Below, one piece after another: positions 1-64,000 of a stretch of DNA of 64,000 nt. Made by a program: the position numbers and the translations under genes. A model generated the notes under the pieces. It was not told the DNA's origin and did not search any database. It saw nothing but the letters and a program-made list of their open reading frames with translations. Source of the stretch: Closterium sp. NIES-65 (lineage: Eukaryota; Streptophyta; Zygnematophyceae; Desmidiales; Closteriaceae); the NCBI GenBank assembly GCA_948144175.1, contig CANXME010002579.1, forward strand, positions 1,238,001 to 1,302,000, written 5' to 3'. The stretch's first letter is position 1. The number at the start of each line of letters is the position of its first letter.

Positions 1-79
1 TGCCTACTGTGGTCGTTGGGTTGGGGACCCCCTCAGGCTGCGACTGGTGAGATGGGAGTGGTTATTTGGTGGGTGTTGT

Positions 80-169
80 GTGGCACACGTGGGTTTGGTT
101 TTTGCTCCTGTGGCACACGTGGGTTTGCTTTTTGCTCCTGTGGCACACGTGGGTTTGCTTTTTGCTCCT
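80..169. repeat. 30-bp tandem repeat, 3 copies
   Basis: Three adjacent 30-bp units starting GTGGCACACGTGGGTTTG lie in what should be an intron of the receptor gene. They differ by about one base. No function is visible. Confidence 0.85.
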
Positions 170-208
170 GTGGGATTCCCTCCCTACCCTCTCATTCTCT
201 TCCTCTCT

Positions 209-440
209 CCCCAACCCACTCTCTCCCCAACCCACTCTCTCCCCAACCCACTCTCTCCCCAACCCACTCTCTCCCCAACCCACTCTCTCCCCAACCCACT
301 CTCTCCCCAACCCACTCTCTCCCCAACCCACTCTCTCCCCAACCCACTCTCTCCCCAACCCTCTCTATCGCCCCAACCCTCTCAATTGCCCCAATCCTCT
401 CAATTTCCCCAACCTTCTCAATCGCCCCAACCCTCTCTCC
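209..440. repeat. 16-bp pyrimidine-rich minisatellite
   Basis: Nine to ten copies of CCCCAACCCACTCTCT (209-358) grade into diverged copies (359-440) that end at the polypyrimidine tract of the first visible exon copy at 455. The array may have grown out of that tract. Confidence 0.85.
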
Positions 441-454
441 CCATCCATCGTCAG

Positions 455-1061
455 ATCGTCGCGAATCTAATGGCAGTGGCGGTGCGACTAACCGACCGCG
501 GCCACGTGTTCCTGGTGGTGCCCTCTTCATTCCTCTCCCTCCATCCCTCTCCACCTTTCTCACCCTCCACTCCCTCCTTACCCTCTCAATCCACCCACCC
601 CCCTCTTTCCCCCCTTTATCAGATCCTCGCGAATCTAATGGCAGTGGCAGTGCAGCTCACCGACCGTGACCACGTGTTCCTGGTGCTGCCCTCTTCATTC
701 CTCTCCATCTTCCACTCCCTCCTCGCCCTCTCAATCTCCCCATCCCTCACTCTCCTCTCTCTTCCCCTCACCATCAGATCCTCGCGAATCTAATGGCAGT
801 GGCGGTGCGGCTAACCGACCGCGGCCACGTGTTCCTGGTGGTGCGCCTGGCCCTCTCCATCGCCCTCTCACTCTTCCCATTCCACTCTCTCAAAACCAAC
901 CGCAACCCCCCCCCCTTTATCAGATCCTCGCGAATCTAATGGCAGTGGCGGTGCGGCTCACCGACCGCGGGCACGTGTTCCTGGTGGTGCGCCTGGCGCC
1001 GGATGATGATGAGATGCGACGCATGGCGGATCCCAACTCGCCCGACGACATGGAAGGTGGG
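455..1061 (+). repeat. four tandem copies of the N-box exon start
   Basis: The sequence polypyrimidine-CAG then ATCCTCGCGAATCTAATGGC occurs with exon starts at about 455, 623, 778 and 924. Each copy carries its own 3' splice site and reads LMAVAVRLTDR. Only the last continues into a full exon with a donor, so I take it as the real one. Confidence 0.85.
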
Positions 1062-4000
1062 GTAATTGGTAACTGGTGGTGGCAACTTGCAAGCATGCGC
1101 TCGTGTGTGTGCCTCCTCGCTCGTGTGTGTGCCTCCTCGCTCGTGTGTGTGCCTCCTCGCTCGTGTGTGTGCCTCCTCGCTCGTGTGTGTGCCTCCTCGC
1201 TCGTGTGTGTGCCTCCTCGCTCGTGTGTGTGCCTCCTCGCTCGTGTGTGTGCCTCCTCGCTCGTGTGTGTGCCTCCTCGCTCGTGTGTGCGCCTCCTCGC
1301 TCGTGTGTGTGCCTCCTCGCTCGTGTGTGTGCCTCCTCGCTTGTGCTCTTTTCTGGTGCTGCGCCTGTCTCTCTTCGGATGATGATGAAACGAGGCGCAT
1401 GGCAGATCCCAACTCTTTCCCGCAGCGCTGCGCTGCGCTGCGCGTGCCTCTCGTGTTCACCGCATGGCGAGCCAGGCGCAGGCTCACATGAGATGTCACA
1501 CATCTTCTCTTGCCTCCTGACCTTGTGTGCCATGCCATTTGAGAATTCTCAAAAAACATACGCTGGTGTGCCATGTCACATGTGCTCATGACACATGACT
1601 CCTGATGATGACCTGATGAGGTGCACGGCATGGCAGGTCCCCTAACTTCCCCTCCCTTTCCCCTCTCCCTCGCCTCCCCTCCCCCATCCCCAGCTGTGAA
1701 GCCCAGGCAGTAGAAGCAGAGCGCATCACCCAAGGGCAGGCGAACCAGGCGAAGGGGGAGAGCCTCACGCTGAGCGGGCCCCTCCCTCCCCCTCCTCCTC
1801 CCTCTCCCCCTCCCCCTCCTCCCCCCCTCGCGCTCCCGCTCCCTCCCCCACACTCCCATTTCCCCGCCTCCCTCGCCCACCTCCCTCCCAGCCCCCAGCA
1901 GGGAGGCGCAGGCAGTGGAAGCAGAGCGCATCGCCCGAGGCCGTGCAAGCCAAGCCAAGGGGGAGAGCCTGACGCTGAGTGGGAGGGCAGCAGCGGACGG
2001 CAGCAACAGCTGGGAGAGCATCTGCCGCATGATCCGCGAGCAGGAGGCTCGATTCCGGCGCCTCATGGGGCCGCAGCAGCAGCAGGGGGGTGGTGGGGAT
2101 GGGGGGAGGGCGGGCGGAGGGGGGGTTGGTGGGGGAGGGGAGAGGGGCGGAGGGTGCGGAGGAGGTGGAAGGGGAGGAGGGGGAGGAGGGGGAGGGGGGT
2201 CGGGAGCGGTGGGGAGTGGTGGTGTGCGAGGGGGTGTGAGGCTGATGTGTACGTTGGAGGACACGGGGGTGGGGCTGCCAGACGCTGTGTTTGACGCTCT
2301 CGAAAAGCCCTTTCAACCGCTCTCCCTGCCGCTGCAGCAGCGCTTCGCCGCCGTCCCTCTGCTGCTGAACGTCGCTCAGAAGTAAGCCTGTTGTTTTTCG
2401 AGAGCTCTCAAATACCAACCGCTCTCCCTCCCGCTGCAGCAGCAGCGCTTTGGCGCTGTGCCGCTGCTGCTGAATGTTTCTCAAAAGTATGCGGGTTCCC
2501 TCCTTCGCATGTGTGTGTGATTGCTCTCATTAAGACGCCTCAAAAGAACGGTGGGGAGGTCCTGGGGAGGGGTGGGGAGTGGTGGGGAGTGGTGGGCGAG
2601 AGGCAGCCGTTTGCTCATCTACAGCTGCCCGCGCCGGAATCAGCTTCGCCTTTCACGTTATCTCTCATTTGCTCCCTCTGTCAAATCTATACGCCCCATT
2701 CCCCCACCCTCCCCCCCCTTCTCGCTCCTTTCTCTCCCCCCTCTTCTTGCTCCTTTCTCTCCCCCCCTTCTCGCTCCTTTCTCTCCCCCCTCTCCCCTCC
2801 CTTCTCTCTCCTTTCCCTCCCCCCCCCCCCCTCCCTCCTCCCCTTCCTTATCCAGTCTGGTGCAAGCCATGCACGGCGAACTGGTCGTCTACAGCCGCCC
2901 CGGAATCGGCTCAACCTTCACTTTTGATCTCTCGCTTGCTCAGCCACCCACTCTCCCCTCTCGCCCCCTGTGCCATTCCCTTTTTCCATATTCCCCTTCT
3001 CTTCCAGTCTGGTGCAGGCCATGCACGGCCAACTGCTCGTCTACAGCCGCCCTGGCATCGGCTCAACATTCACCTTCCGCCTCTTGCTCGTTGTAACCCC
3101 CTCCTTGCCCCGGAATCGGCTCCGTTTATGATCTCTCACTCGCCCAGCCACCCAACGTTCTCTCCCATGCCTCCCCCCCCTCCCTCCCCCCCCACCAGTC
3201 TAGTGCAGGCCATGCACGGCCAACTGCTCGTCTACAGCCGCCCCGGAATCGGCTCAACATTCACTTTCGACATCTCGCTCGCCCAGCCGCCCACCGGCCC
3301 GGCCTCTAGCGCGCTGCCACGTGTCTTCCACGCGGGCTTCGGGCCAATCCCGGACGAGCAGCAGGCAGAGAGCCTTGCGCTGAGAGGCAAGCTGAGGGGA
3401 TTGAGATGCCTTGCAGTGGACGGTCGACCCGTGAGGCAGCAGGTGGGTTCTGCATAATCCTTTTACATCACTATGTTTAGAGTGGAATGGGATGGGAAAC
3501 AGCAGCAGGCGGAGAGCCTGGCTTTGAGGGGCAAGCAGAGGGGGCTGAGATGCCTGGCAGTGGACGGTCGACCCGTGAGGCAGCAGGTGGGTTCTGGCTG
3601 TATTGGTGTGGTGGGAAGTGAAGGGAGCGGAATGGGGTGGATGAAAGCAGCAGGTGGAGAGAGCCTGGCTCCGAGGGCACAGCTGAGGGGGCTGCCGTGC
3701 CTGGCTCCGAGGGCACAGCTGAGGGGGCTGCCGTGCCTGGCTCCGAGGGCACAGCTGAGGGGGCTGCCGTGCCTGGCTCCGAGGGGACAGCTGAGGGGGC
3801 TGCCGTGCCTGGCTCCGAGGGCACAGCTGAGGGGGCTGCCGTGCCTGGCTCCGAGGGCACAGCTGAGGGGGCTGCCGTGCCTGGCTCCGAGGGGACAGCT
3901 GAGGGGGCTGCCGTGCCTGGCTCCGAGGGGACAGCTGAGGGGGCTGCCGTGCCGTGCCACGTGCATGGCTCGCCTGGTGATTGCCACGTGCATGGCTCGC

Positions 4001-7000
4001 CTGGTGATTGCCACGTGCATGGCTCGCCTGGTGATTGCCACGTGCATGGCTCGCCTGGTGATTGCCACGTGCATGGCTCGCCTGGTGATTGCCACGTGCA
4101 TGGCTCGCCTGGTGATTGCCACGTGCATGGCTCGCCTGGTGATTGCCACGTGCATGGCTCGCCTGGTGATTGCCACGTGCATGGCTCGCCTGGTGATTGC
4201 CACGTGCATGGCTCGCCTGGTGATTGCCACGTGCATGGCTCGCCTGGTGATTGCCACGTGCATGGCTCGCCTGGTGATTGCCACGTGCATGGCTCGCCTG
4301 GTGATTGCCACGTGCATGGCTCGCCTGGTGATTGCCACGTGCATGGCTCGCCTGGTGATTGCCACGTGCATGGCTCGCCTGGTGATTGCCACGTGCATGG
4401 CTCGCCTGGTGATTGCCACGTGCATGGCTCGCCTGGTGATTGCCACGTGCATGGCTCGCCTGGTCTAACCGGGGATCTCTCACAGTCTCTCCGCTGCTGC
4501 CCTGTTGTTCAGAAGTCATCCCTTTTCAACCCCACTTCCACTCTTCTCCCTCCCCCTTCTCCTTCCCTTCCCCTTCCCCCCACCAGGTCCTGGCCACGTG
4601 CATGGCTCGTCTGGGCCTGAAGGAGGATCCGTCAGACAGCGTCTCTGCTGCTGCCCTGGCGCTCAGCACTCATACACCCCTAGCCTGCTTCCCCCCTTTC
4701 CCCTCCCTCCTCCCCCCCCAATTCCCACACTGCCAGATCCTGGCCACGTGCATGGCTCGTCTGGGTCTAAAGGTGGATCTCCCAGACAGCGTCTCTGCTG
4801 CTGCACTGGCTGACAGCAAGCTAATTCCTTATACCCCTGCTTCCTCCGCACCACCAGGTCCTGGCCACGTGCATGGCTCGTCTGGGCCTCAAGGTGGATC
4901 TGTCAGACAGCGTCTCTGCTGCTGCCTTGGCTCTCAGACACGACGTCACCTCTCCTGCTGCCCCAGCTGCTGGTACTGGTGAGTGTGGTGCGGTGCAGTG
5001 CGGTGCGTTGTGTTGTGGAAGCCTTATACTGGTGCAGCACGGTGCGGTGTGTGGTGTGCGGTGTGGTGTGGCATGTTCTTTGACTGGAAGTCTCTCTGCT
5101 GCTGCCCCTGTTGCTGGTGTTGCTGGTGCTGCTGGTGTTGCTTCTGCCGCACAGGACAGCACGTTGGTTGAGTGCCACACACAGCCTGTGCGCCTGCCTG
5201 TGACTTGCTGTGCCTTCCTTTCCCCCCCATCCCCCAGGCATGGCTGTGCATCCCCCAGGCATGGCTGTGCATCCCCCAGGCATGGCTGTGCATCCCCCAG
5301 GCATGGCTGTGCATCCCCCAGGCATGGCTGTGCATCCCCCAGGCATGGCTGTGCATCCCCCAGGCATGGCTGTGCATCCCCCAGGCATGGCTGTGCATCC
5401 CCCAGGCATGGCTGTGCATCCCCCAGGCATGGCTGTGCATCCCCCAGGCATGGCTGTGCATCCCCCAGGCATGGCTGTGCATCCCCCAGGCATGGCTGTG
5501 CATCCCCCAGGCATGGCTGTGCATCCCCCAGGCATGGCTGTGCATCCCCCAGGCATGGCTGTGCATCCCCCAGGCATGGCTGTGCATCCCCCAGGCATGG
5601 CTGTGCATCTCTTGCCAGCTGCACTTCTCCGCTCCCCTCCCTGCACTCAGGCATGGCAGCCCCCCGCAAGAGCCGGTGGGATGACCCCACCAGAGCCGGT
5701 GGGATGTGGTGGTGGAGGACATGGAAAGTGATGGCCATGTGTTTGAAGACGTGATGGCCATCACTACTTCAAAACACTACTCCAAAACACTACTTTATAA
5801 CTCTACTTCAAAACACTACTTCAAAACACGACTTCAAAACACTTCTTCAAAACACAACTTTAAAGCACCACTTCAAAACACTACTTCAAAACACTACTTC
5901 AAAACACTACTTCAAAACACTACTTCAAAACACTACTTCAAAACACTACTTCAAAACACTATTTCAAAACACTACTTTAAAACTCTACTTCAAAACTCTA
6001 CTTCAAAACACTACTTCAAAACACCACTTCAAAACACTACTTCAAAACACTACTTCAAAACACCACTTCAAAACACCACTTCAAAACACCACTTCAAAAC
6101 ACCACTTCAAAACACCACTTCAAAACACCACTTCAAAACACCACTTCAAAACACCACTTCAAAACACCACTTCAAAACACTACTTCAAAACACTACTTCA
6201 AAACACCACTTCAAAACACCACTTCAAATATGTGGCGGTGGAGGACATGGAAAGTGATGGTCCCTGTGTAATGAGTCGAGTTTGGAGTCGACTCAAAACA
6301 TGGCCATCACTACTTCAAAACACTAGTTCCAAGATGTGGTGGTGGAGGACACGGACATTGATGGTCCCACCACAGGCCTGGCGTTGGGCAACGGGTCGCA
6401 TGGCGCTGTGTGTCTCTGCTAACTGCATCCCTCCGTTCCCTCCGCCTCTATGCTCCCCTCATCGCCCTCCGCCTCTATGCTCCCCTCATCGCCCTCCGCC
6501 TCTATGCTCCCCTCATCGCCCTCCGCCTCTATGCTCCCCTCATCGCCCTCCGCCCCTAGCCATGGCTGTAACCTCTCAACGCAAGAGCCGGTGGGATGTG
6601 GTGGTGGTCGATTTGGACAGCGATGGCCCCTTCCACAGGCCTAGCTCTAGGCCGCATGGTGCTGCAACTGAGGGACCTGGAGTCACAGGGGGATTCACTC
6701 CTCTCCTTACTGCACCTCCCTTTGTTCTTCCCCTCCTCCACTCCTCCTCTTCTCACACATTATGCTGCACACACACACACAGAGGCATGACTGTAACCTC
6801 TCAGCGCAAGAGCCGGTGGGATGTGGTGGTGGTCGATCTGGACAGTGACGGTCCCTCCACAGGCCTGGCGTTGGGCCGCATGGTGCTGCGCTTATCTGCC
6901 AACTGCTTCCCTCCTCTCCCTCCGCTCTTATGCTCCCCTCACCACCACCCCCCAGGCATGGCAGGAGCAGCCTCCCGCAAGAGCCGGTGGGATGTGGTGG

Positions 7001-9222
7001 TGGTCGATTTGGACAGCGATGGCCCTTGCACAGGGCTGGCATTGGGCCGCATGGTGCTGCAGCTGAGAGACCTTGAAGGGCAGGAGGGAGATGCATTGCT
7101 TGCTTACTAGTCGGCGATCAGAGCTTGCAGCTATCTACCCGCCCTTATCTTGACACTGGGGAAATGCATTGCTCGTTTCGCCTCTCAATGCGTCTCCTCC
7201 CTGCCCCCCCCCCCCCCCCCCCCCCCTGCTCCCCTCCCTTCATCCAGGCATGGCAGGAGCAGCCTCCCGCAAGAGCCGGTGGGATGTGGTGGTGGTCGAC
7301 CTGGACAGCGGTGGCGCCTTCACAGGGCTAGCTCTAGGCCGCATGGTGCGGCGCTTCTCTGCTCACGGCATCTCTCTGCTCCCCTCCCGTCACGCAGGCA
7401 TGACTGTAACCTCTCAGCGCAAGAGCCGGTGGGATGTGGTGGTGGTCGATTTGGACAGTGACGGTCCCTCCACAGGCCTGGCGTTGGGCCGCATGGTGCT
7501 GCAACTGAGGGACCTGGAGTCACAGCATCGCGCCACTGACCCCGTCGCCATCACGCAATCTCTCGCCTCCCTTGGGTGGGAGCAGCACTCCAACTTGCCG
7601 CTGCTGGTGCTCGTTGCAAAGGTGAGACCCAGCGCCCTACTCACCCTGCACCTCACAGCATCGCGCCACTGACCCCGTCGCCATCACGCAATCTCTCGCC
7701 TCCCTTGGGTGGGAGCAGCACTTTAACCTTCCCCTTGTGGTGCTCGTGGCCAAGGTAAGAAAGAACCAGTGCTTGCTGTTGACTCGACCTGCGCACCCTG
7801 CACTGCACTGCACCGTCTAGCAGCAGAGACGACGGACTCAACTCCATCAATCAGCCACTCCGTGGCTTCACTGGGGTGGGCGTGGGAGAGTGGCTGATGG
7901 GGTAGCACTTCATTCAACCCGCCCCCGCTGGTGCTCGTGGCCAAGGTGAGAAACGCTAGCTGGTGTTGCTGATGCGAGAACGAGAAACGAAACAAACCAC
8001 TAACTGCGAATCTTGTGGGCGAGCGAGAAGGGTTTGCTCGTTCTGAGATAACCTGTAGCTTTTGATCCTGTAGCTTTTGATCCTGTAGCTTTTGATCCTG
8101 TAGCTTTTGATCCTGTAGCTTTTGATCCTGTAGCTTTTGATCCTGTAGCTTTTGATCCTGTAGCTTTTGATCCTGTAGCTTTTGATCCTGTAGCTTTTGA
8201 TCCTGTAGCTTTTGATCCTGTAGCTTTTGATCCTGTGTCCACCGGTTCCCTCTCTCCCTTCCCCGCCGTCGTCCCAGTCTCTCCCCCTCTCCCCCCTCAC
8301 TCACAGGATTCCAACGAGGCTCTGAGGGAGGAGGTGCAGAAGCTGAGTGAGGAAGAAGGGAAGGCATCATGGTGTGAAACCAGGAAGAAGGGAAGGCATC
8401 ATGGTGTGAAACCAGGAAGAAGGGAAGGCATCATGGTGTGAAACCACGGAGGGTGGTTGCTGCGACAATTTCCCACTGCTTCCTTCCCCTCTCCCTCACT
8501 CTTCCCCTGTCCTTTTGCTCACGCCTATCCGTCCCCCGTGTCGCCACTCACTCGCAGGACTCCAACGAGGCGCTGAGGGCGGAAGCGCAGAAGCTGGGGT
8601 TTGCAGGCATCATGGTGAAACCGCTGAGGGTGGTTGCTGCGAACACTCCCACCCACTGCTTCCTTCCTCTCTTCCCTGCTCACCAAAACAACCCCTTACC
8701 TTCTCCCCCTCCTCCCCTCTCACTCACAGGACTCCAACGAGGCGCTGAGAGAGGAAGCACAGAAGGTGGGCTTTGCAGGCATCATCCTCCGTGTCTCCCC
8801 TCTCTCCCCCCTGTCCCTATGCTCCCGTCTCCCTCCTCCCCTCTCACTTGCAGGACTCCAATAAGGCTCTGAGGGAGGAGGCGCAGAAGGTGGGCTTTGC
8901 AGGCATCATGGTGAAACCGCTGAGGGCTGCTGATATGGCCACCACTCTGCTTGAACCATGGCATCATGGTTTGCCCATAACATCGTTCCGACCACTCCCA
9001 CTGCCTCCTTCCCCTCACCCTTTCCTCCTCTTTCACCCCGCATCGTCTCTCTCTCCTCCCCTCTCACTCACAGGACTCCAACGAGGCGCTGAGAGAGGAA
9101 GCACAGAAGCTGGGGTTTGCAGGCATCATGGTGAAACCGCTGAGGGCTGCTGATATGGCCACCACTCTGCTTGAGGTAAGTCCCTTATATATATACATAT
9201 ATGTATATGTATACATATATGT

Positions 9223-9256
<34 letters not shown>

Positions 9257-12200
9257 ATTGCATTGATGCCCTGTCCTGTTGACAAGGAGGGAGAACCATG
9301 GCACTGTTTTTGCTACTCGCCTCCATCCCTTCTCATCTTGTTCGCCGACCCTAAGCCCTCTCCTGCAACCTGTGAGTCTATCTCCTTTCCTCCCTCCGTC
9401 CCTTCTCATCTCGTCCCGCCAGGCGCTCTCCTTCAACCCGCGGGACACCAGCGCCACGGCAGCGAGGCGGCGCCAGATTCTGCTGCGCCTGTGCCTCAAG
9501 GGCAAGCACGTGATGGTGGGTGGGGTGGGGTGGGGTGGTTGGCTTATGATGTGATGCTGTTTCTGTGATGTGCTGGTGTGTGTTGTGTTGTGTTGTGTTG
9601 TGTTGTGCTGTGCTGTGCTGTGCTGTGCTGTGCTGTGCTGTGCTGTGCTGTGCTGTGCTGTGCTGTGCTGTGCTGTGCTGTGCTGTGCTGTGCTGTGCTG
9701 TGCTGTGCTGTGCTGTGCTGTGCTGTGCTGTGCTGTGCTGTGCTGTGTTGTGTTGTGCTGTGCTGTGCTGTTTTGTGTTGTGTTGTGTTGTGCTGCGCGC
9801 GGGACACCAGCGCCACGGCAGCAAGACGGCGCCAGATTCTGCTGCGCCTGTGCGTCAAGGGCAAGCACGTGATGGTGGTTGGGTGTATGCGTGGTGATGT
9901 GTGAGTGAAGTTGTGTGGTTTAGACTCTGAAGTTGTGTGGTTTAGACTCTGAAGTTGTGTGGTTTAGACTCTGAAGTTGTGTGGTTTAGACTCTGAAGTT
10001 GTGTGGTTTAGACTCTGAAGTTGTGTGGTTTAGACTCTGAAGTTGTGTGGTTTAGACTCTGAAGTTGTGTGGTTTAGACTCTGAAGTTGTGTGGTTTAGA
10101 CTCTGAAGTTGTGTGGTTTAGACTCTGAAGTTGTGTGGTTTAGACTCTGAAGTTGTGTGGTTTAGACTCTGAAGTTGTGTGGTTTAGACTCTGAAGTTGT
10201 GTGGTTTAGACTCTGAAGTTGTGTGGTTTAGACTCTGAAGTTGTGTGGTTTAGACTCTGAAGTTGTGTGGTTTAGACTCTGAAGTTGTGTGGTTTAGACT
10301 CTGAAGTTGTGTGGTTTAGACTCTGAAGTTGTGTGGTTTAGACTCTGAAGTTGTGTGGTTTAGACTCTGAAGTTGTGTGGTTTAGACTCTGAAGTTGTGT
10401 GGTTTAGACTCTGAAGTTGTGTGGTTTAGACTCTGAAGTTGTGTGGTTTAGACTCTGAAGTTGTGTGGTTTAGACTCTGAAGTTGTGTGGTTTAGACTCT
10501 GAAGTTGTGTGGTTTAGACTCTGAAGTTGTGTGGTTTAGACTCTGAAGTTGTGTGGTTTAGACTCTGAAGTTGTGTGGTTTAGACTCTGAAGTTGTGTGG
10601 TTTAGACTCTGAAGTTGTGTGGTTTAGACTCTGAAGTTGTGTGGTTTAGACTCTGAAGTTGTGTGGTTTAGACTCTGAAGTTGTGTGGTTTAGACTCTGA
10701 AGTTGTGTGGTTTAGACTCTGAAGTTGTGTGGTTTAGACTCTGAAGTTGTGTGGTTTAGACTCTGAAGTTGTGTGGTTTAGACTCTGAAGTTGTGTGGTT
10801 TAGACTCTGAAGTTGTGTGGTTTAGACTCTGAAGTTGTGTGGTTTAGACTCTGAAGTTGTGTGGTTTAGACTCTGAAGTTGTGTGGTTTAGACTCTGAAG
10901 TTGTGTGGTTTAGACTCTGAAGTTGTGTGGTTTAGACTCTGAAGTTGTGTGGTTTAGACTCTGAAGTTGTGTGGTTTAGACTCTGAAGTTGTGTGGTTTA
11001 GACTCTGAAGTTGTGTGGTTTAGACTCTGAAGTTGTGTGGTTTAGACTCTGAAGTTGTGTGGTTTAGACTCTGAAGTTGTGTGGTTTAGACTCTGAAGTT
11101 GTGTGGTTTAGACTCTGAAGTTGTGTGGTTTAGACTCTGAAGTTGTGTGGTTTAGACTCTGAAGTTGTGTGGTTTAGACTCTGAAGTTGTGTGGTTTAGA
11201 CTCTGAAGTTGTGTGGTTTAGACTCTGAAGTTGTGTGGTTTAGACTCTGAAGTTGTGTGGTTTAGACTCTGAAGTTGTGTGGTTTAGACTCTGAAGTTGT
11301 GTGGTTTAGACTCTGAAGTTGTGTGGTTTAGACTCTGAAGTTGTGTGGTTTAGACTCTGAATCTGAGTCTTGACGCATGTGATGCTGCATGTGAATCTGA
11401 GATAGGAAGAAAGGCTGTGCCCCTCATGCTGTTGCGCGTCGTTCTCCCCAAAACCCTCTCAACATGCAGCCCCTCCCCGTGGCAATCATGCTCTCCCGTT
11501 TAGCCGATGTGGCGCTGGCTCTCGGCTCCGCCGCTAGCAATGCCCTCGCCCGCCTGCATGCCGCCCCCTCCCGCACGCTCAATCAGGGGCCCGCTCAGGG
11601 GCAAGGGCAGGGGCGGAGGCACGGCCCTTGGCTGTGGCACTCATGCTTTCCCCTATCCCTTCCTTTTGCCCTCTCTCCCCCCCTCCCAGATAGTGGGTCA
11701 CAGCTTCATAAGCTGCAAGGCCGTGGCAGTCATGCTCTCCTGCTTTGCTGACGTGGCGCTCGCACTCCGCTCCGCTAGCGTCGCTCTCGCCCGCCTGCAC
11801 GCCGCCCCCTTGCTCATGCCCTCCCAGGGGCAGGGGCAGGGGGAAGGGCAACGGGAAGGGCAGGGGCAGGCTCTGGGTTAGGCGCTGGGGGCTCTGGGCC
11901 ATTGGCTGTGGCACTCATGCTTTCCCCCTCCCTCCCCTTCCCCTTCTCGCCCCCCCATTACCCCTGCCCAGATAGTGGATCACAACTGCATAAGGCGCTG
12001 GGGTTGGGCAATTGGCTGTGGCATCATGCTTTCCCCTCGCCCTCCCCAATTGGCTGTGGCATCATGCTTTCCCCTCGCCCTCCCCAATTGGCTGTGGCAT
12101 CATGCTTTCCCCTCGCCCTCCCCTTCCCTCCTTTCCCCCCACTCCCTCCGCTCAGATAGTGGATCACAACTTCATAAGTCGCAAGGCCGTGGCAGTCATG

Positions 12201-13129
12201 CTCTCACGCTTTGCTGACGTGGCGCTGGCTCTCGGCTCCGCTAGCGACGCCCTCGCCCGCCTGCATGCCGCCCCCTCCCTCACACTCTCCCAGGGGCAAG
12301 GGGGGGAGGGGCAGGGGGAAGGGCAGGGGCAGGCGCTGGGGCAGATTCGTGGCTCGGAGTTTCACTTGGTCCTTGTCAACCTGCGCCTTGCTGACATGTC
12401 CGGGTACGATTGTCTTGCTGACGTGTCGGGGTGCGACTTGATTTGCTGACGTGTCAGAGTACGATTTGTTTGCTGCCTTACTCCAGCAACATTCGTTCCT
12501 TCCTTACCTGCTATTTCCGTCTGCCCATTTGCCCTACCCATATCTGTAGCTTCTCTCTTTGGAAACCTTCAGAGAATGAGAGGAGCAATGCCGTAACGAA
12601 GATGGGATGCGCATGAGCAGTGCCCTTCAGGAATCCTGTCTTAGCTGCCCCCCCTCGCATACCTGCTTATCTACAGCTTTGCATTCACACAAGCTGTAAG
12701 GCGCATGGAGGAGCAGCGCTATAACGAGGATGTGGTGCGCATGGGCAGTGCGGCCCAGCACTCGCACATCCCCATCGTGGGACTGGTCAACGACGCCTTG
12801 CCTGAACTGGTGGCCAAGTGAGTGGGATCGGGAAATAGCAGGGGGGGGGGGGGGGGAGAGAGAGAGAGGGGTTGTGTGTGAGTGGGAGTGATGAACAGGG
12901 TTGAGCCGGGGCAAGGAAAAGTTTTTTTGGGGACCTGGAGGACTTTTTTTTGGAGTAACGAGCACGTGGCATTCTGCATTTTTTTTTAAATCATTTTATG
13001 TGCATGCGCATGAATGTCTGCAGGTGGAAAGAGGCAGGTATGGACGGAATGCTCTCAAACCCCATCGACGAGGCTCAACTGCTTACTGTGGTTACAAAGC
13101 TATTCAAGCCGGCTGATTCGCATGCATAA
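924..13129 (+). CDS. CRE1/AHK-type hybrid histidine kinase (cytokinin-receptor-like), 3' part, catalytic motifs degenerate
   Basis: This is the C-terminal part of a cytokinin-receptor-family hybrid kinase; the CHASE and HisKA regions lie left of the window. Exons by frame and GT/AG: 924-1061, about 1912-2381, 3199-3442, 4858-4978, 7398-7621, 9074-9175, 9423-9515, 12156-12403, 12677-12817, 13024-13129 (TAA). From 1912 on, phases agree throughout. Order matches AHK4: HATPase (ILANLMAVAVRLTDRGH; AADGSNSWESI; VRLMCTLEDTGVGLPD; YSRPGIGSTFTF), receiver-like domain (CLAVDGRPVRQQ to GIMVKPLRAADM), then receiver (IVDHNFISRKAV to LFKPADSHA). The G1 box survives. The N-box Asn and the G2 glycine motif are not seen. 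In the receiver the DD pair is DH, the phospho-Asp position is Asn (LVLVNLRLADMSG), the Thr position is Val and the Lys position is Asn (LSNPI). It may be a pseudokinase. The junction of the first two exons is ambiguous. Confidence 0.85.
1100..1341. repeat. 20-bp minisatellite, about 12 copies
   Basis: About 12 near-identical copies of CTCGTGTGTGTGCCTCCTCG lie in the intron after the N-box exon. A diverged copy of that exon's end (a GATGATGATGA stretch, near 1378) follows the array. Confidence 0.9.
2860..3600 (+). repeat. tandem copies of the G-box/receiver-start exon
   Basis: Three copies of the exon start encoding LVQAMHGQLLVYSRPGIGSTFTF lie near 2857, 3007 and 3199, each after a pyrimidine tract and AG. 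The 3' end of the same exon (LRGLRCLAVDGRPVRQQ plus donor) is repeated once more near 3500-3590. The copy at 3199-3442 keeps frame and both splice sites. Confidence 0.85.
3666..3953 (+). repeat. 36-bp exon-derived minisatellite, 8 copies
   Basis: Eight 36-bp units encode LAPRAQLRGLPC in one frame. This is recognisably a mutated piece of the preceding exon (SLALRGKLRGLRCLAVD). It lies downstream of that exon's donor and would normally be intronic. Confidence 0.9.
3954..4465 (+). repeat. 27-bp exon-derived minisatellite, about 19 copies
   Basis: About 19 nearly identical 27-bp units encode ATCMARLVI in frame. The unit matches the start of the next real exon (VLATCMARLGLKVD, 4858). It directly abuts the 36-bp array derived from the end of the previous exon, so two exon edges have been amplified head to tail inside one intron. 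Confidence 0.92.
4585..4978 (+). repeat. three copies of the first receiver-like exon
   Basis: The start of the exon encoding VLATCMARLGLKVDLSDSVSAAA occurs near 4588, 4738 and 4858, each after CCCCCCACCAG-like acceptors. The last copy runs to a GTGAGTG donor and is taken as the real exon. Confidence 0.85.
5238..5609 (+). repeat. 21-bp minisatellite derived from a 3' splice site, about 18 copies
   Basis: The unit GGCATGGCTGTGCATCCCCCA equals the end of a pyrimidine tract, the AG and the first bases of the next exon (CCCCAG then GCATGGC). Every unit therefore contains a potential 3' splice site. Confidence 0.92.
5764..6231. repeat. 13-bp minisatellite (ACTTCAAAACACT type)
   Basis: About 36 slightly diverged 13-bp units such as CTACTTCAAAACA fill 468 bp between two partial exon copies. 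Confidence 0.9.
6281..6298. repeat. junction palindrome, TCGA core
   Basis: TTTGGAGTCGACTCAAAA sits between two copies of the segment containing GTGGAGGACA(T/C)GGA. It belongs to the palindrome family described in the findings. Confidence 0.7.
6437..6557. repeat. 27-bp tandem repeat, 4 copies
   Basis: Four exact units of about 27 bp contain CTCTATGCTCCCCTCATCGC. They lie within the pyrimidine tract in front of an exon copy. Confidence 0.85.
8050..8235. repeat. 15-bp minisatellite, 12 copies
   Basis: Twelve perfect copies of TGTAGCTTTTGATCC lie in an intron of the receptor gene. Confidence 0.92.
8305..9175 (+). repeat. five copies of the DSNEALREEAQK exon
   Basis: Exon copies after CACAG-type acceptors start near 8308, 8559, 8730, 8854 and 9074 and encode DSNEALREEAQKxGFAGIMVKPLRAADM in part or whole. 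The last ends at a GTAAGT donor (9175) and is taken as real. Confidence 0.85.
9186..9260. repeat. (AT/GT)n microsatellite
   Basis: An alternating ATATAC/ATATGT stretch starts directly after a donor site. A very similar tract occurs at 32293-32342 in the unrelated MET1 gene. Confidence 0.85.
9588..9795. repeat. TGTGC/TGTTG pentanucleotide array
   Basis: About 40 units of TGTGC, flanked by TGTTG variants, lie between the real exon 9423-9515 and a diverged copy of it (about 9796-9880). The array appears to have grown from the GTGGGTGGGG donor side. Confidence 0.9.
9907..11358. repeat. 22-bp satellite, 66 copies
   Basis: GAAGTTGTGTGGTTTAGACTCT is repeated 66 times over 1,452 bp with almost no variation. 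The repeats abut with no spacers, which excludes a CRISPR array. It occupies the intron between receptor exons 9423-9515 and 12156-12403. The homogeneity suggests recent expansion. Confidence 0.97.
11461..12403 (+). repeat. four copies of the receiver exon (VDHNFISRKAV)
   Basis: Whole or partial copies lie near 11490, 11690, 11970 and 12156. They encode variants of IVDHNFISRKAVAVMLSRFADVALALGSA. Copies retaining the start read VDH or VGH; none shows the canonical DD. Only the last reads through to LVLVNLRLADMSG. Confidence 0.82.
12013..12125. repeat. 38-bp tandem repeat, 3 copies
   Basis: Three units containing GGCTGTGGCATCATGCTTTC lie in the pyrimidine-rich intron end before exon 12156. Confidence 0.85.
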
Positions 13130-16100
13130 GCATGACCAGCCAGATTCTTGTTGCTGCGATCAGGAGTTGATCGTAACCCAGGATCTACTCTGGTAGGTTC
13201 GCACGCAGTGGGTAGTGTTGGTGGGCCCTTGATCTCAATAGCAGAGTGAATGTAAGATGCTTGAGATGATAAAAACATGCAAACACAGCGACATAAATAT
13301 GAGTACAGGGGAAGATTAATCGACCTAGCTAGCCATGTACTCTAAGGGGTACATTCCCTTAATCAAATTCATTCCCAACCGTGCAGCGCGTACAGTTGCG
13401 AAACTGTTCCCGCCAGAACCATCCTGCCTGTAGTTGTCCGATGCCGTTTGCTTCCGACGGTTCAGATGTGCTGTAACCGTCCGACTCTTTGACTCAATTC
13501 CAACCGTCTGACGCTTGCGTTCGTTCCCGATATTGTGCGTACCTTGCTACGGTGAGGAGTGCTTAGTAATATCGAATATTACTATTCGTAACACCCCCCT
13601 TCACTCCTGGACGTAGCTTAGCTTGACCTGCCTGACCACGCCGCTGAGTTCGGAGCAGTGCTGATACTGCTGGCGTGGCAGTCGCTTCGTGAGGAAGTCT
13701 GCTGCCATGTCACCTGTTGGGCAGTAGGTCAAGTTGACCTTGCCTTTGTCTATTTCGTGCTTCACGAAGAAGTACCGCAGCGCAAGGTGCTTGGTGCGGT
13801 TAACGAAGCCAGGTTTGTTCGCGATGCGAATCGCGCTCTGGTTGTCGCAGTGAAGACGAAATGTCGGCGAAGCTGGGATTTTCCCCTCTTGCAGGAGTTC
13901 CTGCAGATAGAGGCCTTCGCGAACTGCTGCGGTTGCTGCGATGAATTCCGCTTCCGCTGATGACAGGGCAACCAACTCCTGCTTCTGCGAGTTCCAGGAA
14001 ATTGGTCCCGTAGGCTCGAGTCGGAACAGGAACTCAGTCCTGGACCGTCGATTATCGGGATCTGCTGCGTGATCGGCGTCCACATAGCCGGTGAGATTGA
14101 AGGATGGGGTTGGTGCAGTGGAGTAACGTAGCCCAATCTTAGGCGTTGAGACGAAGTATTGGAGGGCGCGCTGTAGGTCCAGAAGTTTTTCAGCCGTTGG
14201 TTTGCGTGAGTATTGCGCTAGCTGACTTGCAATGTACGAGAGGTCTGGCCTGCAGGTGACAGAGGCGAAGAGGAGGCATCCCAACCGCTGTTGATAAGTT
14301 TGAATCCCAGCGGGGGGTAGGGCTTTGGCGTCGGGTTTGTGGTTCGGTCCGGGGTTTCGGTAGGGAGTTGAGAGAGGTGCAGGTGAAATGTTGAACCGCT
14401 TCCCTAACTCCTCTGCGTACTTAGCCGCTGAAAGGTGAATGGCTTCGGGCGCGTAGGTGATGTTGAGGCCTAGGAACTGCTTCACCTCGTAGTTGCATGT
14501 GATGTCGACGCGCCCCGCGAGAGCCTTTTCGAACTGCTGGAGGAGCTCGTTGTTTGAGCCTATGTAAAGCAGGTCGTCGACGTACACAGTGAGGAGGATG
14601 TATTCGCCGCGAAAATCGCGGCGGTACATCCCTGGATCGTGTGGCATTTGCTTGAACCCGATTTCAAGCAGGATGTTATGCAGGTACTGCTGCTACAGCC
14701 TTGGTGCCTGCTTGATCCCGTAGAGTGATTTGCGCAGCTGACATACGCGCGAGTCTCCTTCGCCGTATGTGTGTGGCTGCTCCACGTAGATCACGGCGTC
14801 TACTAACGCATACAGGAACGCGTTCTTCACCTCGATTTGGCGGAGTGGCAGGTGCCTTGCAGCTGCGATGGCGAGCAGGATGCGGACGGAGGTGTGGCGG
14901 CTGACTGGGGCGAACGTTTGGTCGAAGTCGATCCCATGCCTCTGGTCATAGCCGCGAACCACCCAACGCGCTCTGAAGCGCTCGATTGTCCCATCTGCTG
15001 CGGTTTTTACGCGGAAGACCCATTTCCCTGAGAGGATTCTTGCGCCTTTGATTGCTGCGCGGTCGACGAGCACCCAGGTGTCGCGTGACTCTAACGCCTT
15101 GATTTCCATGTCCATCGCCTCACGCCATTCCTTGCTGTGTGGTCCAGAAGTGCTTCGCGCGGGTTTCGGGGCTCGATGATGCGTGGTGCCTGTGAGGTTG
15201 CGGTGTGAAGTCCGAGCAACTGCAGCCTTGAGATGGTGCTGTCGTGGCGACGTTGCGGGATGACTTCCTGCACATCATCGTCGTCACTCTCCGGTTCAGG
15301 TGTTGGCGGTGTTGGGCCTCTGCCGCTTCCGCCTGTTCCGCCTCCGCCTGTTCCGCCTCCGCCTGTTCCGCCTGTTCCTCTTCCTGAGGAATCATTGTCG
15401 TCGTCGTCGTTGTCACTGCGCCGGTTTTCCCATGCGAAATCCCCCCTTGTGTCCTGCTCCAAGATTGCTGCAGCGGCTTCATCTTCGGGCGTTGCGTAAC
15501 TGTGGCCATCGTTGGCGTAGACCCGATTCACATTTGTCTGCTCGTCGCGGCGGAACTGGTCGAGGAAGAGACGCTTGTAGAAGATGACGTCGCGAGCGTG
15601 AGTGTTTTTCTGGCTGAGGAGGTCTAGCACGATCCACGCCTTGTGCTCGTAACTGATACCAAGGTGGATTCCCCAGCGTGCGCGGCTATCGAACTTGCCG
15701 ATGGTTGAGGTTGGCGGGTGGTATTGAACCATGCACCCCCATACCCGGAGCATGGAGGTGTCCCCTTTGGTTCCACTCCATTTTACGTGCGGGGAAAGGT
15801 TGCCGGTGATTGCGGTGGTTGAAAGCAGGTTGTGCACCCGCATGGCGTGGTGCATCGCGTAGGTCCAGTAGATCGGCGGCAATTTCGACTGCTTCATCAG
15901 TGCGCGCACCTTCGTCATCAGTGTGAGATTGGTCCGTTCGGCTACGCCCTGCTGTTGGTGCGCGTAGGGGAGAGAGATGTGGTGCTCGATCCCCTTCTGT
16001 GTCAGGAAGGTCTGCATCTGGTTGCTCCTGAATTCTGCCGCGCCGTCAAATTGCCAGATCTTGAGTTTCTTCCCGGATTGCCTCTCCGCATGTGCCAGCC

Positions 16101-17592
16101 AAAGCCGAAATACTTCGTTTGCTCCTGTCGCGCGTCTCCACATTCACGACCCACACGTAGCGCGTGCCGGCATCGATGAAGGTAAGTGTGTACATTTCGT
16201 CTTCGACTCCGCAATGCCCCACGTTCAGGAAATCGCTGTACACCTTGTGCAGCTTGGGGTAACGATTCGTTCCATGTTCGAGTAGCAGGAACGGTTGGTG
16301 GCTCAGCGCAGCTTCAGGGCAGACGGTGCAGTTGCGCGGATGCGTCGCGCCGCTTACTTCGGAGCCGTCGGGGCGCAGGAGTGCGCCAGGAGCGAAGACG
16401 CCTGCGTCGATGCAGTTTTTCAGCGTCGCGCGGGAAGGGTGGCCGAGGCGCTGGTGCCAGAGTGCGTAATCAGCGCGAAAGCCGGAGGTGCGCATGTAGC
16501 GCATGCGTGCTTCCTCAGGGTCTTCGTCAGGTGCGGGGGTAGGTTCTGTTGCTGCTTCCTCTGTTTCTTCTTCTACCGCGGTGGTCAGCATCAGCGCCAA
16601 GAATTCTCTGTCCCGAATTTCGGAGAGTGGGATGTTAGTCCCAGGGATGGTTCCAGGGACAAAAGTGGGTTCACGGTGTTCAGGGGCAGGTCCGTAGGCG
16701 GTGCGGCGTGGTGTTGACGGTTCGTTGCCCCAGGTGATAGTGTCCCATGGATCGCGGCGCGGGGGGTTGTCAGGAGGGGGTAGTGCGAGTGGAACGTGGC
16801 GCGGGGGACGACCGAGAGGAACGATTGCGGGTGTTGCCTGACTTTCCTCAACTTCATCTTCTCCCCCCCTTCGTTCTTCGCGGAGAGTGCCCCAGGTGCT
16901 GTTGTCGGCGCCAGTTGCGGCGCCCCATCCGCCGCCCTCGTTGGCCCAGGTGCCGCCGCTGTCTCCCCAGCCGCTAGCGTCGCTTGTTCCCCATCCTCCT
17001 TCGTTGGAGTCATTTTCTGCCGCTTCACCTCCCCAGGCAGCACAAGCGAAGGTCCCGCGTGCCTCCGAGAGGCTTTGCTGGCGAAGCTCCTCAGCTTCGC
17101 GGCGCGCCAATTTTTCCTCTTGTTCCACGGTGAGCTTCTTCGTCGAATCGTGTTGATGAGGGTAGGTCTCCAGGAATTTTTCGTAGGTGTAGGGTCGCGG
17201 CTCGCCACGGGCATCGAAGGTGCCGACGCCAGTTCCGCGCAGCATCCCCTGAAGGTGTTGCGAGGGGGGACCGATGAGGGGATGTTCTGGCGTGCCGAAG
17301 ACGCCGTGGGTGGTGACTTTGAGCTCGAGCTGCGACATCCCTTCCCTTGGGGGCATGTGGCGCTCTGCTTCAGCGATGGCGGCGAGTCCCCGGCCGGCGA
17401 TCGCGTTCGTTGACGTCGTCGGTGTGTGACAATCCCTGCATATTCCGTCCGGATCGGGATTGTGAAGTGCCGTTTCGCGTGGGTGGGGATGGTGCGGAAC
17501 CCACGGTCTGCCGTCAGGGTGCTTCCAGTCCCTGCGGTGGATGTGGTCGAAGCGCAGTGGCACGAGGTCGATCAGTTCGTGCGAGTCGCCGC

Positions 17593-18851
17593 TGTCGAAA
17601 TATATTTGTCATGTTTTATAACTGCTTGTAGTTGTAGTTAGTGTAGTTATTTAAACTGTTGTTGGTGGTGCACCTTATTTGGTTTCTATGCTATATGTAC
17701 CCTTGAACCTACAGTGAAACCATCACTTTTCTCCAATTCCTCTCTCAACTCACTCGATACCTCGCCTAGGGTAAAACCTACTCGACACCTTAGTTCGGGC
17801 CTAGGCTACTAAGCCTAGGCCCTTCCTTTCAACTTACCTCATATTTTGACATGTTATCGGAGCTAATTACGACCTGGCCTGTGGGCCCGCCCTACGCTTC
17901 CGCTATGATTTTTCGGTCGCGCGCCTAGGGCGCGTGACGAGTTTTACCTTGTCCCGCCCACGGGTGTGTGACTCCTACTCTGCCCGTCGCGCGCCCCGTG
18001 GCACGCGACGGTGCCCTTCAACTGCCCATCGTGCGCCCCGTGGCACACGATGGTGCCCTGCTCGTCGTGCGCCCCTAGGCACACGATCGGGCCCTCTTTC
18101 TTCTCCTACCCGTCGTGCGCCCCGTGGCACTGGCACGCGACGGGCCTTTCCGCCCCTGCTCTCCCTGAAGCCGCCCCTGGCCCATCTGCACCGACACCTT
18201 TTCTCCGCTCTGCGGCTTTCTTCCTGCCCACCCCCTCCTCCTTTGTCTCCCTGCAGCCGTGGGGAGGAGGGTATGGGGGTGGAGGGTGTTGGAGTGTTGG
18301 GTCACCTCTCTCCCTTCCCCTCCTCCTTCTTTCAGTCCCACCGCTGCAGCTGCCGCTGGGGGGGGAGGGTGTGAGGATGTGGGGGAGCAGGGGGAGTGGT
18401 ACCGGGGTGGCGGGTGTGAGGCAACATGCAGCCGTCCCTCCACCACTCCTCACTTCCCCCCCTTCTCTGCTGCTCTTGCAGCAGTGTGGGGGAGGGGAAG
18501 GAGGAGGGTGAGGAGATGGAAGGGGTACCTGCTGTTGCTTGCTATTCTTTTGAATGGCGTAACTACATATCTACCTACAAGCATTATGGGGGCGTGTCGA
18601 AATATATTTGTCATGTTTTATAACTGCTTGTAGTTGTAGTTAGTGTAGTTATTTAAACTGTTGTTGGTGGTGCACCTTATTTGGTTTCTATGCTATATGT
18701 ACCCTTGAACCTATAGTGAAACCATCACTTTTCTCCAATTCCTCTCAACTCACTCGATACCTCGCCTAGGGTAAAACCTACTCGACACCTTAGTTCGGGC
18801 CTAGGCTACTAAGCCTAGGCCCTTCCTTTCAACTTACCTCATATTTTGACA
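17593..18851 (+). mobile_element. TRIM-type LTR element nested in the Copia element
   Basis: LTRs of about 260 bp lie at 17593-17852 and 18595-18851 (TGTCGAAATA...TTTTGACA). They differ by roughly one base and one short indel. The target duplication is GCCGC (17588-17592, 18852-18856). A primer-binding site (TGTTATCGGAGC) follows the left LTR and a GGGGG tract precedes the right one, so it points along plus. The 742-bp interior shows no gag or pol, only a GC-rich hairpin-rich leader and pyrimidine-rich sequence. It is a non-autonomous fossil younger than its host element. Confidence 0.92.
17983..18144 (+). other. four tandem GC-rich hairpin units in the TRIM leader
   Basis: Four units of about 30 bp (near 17983-18011, 18025-18053, 18063-18089, 18109-18144) each have complementary ends around GCCCCGTGGCA-like loops. 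The stems change together: TCGCG pairs with CGCGA in one unit, ATCGTG with CACGAT in the next. That is compensatory and suggests a conserved RNA structure in the element's leader. Confidence 0.6.
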
Positions 18852-20001
18852 GCCGCTGCAGTCGGGGATGTCAAAATCTAAGACGTATACTCCATTTTCG
18901 GAGCGCGCTCGTCCGATCTGCCTGCGGGGGAAGTTGCGAGCTTCGTAGTGCAGCAGGATGTCACGCATCGCGTGGTCCGTGCTGAGGTCGACACCGCAGT
19001 CCATGAGCTGTGCGGCGGACAGCAGGTTGAAGCGCAGGTTCTGGACGATCAACACATCGTTGAGTGTGATGTGGGTGCGGCTTCCGCGCGCCTTGAGCAC
19101 GACGATGCCTTGCGCGCTTGCACGCAGGCGTGTATTGTTCGCCACAGTGACGTAGGTGACGGTAGGGGTGGGGGCGGCGTTGGATATGTAACGCTCGGAG
19201 CCCACCATATGCTGGCCGCAGCATCTGTCCAGGTACCAGGTGTTGTAGCGCTTGTTGTCGTCACGTGCGAGCAGCGCCAGTCGCGGCGTGACGATGTGCG
19301 GGGTGTCGAACTTGAGAAATTGTTCGCGCGTGAGCCAATCAAGTGGCGCCACCCGCATATCAGGGACGTGCGGGGGACTTTCGAGCAGCGGGACTGGGAG
19401 ATTCCAATCCTGGTCGTCGTCGTCGGTGTAGTCGCGGCGCGAGCTGAAAGGGTTGTTGTTGGTATATGCACCAATAGGGTGTGGTGCTGGCTCAGGTGAA
19501 GGTGAGCGTATGCGGCGACGATGCGACTTGCTTGTCAAGGTCATGTTGCTCATGAAATTGCGAACTGGGGCAGTCGATGACGATTGCTGCTGCTGGTGCT
19601 GAACTGCTGGGTTCAGGTTGCGCGCGGGTGGGAGTTGTTGTCCCTGGGCTGAACGCACGTCGCCTCGTGTGTCTTGTCGGCCGGTCCAAGTGCTCGGGTT
19701 GGACTGGCGAGGGCGAGATCGGAATTTGCATCGATCCGCCAGGTGCCCGAAATTTCTGCAACTTTTGCAGTAGAGGCGCCTCGGCCGTCGCTCTTCGTTG
19801 TTGTCGGCGTAGAAGGCGAGCCGTTCGCGTTCTCGTCGTGGCGCTGGTCGCTGCTGGTCCATATCCCTTTGTTCGACGAGAAGGGCGGCGCAAAGGGCGG
19901 CCTCCGAGATGACCCCCTGCTGTCGGAGAAGCGCCTTGCAGGGCCGCCATTCTGGGCCGAGCCCTTGGAGCACGATGTTGACGAAGATTTCTTCCGATAT
20001 C

Positions 20002-21568
20002 TGTGAAAATTTAGAAGAAAGAAGAGGGTTGAACTAGCAAGAATGGGGATACAAATAGCAAACCCTAGAAGGGTTGTACTCGCTATGGAGCACCCCACTA
20101 CAGGCTAGAGCATAATATTCTGACACACCCCCATAGCCCAAGTGGGGTGTAATCAGCAGAGCAAGTAAAGCAGTACAAGCTCAAGGTGGATCACAATGTC
20201 ACCACACATTCTGAGCACAAGTTCAAGAAGCAATAGTTTAAAGTTAACAATTATGAGCAAAGCTAGTGGTAGTCACAACGGGCAAGTGAGGAGGAGAGAA
20301 AGTGAGAGGAGAGGAGATAGGAGGTGACGGATGAAGCTGCAGACACACGGGCAACAGGAGGCACACTGGCACAGCGGCTACCGGAACAACGCTCCGGAAT
20401 ACTGGAGTAACTGGCCCCGCGGCTAAAGTAGCGGCAGACGAGCAACGGACCCACGGGCGGCTGGCACAGCTGGCTACGACTGGGCTACCGGACGAAGTCC
20501 CCGGAATACATGTGCTGCTGGCGACACGATGGCAACCTCCATTCAGCTTCCCCAAACTATCCCACTCCCCCTGGCACATACCCGCTGCTACACCGCTAGG
20601 GTCACTCACACCCCACCCCCTAGCACAACTCCGTCGACTCCCACACACCCACCCCCCTCAGCGGCAGCTGTAGCAGTGGGAGACAGAGGAGGAGGAGGAG
20701 CAGGGGAGACCACACACCCGCCACCCCCTACTCGCCACCCCCAAACCCTAACACAGGGCAGGGCGGGATGGCGGGTAGGGAGGTTACGGGGGAAGGGGGG
20801 GGGGGGGGGGGGGGGGGGGGGACCGATGCGCGGCCTCCCAGGGCGCCACAACAGGCGGCAGAAGGGGCGGCGCCCGCCCCCCTCCCCCAGGTCGCCGCGG
20901 CCCCCGAGGGAGCCGCGACGGGCGACGGGAAATGGCCGGGGCGGGGCTGAGGCCGTGCAAGGGCGGCGACGGGGTCGCTGCGGGCGGCGACGGGGCCGCT
21001 GCGCGCGGCGACGGCGCGGCCGATGCGGGCGGGGACGGGGTCGCTGCGGGCGGCGACAAGGCCGCTGCGCGCGGCGACGGGGTCGCTGCTGGCGGCAACG
21101 GGCCCGCTGCGGGTGGCGACGGGGCCGATGCGGGCGGCGACGGGGCCGACGTGCGGGTCCCCGTCGCCCGTCGCAGCGCCTCCCGAGGGCGACGCGCCGA
21201 GTGACGGGGCAGAAGCCCGCCGCGCGCCTCGGGGCGCACAGCGGGCAGAGAACCGCCGCGCGCCTCGGGGCGCACGGCGGGCAGAAAACCGCCGCGCGCC
21301 TCGGGGCGCACGGCGGGAAGAAAAACTGCCGCACGCCACGGGGCGTGCGACACAGAGAGTAGTAGTGGCAGTTGCAGCGGAAGCAACGAGGTGGTGAGCC
21401 CACCGACAGGATCGATCCAAGGGGATCGACCTGCTCTGATAGCATGTGAAAATTTAGAAGAAAGAAGAGGGTTGAACTAGCAAGAATGGGGATACAAATA
21501 GCAAACCCTAGAAGGGTTGTACTCGCTATGGAGCACCCCACTACAGGCTAGAGCATAATATTCTGACA
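20002..21568 (-). mobile_element. second TRIM-type LTR element nested in the Copia gag
   Basis: Two 124-bp LTRs (20002-20125 and 21445-21568, TGTGAAAATT...TTCTGACA) appear identical by eye. The 5-bp target duplication is ATATC (19997-20001, 21569-21573). On the minus strand the 5' LTR is followed by TGCTATCAGAGC, an initiator-Met primer site, and the 3' LTR is preceded by a GGGGG tract. The roughly 1.3-kb interior lacks gag and pol and is GC-rich with short tandem units and a poly-G run. LTR identity points to very recent insertion. Its LTR is related to those at 60690 and 62511. Confidence 0.93.
21217..21350 (-). other. tandem GC-rich hairpins in the second TRIM leader
   Basis: Four units of about 36 bp contain CGCGCGCCTCGGGGCGCACG or a variant (near 21217, 21253, 21289, 21326). 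Each can fold with a CCCCGAGG or CCCCGTGG loop, closely like the leader hairpins of the other TRIM although the LTRs differ. Confidence 0.55.
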
Positions 21569-22856
21569 ATATCGTGCTTCCCAACTTCACGATTTGATCG
21601 TGAAGGCTCCGACAACGGTTAAGATAGTTGTTGACCTTCTCCCCTGAGGTCATCTTGGTTTCCAGTAGTTCCTGGAGTAGTCGGCTCGAGGACACGGAGT
21701 CCTTGGGCTGATACACGCCCGTCAGATGTCGCCAGGCGTTGAGGGCTGGAGCAGCTGTCGTTTTGTATGAACGAATGTTGAGCTGCTCCGCCGCCGACAT
21801 ATTCCGCAGGAGCACTCCGTACGCCATCAACGATTCGTTGTAGTACCTCGTTTTGGCGTCGTCGGTGTCCTCAGCAGGCTCCGCGTAGCTCCCGTCGAAG
21901 TAATGGAAGATTTGGGTGTTCTGCAGCAAAAGCTCCAATTCGAAGCTCCAGGTACAGAAGTCTCTGCCGTCAAAACAGGTACTAGTCTTTATTTTTTGAA
22001 ATGCTGAGAAACCTTGATTGAGCGGAGAGAGTTGCCTCTTCACTGGGACGGGGAGTCTTGGGAGTTGAGCCATTGGTGTCGAGAGAGAATGTTTGCGGGG
22101 CGGTGTTTTGGCCAGTCGGGGCCGATTGAGAGGGTTGCGAGGAAGTTCCCGCATCGCCATTCCGCAATGTCTGGAGTCCTTGCTCCAAGCTGGTGAGTCG
22201 CTGAAGAAGTTGTGCGAGAACTTCAGAGTCGATTGTCGTCGTCTTCCCGCTTGGCCTAGCCGGGTTGGGTTGTGCTTCAGCCGTCAGATTAGTCTGACCA
22301 CCAGATCCTCCGGCCATCCTCGTGCGTGATCGTGTGCCGGTCGCCACTTTTCAGATGTCGTAATTTTCGGTAGTGACGGTGCGAAGGATTCCAGAGTCGC
22401 TCTCACACCATGCTGCGATCAGGAGTTGATCGTAACCCAGGATCTACTCTGGTAGGTTCGCAGCAGTGGGTAGTGTTGGTGGGCCCTTGATCTCAATAGC
22501 AGAGTGAATGTACCGTAAGATGCTTGAGATGATAAAAACATGCAAATACAGCGACATAAACATGAGTACAGGGGAAGATGAATCGACCTAGCTAGCCATG
22601 TACTCTAAGGGGTACATTCCCTTATTCAAATTCATTCCCAACCGTGCGGCGCGTACAGTTACGAAACTGTTCCCGCCAGAACCATCCTGCCTGTAGTTGT
22701 CCGATGCCGTTTGCTTCCGACGGTTCAGATGTGTTGTAACCGTCAGACTCTTTGACTCAATTCCAACCGTCTGACGCTTGCGTTCGTTCCCGATATTGTG
22801 CGTACCTTGCTACGGTGAGGAGTGCTTAGTAATATCGAATATTACTATTCGTAACA

Positions 22857-23444
22857 CTTGTGACTAAATTGGACAACTTGCTGTCTCTGCTATTGCTCAT
22901 ATCTCACATTATCATCATTATCCGGCAAAATGTTATGCAGAACAAACTGTCTGTGTTACAGTTCGCTAAAGTGTCCACTTGTCTTTTCATAAATTTGAAA
23001 TTTGAACACGATTCCGCGACAGGAAGGCCCAGCCATCCCACGATTCCGATGTTTGCTTCTGATTGGTGACACGGAAGCGTCAGCCCGACGTACCCAAAGC
23101 TCCCTCATCCCCAGGTTCCAAGTTTTCAAGGCTAGCTAATCTGACGGCGGACATGGAAAGGTCAGTGATCCAACGGATGGAGCTAATGAACCACCATTTA
23201 CCAAACCAAGGCTGCTTCTCCTCGATTGTTCCCTCATTTTCTTTCTCCCGCCATTCCGAAACTTGCAATTCGTGGAAGGAGAGGAGTCTCTGCAAGCATT
23301 TCCAACAACTGAGCCATACCATATTGCTGCCTTCTCTTGTCCCTCGTTCACAATCGCTTAGCTTTCTGATCTACCATTGCCGATCTTATCGCTGCGTGAT
23401 TACGCGCACGTCCGTTGTTTGGTGGTGGAAGGAGAAGTGGAGCA
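22857..23444 (+). promoter_or_regulatory. 5' region of the MET1 gene
   Basis: These 588 bp between the Copia target duplication and the MET1 start codon hold no recognisable gene. Before the Copia insertion this was continuous with the receptor's 3' side, so the receptor terminator and MET1 promoter were close together. I see no unambiguous TATA box. Confidence 0.4.
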
Positions 23445-26400
23445 ATGGACGTGGAGGAGGTGATAGAAGTCGAGGAAGTTGTGACCAAAGTGAAGGGCAA
23501 GCAGTCGAAGGCGACGAATGGTCGCCAAGTAACTGGAACGAACGGAACTCGGACGCGACAGGGAAAGGCGATGAATCGATGCAGTGTGACTAAATCGAAG
23601 GGAGAAAGCAAGAATGTGAAGGAAGAGATTGTGACTGAACCGAAGGGCCGCGGCAGCAGGCGCGCCAAGGCTGAGGATGATGCCGTCGAAGAGAAGGGCG
23701 CCGTGAAACGCGCGAAGGAAAATGTTGTGGTGGGAGAAAAGGGTGGCGGCAAACGCTCAAAAGAGAGCACCGCGGTCGAGGAAAACGGCGTCGTGAAAAA
23801 CGTAACGGAAAACGGCGTTGTAGGAGAAAAGGGCGGGGGAAAACGTTCGAAGGAGTTCACCGCGGTGGAAGAGAAAACAAGGACAAAGCGCGCCAAGGTG
23901 AACAACGGCCGCAGCGTCAGTCGTGTGGAGGCTCCACGTCAGCCCAAGGCAGAGAAAGGGGGGAAGGGAAAGCCTCCACGTCAGCCCAAGGAAGAGAAGG
24001 GGGCGAACGGAAGGGCTTCAGGTCAGCTCAAGGGAGCGGAAAAAGAAGCGAAGAAGGCGCCTGGGAAGGCGAGGAAGCGCGGCAAGGCTCCAGCGATCGA
24101 CGACGACATGATCCAAGTGAAGCAGGCTCCGCTCGCCGACTCAGGTGGGATGCAGGCTCTGCTCGTGAATTCAAGTGCGACGTAGACTTCGCTGATCAAT
24201 AGACGTACGCGTTGCAGGCTCTGACTCCCGCATTTCCTCTCATATTAGCTTATTAAGTCATCACTTGTATCACCACTCTATCCTCCCTCCTTCCGCGAAC
24301 TGCCTCTGCCCTCCATCCGATCTGTGCAGAGGAAGCTGCAATCGTGCTCACGCACCCGTCGGATCCAGCAGCCGCAGCCGCGGCGGCGGCGGAGAAGAAG
24401 ACGCCGGTGCGGCAGCTGCTGGACTTCGTGTTTCACGACGCGGACGGCGCGCTCATGCCGCTCGACAGCTTCGACGCTCTGGCGGCGCGCGGGGAAGGAC
24501 TCTTTGCGACAGCCGTCATTCTTCCCGAGACCGCCGCGCTGCGCCATATGGAGGTGAGGCGATCGTCCGCCGCCCTGCGCCGTATCGAGGGAACATGAGC
24601 GCCCGCACCCTGCGCTGTCGAGGTGGTCAGTCTTGCGGCGTACCTTTTGTTTTTGTTTTCTCCCCGTGGCCCTCACTCTGTGCCATATAGATGAAGATAA
24701 GTGTAAGCCACCCTGCTCTGTACCTTCAAGTGTCGCGTTTGAGACACATGTTGACCTGGTGTTGCTGTTCGTTGCCCCGTGCTCTGTTACTCGGTAACCA
24801 GGGTTACAGGTGCGAGGCGTTCGGGCCCATCGACGGGTGGTACATCGACGGTTACGAGAAGGCGAACACAGCGGCGCGCATCATGATCACCACGGACGCT
24901 GCCACGTACGTCTGCTGCCGCCCCGCCGCCAAGCAGAAGAAAGACTTCACCCCGCTTCAGGTAAACGCTTCACTCAGCTCCAGATACTGTGCGACTTTTG
25001 AGGCGCCTCAAAAGTCGTCAGGCAGAAGAAAGAATTAACCCCGCTTCAGGTAAACGCTTCACTGAGCTCCAGGTATTGTGCGTGGATGGGGAACGTGAGT
25101 GTGGTGTGGGGGCCAGCTTAGAGACGCCGTAAAAAACTTCTCAAAACATGTTATTTCTTCACGATCCAGGAGACGCTCACACGTTCCTCTACTTCAGACG
25201 CTCCTCCCATTCCTGGACGTTCCTCGTTCCTTTCACCTTCCCCGCCCCTCTTCTCTGAACACGACAAGGCCATTCTGTGCCTGGAGGTATTCAGGGCCTT
25301 TCCAAGCCGGGCGGGGGCGAGCCCACCCTCTCCCTGCCAAAGGTGGTGGCGCGTGCTTCAAGCTCTTACCCCGTTCCTCCCCATTCCCGTTTCCCTCCCC
25401 CTTCCAAACAGGACAAGGCCAATCTGTGCGTGGAGGTTTTCAGAGCCCTTTCCAAGCCGGACGGGGGCGACCCTACCATTTCCCTCCCAGAGGTGGTGGC
25501 GCGCGTGTCGAGGGCGCTGGGGCGGCCGTGCAGGGACGACCTGGTGGCTGCACATGCGTTTGTGGCGCAGCAGCTATGCGGACTGGACGAGGACGCGGAT
25601 GAAGACGACCAGCTCTTCTCAGGGCTGCCTGCGCTAGAGTGAGTCCGTCTGCCTGCGTGTGTGCCCCGCTTCATGAGGTTGTTACTTGATTTTGGGCGGG
25701 TCAAGACAATACAGCTACTGGAGGTGCATGCGTGTGTGGCGCAGCAGCTGTGCGGGCTGGACGAGGACGCGGATGAGGACGACCGGCTGTTCTCTGGGCT
25801 GCCTGCGCTAGAGTGAGTTTGTGTGCCCTGCATGTGTCTGCATGTGGGGACGTTGATTTGCTGGGTCAACTTAGTGGGCAGCAACTGGTGGGCGTTGCAC
25901 GCGTTTGTGGTGCAGCAGCTGTGCGGGCTGGACGAAGACGCGGATGAAGACGACTAGCTCTTCTCAGGGCTGCTTGCGCTCGAGTGAGTCTGTGTGTGCG
26001 TGAGTGATCGAGCGTTTGTGTGCCACTTCCTGTGGTAAAATGCTCAATTGACTTCCCAGCAGCTGTGCGGTCTGGACGAGGATGCGGATGGGGACGGCCA
26101 GCTGTTCTGATCGCTGCCTGCACTCGAGTGCGTTTGTCCTTGGGTGTCTCTGTGTGCAACTGTGAGTCGCTTCACTTGTTGATTTGATTCATTGGGTCAA
26201 ATTAAGGCAGCAGTTGGTGGAGGCCCATGCGCTTGTGGCGCAGAAGTTGTGTGAGCTGAAATAGAAGGGAGTGAGACAGACAGCCCTCCGGAGCATAGTG
26301 GCAGCAAGGCAGCTCACAGCTTTCCCTGAATCTTCTATTCCCACTTTGCCTTCCATGACCTCGAAAAGGTCTCTGAAGGAAGAGAAAGTCAAACAAGCAG

Positions 26401-29400
26401 CTGTCCGGAGCATAGGGGCAGGCAGGTAGCTCATCTTCTTCCCCTCGCCTTCTTGTCTCCCATTTCCTCCCCTTCTCCGATCCCCCTAAAGGTCTCTGAA
26501 AGAGGAGGGAGCCAAGCACGCAGCTGTCCGGAGCATTGTGGAAGCCAGGCAAGCCAGCGCCAAAGAACACACGGGCAAGAATCCAGCTGCTACAAACGGA
26601 GCCCTCGTTATAAGAGACACCGCTGGCGGCAGCGGCAGCAGCAGCAGGGCCGGCGAGGGAGCAAGCGTGGGAATTGATGACGAGGAGTTGGCTAGGCTGG
26701 TGGCCGAAGAGGAGGAGAAGGAAGCAGAGGCGAAGAGGGGAGGTGGACGGAGGAAGGGGGCTGGGGGCGGTGGCAGGCAGGAGAGGTATTTGAAGATCAA
26801 TGAGAAAGAGCTGGCTGATGACTACCCGCCCCCGAGATACTACAAGGTAGGCTGGAGGACAAGACATAAGGACGAAGGAGCAAAGACAAGGAAATGGGAT
26901 TGACTGCAGGCTGGAGTCTGGAGAGGCACTTGCAAATCAACGAGAAAGAACGACCTGCCTCGCCGCCCGGACAACCAGGCGCTGCATGACGATCAGCTGT
27001 GCTCCGTGCCGCTCGAGCTGCTGCCCATGCTGGACCGTGTATTGCCCATCCATCCCACTGCTGACCCCTGGGTCTCTCTCTTCCCCTTCTTCCCCCATCC
27101 ACTCCCTCCCTTGCCCCTTTTCCCTCCTGGTTCTTTCACCCCACCCACCCACCCCCACACAGAGCGTGGACGAGGAAACAGACGAGTTCCTGTTCGACGA
27201 CCCACTCCTCACCGCTGTGCCCTCCTCTTCTCCCGCCCCATCCCCCTTCCCCCACTCCCGCCCTTCCCCATCTCCGCTGCCCTCATGGCAACTGCTTTTC
27301 CAGAGCGTGGACGAGGAAACGGACGAGTTCCTCCTGTTCGACGACGCCACCGCTCCGCTCTACCCCGACGACCTGCCGCGGCGCCGCCTGGACGACTGGG
27401 CGCTCTACGACGACCAGCTGCGCTTCGTGCCTCTTGAGCTGCTGCCCATGCTGCCGGGGGTAGCCGCGGACTCCCTCGTGTTCGGCTCGGGTGTTATGAT
27501 GGAGGACGATGGGAGCGGCTTCAGCCTCGACGATCCCACTGTTGAATCCGCTGGCACTACTCGGGGTGACGGTGCTGGTGGTTCTTCAGGTGGCACTTCA
27601 GGTGGTTCTTCAGGTGCTTCAGGGAGTGGTTCCGGGTCAGGATCTGATCCCGCAGCAGCGGATGGTGGTGATGGTGGCGCCGGTGGTATCCGGGTGTATC
27701 TGAGCGCGATCAAGGAGTGGATGATCGAATTTGGGGCCGGCATGCTTTTTGTGACCATTCGAACCGATGGGGCATGGTACAGGCTCGGCCGCCCTTGTTC
27801 CGCCTATGTCCCCTGGTACCGCCCGGTTCTGCGCACAGCCCGGCTGGCAATCCGAGTCATCGAGATGCTGAGTGGCGAGTCCCGGGCGGCGCGCTTGTCT
27901 TTTCTGGACGTGGTGACGAAGCTGGCGCAGGAGCGGGTGGCGGAGAAGCAGCAGAAGAGCGGCAAGGTGCCGGCACGTGGGGACTTAGCTAAGTGTTTTG
28001 CTGAATTGGAGCGGTTTTTAGTGGTGCATGGGAACATCATCCTGCAGCAGTTTAGAGAGTACCCAGTGGAGACAATCCGCCGGAGCCCCTTTATAAGCAC
28101 GCTGCGAGAAAAGATGGAGATGCGATCGCATACCGAGCTAAAAGTTAGTATGAAAAAGGCGGCGATGATTGTCGCAAGCAGAGGTAGCAATGGACGTGGT
28201 GGGGGTGACGGTGGGAGTGCGAGGAATGCGAATCCTGCTGCGGCTTTAAGGCCTGATGCTAGTAAGAGGAAGCCTATGCGTGCTACCACGACTCAGCTGG
28301 TCCACAGGATCTGGAAGGAGTATTATGAACGGTTCGGATTGAAGCGGGATGAGGTGGGGGCGGGTAAAGGGGGGGGTGAGGGAGAGGAGAATGGGAAGGT
28401 GGAGGGTGAGGAGGTGGAGGACGAAGAGGAAGGAGGGGAGTTGAAGGATGGGGATAGTGAGGATGAGGAGGAGGAGGTTGAGGAGGTAGCGGGTGCAAGG
28501 CAAACCAAGGGGAGAAAAACGAAGGGGATTATAGCGAAGAGCGCAGAACTAGATAAGGAGGCTGGTGTGACCGATAAGGGAAAAGCAGCTGTTGCTGGTG
28601 GTGAGGCTAAGAAGGGGAAGGAAGCTGTTGCTGGTGGGTGCAAGGCGAGAGCAGTAAAGGACTCCACTCAGGGCGTGACATGGATGGGTGCAAGCACAGG
28701 CCGCACTGAGGAAGACCATCCTGCCTACGCAGCAGCCTCAGTGTGGGGGTTAGAAGTCAAGGCAGGGATTGTGGTGCTTGCTGCTGTGGCAGAGGGCGAG
28801 GATGACGGGGACGAGGGGCGGTGGAGAGAGGAGGAGGAGAGGCTAGTGTTGGTGGAGTATATGTGGGATGAGGGGGGTGTGGGGGGTGGCGCGGGGAGGA
28901 GGAGGAGGGGCGAGGGGATGAAGGCGCATGGGCGGGTGATGGTGAGGGGGAGTGAAACGGTGCTGGGGAATGCGGCGGACGAGTGGGAGCTGTTCGTGTC
29001 GGAGCACTGCGTTGACTTCCCCCTCACTGCCATCCGGTAAGTTGCCTAGAAGTGGGTCAAGTTGCGAGCAAATGCGATAAGCTGCAGGTATTGAGTATCG
29101 AGTATCAAAGGTGGTGGACGAGTGGGAGCTGTCTGTGTCGGAGCACTGCGTTGACTTCCACCTCACTGCCATTCGTTAAGCTGCCAGCAGATGTGGTAAG
29201 CTGCCAGCAGATGCGGTAAGCTGCCAGCAGATGCGGTAAGCTGCCAGCAGATGCGGTAAGCTGCCAGCAGATGCGGTAAGCTGCAGGTATTGAGTGAGCA
29301 TCAAGTATAGAATGCGGCGGATAGGTGGGAGCTGTTTGTTTCGGAGCACTGCGTTGACTTCCCCCTCAATGCCATCCTGTAAACCTTGAGGCGCCATGAA

Positions 29401-32400
29401 GTTGAGGTATCTGTGTGTTGTTCTTCACTCCCTCAAAGTCAGAAGTGGATTTCGACTCAACTCAAAACCTGACCCATTTACACGCTCTTTCTGTGCAATT
29501 CTGTTACTTTCCCAGTGAGCTAGCGCCAGTGACGCATCGCAAGCAGCCATGGGGCGTGGAGCACAGGCTGAGGAACATGGAGGAGCATGAGAGGGAGAGG
29601 GAGCGAATGGAGAAAATTTTCAAGGAGACAGGGCAGCGCTCCTTCTTCTACCGTCTCCTCTACAACCCCTCCCGTGGCGGCTTTTTCGACCTGCCCAAGA
29701 GCCTGGGCAGCGGAACGGGCAGGTGTTGCTCGTGTGACGAGGACACAGAGAGGGATAGGATGATGGAAGTGCGGAGGCTGGGGGATGGGGAGGAGGGATT
29801 TGCTTACTTAGGGAAGGAGTTTCGGGTTCAGGACTTTGTGTTCTTGCATCCAGCAGCAGTGGGGGAGGAGAGCGAGGGGAAGAAGTTCAAGATAGCGAAA
29901 GGAGGGCGGAACATTGGGCTGCGGGCGTGGCCTATCGGGCAGATTGAAAAGTTTGTAGCTCCGACCGGTGGGGCAAAGGAGGTGCCTGAAAAGATGGTGG
30001 TGAGGAGGTTCTTCCGCCCTGAAGATGTGCCGAATGAGGGTGATGAGATCGCATATACGGCACACATCCGAGAGGTGAGCGCTTTTTCCCCTTTTAAATA
30101 TTTTACATCCGGAGAAGCTAAGGGTCGGTGATCTTGACTTGTGTTGAGGTGCCTGCATGTCAAATGAGGGTGCTTGAGGTGCACAGCACATATACGAGAG
30201 GTGAGAGAGCTACTCATCTTTCTATTTACAGATGGGTGGTGAGATGCCAGTGCTTCTGACTTTTGTCCACTTCTGAGACTCCTTAGAAGTAAAATATTTC
30301 TAATGCGGGTGAGGAGATGGTGTAAAGGGCACATATTGGAGAGGTGAGAGTGACAAGATGGTGTGTCGGGCATGAAGGTGTTTTCCACTTCCATTCTTTT
30401 TCTCTTTTTTTTTCTTCTTCCTTTCTTTATTTCTTTCTTTGCTTATGATGAACGCCCTAGTGCACACGCCATGTACAAGAATCTATGTACTTGTACCACT
30501 TCGCCCCACAACAGGTGTACTACAGTGAAACCCTAATCACTGTAGACGTGACAGACGTGATCGGCAAGTGCCGCGTGCAGCGGGGCAAGCCCACCGCAGC
30601 AACTGCTGCAACAGGGACAGAGGCGGATCACTCGGGCTTTAACATCGGGGGGTGCCTGGAGGAGGAGCTGATGGGCGGCGACTTTGTCTTCTTCTGCGAC
30701 CGCCTTCTCAAAGATGGCTCCGTCCGAATGGTATAGCGCTCCCTCGGCTCTGTTCTCGGTTAAACTTGAATAATGCTCTCATTTCACAAGCCAGCAGTGC
30801 TCCTTCTCTGTTATCACCTGGAGTTCTATCATTCGCACGAATAAACAGGTTTATGTATAGATGTGCTTCCTCCCCTGCTATCAGCTAATTTTACGGATCC
30901 CCAAAAACTGAAAGCCCTCTGTCCTCTGCTATAGCATTGTTCTTCCGTCTAAATGTGCCCCTATAGCTTTGTCTCTGCCTGTTCTGGAAGGCAACACGTG
31001 CCATCAGAAGTATGAGATCGTCTCTTTCTGCCTATACTAAATTTACTTTTGAGAATTCTCAAAAGTAAAATACACATATCTAGAAGGTAACACGTGCCAT
31101 CAGAAGTATAAGATCGTCTCTTTCTGCGTGTACTTGGTGGGCATGTCTCTCTCTGCCTGACTCTTCTGCCTCCCTTGCTTCCTTTCCCACTTCCGTTTTT
31201 ATCCTGCAGTTGCCCCCTGGGATTCGCTTCGGCCCTTCTTCAGCAGCAGCAGCAGCGTCACCAATCAAGGACAAGGGCAAGGGCAAGGGCAAGAGCGTTG
31301 CTGCCGATGACGACGCCGACGCGGAAGCTGCAGCAATAGAGGCAGCAGCAGTGGCTAGAGCCCGGGCGAAGGGCAAGGGGAAAGCAGCTGCAGAGGAGCC
31401 AGACGAACCCACCAGCAAGGCTGCAGCTGGGGCGAATAAACAGGAGAAAAAGCAGGAGAAGCAGGAGGAGAAGGAGAATAAGGGGAAGCAGGAGGAGGGG
31501 CAGCAAGGGGTGGGAAACAGCAGCAAGGGCGGCACTGGTGTGCTGCGGACGTTGGATATATTTGCGGGGTGTGGCGGGCTGTCAGAGGGGCTGCAGCGGT
31601 CGAGGGCGTGTGAGACGCGGTGGGCCATCGAGTATGAGCACCCAGCGGCTGAGGCGTTTCAGAAGAACCACCCCGACGCCGCTGTCATCTGCGCCAACTG
31701 CAACGTGGTGCTGAGGTGAGCGTGAGCGGTGCTTTGGTAAGTTAGGTGAGCATGGGGAACAGAAGACCCACCCCGAGGCTGCTGTCATCTGTGCCAACTG
31801 CAATGTGGTGCTGAGGTGAGTGAGTGTAGTGTCACTTGGCCGGTTCAGTGCTGATGGTGGACGGGTGGGCTGCTGAGGCGTTTCAGAAGAACCACCCCGA
31901 GGCTGCTGTCATCTGCGCCAACTGCAACGTCGTGCTCAGGTGAGCGGTGCTTGAGTAAGTGGGTGGGGTTGTGTGGTAGTTTGTGGTGGTAAAATGTTCT
32001 GTGGTGTGGTGCTTAGGTAAGCAGGTGGGGTTATGAGGTAGTTAATGGTGGTAAGATGTTATGTGGTGCGGTGCTTAGGTAAGCGAGCAGGGTTACATGA
32101 TGTCTAAGTGAAGGGGGATACGGAGATGCCATAGGGGGACAGTAGCAGCAACACCTTGCCCCCGTTTCCACTCCTTTCTCGTTCCCCTCCTTACCATTTC
32201 CCCTATCTTGCTCGTTATTTGTCTCGCCTACTTCCTTTGTCCCAGACAGAGGCAATCCCTCGCTCCCATTAACCCCTTCCGGGATTTCCCCCTAATATAT
32301 ATATACATATATGTATATATGTATGTGTATATATATATATATCCCCCTTTTCCCCCTCTCCCATGTCCTCGCCTCCCCAGGTCTATGATGGAGCAAGCAG

Positions 32401-35400
32401 GGCAGCTGGGCGACTGTGTGTCAACGCCAGAGGCGGATGAAGCAGCAGCAAAGATGGCCGAGGGGGAAAAGGGCAAGCTGCCTCTGCCTGGCCAAGTGGA
32501 CTTCGTCAATGGGGGCCCGCCCTGCCAGGTGAGTGGGGCTCGCAGAGGCACTTTTTCAGGTGCGGACTGTGCGGTGAGCGGTAGCAGAGAAGATTGTCTA
32601 GGCAGAGAGGGGCAAGCTGCCCCTGCCCGGCCAAGTGGACTTCGTCAATGGGGGCCCGCCCTGCCAGGTAAGCAGGCCTCAGGTGGCGCCTACCCCACCT
32701 GCACTAGTGGTGAGAGTGGGACAGACGGCCGAGGCAGAGAGTGGCGAGCTGCTGCTGCCGGGCCAAGTGGAGTTTGTGAATGGGGGGCCGCCCTGCCAGG
32801 TACACACTTATCCAGGAAAGCACCCTGCCAGGTTGCAGGGGGGGTCGCAGCTCTTGTTCAGGTGCGGTGTGAGTGGTACGAGGATGGCCGAGGACGAAAG
32901 GGGGAAGCGGCCGCTTCCTGGTTCAGTGGTATTCGTGAATGGAGGTGGGCAGCTGCCGCCCTGCCAGGTACACACTTGTACCTGGCTTCCCGGCTGAGTG
33001 GTGAACTTGGTGAGTGGGGTGGGTGACCCCCCTACCACCAAGTACGGGGTTCATTTTTAGAGTCGACTTAGGATCGGACTCGTCTCCATCCCTGCCAAGT
33101 ACATTGGTTGCACGTGTAGTGATCGATGACCCTCGCCTTTCATCACTTCTCACCCCTTCTGCTCTCCTGCTATACCCTTTGCCTTATTTGATCCCCTCTA
33201 CCCTTTCTGCCTGTCCCACGCAGGGATCCTCCGGAAAGAACCCATGGAGCAAGGTGCAGTGCTGTTTTTTAGTCGACTCAAAAATCGACTTACTACACAT
33301 GAACCCATGGAGGAGCAAGGTGCAGTGCGAGATGATCCCATTTCCCCTCATTGCCTTCTCTCTTCCTTCTCTTCCCCTCTATAACTCCCCTCTCAGGGTT
33401 TCTCCGGAATGAACCGCTTCAACCAGAACCCATGGAGCAAGGTGCAGTGCGAGATGATTCTCGCCTTCCTCTCCTTTGCCGATTTCCTCCGCCCCAACTA
33501 CTTCCTCCTCGAGAACGTGCGCAACTTTGTCTCCTTCAATGGCGCCCGCACCTTCCGCCTGGCCCTTCGGACGCTGCTCGCCATGGGCTACCAGGTAGGC
33601 GCAAGCACTACTAGTGTTCCCTACTCATCCGCACACACTGCCTTCCCTTTGCGGATTTCCTCCGCCCCAACTACTTCCTCCTTGAGAACGTGCGCAACTT
33701 TGTGTCCTTAATCGGGGCGCGTTCTTTCCGCCTCGCTCTGAGCCTCTGAGGACTCTCCGTGCTATGGGCTACCAGGTAGGCAGGCATCATACTTGTGTCG
33801 CCATAGGCTAATCGAACACCAGAACCACACCAACCATCACCCACTATTGAAAATTCACAAACTGAGTCACTAATGGGAAATGTCGAAAGCATACACATGG
33901 GTCGCCATTGTCTAATTGAACACCAGACCACACCATCAACTATCAGCCGTCACACCATCACACCATCAAACCATCACACCTCCCTCTCGCCCTACCATGT
34001 CCGTCTGCATCCTTCAATCGGGCAGCTTTTCACCGCCTCTCCGTTCCTGCTCCTTCTCCCCTTCCCCCCACCCCCTCCAGGTCCGCTTCAGTGTCTTACA
34101 AGCGGGCAACTTAGGCATGTTTCCGTCGCGCACGAGAGCCTTCATCTGGGCAGCAGCGCCTTGCCACCGGCTCCCCGAGTGTTATTGAGAGTTTCAGATT
34201 CCCCCAACCCCTTTTCCCCTCTTTCCTCACCCTCCAGGTCCGCTTCGGTGTGCTGCAAGCGGGGAACTTCGGAATATCTCAGTCCCGCACGCGGGCCTTC
34301 ATCTGGGCTGCAGCACCGGGCCACGTGCTCCCTGAGTGGCCGCAGCCTCTGCACGTCTTTGCCTCCTCCCAGCTCTCCGTCCCCCTCACCACCTCCGCTG
34401 CTGGCGGCGCCTCTGCTGCTAGTGGTGCTGCTGGTGGCGCGGCTAGTATTGGTCACTTCAGCACGGCTAGCTCGCTGGCCAATGAGGCGTGTCCACGTGG
34501 CCCTGCAGTGGGGGCACCGCTGCGGTCGATCACGGTGCGGGATGCGATGGGGGACCTGCCAAGCATTGAGAACGGGGCAGAAGAGGAGGAGATGGAGGTG
34601 AGTCACAGGGTGGGAGTGGTGAGTGGTGAATGCGGGTTGGGGGTTGTGCGCTGCTGGCAACATGCAGAGCGGAATGCGGTCTGGAGCCTGGGATTCGGCA
34701 GGGGATGGGATGCAGGATGCAATGGGGCGGATTGAAAATGGGGCAGAGGAGGAGGAGGAGATGGAGGTGAGCTGCGGGGTGCTGGTGGTCTGTAGGTTTT
34801 AGAGAAACCTCTAAGCTACTACACTTAGTTCTCTCACAACGCAAGCCATCCTGATAACTTGCATGGGCAGGATCACAACCTCATGGCTGACAGCACACCC
34901 TCCTCCCCCCCCCCCCTACCCCCCACTTCCTTGTGTTGAGTCGACTCAAAACACGACTCAATACACGCGAATTGCATGTGCAGCATAGGATCACAACCTC
35001 ATGGCTGGCTGACAGCACATTCTCCTCGCCCCCCGCTTCTGAGACGTCTCAAAATGCAGGATAGGATTACATCACAATCTCATGGCTGACACCACATTCT
35101 CCTTACCCCTCGTACTCCCCTCCCCCTTAACCCCCACTTCCTTAGCATACTCGTTTCTGGTTTCAAGAAGCCTCAAAACCCAAGCGCTTCCCAACACTCT
35201 CCCTCCCTTCCCCCTTCCCCATTCACTTCCACAGTACTCCTCCAACCCCTCCTCGTGGTTCCAACGGTGCATCCGATCACAGCAAGCCAGGCTCCTGGAC
35301 CACACGTGCAACTGCATCAACCAACTCAACCGCAAACGCTTCTAACGCTTTCTCTTCCCCTCCCCTCCCCTCCCCTCCCCTCCCCTCTCTTCCCCTCCCC

Positions 35401-37671
35401 TCCCCTCCCCTCCCCTCTCCTCCCCTCCCCTCCCCTCCCCTCCCCTCCTCTCCCCTCCCTTCCTTCTTCCCAGTATTCTTCGGAGCCCTCCTCCTGGTTC
35501 CAGAGGAGCATCAGAGCCCAGCAAGCCAGGCTACTGGACCACACGTGCAAGCGCATGAACGAACTCAACCTCAAACGCTGCCAACACATCCCCAGGCGCC
35601 CAGGGGCGGACTGGCGGGACCTGCCGGATATTAAGGTACGATTATGAAGCACTGTACGACCCACACTGCTCTTGAGTCAACTCTAAAGCAGAACTACTGG
35701 ATATCAAGGTACGATCATGAAGCAATGTACGACCCACACTCAGGCTCAGCTCAACCTCAACCACAAAGGACCTACACAAACCTGGTTGGGGTCGATCCCC
35801 TCCTTAGCCCATCGTGTAAAGAGTGAATTTTTTAGACGTCTCAAAAAATCACTCTTTACACATGTACGTCACCTACACTCAGGCTCAGCTCAACCTCAAC
35901 CTCAACCACGAAGGACTTCGAACCTGGTTGAGGTCGATCCCCTCCTTGGCCCATCCCTTTTCATTTCGCCCTCTTCGCTCTCTTGTTTTCTGGATCGACC
36001 CTTCTTGTCATGAGCCCGTACGGCAGGACTGGAGGAATCCCTCTAGGGCTTTTGATGTGCCTCAAAATTCGTATCTATGCCCGCAATTTGTTTGTTACCC
36101 ACCTCAGAAGTTGACAAGCCCTCACGAAAGCCGTTCGCTTATCTGATGTTGCTTTTGAGAATTCTCGAGAGCAACAGCAACATCCTGTTCCGTTGAACCA
36201 CAGGTCCGCTTATTCAATGGGTGCGAAGCAGACCTGGTCCCTTGGCTATTTTGAGACGTCTCAAAACATCACTTTTATCACGTATCAACAGCAACATCCC
36301 GTTCCTTTGAACCACAGGTCCGCTTATTCAATGGGTGCGAAGCAGACCTGGTCTCTTGGCGCCTGCCCAACTCCATGCAGCACCACAACAACTGGAAGGG
36401 GCTGTTTGGCCAGCTTTACAGTTCCAAAACACTTTCTTGTATACCCCAAACCCCCTGTTCCTCACCAGGTGCGGCTGTCCGATGGGCGTGAGACAGATTT
36501 GGTCCCCTGGTGCCTACCCAACACCATGGAGCGCCACAACAACTGGAAGGGGCTGTTTGGGCAGCTCACTTTCACACCCGTAACCTGACCTCTCCTTGGT
36601 ATCCCTTCCTTTCCCTCATTTTCATCCACAGGTGCGGCTGTCGGACGGCCGTGAGGCAGATTTGGTCCCCTGGTGCCTACCCAACACCATGGAGCGGCAC
36701 AATAACTGGAAGGGGTTGTTTGGGCGGCTGGACTGGGCAGGCAACTTCCCCACGTCTGTGACGGACCCCCAGCCAATGGGGAAAGTGGGCATGTGCTTTC
36801 ACCCCGAGCAGGACCGCATTGTCAGCGTGCGCGAGTGTGCGCGATCGCAGGTAAGGGAGGGGACGTGTGACAAGGGTTGTGGTGTTCTGGGATGTCCCCA
36901 ACTTCAAGATTTTAGTGTGGGATTTTTTGAGATTTCACAAAAAAGCTCTGGGATGTCCCAATCTTCAAGATCATAGTGGGGGATTGGTGTGGGTGAGAGC
37001 CTGATGAATCAAGGGGTGACTGGGCGGGCAACTTTCCCACGTCTGTGACGGACCCCCAGCCCATGGGGAAAGTGGGCATGTGCTTTCACTCCGGTTGGTG
37101 GAGAGTTCTTTCTTCATAGGGTGAAGACTTTCCTTTTCACCAGTCAGCTCTTTCTTGCTTTGATTGCCTTATTCCTGCTTCTACCCAATGCTCTCACAAT
37201 TACCCTCCCCCCCAGTCCCGTTTACCTTGCGCTCACAACGCCTTGGTGGCCTTCCCTTAACTGGTAGAACCGTGTTGCCTGAATGTGACCGTGGCACCGC
37301 TTTGCAAGCATCATTCACGCCAGGCTCCACAAGATAGTCCGACCATGTTCGCCCCACTCCTCCTTCCTGTGTTAATCTTTCAGGGTCTCCCCGACTGGTA
37401 CTACTTCACGGGCAACATCCGGGCCAAGCACCGTCATCTCAACTAACACTTTCCCTTTCTTTGTGTTCCCAATGTGCCACAAATCTCTCAGGGCTTCCCC
37501 GACTGGTACCGCTTTGCTGGCAACATTCAGGCCAAGCATCGCCAGATCGGCAACGCTGTCCCTCCACCTCTTGCCCTGGCTCTGGGCTTGCAGCTCAGGA
37601 AGGCTCTCTTGGAGACGAGGAAGATGAATGGAGCAGAAGTGGAGAGAGAGGGTAAGGATGAGGCAAAGTAA
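23445..37671 (+). CDS. MET1: DNA (cytosine-5)-methyltransferase, MET1/DNMT1 type, complete
   Basis: A maintenance CpG methyltransferase acting in the nucleus. Exons: 23445-24144, 24330-24553, 24802-24960, 25412-25638, 26492-26846, 27304-29036, 29516-30074, 30515-30730, 31210-31715, 32381-32528, 33397-33594, 34238-34597, 35474-35635, 36632-36850, 37492-37671 (TAA). All phases fit, giving about 1,981 residues against roughly 1,530 in Arabidopsis; the extra is charged or Gly/Ala-rich filler. Order: basic repetitive tail (1-233), RFD1 (about 250-437), RFD2 (about 556-860), acidic stretch, BAH1 (about 1015-1135), BAH2 (about 1136-1390), catalytic domain (about 1497-1960). Motifs: [14 protein letters not shown] (I), [15 protein letters not shown] (IV, split between exons 10 and 11), [10 protein letters not shown] (VI), [11 protein letters not shown] (VIII), [13 protein letters not shown] (IX-X). 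No CXXC finger, as in plants. ATG at 23445 has GCAATGG context. Confidence 0.95.
24992..25017. repeat. perfect 26-bp junction palindrome, GCGC core
   Basis: CGACTTTTGAGGCGCCTCAAAAGTCG contains the shared core TTTTGAGGCGCCTCAAAA. It separates the real end of MET1 exon 3 (CCCCGCTTCAGGTAAACGC) from a second copy of that exon-donor segment. Confidence 0.9.
25255..26130 (+). repeat. MET1 exon 4 copies
   Basis: A diverged, frame-broken copy of the exon 4 start (GACAAGGCCATTCTGTGCCT) precedes the real exon. Three copies of its 3' end (encoding [14 protein letters not shown]...FSGLPALE with the donor) follow at about 25735-25816, 25900-25985 and 26060-26130. Confidence 0.85.
26225..26500 (+). repeat. 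MET1 exon 5 start copies
   Basis: Two extra copies encoding versions of SLKEExxKxAAVRSI lie at about 26260-26320 and 26365-26430 before the real exon 5 at 26492. Confidence 0.75.
26925..27215 (+). repeat. chimeric copy joining MET1 exons 5 and 6, plus an exon 6 start copy
   Basis: About 26935-27035 carries the exon 5 stretch encoding KINEKE fused without the intron to an exon 6 stretch (DLPRR...DDQL...VPLELLPML). A copy of the exon 6 start ([13 protein letters not shown], after CACAG) lies near 27162-27210. Confidence 0.7.
29041..29390 (+). repeat. copies of the BAH1 exon end with a 20-bp repeat
   Basis: Two copies of the exon 6 end (encoding [19 protein letters not shown]) lie near 29115-29178 and 29318-29380. 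Between them about five 20-bp units (TAAGCTGCCAGCAGATGCGG) derive from the donor site. Confidence 0.85.
31042..31069. repeat. perfect 28-bp junction palindrome, AATT core
   Basis: The palindrome has the shared core TTTTGAGAATTCTCAAAA with arms TTTAC/GTAAA. It lies between two copies of the segment CACGTGCCATCAGAAGTAT in a MET1 intron. Confidence 0.92.
31716..31945 (+). repeat. copies of the MET1 exon 9 end
   Basis: Two extra copies encoding [17 protein letters not shown], each followed by GTGAG, lie near 31765-31816 and 31880-31941. Confidence 0.85.
32293..32342. repeat. (AT/GT)n microsatellite
   Basis: ATATACATATATGTATATATGT-like alternating sequence, close to the tract at 9186-9260. Confidence 0.85.
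32590..32970 (+). repeat. three extra copies of the catalytic PCQ exon end
   Basis: Copies of the exon 10 end encoding [13 protein letters not shown] or a close variant, each followed by a GTAAG or GTACA donor, lie at about 32608-32668, 32745-32800 and 32886-32967. Confidence 0.85.
33220..33790 (+). repeat. MET1 exon 11 copies
   Basis: Two copies of the exon start containing CCATGGAGCAAGGTGCAGTG (about 33222-33262) or a near variant (about 33300-33335) precede the real exon 33397-33594. A copy of its 3' half ([18 protein letters not shown]) follows at about 33640-33780. A TTTTTTAGTCGACTCAAAAA palindrome (33265-33284) separates the first two. Confidence 0.85.
34075..34775 (+). repeat. MET1 exon 12 copies
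   Basis: A diverged copy of the exon start, with its own acceptor, lies at 34081-34185. Copies of its end (encoding [11 protein letters not shown] plus donor) lie at about 34700-34770. Confidence 0.82.
35225..36000 (+). repeat. MET1 exon 13 copies and CTCCC array
   Basis: A diverged exon copy ([20 protein letters not shown]) lies at 35233-35345. A pentanucleotide CCCCT array (35353-35460) leads to the real exon. Its donor region is repeated near 35700, and a further pair of about 100-bp copies flanks the palindrome at 35821-35854. Confidence 0.85.
36147..36176. repeat. junction palindrome, AATT core
   Basis: A 30-bp near-perfect palindrome with arms TGTTGC/GCAACA around TTTTGAGAATTCTC stands at the left edge of a tandem copy block of MET1 exon 14. 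Confidence 0.85.
36177..36595 (+). repeat. MET1 exon 14 start copies
   Basis: Three copies precede the real exon at 36632: about 36205-36245, 36320-36420 and 36470-36575, encoding variants of [18 protein letters not shown]. The palindrome TTTTGAGACGTCTCAAAA (36249-36266) lies between the first two. Confidence 0.87.
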
Positions 37672-37910
37672 TGGAATGTGAACACATAATGCCTCTGGCA
37701 CTGGCTCTGGGCTTTCAGCTGCGGAAAGCTCTCCTGGAAACGAAAGAGATGGATGGAGCAGAGGTGGAGGGAGAGAGAAACGATGAAGCATAGTGACTTT
37801 TGAGTCAGATTAAAAATTACCTCTGGCCCAGACTCTGGGGTTCGAGTTGAGGAAAGCTCTCCTGGAGAAGAGGATGGATGGAGCACAGGTGGAGGGAGAG
37901 AGTAATGACA
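37380..37910 (+). repeat. MET1 last-exon copies
   Basis: A copy of the exon 15 start ([17 protein letters not shown]) precedes the real exon. Two copies of its end ([16 protein letters not shown]) follow the stop codon at about 37690-37792 and 37825-37900. Confidence 0.85.
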
Positions 37911-38560
37911 ATGAAAAGATTGGAATTTGAAGGATAAGAAAGCATGGTAATATATGTTGTGTGTTTGTTGTGTTTTTTACATCTGTGTGTAGGTTGTGTT
38001 AGAGGCAAGAAATATTATGCAGCAGTATTTCAACCAGATTTCTGCAGCAGTATCAACCTTAGCACATGCCATCTCAACAACAATTGCCGGGACGGAAATG
38101 ACATCTGCTGTAGTCTGCACTACACACACCACCTCGTCTTTCCTTCCGCCCTCCCACCACCAACACAGCTCTCCAACTTTGCCTGACCTTCAGCACTGGC
38201 CTTCACAAGTCCGCAAGACCCCATTCTCTGTGAAACCCATGCCTCGGTAAATGCTTGTCCATGTGTGAGCTTTTCCACCTTTGCAAACCTCCATGCACCT
38301 CTGAAGCCTCACCATGTCTGCAAACACCCATGAGTCTGCAAAGCTTCACGCCTCTGCCAAGCTCTTCCTCTCCTCCTCGGGAATAGCCAACCTTTGAGGT
38401 GCCTCAAAAGACGTATCTGCAATGCGAACCCCCCCTGCAACTGTACAGCTTCACGCCTCTGTCAACTCTTCCTCTCTTCCTCAGAAACAGCCAACCATTG
38501 GGGCGCCTCAAAACACGTATCTGCAATCCCCCCCTGCACTTGTAAAGCTTCACGCCTCTG
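37672..38560. other. intergenic region between two convergent genes
   Basis: This 889-bp stretch holds tail copies of MET1 (to about 37900), then about 400 bp with no coding signal. From about 38340 it holds two copies of the last 60 bp of the cofactor C gene, separated by TTTGAGGTGCCTCAAAA (38393-38409) and a related half palindrome (38497-38512). Confidence 0.7.
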
Positions 38561-39769
38561 TCAACTCTTCCTCTCTTCCTCAGGAATAACCGACCAATTC
38601 GGCGACGACACCGCACGCAGCCAACTGAAATCGTCCACGAGGGCCCACAGCCCACCATCCACCGCCAGGTCAGCATCCTTAAAATCCGCCTCCAACCCGT
38701 CATACTCCCTACTATAAGGCGCGAATCTGACACCCTTAGAGTGCTCTATAAGCGGCCTGCTGCGCGTGCGGACATAGAAATCGGCGCGCTCTGTCTGGTG
38801 TATCCTCAGCTGATGGCTCGCGACGGCTACAGTGCTGCCTGACGCGTCCTCCACATGGCAGGCTCCCGACACTGGGCAGAGGATGACGTGGCAGTCGCGC
38901 ACGTGGCGGAGGAAGACGGCGGAGAGGACACCGCGGACAGACACGTGGCAGTGGGAGAGGTGCTGCAGCGTGAGCTCGCCGCGTCTGTGCTGCTCTGGCG
39001 AGATTTGAATGTGCTCGTGGGAGCGGTGGGAGATGGAGAGGGACGGGTGCGCGGAGCTGGTTGGGGGGATGGAAGATGGAGCCTCGGCGGACGCTCCTGC
39101 TGTTTTGGCTGCTCCAACTTCTCCTGCTGCTCCCAGCGCTGCTGCTCCGGATTCTCCGCCTGCTGCGGGTGCTCCTGCTGCCGCCGCCGCTTCTCCTGAC
39201 GCTGCTGCTCCCGATACGGCTCCTCCTTATACCCCTGTTGGCTCAACATCGGAGGCCACCAATCCCGTTCTCCTCGGGTCGCCCTCCTGCTCCACCTGGC
39301 AACTACCCACTGGCTGCAGCGACTGCGTCGGTTGCTCGAGAGATTTCTGAGAGGACGAGGCGTCTTTATTTTCTGAAGAAGGTTTCTTTTGCCCTCTTGA
39401 GGAAAAGGCGAATCGTTTCTTGGGTTTCGAGGCGGATCGGGCAGTTTCCAGGTTGGCGCGAAGCGCGGCCACGCGTGAAGTCATCTGCTCCACGTCACGC
39501 CGCGGGACCGACGGCGCGAAATGCGCTACTAGGACTTCCACCGCGCGAAGCGCTGCCACCGCCGCTTGATCCGCGTTCAATCCGGACCGTTGATTGCCTC
39601 CCGCAGCGTCCACCTGTTCACTACTTTCCTCGCAGTTGATCCCCGACTGTGCAGATTCGGCAACGGAACCGGAATCTCTGGAACTTAAAGCTCGGATCGC
39701 GGCTTCCAGCGCGTCGCATTTCTCGCGAAAGGCTAGGAAGACGGACAGCTGGTCTTGCTCCTCGTCCAT
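38561..39769 (-). CDS. TBCC: tubulin-folding cofactor C (TBCC), single exon with an in-frame stop
   Basis: TBCC is the GTPase-activating factor of the tubulin-folding complex. The first ATG is at 39769 (MDEEQDQLSVF). The N-terminal part ends in KPKKRFAFSSR, as in plant cofactor C. Then comes an Ala/Gly-rich linker, then the C-terminal C-CAP/TBCC domain: VFLRHVRDCHVILCPVSG, VASHQLRIHQTERADFY, RPLIEHSKGVRFAPY, WALVDDFSWLRAVSSPNW, EEERKS and TGA. The arginine of QLRIH, the expected catalytic finger, is present. One TAA (39227-39229) interrupts an otherwise continuous frame inside the linker. GGG/GTATAAG there could be a donor, but a purine-rich 'intron' would be unlike others here. Alternatives are a recent null allele or a sequence error. 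Confidence 0.88.
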
Positions 39770-40296
39770 GTGCGCGTGAGTGGCGTGGCGGGTGCTAGGC
39801 CACAACTATTTCGTCGTATGTAGAAGCCAGAAAATCTGAGACAAGCCAGAGGGGCAGAAGCCGCTGGGGTTGTCGTGCGACGTGGATGACAGAACAGCTT
39901 GATCGGATTCGGAACGAATGAGCAACCAACGGTGCTGGGAGGAGATCGCTCGGCGGAGCTGGTTGAGGGAGGGGGGAAGATCTGATGCAAGTGCGGGATA
40001 AATCGGTTAAGTACGGCACTGGGCGGTTCTAATTAGATGTGATTCTTCTTTCCGGAGGTCGAGTTCCGACATGGGAAAGTGTCAAAACAACCATGTGCGC
40101 TGCAATATCGAAACACCAAGGTTGTTTATCCACTAACTATAGTTCTGTCAAAACTAGTACTAGTACTTGCAAAGCAGGCTACATAAGTCACTGCACTGCA
40201 CCCTTTTCCAGCTTTCTGGATTTGTAACGGGGAAACATTGTGTTTATACATGTCCTAAATTCGATATGGATGAATCGTCTTGGTGGTGGTGGTGGT
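39770..40296. other. upstream region of TBCC
   Basis: No gene seen in these 527 bp. It should contain the TBCC promoter (minus). A GGT run at 40281-40296 borders the DNA transposon. Confidence 0.4.
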
Positions 40297-41784
40297 CAGG
40301 GCTGACGCTATCAGAGTAAATAGTCTGATTAGTCTGACGGATCAGACCATCGAGTTTGTGAAAAATGGAATTCCAGAGTAGTCAAAATTTCATCACTGAG
40401 AGCCTCAGAGTTATTGTTTTATGGCCCCTGATTCAGTGTAATAGGCCTCAGTGTTAGTCATTTCTGGAGTCTGTCACTACAGAGTATGCGTTCTGTGGTC
40501 CCTGCATGCAAGTTTATCGGGAGGAAGCTTCCTCGAAATTTCCTTTCGATACACCCACCTCCGAGGTTCATGCTTTTGTATTAACGTTCATGTGACAAGT
40601 TTAAACGTTCCAACCCAGTCTCGCAGGTGTGCTCCGATTCCAACCCAGTCACGACTGGGTTCCGTGACAGTAAAAAACGGCTGTCGTTCAGACAGCCACA
40701 TACTCCCATGGTCGAGAACACACTGGGTGGGAACCGATAGATGATTTTCATTTTTTTTGGTTACGCGACAGTCTAGCTTGACTCGTTCTGACGTTCGGAG
40801 GCAAGGAAAGTTAACGTGAGGCAATTTTGCACGACCCTCGGCTGCCCACTCATGCGACGTCCACATTCACCCCCCACCTTGCTGCCATGCCACGGGCACG
40901 TGTTTCGTGCACTGTTGCTTGGGGCCACGTCGGATGGGGCCGAATGGGGCCCCATCTCAGGAACGCCATCTGAGATGGTGTTCCTGAGATGGGGGAAGTT
41001 CGGAGTGCTGCACTATTGGTCCAGCGTGGCAGTCCTGGGTATTTTGCACACCCACCACACGTGCCATGCGATGTCAGTCTCATTGTGCGAAAAACAAGTG
41101 AGAAAACTTCCAACCAATCGCATGCTTCTGTATTCAACGTTCATGCGCCAATTCCAAACGGCCACAATCTCCCATAACACGGTCGAAAACAGTCTGGGGG
41201 GAACCCGATGAAAAAACAGATTGCTGTGTGGTGACCGTGAAACGAAACTGCTTTCTGCTGTTGGATTGGCGCCTGTTTTTCCTTTTCCATTTGTCACGTT
41301 ATTCTTTGACCTTTCTGAACGTGCCAAACCCAGTCACGACTCGGTCCTGTGACAGTCAAAAACGTCAGTGGTTCTGACGTTGGGCGTCAGGGGAAGTTGC
41401 CATGCGCAAAAATCGCACGACCCTCACCGCCCAACTCATGCGACGTCCAGATTCACTCCCCCCGTTGCTGCCATGCCTTAGGCACGTGTTCTGTGCACTG
41501 TTGCTGGGGGAAGTTCGGATGGGGCCCCATCTCAGGAACGCCATCTGACATTGCACATTCGCCCTTTCACAGAACAGATTCGCCATCAAAGTTCAGTTTC
41601 GATAATGCACAGCGCGTTACTACACGTACCCTGATCGTGACTTCTCGACCCTGAACACTCAGACTGTATAACTTCCCAACACTGAGCAATCAGGGTGCTG
41701 CTTTTCTGGAAAATATGCCTTCAGGGTTAAAATTTTTTTTTTTAGGTGGACATCAGGGTACCTAAATTTGAAACGTCAGCCCTG
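40297..41784. mobile_element. non-autonomous hAT-like DNA transposon
   Basis: The ends CAGGGCTGACG (40297-40307) and CGTCAGCCCTG (41774-41784) form an 11-bp terminal inverted repeat. They are flanked on both sides by GTGGTGGT, a possible 8-bp target duplication, although that lies in a GGT run and is weak evidence. No transposase is visible. The interior holds a partial tandem duplication: the segment running from AACCCAGTCACGACTGGGTT to a GGGGCCCCATCTCAGGAACG block (about 40645-40995) recurs in diverged form at about 41320-41550. Confidence 0.6.
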
Positions 41785-41792
41785 GTGGTGGT

Positions 41793-42133
41793 CATAACTG
41801 TCCTGTTCATGATGGGATGAAGTTGCTTGGTTGTTGATGATGCTACTGAGGTGAGTAATTCATGGTTGTTGCACACTGGTGTATTCACGATAACCATTAT
41901 CAATGTCAATTATCACGTAACTAAAGTTTACAATCAAGGAGCACGCACAAGTACAATTAGGACAGAGGATGATGGATACATGGGTCATCATCACACAAAC
42001 TTCCAGAAACTTCCAAAAGAACGTTCTTAGATAGAAAAGGTGGCAGGAACACTACCGCTGCTGCTGGAAAGTGGGCAATGGGATCATCCCCCAAGGGGTC
42101 AGCAAACTTGACCTATCCGTTCAGCGCGTTTGC
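41793..42133. other. no gene seen
   Basis: About 340 bp between the hAT-like element and the stop codon of the secreted-protein gene. It probably holds that gene's 3' UTR and polyadenylation region. No repeats or motifs stand out. Confidence 0.4.
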
Positions 42134-42982
42134 CTACAACCAATACCACCTCTCGAGGGAGGTACCACCGGTACGTTTAGCTGAGAAGGACACAAATTGG
42201 GGGCCAGCCACGATGTGATGAAACGGCGTGAGTCAGTAAACAGATTGTGACGCCATGGTCAGTAAGAGGAATCCGATGCCATTAGGCCGAAAACGACAAC
42301 TCGTGAGGAATCAGATTGCGTAGGAGTGACTTGGAAACGTGACCATAAGAATCTACGGGAATTGCGATTTGAGATTTTGACATGATCTGACAGGATGTAG
42401 CCACTATGCCATCATTATGGTCCCGTGGATGGCAGCTTACTTACCGTCGGGACTAGTAACTCCGTCGGGACTGGTAACTCCGTCGGGACTAGTAACTCCT
42501 TTGCAGTCGTTCTGATAGGACTTGACCGTCGCGTCGGTGCACTTGGCCTTTCTGGCTTTGCAAAACCCGTTGCCCTTCATCACATCAGCACATAGATATT
42601 TTCCTGCGGCCCACTCAAATATCAGGATTTGGAAAGTCGGGTTAGTAATTGAGTCGGCAGCAACAACTCACACGCGGTTCTGCTGAAGAGAAATACGAAA
42701 ACTTCCAGCTAGGAGTGCTAATAGTGAGTGATCGGCATAATGAGCCGCCATGCCAAAGTACGGAAGAAGGCGCCATAATGAGCAAGATGACAATCTGACG
42801 AGGGAAATGAGGAAGGGGAACTTACCATCCGAAGTTCGCTTCGGCTGCTTGCCAGTGGCCGCAACTTGCGGATTTTCAGGTTGAACCGCCGGGTTAGCAG
42901 AAGCTTTCAAAGCGTACGTTGAGAGAACAAGGGCAACGGCCAGCAGAAGAGAGAGAACCGTAATTCCGCGGAGTCGCGCCAT
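42134..42982 (-). CDS. small secreted cysteine-containing protein, 3 exons
   Basis: Exons 42982-42826, 42603-42445 and 42180-42134 (TAG) join in phase 1/1 with GTAAGT donors and CAG acceptors, giving 120 residues. Residues 1-30 look like a signal peptide: MARLRG, then a Leu/Val-rich core, then a likely cut after ASA. Exon 2 encodes KYLCADVMKGNGFCKARKAK followed by CTDATVKSYQNDC, four cysteines spaced 9, 6 and 11 apart, which could form two disulfides. It ends in three in-frame GVTSPD repeats (18-bp DNA repeat, 42446-42500). The short basic C-terminus comes from exon 3. I do not recognise the family. A secreted peptide or wall protein is possible; function unknown. Confidence 0.75.
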
Positions 42983-43235
42983 TTTGCAGGAGAAGAGGAT
43001 AATGTCGTAGCTTAGTAAGCTGTTGTACGGGTAGTAGTCGTGGTTAGTCTAGTAGATCTAGTGATCTAATGGATTGAAGATTGATGAAGGCGAAGATTGA
43101 AGGCGTGATTTACCAGCAACGAAGAAGCCTGCTAAATAGCAAACCGAAGGGCGAGGGCATTCCATGACGGATAGACTGGGCCCAAAATTGAGGGAAGGTG
43201 CGCCACGGCTTGCGGCAATGTGATTGGTTGTGGAT

Positions 43236-43435
43236 CACGATGGCTTACTATCGTAGGACCAATGAACAAGTAAGTTCCACGATGGCTTATCGTAGGACCA
43301 ATGAACAAAAGTTCCGTGATGGCTTATCGTAGGACCAATGAAATCTTAGGTTCCGCGATGACTTAGGCCCAATGAATTCTTAGGTTCCGCGATGTCTAAT
43401 CGTAGAACCAATGAAATCGTAGGTTCCGTGATGAC
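43236..43435 (-). promoter_or_regulatory. CCAAT-box tandem repeats upstream of the secreted-protein gene
   Basis: Five diverged copies of a 30-45-bp unit containing CGATGGCTTATCGTAGGACC followed by AATGAA lie 250-450 bp upstream of the start codon. Each carries CCAAT on the plus strand; another CCAAT on the minus strand is near 43220. This resembles a multi-site NF-Y type promoter. Confidence 0.5.
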
Positions 43436-44094
43436 GTACAAATTCGCGGGAGTGAGCGAAAACGGGGTTCAGTTGTGCTGCTGAATTGTGAAACCGTCCT
43501 TGCCCGAACGCGTCAGGACGCGGTAAAAGTGCTCGATCGGGGGGAGATCGATCCGGTCACCGCACTCAAAGCCTGCGTAATACGTACAATAGGTATAGAA
43601 ACGTTTACAACCGTGGTAAAAAAACAATCCTGAGGCGATCAATTTTCCACTTTTACCGCGTCCTCAGACCTGAAATCACGTCTCCCGTGAGATGCGGCGA
43701 CAGAAGTGGACATCCAGAACCAGCCCATTATAAAAATTGCACTACTAGCGACTGATCATCGTAATTTATACAAAAAGAAAACGAACAAACAGGGTTAACT
43801 AGCAAAGCAGCCCCAAAACCCTTATGCGTGGCTCCTCTGACATTCAGTGATACCTACATAAGAGAACACCTTCCACTGGAGAATAAGGAAATCTAGGACT
43901 GGTACGATAATAATAACATGTGAGCCATTTAATACTTTGGTTACCTAACCAACCAACCATCTCTGCTAGCAGCATTCATGTACAAACGCCCCTGCAGCGA
44001 AACCATTCTCTGGGTTAAGCATGACGTGACATTCCCCGATGCGCTTCACACTGGCCAGTTTTGCCACCCCACCATGACAAAAAAGGAAACTTTC
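43436..44094. other. intergenic region with a long inverted repeat
   Basis: AGGACGCGGTAAAAGTG (43515-43531) recurs in perfect inverted orientation at 43648-43664, giving a 17-bp stem with a 116-bp loop. No gene is visible. It could be a small foldback element or a regulatory structure. Confidence 0.55.
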
Positions 44095-44451
44095 AAGGTA
44101 GGCCTTTGGCAACGGCAGAGAGGGCGCAGAGAGAGCAGCAGAGGATGGTCTCGGAGGGCAGATGCAACGGCAGCAGTGACACTCGTTTGAGTCGACTCAA
44201 AGGAAACTTCTAAGGAAGGCCTTTGGCAATGGCGGTGAGGGCGAGGTGTAGGGAGAGCAGCAGAGGATGGTCTCAGAGGGCAGATGCAATGGCAGAGTTG
44301 GCACTCGTTGAATCGATCCTAAGGAAGCTTCTAAGGAAGGCCTTTGGCAACGGCGGTGAGGGCGAGGTGTAGGGAGAGCAGCAGAGGATGGTCTCGGAGG
44401 GCAGATGCAATGGCAGAAATGGCACTCGTCGAATCGATTCTAAGGAAGCTT
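44095..44451 (-). repeat. three extra copies of the gamma-tubulin complex protein last exon
   Basis: About 120-bp copies encoding ASALRDHPLLLSLHLALTAV or parts of it lie at about 44340-44440, 44215-44320 and 44095-44180, downstream of the real stop. TTTGAGTCGACTCAAA (44186-44201) sits at one junction. Confidence 0.85.
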
Positions 44452-47400
44452 CTAAGGAAGGCCTTTGGCAACAGCGGTGAGGGCGAGGTGCAGGGAGAGC
44501 AGCAGAGGATGGTCTCGGAGGGCAGATGCAATGGCAGCAATGGCGGCACGGAGAGAGGCTGTGAAGGCAGTGTGTGTGGCCCTGGTGGGATCGCAGGATG
44601 GGAGAGCAGGGAGATGGAGAGATGGGGAGATGGTGAGAGCAGGAGACAAGATGGAGAGAAGTGGGGATAGGTGAATTGCCAAGTCAATGTCACCATCAAA
44701 CCCCTCTTTGATTCCCCCTCTTTACCCCCCTCCTCCTTCTCGGCCACTCCCCCTTTCCCACCACACACCTCATCTCTTCAACAAATCCCTCTTGCTCTAA
44801 ACCACGCTGTAGCTCCTCCGCCGCTAACTGCCGACGGAATGCCGCCCGGGCCGCCCGTCCCTTGGCATCTGACGTGGCATCGCCGTACGCGTAATCAGCC
44901 AGCTCGCCTCCACTGGTTCTACCCTCCGCCCCATAACCCCCCCTTCCTCCTCCTCCCCATCCTCCTCCTGCTGCTGCTGATGATGAAGATGATGAGTCAA
45001 GGCCGGGGAGAGAGGAGGCTGTGTGGATGGTGGTGCTGACAGTGGTGGCGAAGCGAAGAGCGATGGAGAGGAGGGAAGATAATTTCTGCAGGGAGGTGCG
45101 AGAGATGATGATGATGGAGACGAGGGAACATAGCATTTAACATATGTTTCCCTCGAATGTCACCTCTGCAGGGATGCATGACCTCAAAGAGGGATGGAGA
45201 GAAGGGCGAATAATTTCTGCAGGGAGGTGGGAGAGATGATGATGGGTGAGGAGTGGTTTTTTAAGTAACTCGTTTTCTTCAAAAGTCGCCTGCAAGGAGC
45301 AATCATCACAAAGAGCGAGAGAGAAAAAGGAGGAAAGACTCTGCAAGAAACTGGTGTGCGAAGGAGGGAGAGGTAGGAGGAGAGCGGAGACCTTGTGCAG
45401 GTCCATTTCAAGATGAAGCAAAGACCAAACGCAGCACCACCATCGGGTAAAATTGCACTTGAAAAAGGGCAGATACATGTCTAGAAAGGATGGACTTGCC
45501 CCATGCATGCTGCCATGCTGCCATGCTGCCGTGCTGCCATGCTGCCGTGCATACTGCTTGAGCAACAAACTACACATCAAACTACATATACTACTCCTCA
45601 ACCTTGCAAGGAGGAGAGCACTACACATCTAATGAGCGTGAATGAGGTGTACAGTGCTCATTAGATGTGGACAGTATGCGCCACGGCCCACGCTGCTACT
45701 CAACTTTTTTTAGTAGTTCCAACACCATGCAGGCAGGTAGGCGTTACACACCTCTCGAATGTGCGGGCCGGAATCCAGAAGCCCCTCTGAGAGACACGTG
45801 TCAAGAAATGATTGGTGCTTCAGCACAAGCTGTATGCAGGCATGCAGACAGTAAGACACAGAAGAAAGTGTTTTTGGCTATTTTCTACTGGAGGGACGGA
45901 GAGTGATGAATATTTTCCAATAACAAAGGAAAGAAAAAGGACAACAGATCAAATTCAAGATCTGAACAGAGATCAGAACCATTTTGGAGTGAAGTACCTT
46001 CTTCCAACCAATCTCGGCAGGTGACGCCTTGTCAGTGCAATCAAGGAGGCGGAGGCAAAAAGTGTAGATTTTTTTTTTCTTTTGGGGGGGGGGGGGGGGG
46101 GGGTTAACAGGCCCCATTCTATATATTCCAAAAAAAAACGTTTGCTAGATAACAGAAGAGACGGAAAACATGAGAACGGTTTGGTGCTGTGGGAAAACCG
46201 TGAACATGAAGTGATGGAGGAGGGAGATGAGGATGAGCTCATGTGCTCATGTGCTCATGCACTCATGCACTCATATGCTCATGTGCTCATGCATGTGCTC
46301 ATGCACTCATAGATGAGGGAGGAAGAGAGTGAGTCACCTGGTGGAAGGAGGTAGCCTTGGTCAATCTCGTTGTCATGAGGTCGAAATTGGGGCTTATCAC
46401 CTGCAGGCATTGAGTAGAGAGGGGGGGGAACGGAGGGGTCGAGGGAAGCCGGAGGGGAGAGGTGGGATGAGAGGGGTAAGGGAGGGGAGGGGAGGGTACG
46501 GGAGGGAGGGAGGGAAGGAGGGGAAGAGGGACGATGTCATGTGTTTGAAGATGGGGCTGAGCACTTGTAATTGTTGGGTTGGGGGGGGGATTCGGATGAA
46601 GAATATGAGGGCACAGGAACAAATGGGGATAGGTAAGGCTTGGGGAAAGGGAACGGGCACACAGAAGAGAGTCAGTGAAAAACATATGGAATGCGATACG
46701 GGTGTGGGAAGAAATTAGGTCATGCATAAGTGATTTGAAAGTGCATTTGATCATCATACTGGGTAGGCACGCACACATGCACGCACACATGCACGCACAC
46801 ATGCACGCACACATGCACGCACACATGCACGCACACATGCACGCACACATGCACGCACACATGCACGCACACATGCGCGCACGCATGCACGCACACATGC
46901 ACGCACGCACACATGCACGCACGCATGCACGCACGCATCCACTCACCACATGCGCCACATGGTCAAGGATAGCAGTGACAGCACACGCCATGCGATGCCG
47001 CAGCCACAATGGAAAGACACACACGCACACCCACGAACGCCCTTCCCCCCTCCCCTCCCCCCCACCCCCCCTCACACACACCGCATGTGCGATGTGGTCG
47101 AGGATGGCAGTGACAGCACACACCATGCGATGCCGCAGCCAGTGCAATCACGCACCATGCACCCATGCATACATGCACCCATGCATACTCACCGCATGTG
47201 CCACATGGTCGAGGATGGCAGTGACAGCACACGCCATGCGATGCCGCAGCCAGTGCACGCGCTGCAGCATTGTCCCTTCCACCTTCACTCCCCGCGTCAG
47301 CTGGGGGTGTGGGATGTGGGGTGGAGGGGAGAGGGGGGATCGGGGGAAAAGAAAGATGGGGACATGGAAAGAGACAGAGAGAAAAAGAGCATAGGTGGGA

Positions 47401-50400
47401 GGATGGGAATTGCAGGGGAAGTAAGGAGGCGAAGGGAAAGAGCACACACAGTACGGAGTCAACACAGGGCACGCGGATGGATCAAGAATGACAGTGGCAG
47501 CAGCAGCACAAGTGGTAGTAGCAGCAGCAGCAATGGCAATGGCAACGGCGGCAGCGGCAGTGGCAGCGGCAGGGGCGGCAGTGGCAGCGGCAGTGGCAGC
47601 GGCAGTGGCAGCGGCAGGGGCAGCGGCAGTGGCAGCGGCAGTGGCAGCGGCAGTGGCAGCGGCAGGGGCAGCGGCAGTGGCAGCGGCAGGGGCAGCGGCA
47701 GTGGCAGCGGCAGGGGCAGCGGCAGTGGCAGCGGCAGTGGCAGCGGCAGTGGCAGCGGCAAGGGCAGCGGCAGTGGCAGCGGCAGTGGCAGCGGCAGGGG
47801 CAGCGGCAGTGGCAGCCGCAGCCTCAGCGGCAAGGGCAGTGAGGAGCAGGCGCAGCATACCTGCATTGAAGCTAGTGTGCGGTGGAGATGGGTGCAGCTA
47901 GGTTTGATTTGTGTACATTGATGTGTATGGTTTCAATGGCCCTACCTACAGGGCAGACCATGCGAGATTGAGGGCCAAATGCAGGTGGGTTCGCCTTGGT
48001 GCGCACACCAGTATGCCCCATGGGTCGACAGACAGCTATCACCACCAACATCATCTGCTCCATGGCCCTACCTGCAGGGCAGACCATGCGAGGGCGAGGT
48101 GCAGGTGGGTTCGCCTTGCGGCGAGCAGGAAGCGGAAGAGGCGATTGTAACCTTGAAGGGCCGTTGCGGGCACCACTGCGGATACTGGCCATGGCGCCTA
48201 CAGTAAAGGGGAGTAACAGGTGGGTCAAGGACAGGGGGATGGGATGGGGATGAGGCGAGCAGGAAGCGGAAGAGGCGGTTGTAATCTTGAAGGGCCGTTG
48301 GGGGCACCAGCGCGGATACTGGCCAGGGCGCCTGGAGTAAGTGGGGCGGAAAAAGAGGTGGGTAACACGTTGGGAGTGAAGCGAGCAGGAAGCGGAAGAG
48401 GCGGTTGTAACCCTGCAGTGCGGATGGGGGCACCACTGCGGATACTGGCCAGGGCACCTGCTGTAAAGGGGAGTAACAGGTGGGTCAAGGACAGGGGGAT
48501 GGGATGGGGATGAGGCGAGCAGGAAGCGGAAGAGGCGATTGTAACCTTGAAGGGCCGTTGGGGGCACCGCCGCGGATACTGGCCAGGGCGCCTGGAGTAA
48601 GTGGGGCGGGAAAAAGAGGTGGGTAATACGTTGGGAGTGAAGCGAGCAGGAAGCGGAAGAGGCGGTTGTAACCCTGCAGTGCGGATGGGGGCACCACTGC
48701 GGATACTGGCCAGGGCGCCTGCAGTCCATAGGTCACTAACAGGTGAGGTGAGGAGAGTGGAAGGGAAGGGGAGTGAGGAGAGCAGGAAGCAGAAGCTTTT
48801 AGTAGAATAAAACGGATGGGATTGTTACATGTGGTGGAGGCTTGAGCCGTGCTGAAAGGCGAACAGAGCCCACCTGGTAGTCGATAGAAATGGCCTCCCA
48901 TCCACGAGTGATGGGGCAATTCTCGAGTCGGCTAAACAAAGGAGAAGGGAAGTAAAAAAGCACCCACCTGGTAGTCGATGTAGATAGCCTCCCATCCGCT
49001 CTCCCCTGAAGCTCCCCTCCGCTCAGCCCGTTCCCCCCTTGCTGCCTGCGCTGCCGCTGCAGCTGCAGGGCTGACTGGCCGAACAGGGGTGAGCTGGGGC
49101 AGCAGCGACAGAGGGTTGCTGTAGAGTTGCCTGTCATCCCCATCCCCACCACCACCACCATTGCCGCCACCACCACTGTCATCACCACTGCCACCACCGC
49201 CAGCAGCAGCATGAGAAGCGTCAAAGTCACCATCTGCATCGTCTATAGTAGGTCCTCGTATTGATCGTACGCCTGGAGGCTGCTCTGCAGATCTGCACCG
49301 TCCATGCTCTCCCGTGACTGCTGCAGATGTGACTGTGGTGGCTGTGACTGTTGCGGATGTGACTGTTGCAGATGTGACTGGTGGGTCTGGTGCGCGCTGT
49401 AAGGGCGGCGACTGTGATTGTAGAGGTTGTAGGGGCTGCTGGTGAAGCGATGAGGTGGAGGGACTGGGTGGATCGACAGGGACCTAAATGGGGCAAGATG
49501 GGGAGACATTAGGGGCATGAATGAAGGGTGAGAGGGAATCTGTACGGAACGGAGGTGCGGTGCATTGATGGGGGGACACTGTGTCGTGTTGTTGATAGGA
49601 GTTCAAAAGCATGCACGGTTCTCATATTGCGGGTAAAGGGACGAATTTCGAGGCAAATGAAAAGGGTATGTAAGGTGCCCAATGCATGTATAGGAGATGC
49701 GAGGGGGATGTGTGGTGGCACAGGAAGAACACTGGGGAAGGAGGGGGAGGAATAGGGAGGGATGGGGAGGGATGGGGAGGGATGGGAAAGGAAAGGGCTT
49801 CTTATCTTCTGTGTGTATCCATCCATACCATTCTTTCATCCACCCGTGCTCACCAGGCGAGCAGAGAGGCGGTCGCAGTTGGGGTCATTGGCTGCCATGG
49901 GGGAGCGGAGGGAGGCGCCCAGTGAGAGCTGGAGAAGAAATAAGGCGTGGGGACGGAAGGAAAGACGAACACCTCTTGTACGATGACCTATAAGTTGGGA
50001 TTACACAGTTGAACGATAATTTTTTTTCACATCATCACATGTTCTGAATCCTCTCATTCAGTATGGCGCAGTGTACTTGGTGCATGGCATAAAGCATGGT
50101 GGTGCATGGTGGTGCATGGTGGAGTATGCTAGACAGTGGATGCATCCTCACATACATCAATGCGAGCCTGAGACGCCCTCCTGGCCGGCTTGCAGAGCTC
50201 CTCGCCTGCCAGCGCCATGAAGTCCGATAGGTAGTCCGCCTCGTGTGTGGAGGAGGGGGGGTTAGTTGAGGGTGAAAAGGGGATAGAAACAACTAGATGA
50301 TTCTCGTGCGCATGATAAGCGCGGCTGGCTTGCAGAGCTCCTCGCCTGCCAGCGCCATCAAGTCCGATAGGAAGTCCGCCTGGTGATGGTTGAGGGGGAG

Positions 50401-53400
50401 GGTGAGGGGGAGGACGGGACATAACACAGACGGCACACGATAAGCATGTGGCTTACTTAGCGACTCTCCTCTCCTCTCCTCTCCTCTCCTCTCCTCTCCT
50501 CTCCTCTCTCCTCGCCTGCCAGTGCCATGAAGTTAGATAGAAACTCGGCCTGGTGGTGGGTGGGGGGGTTTTGAGTTTGGGGTGAAGAGTAGTCAGGAGG
50601 ACTCCACGAAGGTAGGGCTAAGGACTGGCACTGCAAGCCAGTGATAAGCACGAACGGCTTGCATTGCAGTTCTCCTCTTCTTTCCTGCCAGTTTCATGAA
50701 GTCCGGAAGGGAGTCCGCCTTGAAGGGTGAGCGTGAAGGGCAGAGAGGGAGGTGAGCTTGAAGGGCAGAGAGGGAGGTGAGCGTGAGGGCAGTGAGAAAG
50801 TGAGGGTGAAGGGCAGTGAATGAGTGAGAGGGAAGGGCAGAGAGTGAGAAACAGGGCGGGGGAAGGACGAATGGAAAGGATGGATGGACTTTCGGGGCAT
50901 CACAAAATTTAAGACTTGCGATGTGCCAAAAAATGGCTGCAGAAAGTGGGGGACTTGTGAATGGATTGACAATTATAACGAGAATGAGGTGTACCTGGGA
51001 GAGCAGGAGCACTTGTCTGATGGTAAGTAAATGCCCGAGGAGGTGGCTCTACTTTGCAGCGAGGAAAAACGGGCGTGGTTGAGGGCAGGGGCGGGAAGAT
51101 GAACAAAGGATGGCGGAACTTGTTACTAAAAGGGCAAAATACACCAGGGCCAACTCTTCCCCACTCCCCACGCTCAGTGTGCGCAAACTTAGTGACCACG
51201 TGAAAACATAGAATTGGATCGTCTGCTGCACTGCTTGCGTGCGTGCACCCACGCTCTCCTCTCATGCACCCTACTCCTTCCAGCAGCATCTCTTGCGCCA
51301 CCACTATCTTACCTTGTTCAACGTGAGGTCTATCATCGTTTGCTGCACTGCCTGTGTGCGGGCACCCACGCTCTCCTCTAGACTGCCCAGCTGCATCTGT
51401 GGCTGTTGTGCCTCCCCCTCTGATGGGATCAACTGCAGTGTGAGGGGGTAAGGGAGACTCTTGAGCCGAATCAGAATCGCTCTCCTCTAAATTGCCCAAC
51501 TGCATCTGCGGCTGTTCCGCCTATTCCGCTGACACAGTCAGCTGCGGTGTGAAGGGGGAAGGACAGGAGAAGGGAGAGGGAGAGTTGACCCAAGAAGAGC
51601 CTTAACAGAGGGAGGTCGTTCTTAACATGTGAACCAGAGCGAGAATGTGGAAAGGGGTCGATCTCATAGCACTGCATACACCGTACATGCGCACGCACCA
51701 TGCACCCACCCACCCACCCACCATACTCCCTTCAGCGCATGCCAGCTGCCCCGTGGCCAGCACATCGTGATTCTTAGCACACACACCCACACCCCATGCA
51801 CACACCTAATTCCTTCTAGCTCCCCACCTTTCCCCACACACCCACCCACCTGCTTCAAGTACCCATGCTCCCTGAGCGCATGCACCAACTGCCCTGTCGC
51901 CAGCACATCATCAGGAATCAACTGGAACAGCACCGGCAGTGCATGCAAACACCACGTTCCACCCCTCTGCACCCCTTCAATTCACTGACCTGCTTCAGGT
52001 ACCCATGCTGCCTGAGCGCATGCACCAACTGCCCTGTGGCCAGCACATCATGACTCACACACACCCCATGCACACACTGTTCCCTTCTAGCACACCACTC
52101 CACCCACCCACACCACCCATCCACCTGCTTCAAGTACCCATGCTCCCTGAGCGCATGCACCAACTGCCCTGTGGCCAGCACGTCACGAGTCTCTACTCTT
52201 CAACCCATGGACGAGCACACACCTCACCTCACACACCACCCACCCACCTGCTTCAAGTACCCATGCTCCCTGAGCGCATGCACCAACTGCCCTGTCGCCA
52301 GCACATCATCAGGAATCAACTGGAACAGCACCGGCACTGCATGCAAACACCACGTTCCACCCCTCTGCACCCCTTCAATTCACTGACCTGCTTCAGGTAC
52401 CCATGCTGCCTGAGCGCGTGCACCAACTGTCCTGTCCCCAGCACATCATCAGCCACCGACTGGAACAGCACTGGCACCGCATCACACCGCACCACAAACC
52501 ACTGCCCTTCCACCCCTTCCCACCCCTCTTCACTCCGCCATTCCCCTTGGCCCGTGCCCTCCCGACCTTCGCCGTCCCTCTCCTGCGCCCCACCATGCCC
52601 CCTCAACCGCAAGCCAGCACTGCTGCCACTGGTGGTTGTGGCTGGGGAATTGGTGTTGCTGCGAGCTTTGACATCAGTAGCAGTAGATGTGAGTGCATCT
52701 GTGGCAGCAGTGGTGCATGAAGAAATGAAGAACTCGCTGTGAATGTCGTCGTCCAGTCGCCCCTCCTGCATCCACCTGTGTGGGGGCGGGTGGAAGGAAT
52801 GGGGCAAGGGGGGAGGTTGTGTGGCAGCGGTAGTAGCTGTAGCGGCTGTGGCGGATGTAGCGGTGGTGGTGTGGCAGCGGTAGTAGCTGTAGCGGCTGTG
52901 GCGGATGTAGCGGTTGTGGTGTGGCAGCAGTGGTGCATGAAGAAATGAAGAACTCGCTGTGAATGCCGTCGTCCAGTCGCCCCTCCTGCATCCACCTGCG
53001 ACCGTACCAGCGGCAGCAACAGGTCAGGTCTGGTGAGGTAAGGTGCGGTGAGGTGAGTTTAGGTGAGGTGAGGTGAAGTCAGGCCAGGCCAGGTCAGGTC
53101 AGGACTGAAACGGAAACAGAGGTTCAGGTTCAGGGCAGGGAGAATAGTAGAAGGTTGGAAGAGGCGTTGAAAGTAGTAGCACAGGAATGTGAGGACATGG
53201 TCATGGAGCTAGGCACGGGCAAGGGCATGGAGATTGAAGAGGGCAGGGACATACGAGGAGAGGAGGTGAAGGTAGGGGGCGCATGCAGATTGCAGCACAA
53301 AACGAATGAGACCCTCCGCCTCCCTCACATCTGGTCGGGTGGACTGGGAGGGAAAGGAGGTGTGCGAAAGGGAACGGACGGGGGTTAGAGGTGGGATGGG

Positions 53401-56400
53401 AGGGAACGGGTGGAATGGGAAGGATAGAACGAGAAGGGAGAGAACGAGGGAAATTCTTGACTTCAAGTTGATGCATTTGTGAAGCAATCTCTGCATACCA
53501 CTGTATACCTCTTCATACCACTCTCCTCATCATACCTCTGCATGCATCACGCCACATGCATAGCCCTGCAAACCACTGCATACTGCTCCATACCAATGCA
53601 TACAGCTGTATATATCATTGCATACCGATGTAAACCATTGCATTTTGCAGTAAATAATTTCATACCACTGTGAACCATTGCATACCGTTGTAGATCATTG
53701 CATACCACTGAATATCATTGCAAACCGCTGCACAACATTGCATACCGCTGCATACCACTGCATACCATTGCATACCACTGCATACCATTGCATACCGCTG
53801 CATACCACTGCATACCACTCTATGCGTACCGCTGCATGCAGCATGTCAAGAACCTCTGTGGATCCCCATCCTTCGTCCTCCACCCCTCTCACAATGGGCG
53901 TCAGCACCCTCACCCCGTCCACTACGGGCTGTGGGGCATGGCAGCACACACGGAGGGAAGAATCGGAGGGGGGGGGGAGCATTGGGTTTCGAGTCGACTC
54001 AGAAGCTCTTTGCCCCTCTTACGGTGGGCGTCAGCACCCTCACTCCGTCCGAAACGGGCTGTGGGGCAGAACTCAGAGGGACGAATTGGGGGGGGGAAGG
54101 GGCATGGGTTTTCGAGTTAACTTAAAAATCCTCCGCCACTTTTACGGTTGGCGTGAGCACCCTCACTCTGGCTGCTACGGGCTGTTGGGCAGCACACAGA
54201 GGGGAGTTCGCGGGGAAGGGGGGAGGGGGGCGTTGCCAAGCAGCAATGCATGGAGTGAGAGATAGGTAACACCCAGTCACACTCTTACATACTTGCTGCC
54301 CCCTCACTCTGTGGCACTTCATGACGGAAATTTGTTGAAACCAACACTATATACCAATTGCACCACTCCATACCTGAATGCACCGCTTGAGCTCCAGCAG
54401 CCTCATGCCATGGCTCTCACACTGACTCTCCAGCTTGCACAACAGCATGGCTGTGTTCTGGTAGACACATGGGAGGGCGGTGTGCGGTGGCATGGGTTGG
54501 TGGCATGGGGTGGTGGCATGGGGTGGTGGCATGGGGTAGCATAGTTTTAGTCGAGCAGCCTCATGCTGTGTGCCATGGCTCTCACACTGGCTCTCCAGCT
54601 TGCACAACAGCATGGCTGTGCTCTGGTAGACACATGGGAGGGGTGGTGTGCGGTGGCGTGGGTGGGCATGGGGTGGCACAGCGTAGCATGGGATAGCATG
54701 GGGTGGGATGCGGTGGGATGCGGTAACATAGGTTGGCAAATTCAAAAAGCATAGATATACGCAACGAAAGTGAAGGATGGTCTGTGCGACTAGACTCTCC
54801 TGCTTGCACACAAGCATGGCCGCACGCATGGCAAGATTGGCAGCAAGGCAGTATGGCAGCATGGCAGCATGGCAGCATGGCAGCATGGCAGCATGGCAGC
54901 ATGGCTGCGTGGCAGCAGGGCAGCATGGCAGCATGGCAGCATGACAGCATGGCAGCATGGCAGCATGGCAGCATGGCAGCATGGCAGCATGACAGCATGG
55001 CAGCATGGCAGCATGGCAGCATGGCAGCATGGCAGCATGGCAGCATGGCAGCATGACAGCATGGCAGCATGGCAGCATGGCAGCATGGCAGCATGGCAGC
55101 AAGGCAGCATGGCAGCATGGCAGCATGGCAGCATGGCAGCATGGCAGCAAGGCAGCATGGCAGCAAGGCAGCATGGCAGCATGGCAGCATGGCTGCGTGG
55201 CAGCATGGCAGCATGGCTGCAAAAGAGCATGCAAACGGCTTGACACTGACAAACGATGGGCTTACATAAAGGAACACACGTGTGGCCTGGGCGAGGGCCT
55301 GAAGGCACTGGCTCGTGTGCTGCTGCTCTAGTGAGAGACAGGGCAGGCACCTCTGGCTGGCACTAACGTGTGCATCCATCCCAAAGCTCACGGCTTGTAC
55401 ACATTAACGGCCTTACAAAACTCACATCAAGGAACACGCGGATGGCCTGGGCGAGGGCCTGCACGCACTGGCTCATGTGCTGCTGCTCCAGAGGCAGGCC
55501 GGGCGGCTCTGGCAGCAACGTGTGGAGCCTGCCGGCGTGGGTGCAGGCACGCGATGACTCGTGGCGCTCCGTGAAGTGGCGGAGGAGGGCGGTGTGGGTG
55601 ATCAAAGGCAACAGTGTTTGTGCGTCCACCTGAAAGGGAGGGAGAGGAGAAGGAGGCAGAAAGTGCTCAGCCTCGTGGCACTGATGACTCGTGGCGATGA
55701 TGACTCGTGGCGATGATGACTCATGGCGATGATGACTAGTGGCGATGATGACTCGTGGCGATGATGACTCGTGGCGATGATGACTCGTGGCGATGATGAC
55801 TCGTGGCGATGATGACTCGTGGCGATGTGTGAAATGTTAGAAGAGGGCAGTGTGACTTATGGGGCGCCTCAAAAGGGAGGGAGAGGGGAAGGAGGCAGAA
55901 AGTTCTCAGCATGTGGAGATGTGTGAAATGTCAGAAGAGGGCGGTGTGGGTGATTAAAGGCAGCAGTGCATGTGTGCCTGCCAGCCTGGTGGAGAGAGGT
56001 CAAGGAGCGGGAGACAGAGGGGGGGAAGGGGAAAGGAGGAAATTGGGGAGCAAATCACAGAGCGTTCCGGAGGCTGCTTTCGACCTGAGCGTAAGGGGTT
56101 GAAGATTGCGGAACTGCGGAGTTGAGTCAAGTGGTACAGTAGAGTAGCACGCATGTGAGCCACATGCACGCATGTGAGCCACACGCACGCGTGTGAGCAC
56201 AGCACAGTCACATGCACCATGCATGCACACACGCCATACGTACGTGCACATGCACCATATATACGCAGACGCCATACACGCAAATGCACCATACATGTGT
56301 ACACGCCATACATGCACACACGCACGCACGCACTCGGAACATTGCAGTCTGAGGCGATTGGGTGGTTCCGAAAAGATGCTGGCACGCGCCCTGTGCGCAT

Positions 56401-57898
56401 GTAAGGCGCATACACAGGCACATGCACAGGCACATGCACAGGCACATGCACAGGCACATGCACAGGCACATGCACAGGCACATGCGCAGGCACATGCGCA
56501 GGCACATGCGCAGGCACATGCGCAGGCACATGCGCAGGCACATGCGCAGGCACATGCGCAGGCACATTCGCAGGCACATGCGCAGGCACATGCGCAGGCA
56601 CATGCGCAGGCACATGCGCAGGCACATGCGCAGGCACATACACAGGCGCAAGCGCAGACACAAGCCTCATTCATGCACGCACGCCCGCACGCACGCACTC
56701 GAACATTGTAGTCCAACTGGTGAAGAGGTTCCGAGACGATGCTGGCACGTGCGCGCCGCACGCCCCTCTCGCTCGCCAGACTCACTGCCACCAGCGACGA
56801 GGGGAAGCCCCTCAGCGCCGCCAGCAGCGCCACGCATGCTGCTGCCTCCTGAGGGGGGGGGATCGGCGATGGGTGGGGGGAGAAAGGAAATGGGGAGCAG
56901 GGGGAGAGCAGGGGAAGGAACGCGCACGGGTGAATGCCTGCCGCACGCACGCCCCTCTCGCTTGCCAGGCGGATTCCCACGAGCAAGGAGGGGACTCCCC
57001 TCAGCGCCGCCAGCACCGCCACGCATGCTGCTGTCTCCTGAGGGGGTTGGGGGGAGAATGTCCGGAGGGTAGGATGGGGGGGAAAGGGGGAGAATGGGGG
57101 GAGGGTAGAACGGCGGGGTCTGAGAGTAAAGAATGGAGGGGAGAGACTAGAAGGCCCTAAGCGCATCTAGCAGCGCCGTCTACAGCGCGACGCGTGCTGC
57201 TGTCGCGTGCTGCTGCTCGCGCGAGTGGGATAGGCGGTTCTGAGCGGAGAGAAAAGAGAAGAGAAGAGGGCGGCGACGAGAGACAGCCTTTTGAGGCGCC
57301 TCAAAAGAGGGCGGCGACGAGCGCCAAGTCCCTCAGCTCTGGTACCGCAGCAATGTTGCCGCCACTACCGTACTGCTGGCTATGTAGTGGGCGGGGACTT
57401 TAACTTGGACGTTGGGTGAGTGGTTGGTTTGTTCTTAACTAGCTTTCTGTTTAATGATTAGCTGTTTCTTCGAGAGAGTACAAGCGACAGCAGGCGTGGA
57501 GCCCTTGTTGAGTGAAATCTGTTTAGCTGTTTTAGGGTTTCACAGGAGAAGACCCGTCACGCACGATGACGGGAATTGCAAATGCGAAATCCACAGCATT
57601 GACCCTGGAGAACTAAACCAGCAGTTGGCGGGAAGAAAAAAACAAGTACTCGTATACACGGCGAATGCGAGCCCGGATTCACCTGCTCCTCGACCGTCAG
57701 CGAGCCGAGTAGAGGAAAGTCGTCGACACCCTGAGCAGACACAATGACCGCCATGGCCACCGTCATCACAGAAGGAGAGGGTGGATTATTGCCGCGACAC
57801 ACGGCAAAAACACAACGAGAGGGATCCGATCCACAATGCTCCAAATTCGCTTTTTGAAGGACCAAGAGAAATCTCTCCTTTACTGCGTTATCCGACAT
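44452..57898 (-). CDS. gamma-tubulin complex protein (GCP family)
   Basis: A Spc97/Spc98-family subunit of the microtubule nucleation complex. Phase-consistent exons on minus: 55629-55426, 54457-54374, 53928-53830, about 53330-53255, 52775-52388, 51432-51313, 50239-50156, 49928-49854, 49483-48968, 48197-48072, 47300-47193, 46400-46338, 45085-44769, 44581-44452 (TAG). Family matches: EAAACVALLAALRGFPSSLV (about 56.8 kb), LQSACAPYLHLL, WMQEGRLDDDIHSEFFI, FVVRCDAVPVLFQSVADDVL, LSDFMALAGEELCKPARRAS, PMAANDPNCDRL, GWEAIYIDYQ joined to APWPVSAVVPATALQGYNR and LFRFLLAARR, then VHWLRHRMACAVTAI. GCP subtype is unclear, possibly GCP4-6. A Gly/Gln/Thr-rich insert lies in 48968-49483. Exons in 45.1-46.3 kb and before 55.6 kb are not fully resolved. 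The ATG exon 57898-57683 (MSDNAVKERFLLVLQKANLE) is only a candidate first exon. Confidence 0.82.
46760..46945. repeat. 12-bp ACACATGCACGC microsatellite
   Basis: About 15 units in an intron of the gamma-tubulin complex gene, followed by partial copies of the VHWLRHRMACAV exon (about 46945-47150). Confidence 0.9.
47490..47835. repeat. GGCAGC/GGCAGT hexanucleotide array
   Basis: About 55 six-base units with AGGGGC interruptions fill an intron. Long apparent Ala, Gly/Ser or Leu/Pro frames across it are artefacts of the repeat. Confidence 0.9.
48072..48730 (-). repeat. five tandem copies of the YNRLFRFLLA exon
   Basis: Copies spaced about 130 bp apart each have an AG acceptor and encode PWPVSAVVPPSALQGYNRLF or variants. 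Only the 3'-most (48197-48072) runs on to a donor in frame. Confidence 0.85.
51700..52450 (-). repeat. tandem copies of the DDVLATGQLVHALR exon end
   Basis: Five or so copies of the sequence encoding DDVLATGQLVHALREHGYLK, interleaved with CACACACCCA-rich pieces, lie downstream of the real exon 52388-52775. Confidence 0.85.
53500..53830. repeat. 10-bp CATACCACTG array
   Basis: About 30 diverged units abut the donor site GTACGC of exon 53928-53830, from which the unit may derive. Confidence 0.88.
53985..54200 (-). repeat. exon copies separated by two junction palindromes
   Basis: Two copies of the exon encoding VRVLTPIV (about 54020-54070, 54140-54190) lie upstream on minus of the real exon. 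GAGTCGACTC (53991-54000) and the diverged TTTTCGAGTTAACTTAAAAA (54109-54128) mark the joins. Confidence 0.8.
54843..55215. repeat. 8-bp AGCATGGC array
   Basis: About 45 units in an intron of the gamma-tubulin complex gene. The repeat is open in several frames, so long apparent reading frames there are not genes. Confidence 0.93.
55677..55830. repeat. 16-bp GATGATGACTCGTGGC array
   Basis: Nine to ten units derived from the neighbouring exon (CGATGACTCGTGGCGCTCCG at about 55551) follow that exon's upstream side. This is another exon-derived minisatellite. Confidence 0.88.
56411..56650. repeat. 12-bp ACATGCGCAGGC array
   Basis: Twenty units in an intron, between copies of the segment encoding RARASIFSEP. 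Confidence 0.92.
57288..57307. repeat. perfect 20-bp junction palindrome, GCGC core
   Basis: CTTTTGAGGCGCCTCAAAAG is flanked on both sides by AGAGGGCGGCGACGAG, so it sits exactly between two direct copies. Confidence 0.9.
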
Positions 57899-58739
57899 GA
57901 GGCTTCACACCAGCTCATCCAGTTTAGCTTGTGTTTATGTATGCTGTGTACATATCAATTACCTAATAGTTTCGCTTGTGTTGAAATTTGTTTCCATAAA
58001 CTTATATTTTGCACACTTCATGGCATCTTTATGCCACATGCATATAATTTCAAAGAAAATGATATTGCAAACATTAGACGCACACATGTAGCAATACGTC
58101 TATGAGGGTATTCTTTAGACGTATTGAAAATGAGATTGCAAGTACTAGACACACGTATATAGTTTTGTGCGCAATGTGCATGGGGAGGAGCAGCAATGAG
58201 AGGTGCGGTACTTGACCTATCATGCTATAACAGCCTGTACTACTACATCACCTATCGAGTAACATGAACAGAAACACTTCTTTAGTGAAGAATGACTGTA
58301 TCGTTCAACTCAATCTAACATTCCCCAACAAAAAACCCTTCCAATCATGATATGCACACACATAACAAGGCAATAGACATTCATCTTTCTCCTTGCCCCA
58401 CAGTCACTCTTCCCATGAACTTGCTTTTGGCTGTGTATCACGAGAGGATAGCACTCGCTTTAGAGGCCGCTCCAATTCTGTGAAAGGAGGGTCGAAAGAG
58501 GATGTATGGCTGTGCGGTGTAGCCATGCGACTGATGCAGATGAATGGCCTGCGTGCCTGTATCAGAGGGAGGTACCAGCACTCAAGTGCCAAAGTGAGGT
58601 AGTGCAAAGGCTGGCAGATGTGAGAATTCACAAAAGAGAGAAACCAGCTGTAGTGACAAAGCAGACTCATACCACTTCAACTCGGTAAAAATACACCATA
58701 GCAGCAGCAGCAACATAAAAAAATGTGTGGCAAGAAAGG
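57899..58739. other. no gene seen
   Basis: This 841-bp AT-richer stretch between two minus-strand genes probably holds the 3' UTR of the gene at 58740 and the promoter of the gamma-tubulin complex gene. A short open frame at 58393-58602 (plus) has no support. Confidence 0.45.
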
Positions 58740-59779
<1,040 letters not shown>

Positions 59780-59925
59780 CTGGTGCAACCCAACGGTTTG
59801 CACTCGGCTTGTTGTCCGTGTGCGCGCATGCGCGTGTTCATGGAATGGTATGAGGGCATGAAATAATATATATATTTCATGCTAATAATAGTGTGTGTAT
59901 GATGGGTCATGATGTTGAATGTGTG

Positions 59926-60689
59926 TGTCAAGTCAATAGCGAGTTATCGCTAGTCGCGTGCTACGCGGTCATTTTGTGTGTCCCGCGCGGTTTCTATTTT
60001 GTCGTGCGCGGTTTCTATTTTATCATGTGTCGAGCGTTTGGCGTGTCGCAGGTGTGTGCAGCAGACCCATCAAGAACTCAAGGATGAGTTTGTGATGAAG
60101 AACCCGAGCCTTGGTTGCAAGCTTCAAGTGATTTCGAAGCTTGCCAAAAAGGGTACACCTTAAGATATCGAAGATAATTACATTACTTTGTGTAGTGTAA
60201 CATTTCACTTGGTGTAGGCCCTAGTGAAGGGTAGTTTCGAGACCCTTCGTGGTTGGGGACAGTGTGGCACTGTTCCACATCACTGTATATCGGCTATTGG
60301 GGTTTGTAGGAGCTGGGAGTCATTCCGAGCTCGTAACTCTTCCTAACTCTTCCTATTGTGTGTCCCAAGACTATGTTGCTGCCATAGTGCCGTTCGTTCA
60401 AACCAACGCTGTGTCGTCAATTTTTGATGAAATCGTGCGATATAAATTGCCTAGTGTAGGCAACCTTAAGGCGCTCGAAATCCAAGTTGAACGAAGGCAT
60501 TTGGAGTTGTGAGCAGATCGCTATGAACGCTTAAAGCCGCTGTGCAGAAACCCGACTGTGCACTCTATCCTTCGGTTTAGGCACATCGAAGCCTACTGTG
60601 ACTATAACAAGTGGTATCAGAGCCCCTTGTAGCAGCTACGACAATGGCTGGACCTGAGGAAAGGGGTGGCAGAGGTGCTGCTGGCAGTG
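59926..60689 (+). mobile_element. LTR retroelement A, 5' end, interrupted
   Basis: A probable LTR starts at TGTCAAGTCA (59926) and ends ...TATAACA (60609). A perfect initiator-Met primer-binding site follows (TGGTATCAGAGCC, 60612), then a start of gag (ATG near 60644). The element is cut at 60690 by element B and its remainder is not in view. The PBS is of the Copia kind. The left LTR edge is inferred from the TGTCA start shared with neighbours. Confidence 0.7.
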
Positions 60690-62510
60690 TGTCAAACATT
60701 ATACATGTTATAGTGTTGTAGGCTATAGTGGGTTTAGCCTTAGGGGGTACACGATTCTAGGTTTTGTACTTGTACTTTCATTCCTTCTAGTCCAACCACC
60801 TTTCTCATTCTAACATGGCATCAGAAGCCTAGGTTAGGAACCTAGGACCATCTTGAGATAAGGGCCCACCCTTCCGCTAGCGCCCTCGAGCGCCTTCTTA
60901 CTTTCGCGCCCTCGTGCGCCTCGCTGTCCGTGCGCCCTCGCGCGCCTCGTTTTCTCGCCGCGTAGCCCGCTAGAAGCCCGCACGCGGCCCCATTTTGCCC
61001 GCGCGCAGCCTCGCGTTTTACCCGCGCGGCTCGTTAGCCGCCCGCACGCGACCCCCTAGCCGCCCGCCCGCGACCCTCTAGCCGCCCGCACCGTCGACGC
61101 CACCCCCGCGCAGCCCGCCCTGGCCTCGCGCGGCCCCTAGAGTAGCTCCCCAGCTGCCTGTCGCCCGGTGCGGGCCGCCACCTCGCTCGAGCAGGCCGTC
61201 CCCCGTACGCAGGCCGCCACCCACGCGTAGGCCACAGCCAGCCCGTAGGCCGCCGCCTCGACCCATGCGCCGGCCCACCCTTCCTGCCGAACCGCGCCGC
61301 GTAGTCCTGCCCGAGCCGCGCAGCCCGAGTCGCGCCGCCCGTGACGCGCCGACCTGACCGAGCCGCGCTGCCCCACCTGCAGCAACTGCTGCCCCTGTTC
61401 CTACTGTTACAGCTGTCCTTCCTACTACAGCCGCTCTTGTCACTGCTGTTACTGCTACTACTACTGCTGCCACTATGGCTACTCCCACAGTTCTCTCTTT
61501 CGATGCTGAGGGCCGTCCGCTCCAGTTTGATGCTTGGCTCGATGATCTCCACCTCTTACTTCAGATTACCGCTAAGGATGACGTCTCACTATATGACCAC
61601 GCGTTAGGAACCGCTCTAGCACCTGCTGACACTGCTGACAGTACAGCTCGCTCCCAGTGACAGACTCGTGACGCCCACGCTCGCCTAGCCATTCGCAGTC
61701 ACCTGCCGTTAGATGAGCGCGCGCACTTCGGCCAGCACAAGACTACTAAGGCACTGTACAATGCAGTCGTCGCTCGCTACTCCTCGCCTACCTCTGCTAC
61801 GATAGGCCGTCTCTCGCTGCTCTATCTTTTCCCCGATCTCGCCGCCTTTCACACAGTCGCTGACCTCATTACCCACCTCCGCACTAGTGATACTCGCTAC
61901 CATGCCGCCCTCCCTGCTGAGTTCCTCGCCAAGAACCCCCCCCCCCGATGTACCTTGTTCTCTACCACCTAGTCACTCGTCTCCCCGACTCTCTTCGCGC
62001 AGTCAGGGACACCTTTCTCGCCCTCTGCCCCACCGAGCTCACCATTGACCTGCTCGAGAAGCATCTGCTGACAGCTGAGGCTAGCGCCAATGCTGTAGGT
62101 GCCTCTCGTGGCGACCCGCGTGCGCCCTTCTTCGAAGGGTGTTCCCCTCCCCCCCTTCTCCCCTCGGTTGCCTCTGCTGCCGCTGTCGACTTCCTTGGTG
62201 CTGAGGACGTCGGGGCTGCGTCTGCTCCTAGCTGGAGGCGCAAGGGCGGCAAGGGCAAGGGGGGCAAGGGTGGTGGTGGTGTAAGCGGGGGAGGTGGTGG
62301 TGGAGGTGGCGGCGGTGGGGGCGGTGGTGGTAGTGGCGGTGGTGGGGGTGGTGGTGGGGCTGGGGGGGTGAGTGGCAGCGGCGGGGGTGGTGGCGGCAGC
62401 GGTGGTGGAGGAGGTCGGGGTGGAGGCGGTGGTGGTGGAGGCGGTGGGCGTGGGGGCGGCGGCTCGGGTGGTGGTCGGGGTGGACCGGCGCACTGTAGAG
62501 GTGCGGGTGG
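60690..62510 (+). mobile_element. LTR retroelement B (Copia-like gag), interrupted and broken
   Basis: A 126-bp LTR (60690-60815, TGTCAAACAT...TCTAACA) precedes a primer-binding site (TGGCATCAGAAGCC). A GC-rich leader and a UBN2-like gag region follow from about 61475 (FDAWLDDLHLLLQ, ALYNAVVARYSS, LFPDLAAF), ending in a Gly-rich tract. It is inserted in element A and itself cut at 62511 by element C. It has a few internal breaks and is a fossil. Confidence 0.8.
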
Positions 62511-64000
62511 TGTCAGAACATATACATATAGCCTATGCTATTCTGTAGGCTGTAGTGGGGTATCCCATAGGGGGTACAACCCAGTTAGGGTTTCCTATTT
62601 GTACTCACTTCATTCATAGTTCATTCATTCTCGTTCTATATTCAACATGGTATCGAGCAGGTTCCCCCGTGGGAACTGTTCTTAGGGCCCACCACCTGTA
62701 AACTTTTTTTTCTGCCCGGAGCGCGCTCCGGGCCCTCGCTTTCCTTTTTTTTTCGGCCTGCCCTGCGGCCCCTAGCCACCCGCGCGCGCTCATCCCGGCC
62801 CCTAGCCGCCCCACGCGCCGCCCGATCCGGCCCTTAGCCGCCCGTGTGCCGCCTGTCCCGGCCTCTCGACGCCCGCGCGCCGCCGTCCCGGCCCCTAGCC
62901 GCCCGCTGGCCGCCCGTCCCGGCCTCTCGACGCCCGCGCGCCGCCCGTCCCGGCCCCTGATCGCCCGCGCGCCGCTCGCCCCGGCCCCTGGCCTCCCGCT
63001 AGCCGCCCGTCCCGGCCCCTGGCCGCCCGCTAGGCGCCCGTCCCGGCCCCTTGACGCCCGCGCGCCGCCCGTCACGGCCCCCCAGCCGCCTGCTGGCCGC
63101 CGTCCCGGCCCCTAGCCGCCCGCTGGCCGCCCGTCCCGGCCTCTCGACCCCAGCGCGCCGCCGTCCCGGCCCCCAGCCGCCCGCTGGCCGCCCGTCCCGG
63201 CCCCTCGACGCCCGCGCGCCGCCGCCCCGGCCCCTGATCGCCCGCGCGCCGCCGCCCCGGCCCCGAGCCGCCCTGTGTCGCTGACCGCCCGAACCGCCCG
63301 CGCCGCCCGAGCCGCCCGAGCCGCCCGAGCCGCCCGAGCCGCACAAGCCGCCTGAGGAGCCGAGCCGCTGGTCCTGCGGAGCTGCTGTTGCTGCTGAGCT
63401 GGTTGAGCTGCTGTGCTGCTGTACTGCTGTGCTCCTGCACTGCCCGACCCGTCCTGTCTGGTGAGACCTCCTACTGCTGTCATGGCTACCCCTAGTGTCC
63501 TAGCTTTTGACGCTGAGTGTCGCGCCATTGACTTTGAGGTCTGGGTTGACGACCTGCAGCTGTTCTTACAGTGCGACAGAGCAGACAGCCTTTCTCTCTT
63601 TGACCTCACTTCTGGCGCCTCGCCTGCCCCTGCTGCTGATGCTGATCCCACTGTGCGCTCTCAGTGGGCCACCCGCGATGCTGCTGCACGTCTTGCTGTG
63701 CGTCGCCACCTCCCTACCTCTGAGCGCGCGCACTTTAGTCAGTACAAGAGTGCTCAGACCTTGTACGACGCTGTAGTTGCGCGCTACTCCTCCCCTGCCA
63801 CTGCTGCACTGAGCCGTCTCATGCTTCCCTACCTCTTTCCTGACCTCTCTGCCTTTCCCACTGTCGCTGACCTCATTACGCACCTCCGCACTAGTGACAC
63901 TCGCTACCGCGCCGCCCTTCCTGCTGAGTTCTGCGCCAAGAACCCCCCCCCCATGTACATCACTCTCTACTACGTAGTCGCGCGCCTCCCTGACTCTCTT
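62511..64000 (+). mobile_element. LTR retroelement C (Copia-like gag), runs off the right edge
   Basis: A 137-bp LTR (62511-62647, TGTCAGAACA...ATTCAACA) is followed by a primer-binding site (TGGTATCGAGCAGG). A leader of GC-rich tandem units of about 30 bp (62765-63290) comes next, then a gag paralogous to that of element B from about 63481 (ARYSSPATAALSRLMLPYLF). Its 3' part and target duplication lie outside the window. It is the youngest of the three by nesting order. Confidence 0.82.

What the first reader, a model, noticed from the sequence alone, without database searches (positions are those of the whole stretch)
1538..57307. A family of short palindromes with variable cores marks the joins of tandem duplications
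Sites of the form TTTTGAG-NNNN-CTCAAAA recur across the window, with cores AATT (1538, 31042, 36147), AGCT (2397), TCGA (6281, 33265, 34936, 44186, 53988), GCGC (24992, 57288; halves at 38497, 55858) and ACGT (35041, 35821, 36249). Diverged ones lie near 33058, 36049, 36920, 37798, 38392 and 54109. In nearly every case the same 30-120-bp sequence stands on both sides, so the palindrome is at a duplication join. The inner TTTTGAG/CTCAAAA is shared; the outer arms match the local sequence. This fits neither a target-site duplication nor a known MITE. Possible causes: a tiny foldback element, or a repair process that leaves a primed hairpin when a segment is duplicated.
Basis: seen in the sequence. 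Interest (0 to 1): 0.92.

Follow-up and report, generated by a model that had tools for sequence, protein, structure and literature searches.

The report
Tiny palindromes inserted at duplication joins
A eukaryotic genome carries about thirty thousand copies of an 18-letter DNA palindrome, most of those examined sitting between two copies of a short duplicated stretch, which looks like an unknown process that inserts a tiny mirror-image sequence and duplicates its landing site.

Summary
TTTTGAG-NNNN-CTCAAAA occurs 23 times in the window at up to 2 mismatches (0.12 expected) and exactly 30,327 times in the 874-Mb genome, arrays included (reversed-pattern control 4). Four self-complementary cores (TCGA, GCGC, ACGT, AATT) make up 26,579. 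Of 71 non-array sites, 63 have flanks that align to each other, against 0.7% of mismatched site pairs and 22.8% of random positions. Other palindromes: 8 of 54, none tight.

The centre is fixed and the outer ends vary, the reverse of a DNA transposon. A near-identical copy of the region lacks both insert and duplication at site 35670 (one case).

Best reading: a break with staggered ends, both 3' ends extended on one short template whose end lies at the centre, then joined head to head. Template and enzyme are unidentified. About a quarter of comparable duplications (21 of 88) carry the palindrome. I found no such system in print.

The parts
2314..2492 (.). Join: copy 2314-2387, palindrome TTTCGAGAGCTCTCAAAT at 2396-2413, copy 2416-2492
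   Evidence: 63 of 74 aligned bases identical
6204..6368 (.). Join: copy 6204-6264, palindrome 6281-6298 (core TCGA), copy 6308-6368; left extra resembles the arm family CTCGACTCATTACAC
   Evidence: 52/61
24927..25082 (.). Join: copy 24927-24993, 26-bp perfect palindrome 24992-25017 (core GCGC), copy 25016-25082
   Evidence: 60/67
30983..31134 (.). Join: copy 30983-31038, 28-bp perfect palindrome 31042-31069 (core AATT), copy 31079-31134
   Evidence: 51/56
33238..33328 (.). Join: copy 33238-33262, palindrome 33266-33283 (core TCGA) with right arm ATCGACTTACTACACATG, copy 33301-33328
   Evidence: 25/25 aligned
34859..35112 (.). Two successive joins sharing the middle copy: palindromes 34934-34951 (TCGA) and 35037-35054 (ACGT)
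   Evidence: 50/54 and 47/53
35618..35740 (.). Join: copy 35618-35667, decayed palindrome 35670-35687 (TCTTGAGTCAACTCTAAA), copy 35691-35740; the near-identical copy on C2325 lacks the insert and has one copy only
   Evidence: (44/50)
35725..35955 (.). Join: copy 35725-35813, long palindrome 35814-35861 (24-bp arms with two mismatches, core ACGT), copy 35862-35955
   Evidence: 80/86
36172..36360 (.). Join: copy 36172-36246, perfect 18-mer 36249-36266 (ACGT) with right arm CATCACTTTTATCACGTAT, copy 36286-36360; the 114-bp unit is present once more on C2325
   Evidence: (72/75)
36886..36985 (.). Join: copy 36886-36924, decayed palindrome 36925-36942, copy 36947-36985
   Evidence: 34/39
37692..37908 (.). 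Join: copy 37692-37783, decayed palindrome 37798-37815, copy 37820-37908 (duplicated 3' end of the DNA methyltransferase gene)
   Evidence: 77/88
38336..38586 (.). Three copies with two GCGC-type joins (38392 and about 38497); both joins carry the same kind of insert
   Evidence: 48/55, 68/72
44086..44306 (.). Join: copy 44086-44184, palindrome 44185-44202 (TCGA), copy 44203-44306; further copies make a 4-unit array to 44544
   Evidence: 87/98
53883..54228 (.). Three copies, joins at 53987 (TCGA) and 54110 (TTAA)
   Evidence: 80/96, 75/89
55819..55948 (.). Join: copy 55819-55854, half-decayed palindrome 55857-55874 (GCGC), copy 55913-55948
   Evidence: 33/36
57266..57321 (.). Join: copy 57266-57280, 20-bp perfect palindrome 57288-57307 (GCGC), copy 57307-57321
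   Evidence: 15/15

Best explanation
Each site is the scar of one insertion event. A chromosomal break with ends staggered by roughly 15-120 nt is repaired so that the stagger becomes a tandem duplication, as in known repair of breaks with protruding ends. Before joining, both 3' ends are extended by about 9-45 nt on the same short template. Copying begins at variable places, perhaps helped by a few matching bases, and stops at one fixed template end. The two extended ends, now identical, are joined head to head, which gives TTTTGAG-N2'N1'N1N2-CTCAAAA with a self-complementary core whatever N1N2 is. The template is most likely a short RNA with 5' end NNCUCAAAA (a reverse transcriptase carrying its own RNA, telomerase- or retroelement-like), in several variants that set the core and the arm family. 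Shown: genome-wide family, fixed centre, variable outer ends, matching arms, self-complementary cores, duplication, one empty site. Inferred: template nature, enzyme, which ends are extended, how the centre is joined.
For: 30,327 exact sites, 26,579 with one of four self-complementary cores. Direct repeats abut 65 of 88 non-array sites: median 47 bp, insert median 31 bp (18-86), identity median 95%, 11 sites at 100%. At site 35670 the C2325 copy lacks insert and second copy; its single copy is like the right window copy at two left diagnostic bases and like the left window copy at a later one, the opposite of what recombination between the repeats would leave. Fixed centre, free outer ends: 46 copies of an arm sequence that does not include the centre; 20 of the 46 fetched (at most 15 distinct loci), 19 of 20 have the centre next to it, L080 has TTTTGA joined straight to it. 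Left and right arms match each other beyond the 18-mer more than arms of other sites (3 or more bases in 49% of 76 sites against 16%, same core 32%). Mixed core TC|GC: 132 sites against about 5,050 expected from independent arms (arithmetic); 0 of 43 collapsed exact sites mixed. Half motifs without a partner: 42 of 148 in 264 kb, near the roughly 33 that the window's expectation would scale to. Small tandem duplications from breaks with protruding ends are established (PMC8355091, abstract and introduction; PMC5730883, passages).
Against: No source gene, RNA or enzyme was found: all but one of the inspected long arms (19 of 20) already sit at a centre. Long arms are rare (17-base arm 2,870 copies, against 13,080 TCGA sites with two arms each), which fits a short accessible template but not a conventional retroelement RNA. 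TCGA and GCGC centres can share the arm GTCACC (L239), so N1N2 is not strictly tied to the arm. 23 of 88 sites show no abutting repeat by the rule (some, such as L087, L095 and L101, because the insert is nested). At up to 2 mismatches in three stretches, 61 of 79 cores are self-complementary, 17 other, 1 mixed. Template overlap with the repeat: 31 of 65 rows with 1 or more bases, 16 with none, 18 with extra bases; rows with a gap over 6 bases were dropped before the count, arrays and nested sites are included, so this is weak. The empty site is a single case with a decayed palindrome. Many mixed-core sites have ordinary arms and may be mutants (20 of 132 fetched, 4 duplicate pairs), so they do not decide between blunt and sticky joining.
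Confidence: 0.42

Rival explanations
1. A DNA hairpin tip is the template: a polymerase (polymerase-theta-like or a reverse transcriptase using its own cDNA) copies up one arm, round a loopless hairpin end and down the other, and the product is captured at a staggered break.
For: Gives matching arms, one core per insert and self-complementary cores at once; multi-centre inserts (L091, L094, L095, L101) look like repeated template switching at short matches such as TTTT, AC or TT.
Against: Starting on the far arm should give inserts without the centre; 19 of 20 long-arm loci have it. Needs a lasting supply of hairpin-ended DNA with a constant tip.
Confidence: 0.22
2. Ready-made small palindromic double-stranded fragments are captured at breaks by end joining, after trimming of their outer ends.
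For: Explains independent outer ends and the short matches at some joins.
Against: Trimming past the centre should often leave one arm; half motifs without a partner are near background (42 of 148) and long arms keep the centre in 19 of 20 loci.
Confidence: 0.15
3. A cut-and-paste foldback element or MITE, with the palindrome as an internally deleted remnant.
For: Inverted repeats, high copy number, duplicated target; 47/42/29-nt units with complementary ends between neighbouring centres.
Against: Outer ends vary and the centre is fixed; the duplication is 15-187 bp instead of one length; no longer member was found in the stretches searched.
Confidence: 0.08
4. The palindromes come first and make replication slip or break, so that the flanks are duplicated around them afterwards.
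For: Palindromes are fragile (recalled); units carrying one do expand into arrays (C6:108027, C10:378176; window 36249 unit 2 against 3 copies).
Against: Other palindromes of arm 6 or more have no tight flank repeats (0 of 54); C2325 lacks insert and duplication together at 35670; thousands of identical seeds would still need an origin.
Confidence: 0.06
5. Sequencing or assembly artefact.
For: Palindromes and duplications are typical of chimeric reads (recalled).
Against: Repeat copies have diverged (median 95% identity), some cores differ by single transitions (4 of 43), and the palindromes 35161, 35829, 36050, 36153 and 36249 are shared with a second copy of the region.
Confidence: 0.02

Closest known systems
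Small tandem duplications from repair of breaks with protruding 3' ends (CST/Pol alpha-primase and NHEJ; PMC8355091 abstract and introduction, PMC5730883 passages; Vaughn and Bennetzen 2014 on rice seen only as a reference)
   Same: Tandem duplication of tens of bases arising in one repair event, set by the distance between opposed nicks
   Different: Here a constant palindrome with a few cores and arm families lies in the join, thousands of times
MITEs and foldback elements (features recalled)
   Same: Inverted repeats, high copy number, target duplication, no coding capacity
   Different: Here the centre is fixed and the outer ends are free, the duplication has no fixed length, and the constant part is about 18 bp
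Target-primed retroelements (LINE/SINE, Penelope-like; twin priming; features recalled)
   Same: Variable-length target duplications, truncated copies, inversion when both ends prime
   Different: Only the presumed 5' end of the template is present, truncation is at the other side, 18-86 bp between the copies, no full-length copy found
Polymerase-theta templated insertions (PMC5730883 passages)
   Same: Short inserts, short matches at joins, repeated switching
   Different: Those mostly map to sequence near the break or scattered elsewhere; here the same template families recur genome-wide

Membership tests
MITE / foldback DNA transposon | Fixed outer ends (terminal inverted repeats at the boundary with the target duplication) | tested here: not met
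   Arms of one family end at different places on each side
MITE / foldback DNA transposon | Target-site duplication of one characteristic length | tested here: not met
   Repeat length 15-187 bp, quartiles 30 and 67 (65 sites)
MITE / foldback DNA transposon | Related autonomous element with the same ends | tested here: inconclusive
   None seen in 264 kb of sampled sequence nor among the inspected arm matches; the whole genome was not searched for transposases
LINE/SINE-type retrotransposon | Variable target duplication | tested here: met
LINE/SINE-type retrotransposon | Conserved 3' end of the RNA next to the target, truncation at the 5' end | tested here: not met
   The conserved end is the inner centre, truncation is at the outer side
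LINE/SINE-type retrotransposon | Longer source element with reverse transcriptase or promoter | tested here: inconclusive
   20 of 46 long-arm copies read, no source; 4 copies of the longest pattern, all palindromic inserts; reverse transcriptases of the genome not searched
Break-repair small tandem duplication | Tandem duplication absent from a near-identical copy, formed in one event | tested here: met
   Site 35670 against C2325, one case
Break-repair small tandem duplication | Join blunt or with non-recurrent filler | tested here: not met
   Constant palindrome family in the join
Break-repair small tandem duplication | Dependence on end-joining proteins and protruding 3' ends | not testable with these tools
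   Needs experiments in the living organism

The most novel reading that the evidence does not exclude
An ultra-minimal mobile element: a genome-wide machine (reverse transcriptase or other polymerase with a short fixed-end template) adds the same 9 to 45 nt to both ends of staggered breaks and joins them head to head, so that the only constant part of the element is NNCTCAAAA and its mirror image; it writes tens of thousands of palindromic scars, duplicates pieces of genes, and seeds minisatellites.
Probability: 0.4. Interest if true: 0.95.

Novelty: categorically new. Interest (0 to 1): 0.88.

Why it matters
If true, this is a kind of insertion that fits neither DNA transposons nor retrotransposons: centre fixed, ends free, target duplicated over tens of bases. 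It offers a natural, sequence-tagged record of how staggered breaks turn into tandem duplications, with thousands of events of different age in one genome, and a route from one insertion to duplicated gene pieces and to minisatellite arrays (a 114-bp unit with its palindrome has 2 copies in the window and 3 on C2325). It would also point to an unknown polymerase with a built-in template.

Tried and rejected
Longer elements: for half motifs I looked up to 9 kb upstream for a second repeat copy; the rows found are arrays, old duplications or probable decayed inserts (C6 local 52501), no long element. Rfam on five loci gave only weak microRNA-type and similar hairpin matches below the gathering scores. 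The 47-, 42- and 29-nt units between neighbouring centres fold as hairpins, but units between any two equal centres have complementary ends by construction, so I do not count this as evidence for a small RNA. My early reading that the arms look like a 24-nt leader plus start codon (ACCATGG) stays a recalled resemblance without test. Paralogue comparison for an empty site at C6:72528 was too diverged. For C6:100001-110000 no long second copy was reported. The first background test was uninformative because tandem arrays inflate random positions; replace it. Mixed-core loci did not decide how the centre is joined. 67 of 88 short-gap joins lack the motif at 2 mismatches. Literature: searches gave no description that I recognised in the listings; none of the six strings (four 18-mers, two 14-mers) occurs in the library; most subscription papers and all preprints are outside it. 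The organism was not identified; 'plant or green alga' is a guess from DNMT1-type domains.
Full report
WHAT WAS CLAIMED AND WHAT IS THERE. In the window the motif occurs 23 times with up to 2 mismatches, against 0.12 expected from shuffles. Of the 10 strongest palindromes of the window that are not AT runs, 7 belong to it. In one search I tabulated 24 sites; at 20 the same sequence lies on both sides with at most 59 bp between the copies (weakly at 35161). At 1537, 29450, 36050 and 36153 it does not.

THE WHOLE GENOME. The window lies in an assembly of 874 Mb in 2,400 contigs. The exact motif is there 30,327 times, arrays included; the pattern read backwards occurs 4 times. With 8 instead of 4 bases in the middle it occurs 42 times. 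The core TCGA has 13,080 sites, GCGC 5,851, ACGT 5,047 and AATT 2,601: 26,579 of 30,327. In sequence not chosen by core, 43 collapsed exact sites gave 39 self-complementary cores, 4 that are one transition away and none that mixes two types; at up to 2 mismatches 61 of 79 are self-complementary, 17 other, 1 mixed. One mixed type, TC|GC, has 132 sites genome-wide, where independent arms would give about 5,050 (my arithmetic).

DUPLICATION TEST. For 71 non-array exact sites, 63 have flanks that align to each other; mismatched pairs of sites reach this in 0.7% and random positions in 22.8%, because this genome is full of tandem repeats. With both repeat ends within 25 bp of the palindrome: 37 of 71, against 0.07% and 7.7%. 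Against other palindromes in the same 264 kb: 24 of 26 family members, 8 of 54 others; tight joins 16 of 26 against 0 of 54. In viral contigs, used as a foreign control (80 of the 120 stretches fetched), 0 of 80 sites have a self-complementary core and 0 of 78 have flank repeats. In the other direction, of 88 short-gap duplications outside arrays, 21 carry the motif at 2 mismatches or less (window 9 of 31, C6 10 of 48, other C2281 stretch 2 of 9); random segments 1.8%. So a palindrome usually means a duplication, but most duplications have no palindrome.

ANATOMY. In a set of 88 non-array exact sites (six loci known to repeat others left out), 65 have an abutting direct repeat: median 47 bp (quartiles 30 and 67, range 15-187), median identity 95%, 11 at 100%; between the copies lie 18-86 bp, median 31. 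Clean examples: C6:109299 with a 60-bp repeat, 60 of 60 identical, and insert ACTTTTGAGTCGACTCAAAAGTC; C6:123337 with 23 of 23. Beyond the 18-mer the two arms match each other: 3 bases or more at 49% of 76 sites, against 16% for arms of different sites and 32% for different sites of the same core. The longest symmetric arms are 24-27 bp (window 35814-35861; L029:540).

THE ARMS ARE FAMILIES, NOT LOCAL SEQUENCE. GACTCAAAAGTCACCTC occurs 2,870 times (control 0). Reading 20 of these loci extends the arm to GACTCAAAAGTCACCTCGTTACCATGGCACACG. ACGT sites use CACTTCTTCANACACRTGGC-like arms, AATT sites several others. The pattern GTCACCTCGTTACCATGGCAC, which does not contain the centre, has 46 copies; I read 20 (at most 15 distinct loci): 19 have the centre right beside it, some with one base changed; L080 has TTTTGA joined directly to GTCACC. 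Four copies of a still longer pattern exist; the two not read before are again palindromic inserts, one of them (L100) in a near-duplicate of L095. The outer end varies from locus to locus and differs between the two sides; L058 and L049 have practically no left arm and end in ..GTC at the centre. Some inserts hold two or three centres (L091, L094, L095, L101). Thus the centre is the constant part and the outer ends are free, the opposite of a transposon.

AN EMPTY SITE. Window 30500-38700 has a second copy on C2325 (96-98% identical) and part of it a third at C2281:1309602-1312198. At window 35670 the C2325 copy has one copy of the repeat and no insert; the gap is a single block of 73 bases, which equals the 50-bp copy plus the 23 bp between copies. 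In that single copy two left diagnostic bases equal the right window copy and a later one equals the left window copy. Recombination between the repeats would leave the reverse order. So C2325 most likely keeps the state before insertion, and insert and duplication came together. This is one case with three diagnostic bases, and a palindrome that has decayed by two bases. The palindromes at 35161, 35829, 36050, 36153 and 36249 are shared by both copies; of 35037 only the right half lies in the stretch compared. The unit around 36249 has 2 copies in the window and 3 on C2325: the scar can then expand as a tandem array.

HOW IT MOST LIKELY WORKS. Shown: one-event insertion with duplication (one site), fixed centre, free outer ends, matching arms, cores that are mostly their own mirror image, shared arm families. 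Known from others: breaks with protruding 3' ends give small tandem duplications through fill-in and end joining (PMC8355091, abstract and introduction read; PMC5730883, passages read). Inferred: both ends are extended on one short template with a fixed end before they are joined head to head; then the core must be self-complementary and rarely mixes types. Where the copied stretch meets the repeat, one search counts 65 rows: 31 with 1 or more shared bases, 16 with none, 18 with extra bases; rows with a gap over 6 bases were dropped beforehand, and arrays and nested sites are included, so this is only a hint of priming by short matches. I favour a short RNA as template because the copied strand always ends at the same base, as a copy running off an RNA 5' end would. 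A hairpin-ended DNA is the main rival.

WHAT SPEAKS AGAINST. No template gene or enzyme was found. The arm GTCACC occurs with TCGA and GCGC cores (L239), so the two central bases vary independently of the arm. 23 of the 88 sites have no abutting repeat by the rule used. Raw reads were not available.

AGAINST KNOWN KINDS. MITE and foldback elements need fixed outer ends and one duplication length: both tested, not met. Retroelements need the conserved end at the target side: tested, not met; a source element: not found. Break-repair duplications explain the duplication but not a recurring palindrome. The paper searches listed nothing that I recognised as this.

Noticed in passing
window 5762-6228: A 13-bp minisatellite (CACTACTTCAAAA, about 36 copies) matches an arm of an ACGT site (TCAAAACACTACTTCAAA, 18 of 18), so a palindrome arm may have seeded it.
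   Followed up: partly
window 26851-37902: DNMT1-type cytosine methyltransferase gene (replication foci domain, methylase match, BAH match below its cut-off) with many of these joins; the 3' end of the gene is present about three times (37566-37902).
   Followed up: partly
window 13604-14692: Copia-type reverse transcriptase on the minus strand (RVT_2); neighbouring minus-strand ORFs up to about 22.3 kb look like the rest of the element (by eye).
   Followed up: no
C2325:472017-481093 and C2281:1309602-1312198: Second and third copies of (parts of) the window's 30500-38700 region at 96-99% identity, useful for dating insertions; one is on the window's own contig.
   Followed up: partly
window 35814-35861: The long palindrome differs at about 5 of 48 bases between the window and C2325, more than its flanks (read by eye); palindromes may mutate faster.
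   Followed up: no
L011:2093-2410 and L011:1390-1529: Two other dispersed repeats: a 318-bp family with over 30 matches and a 138-bp one whose ends are inverted repeats of about 35 bp.
   Followed up: no
C6:108027-108155, C43:1010347-1011055, C21:1006431-1006868, C10:378176-378319: Arrays of 27-42-bp units each carrying the palindrome or its arm, probably minisatellites born from single insertions.
   Followed up: partly
window 9906-11361: A 22-bp unit repeated 66 times without a difference.
   Followed up: no
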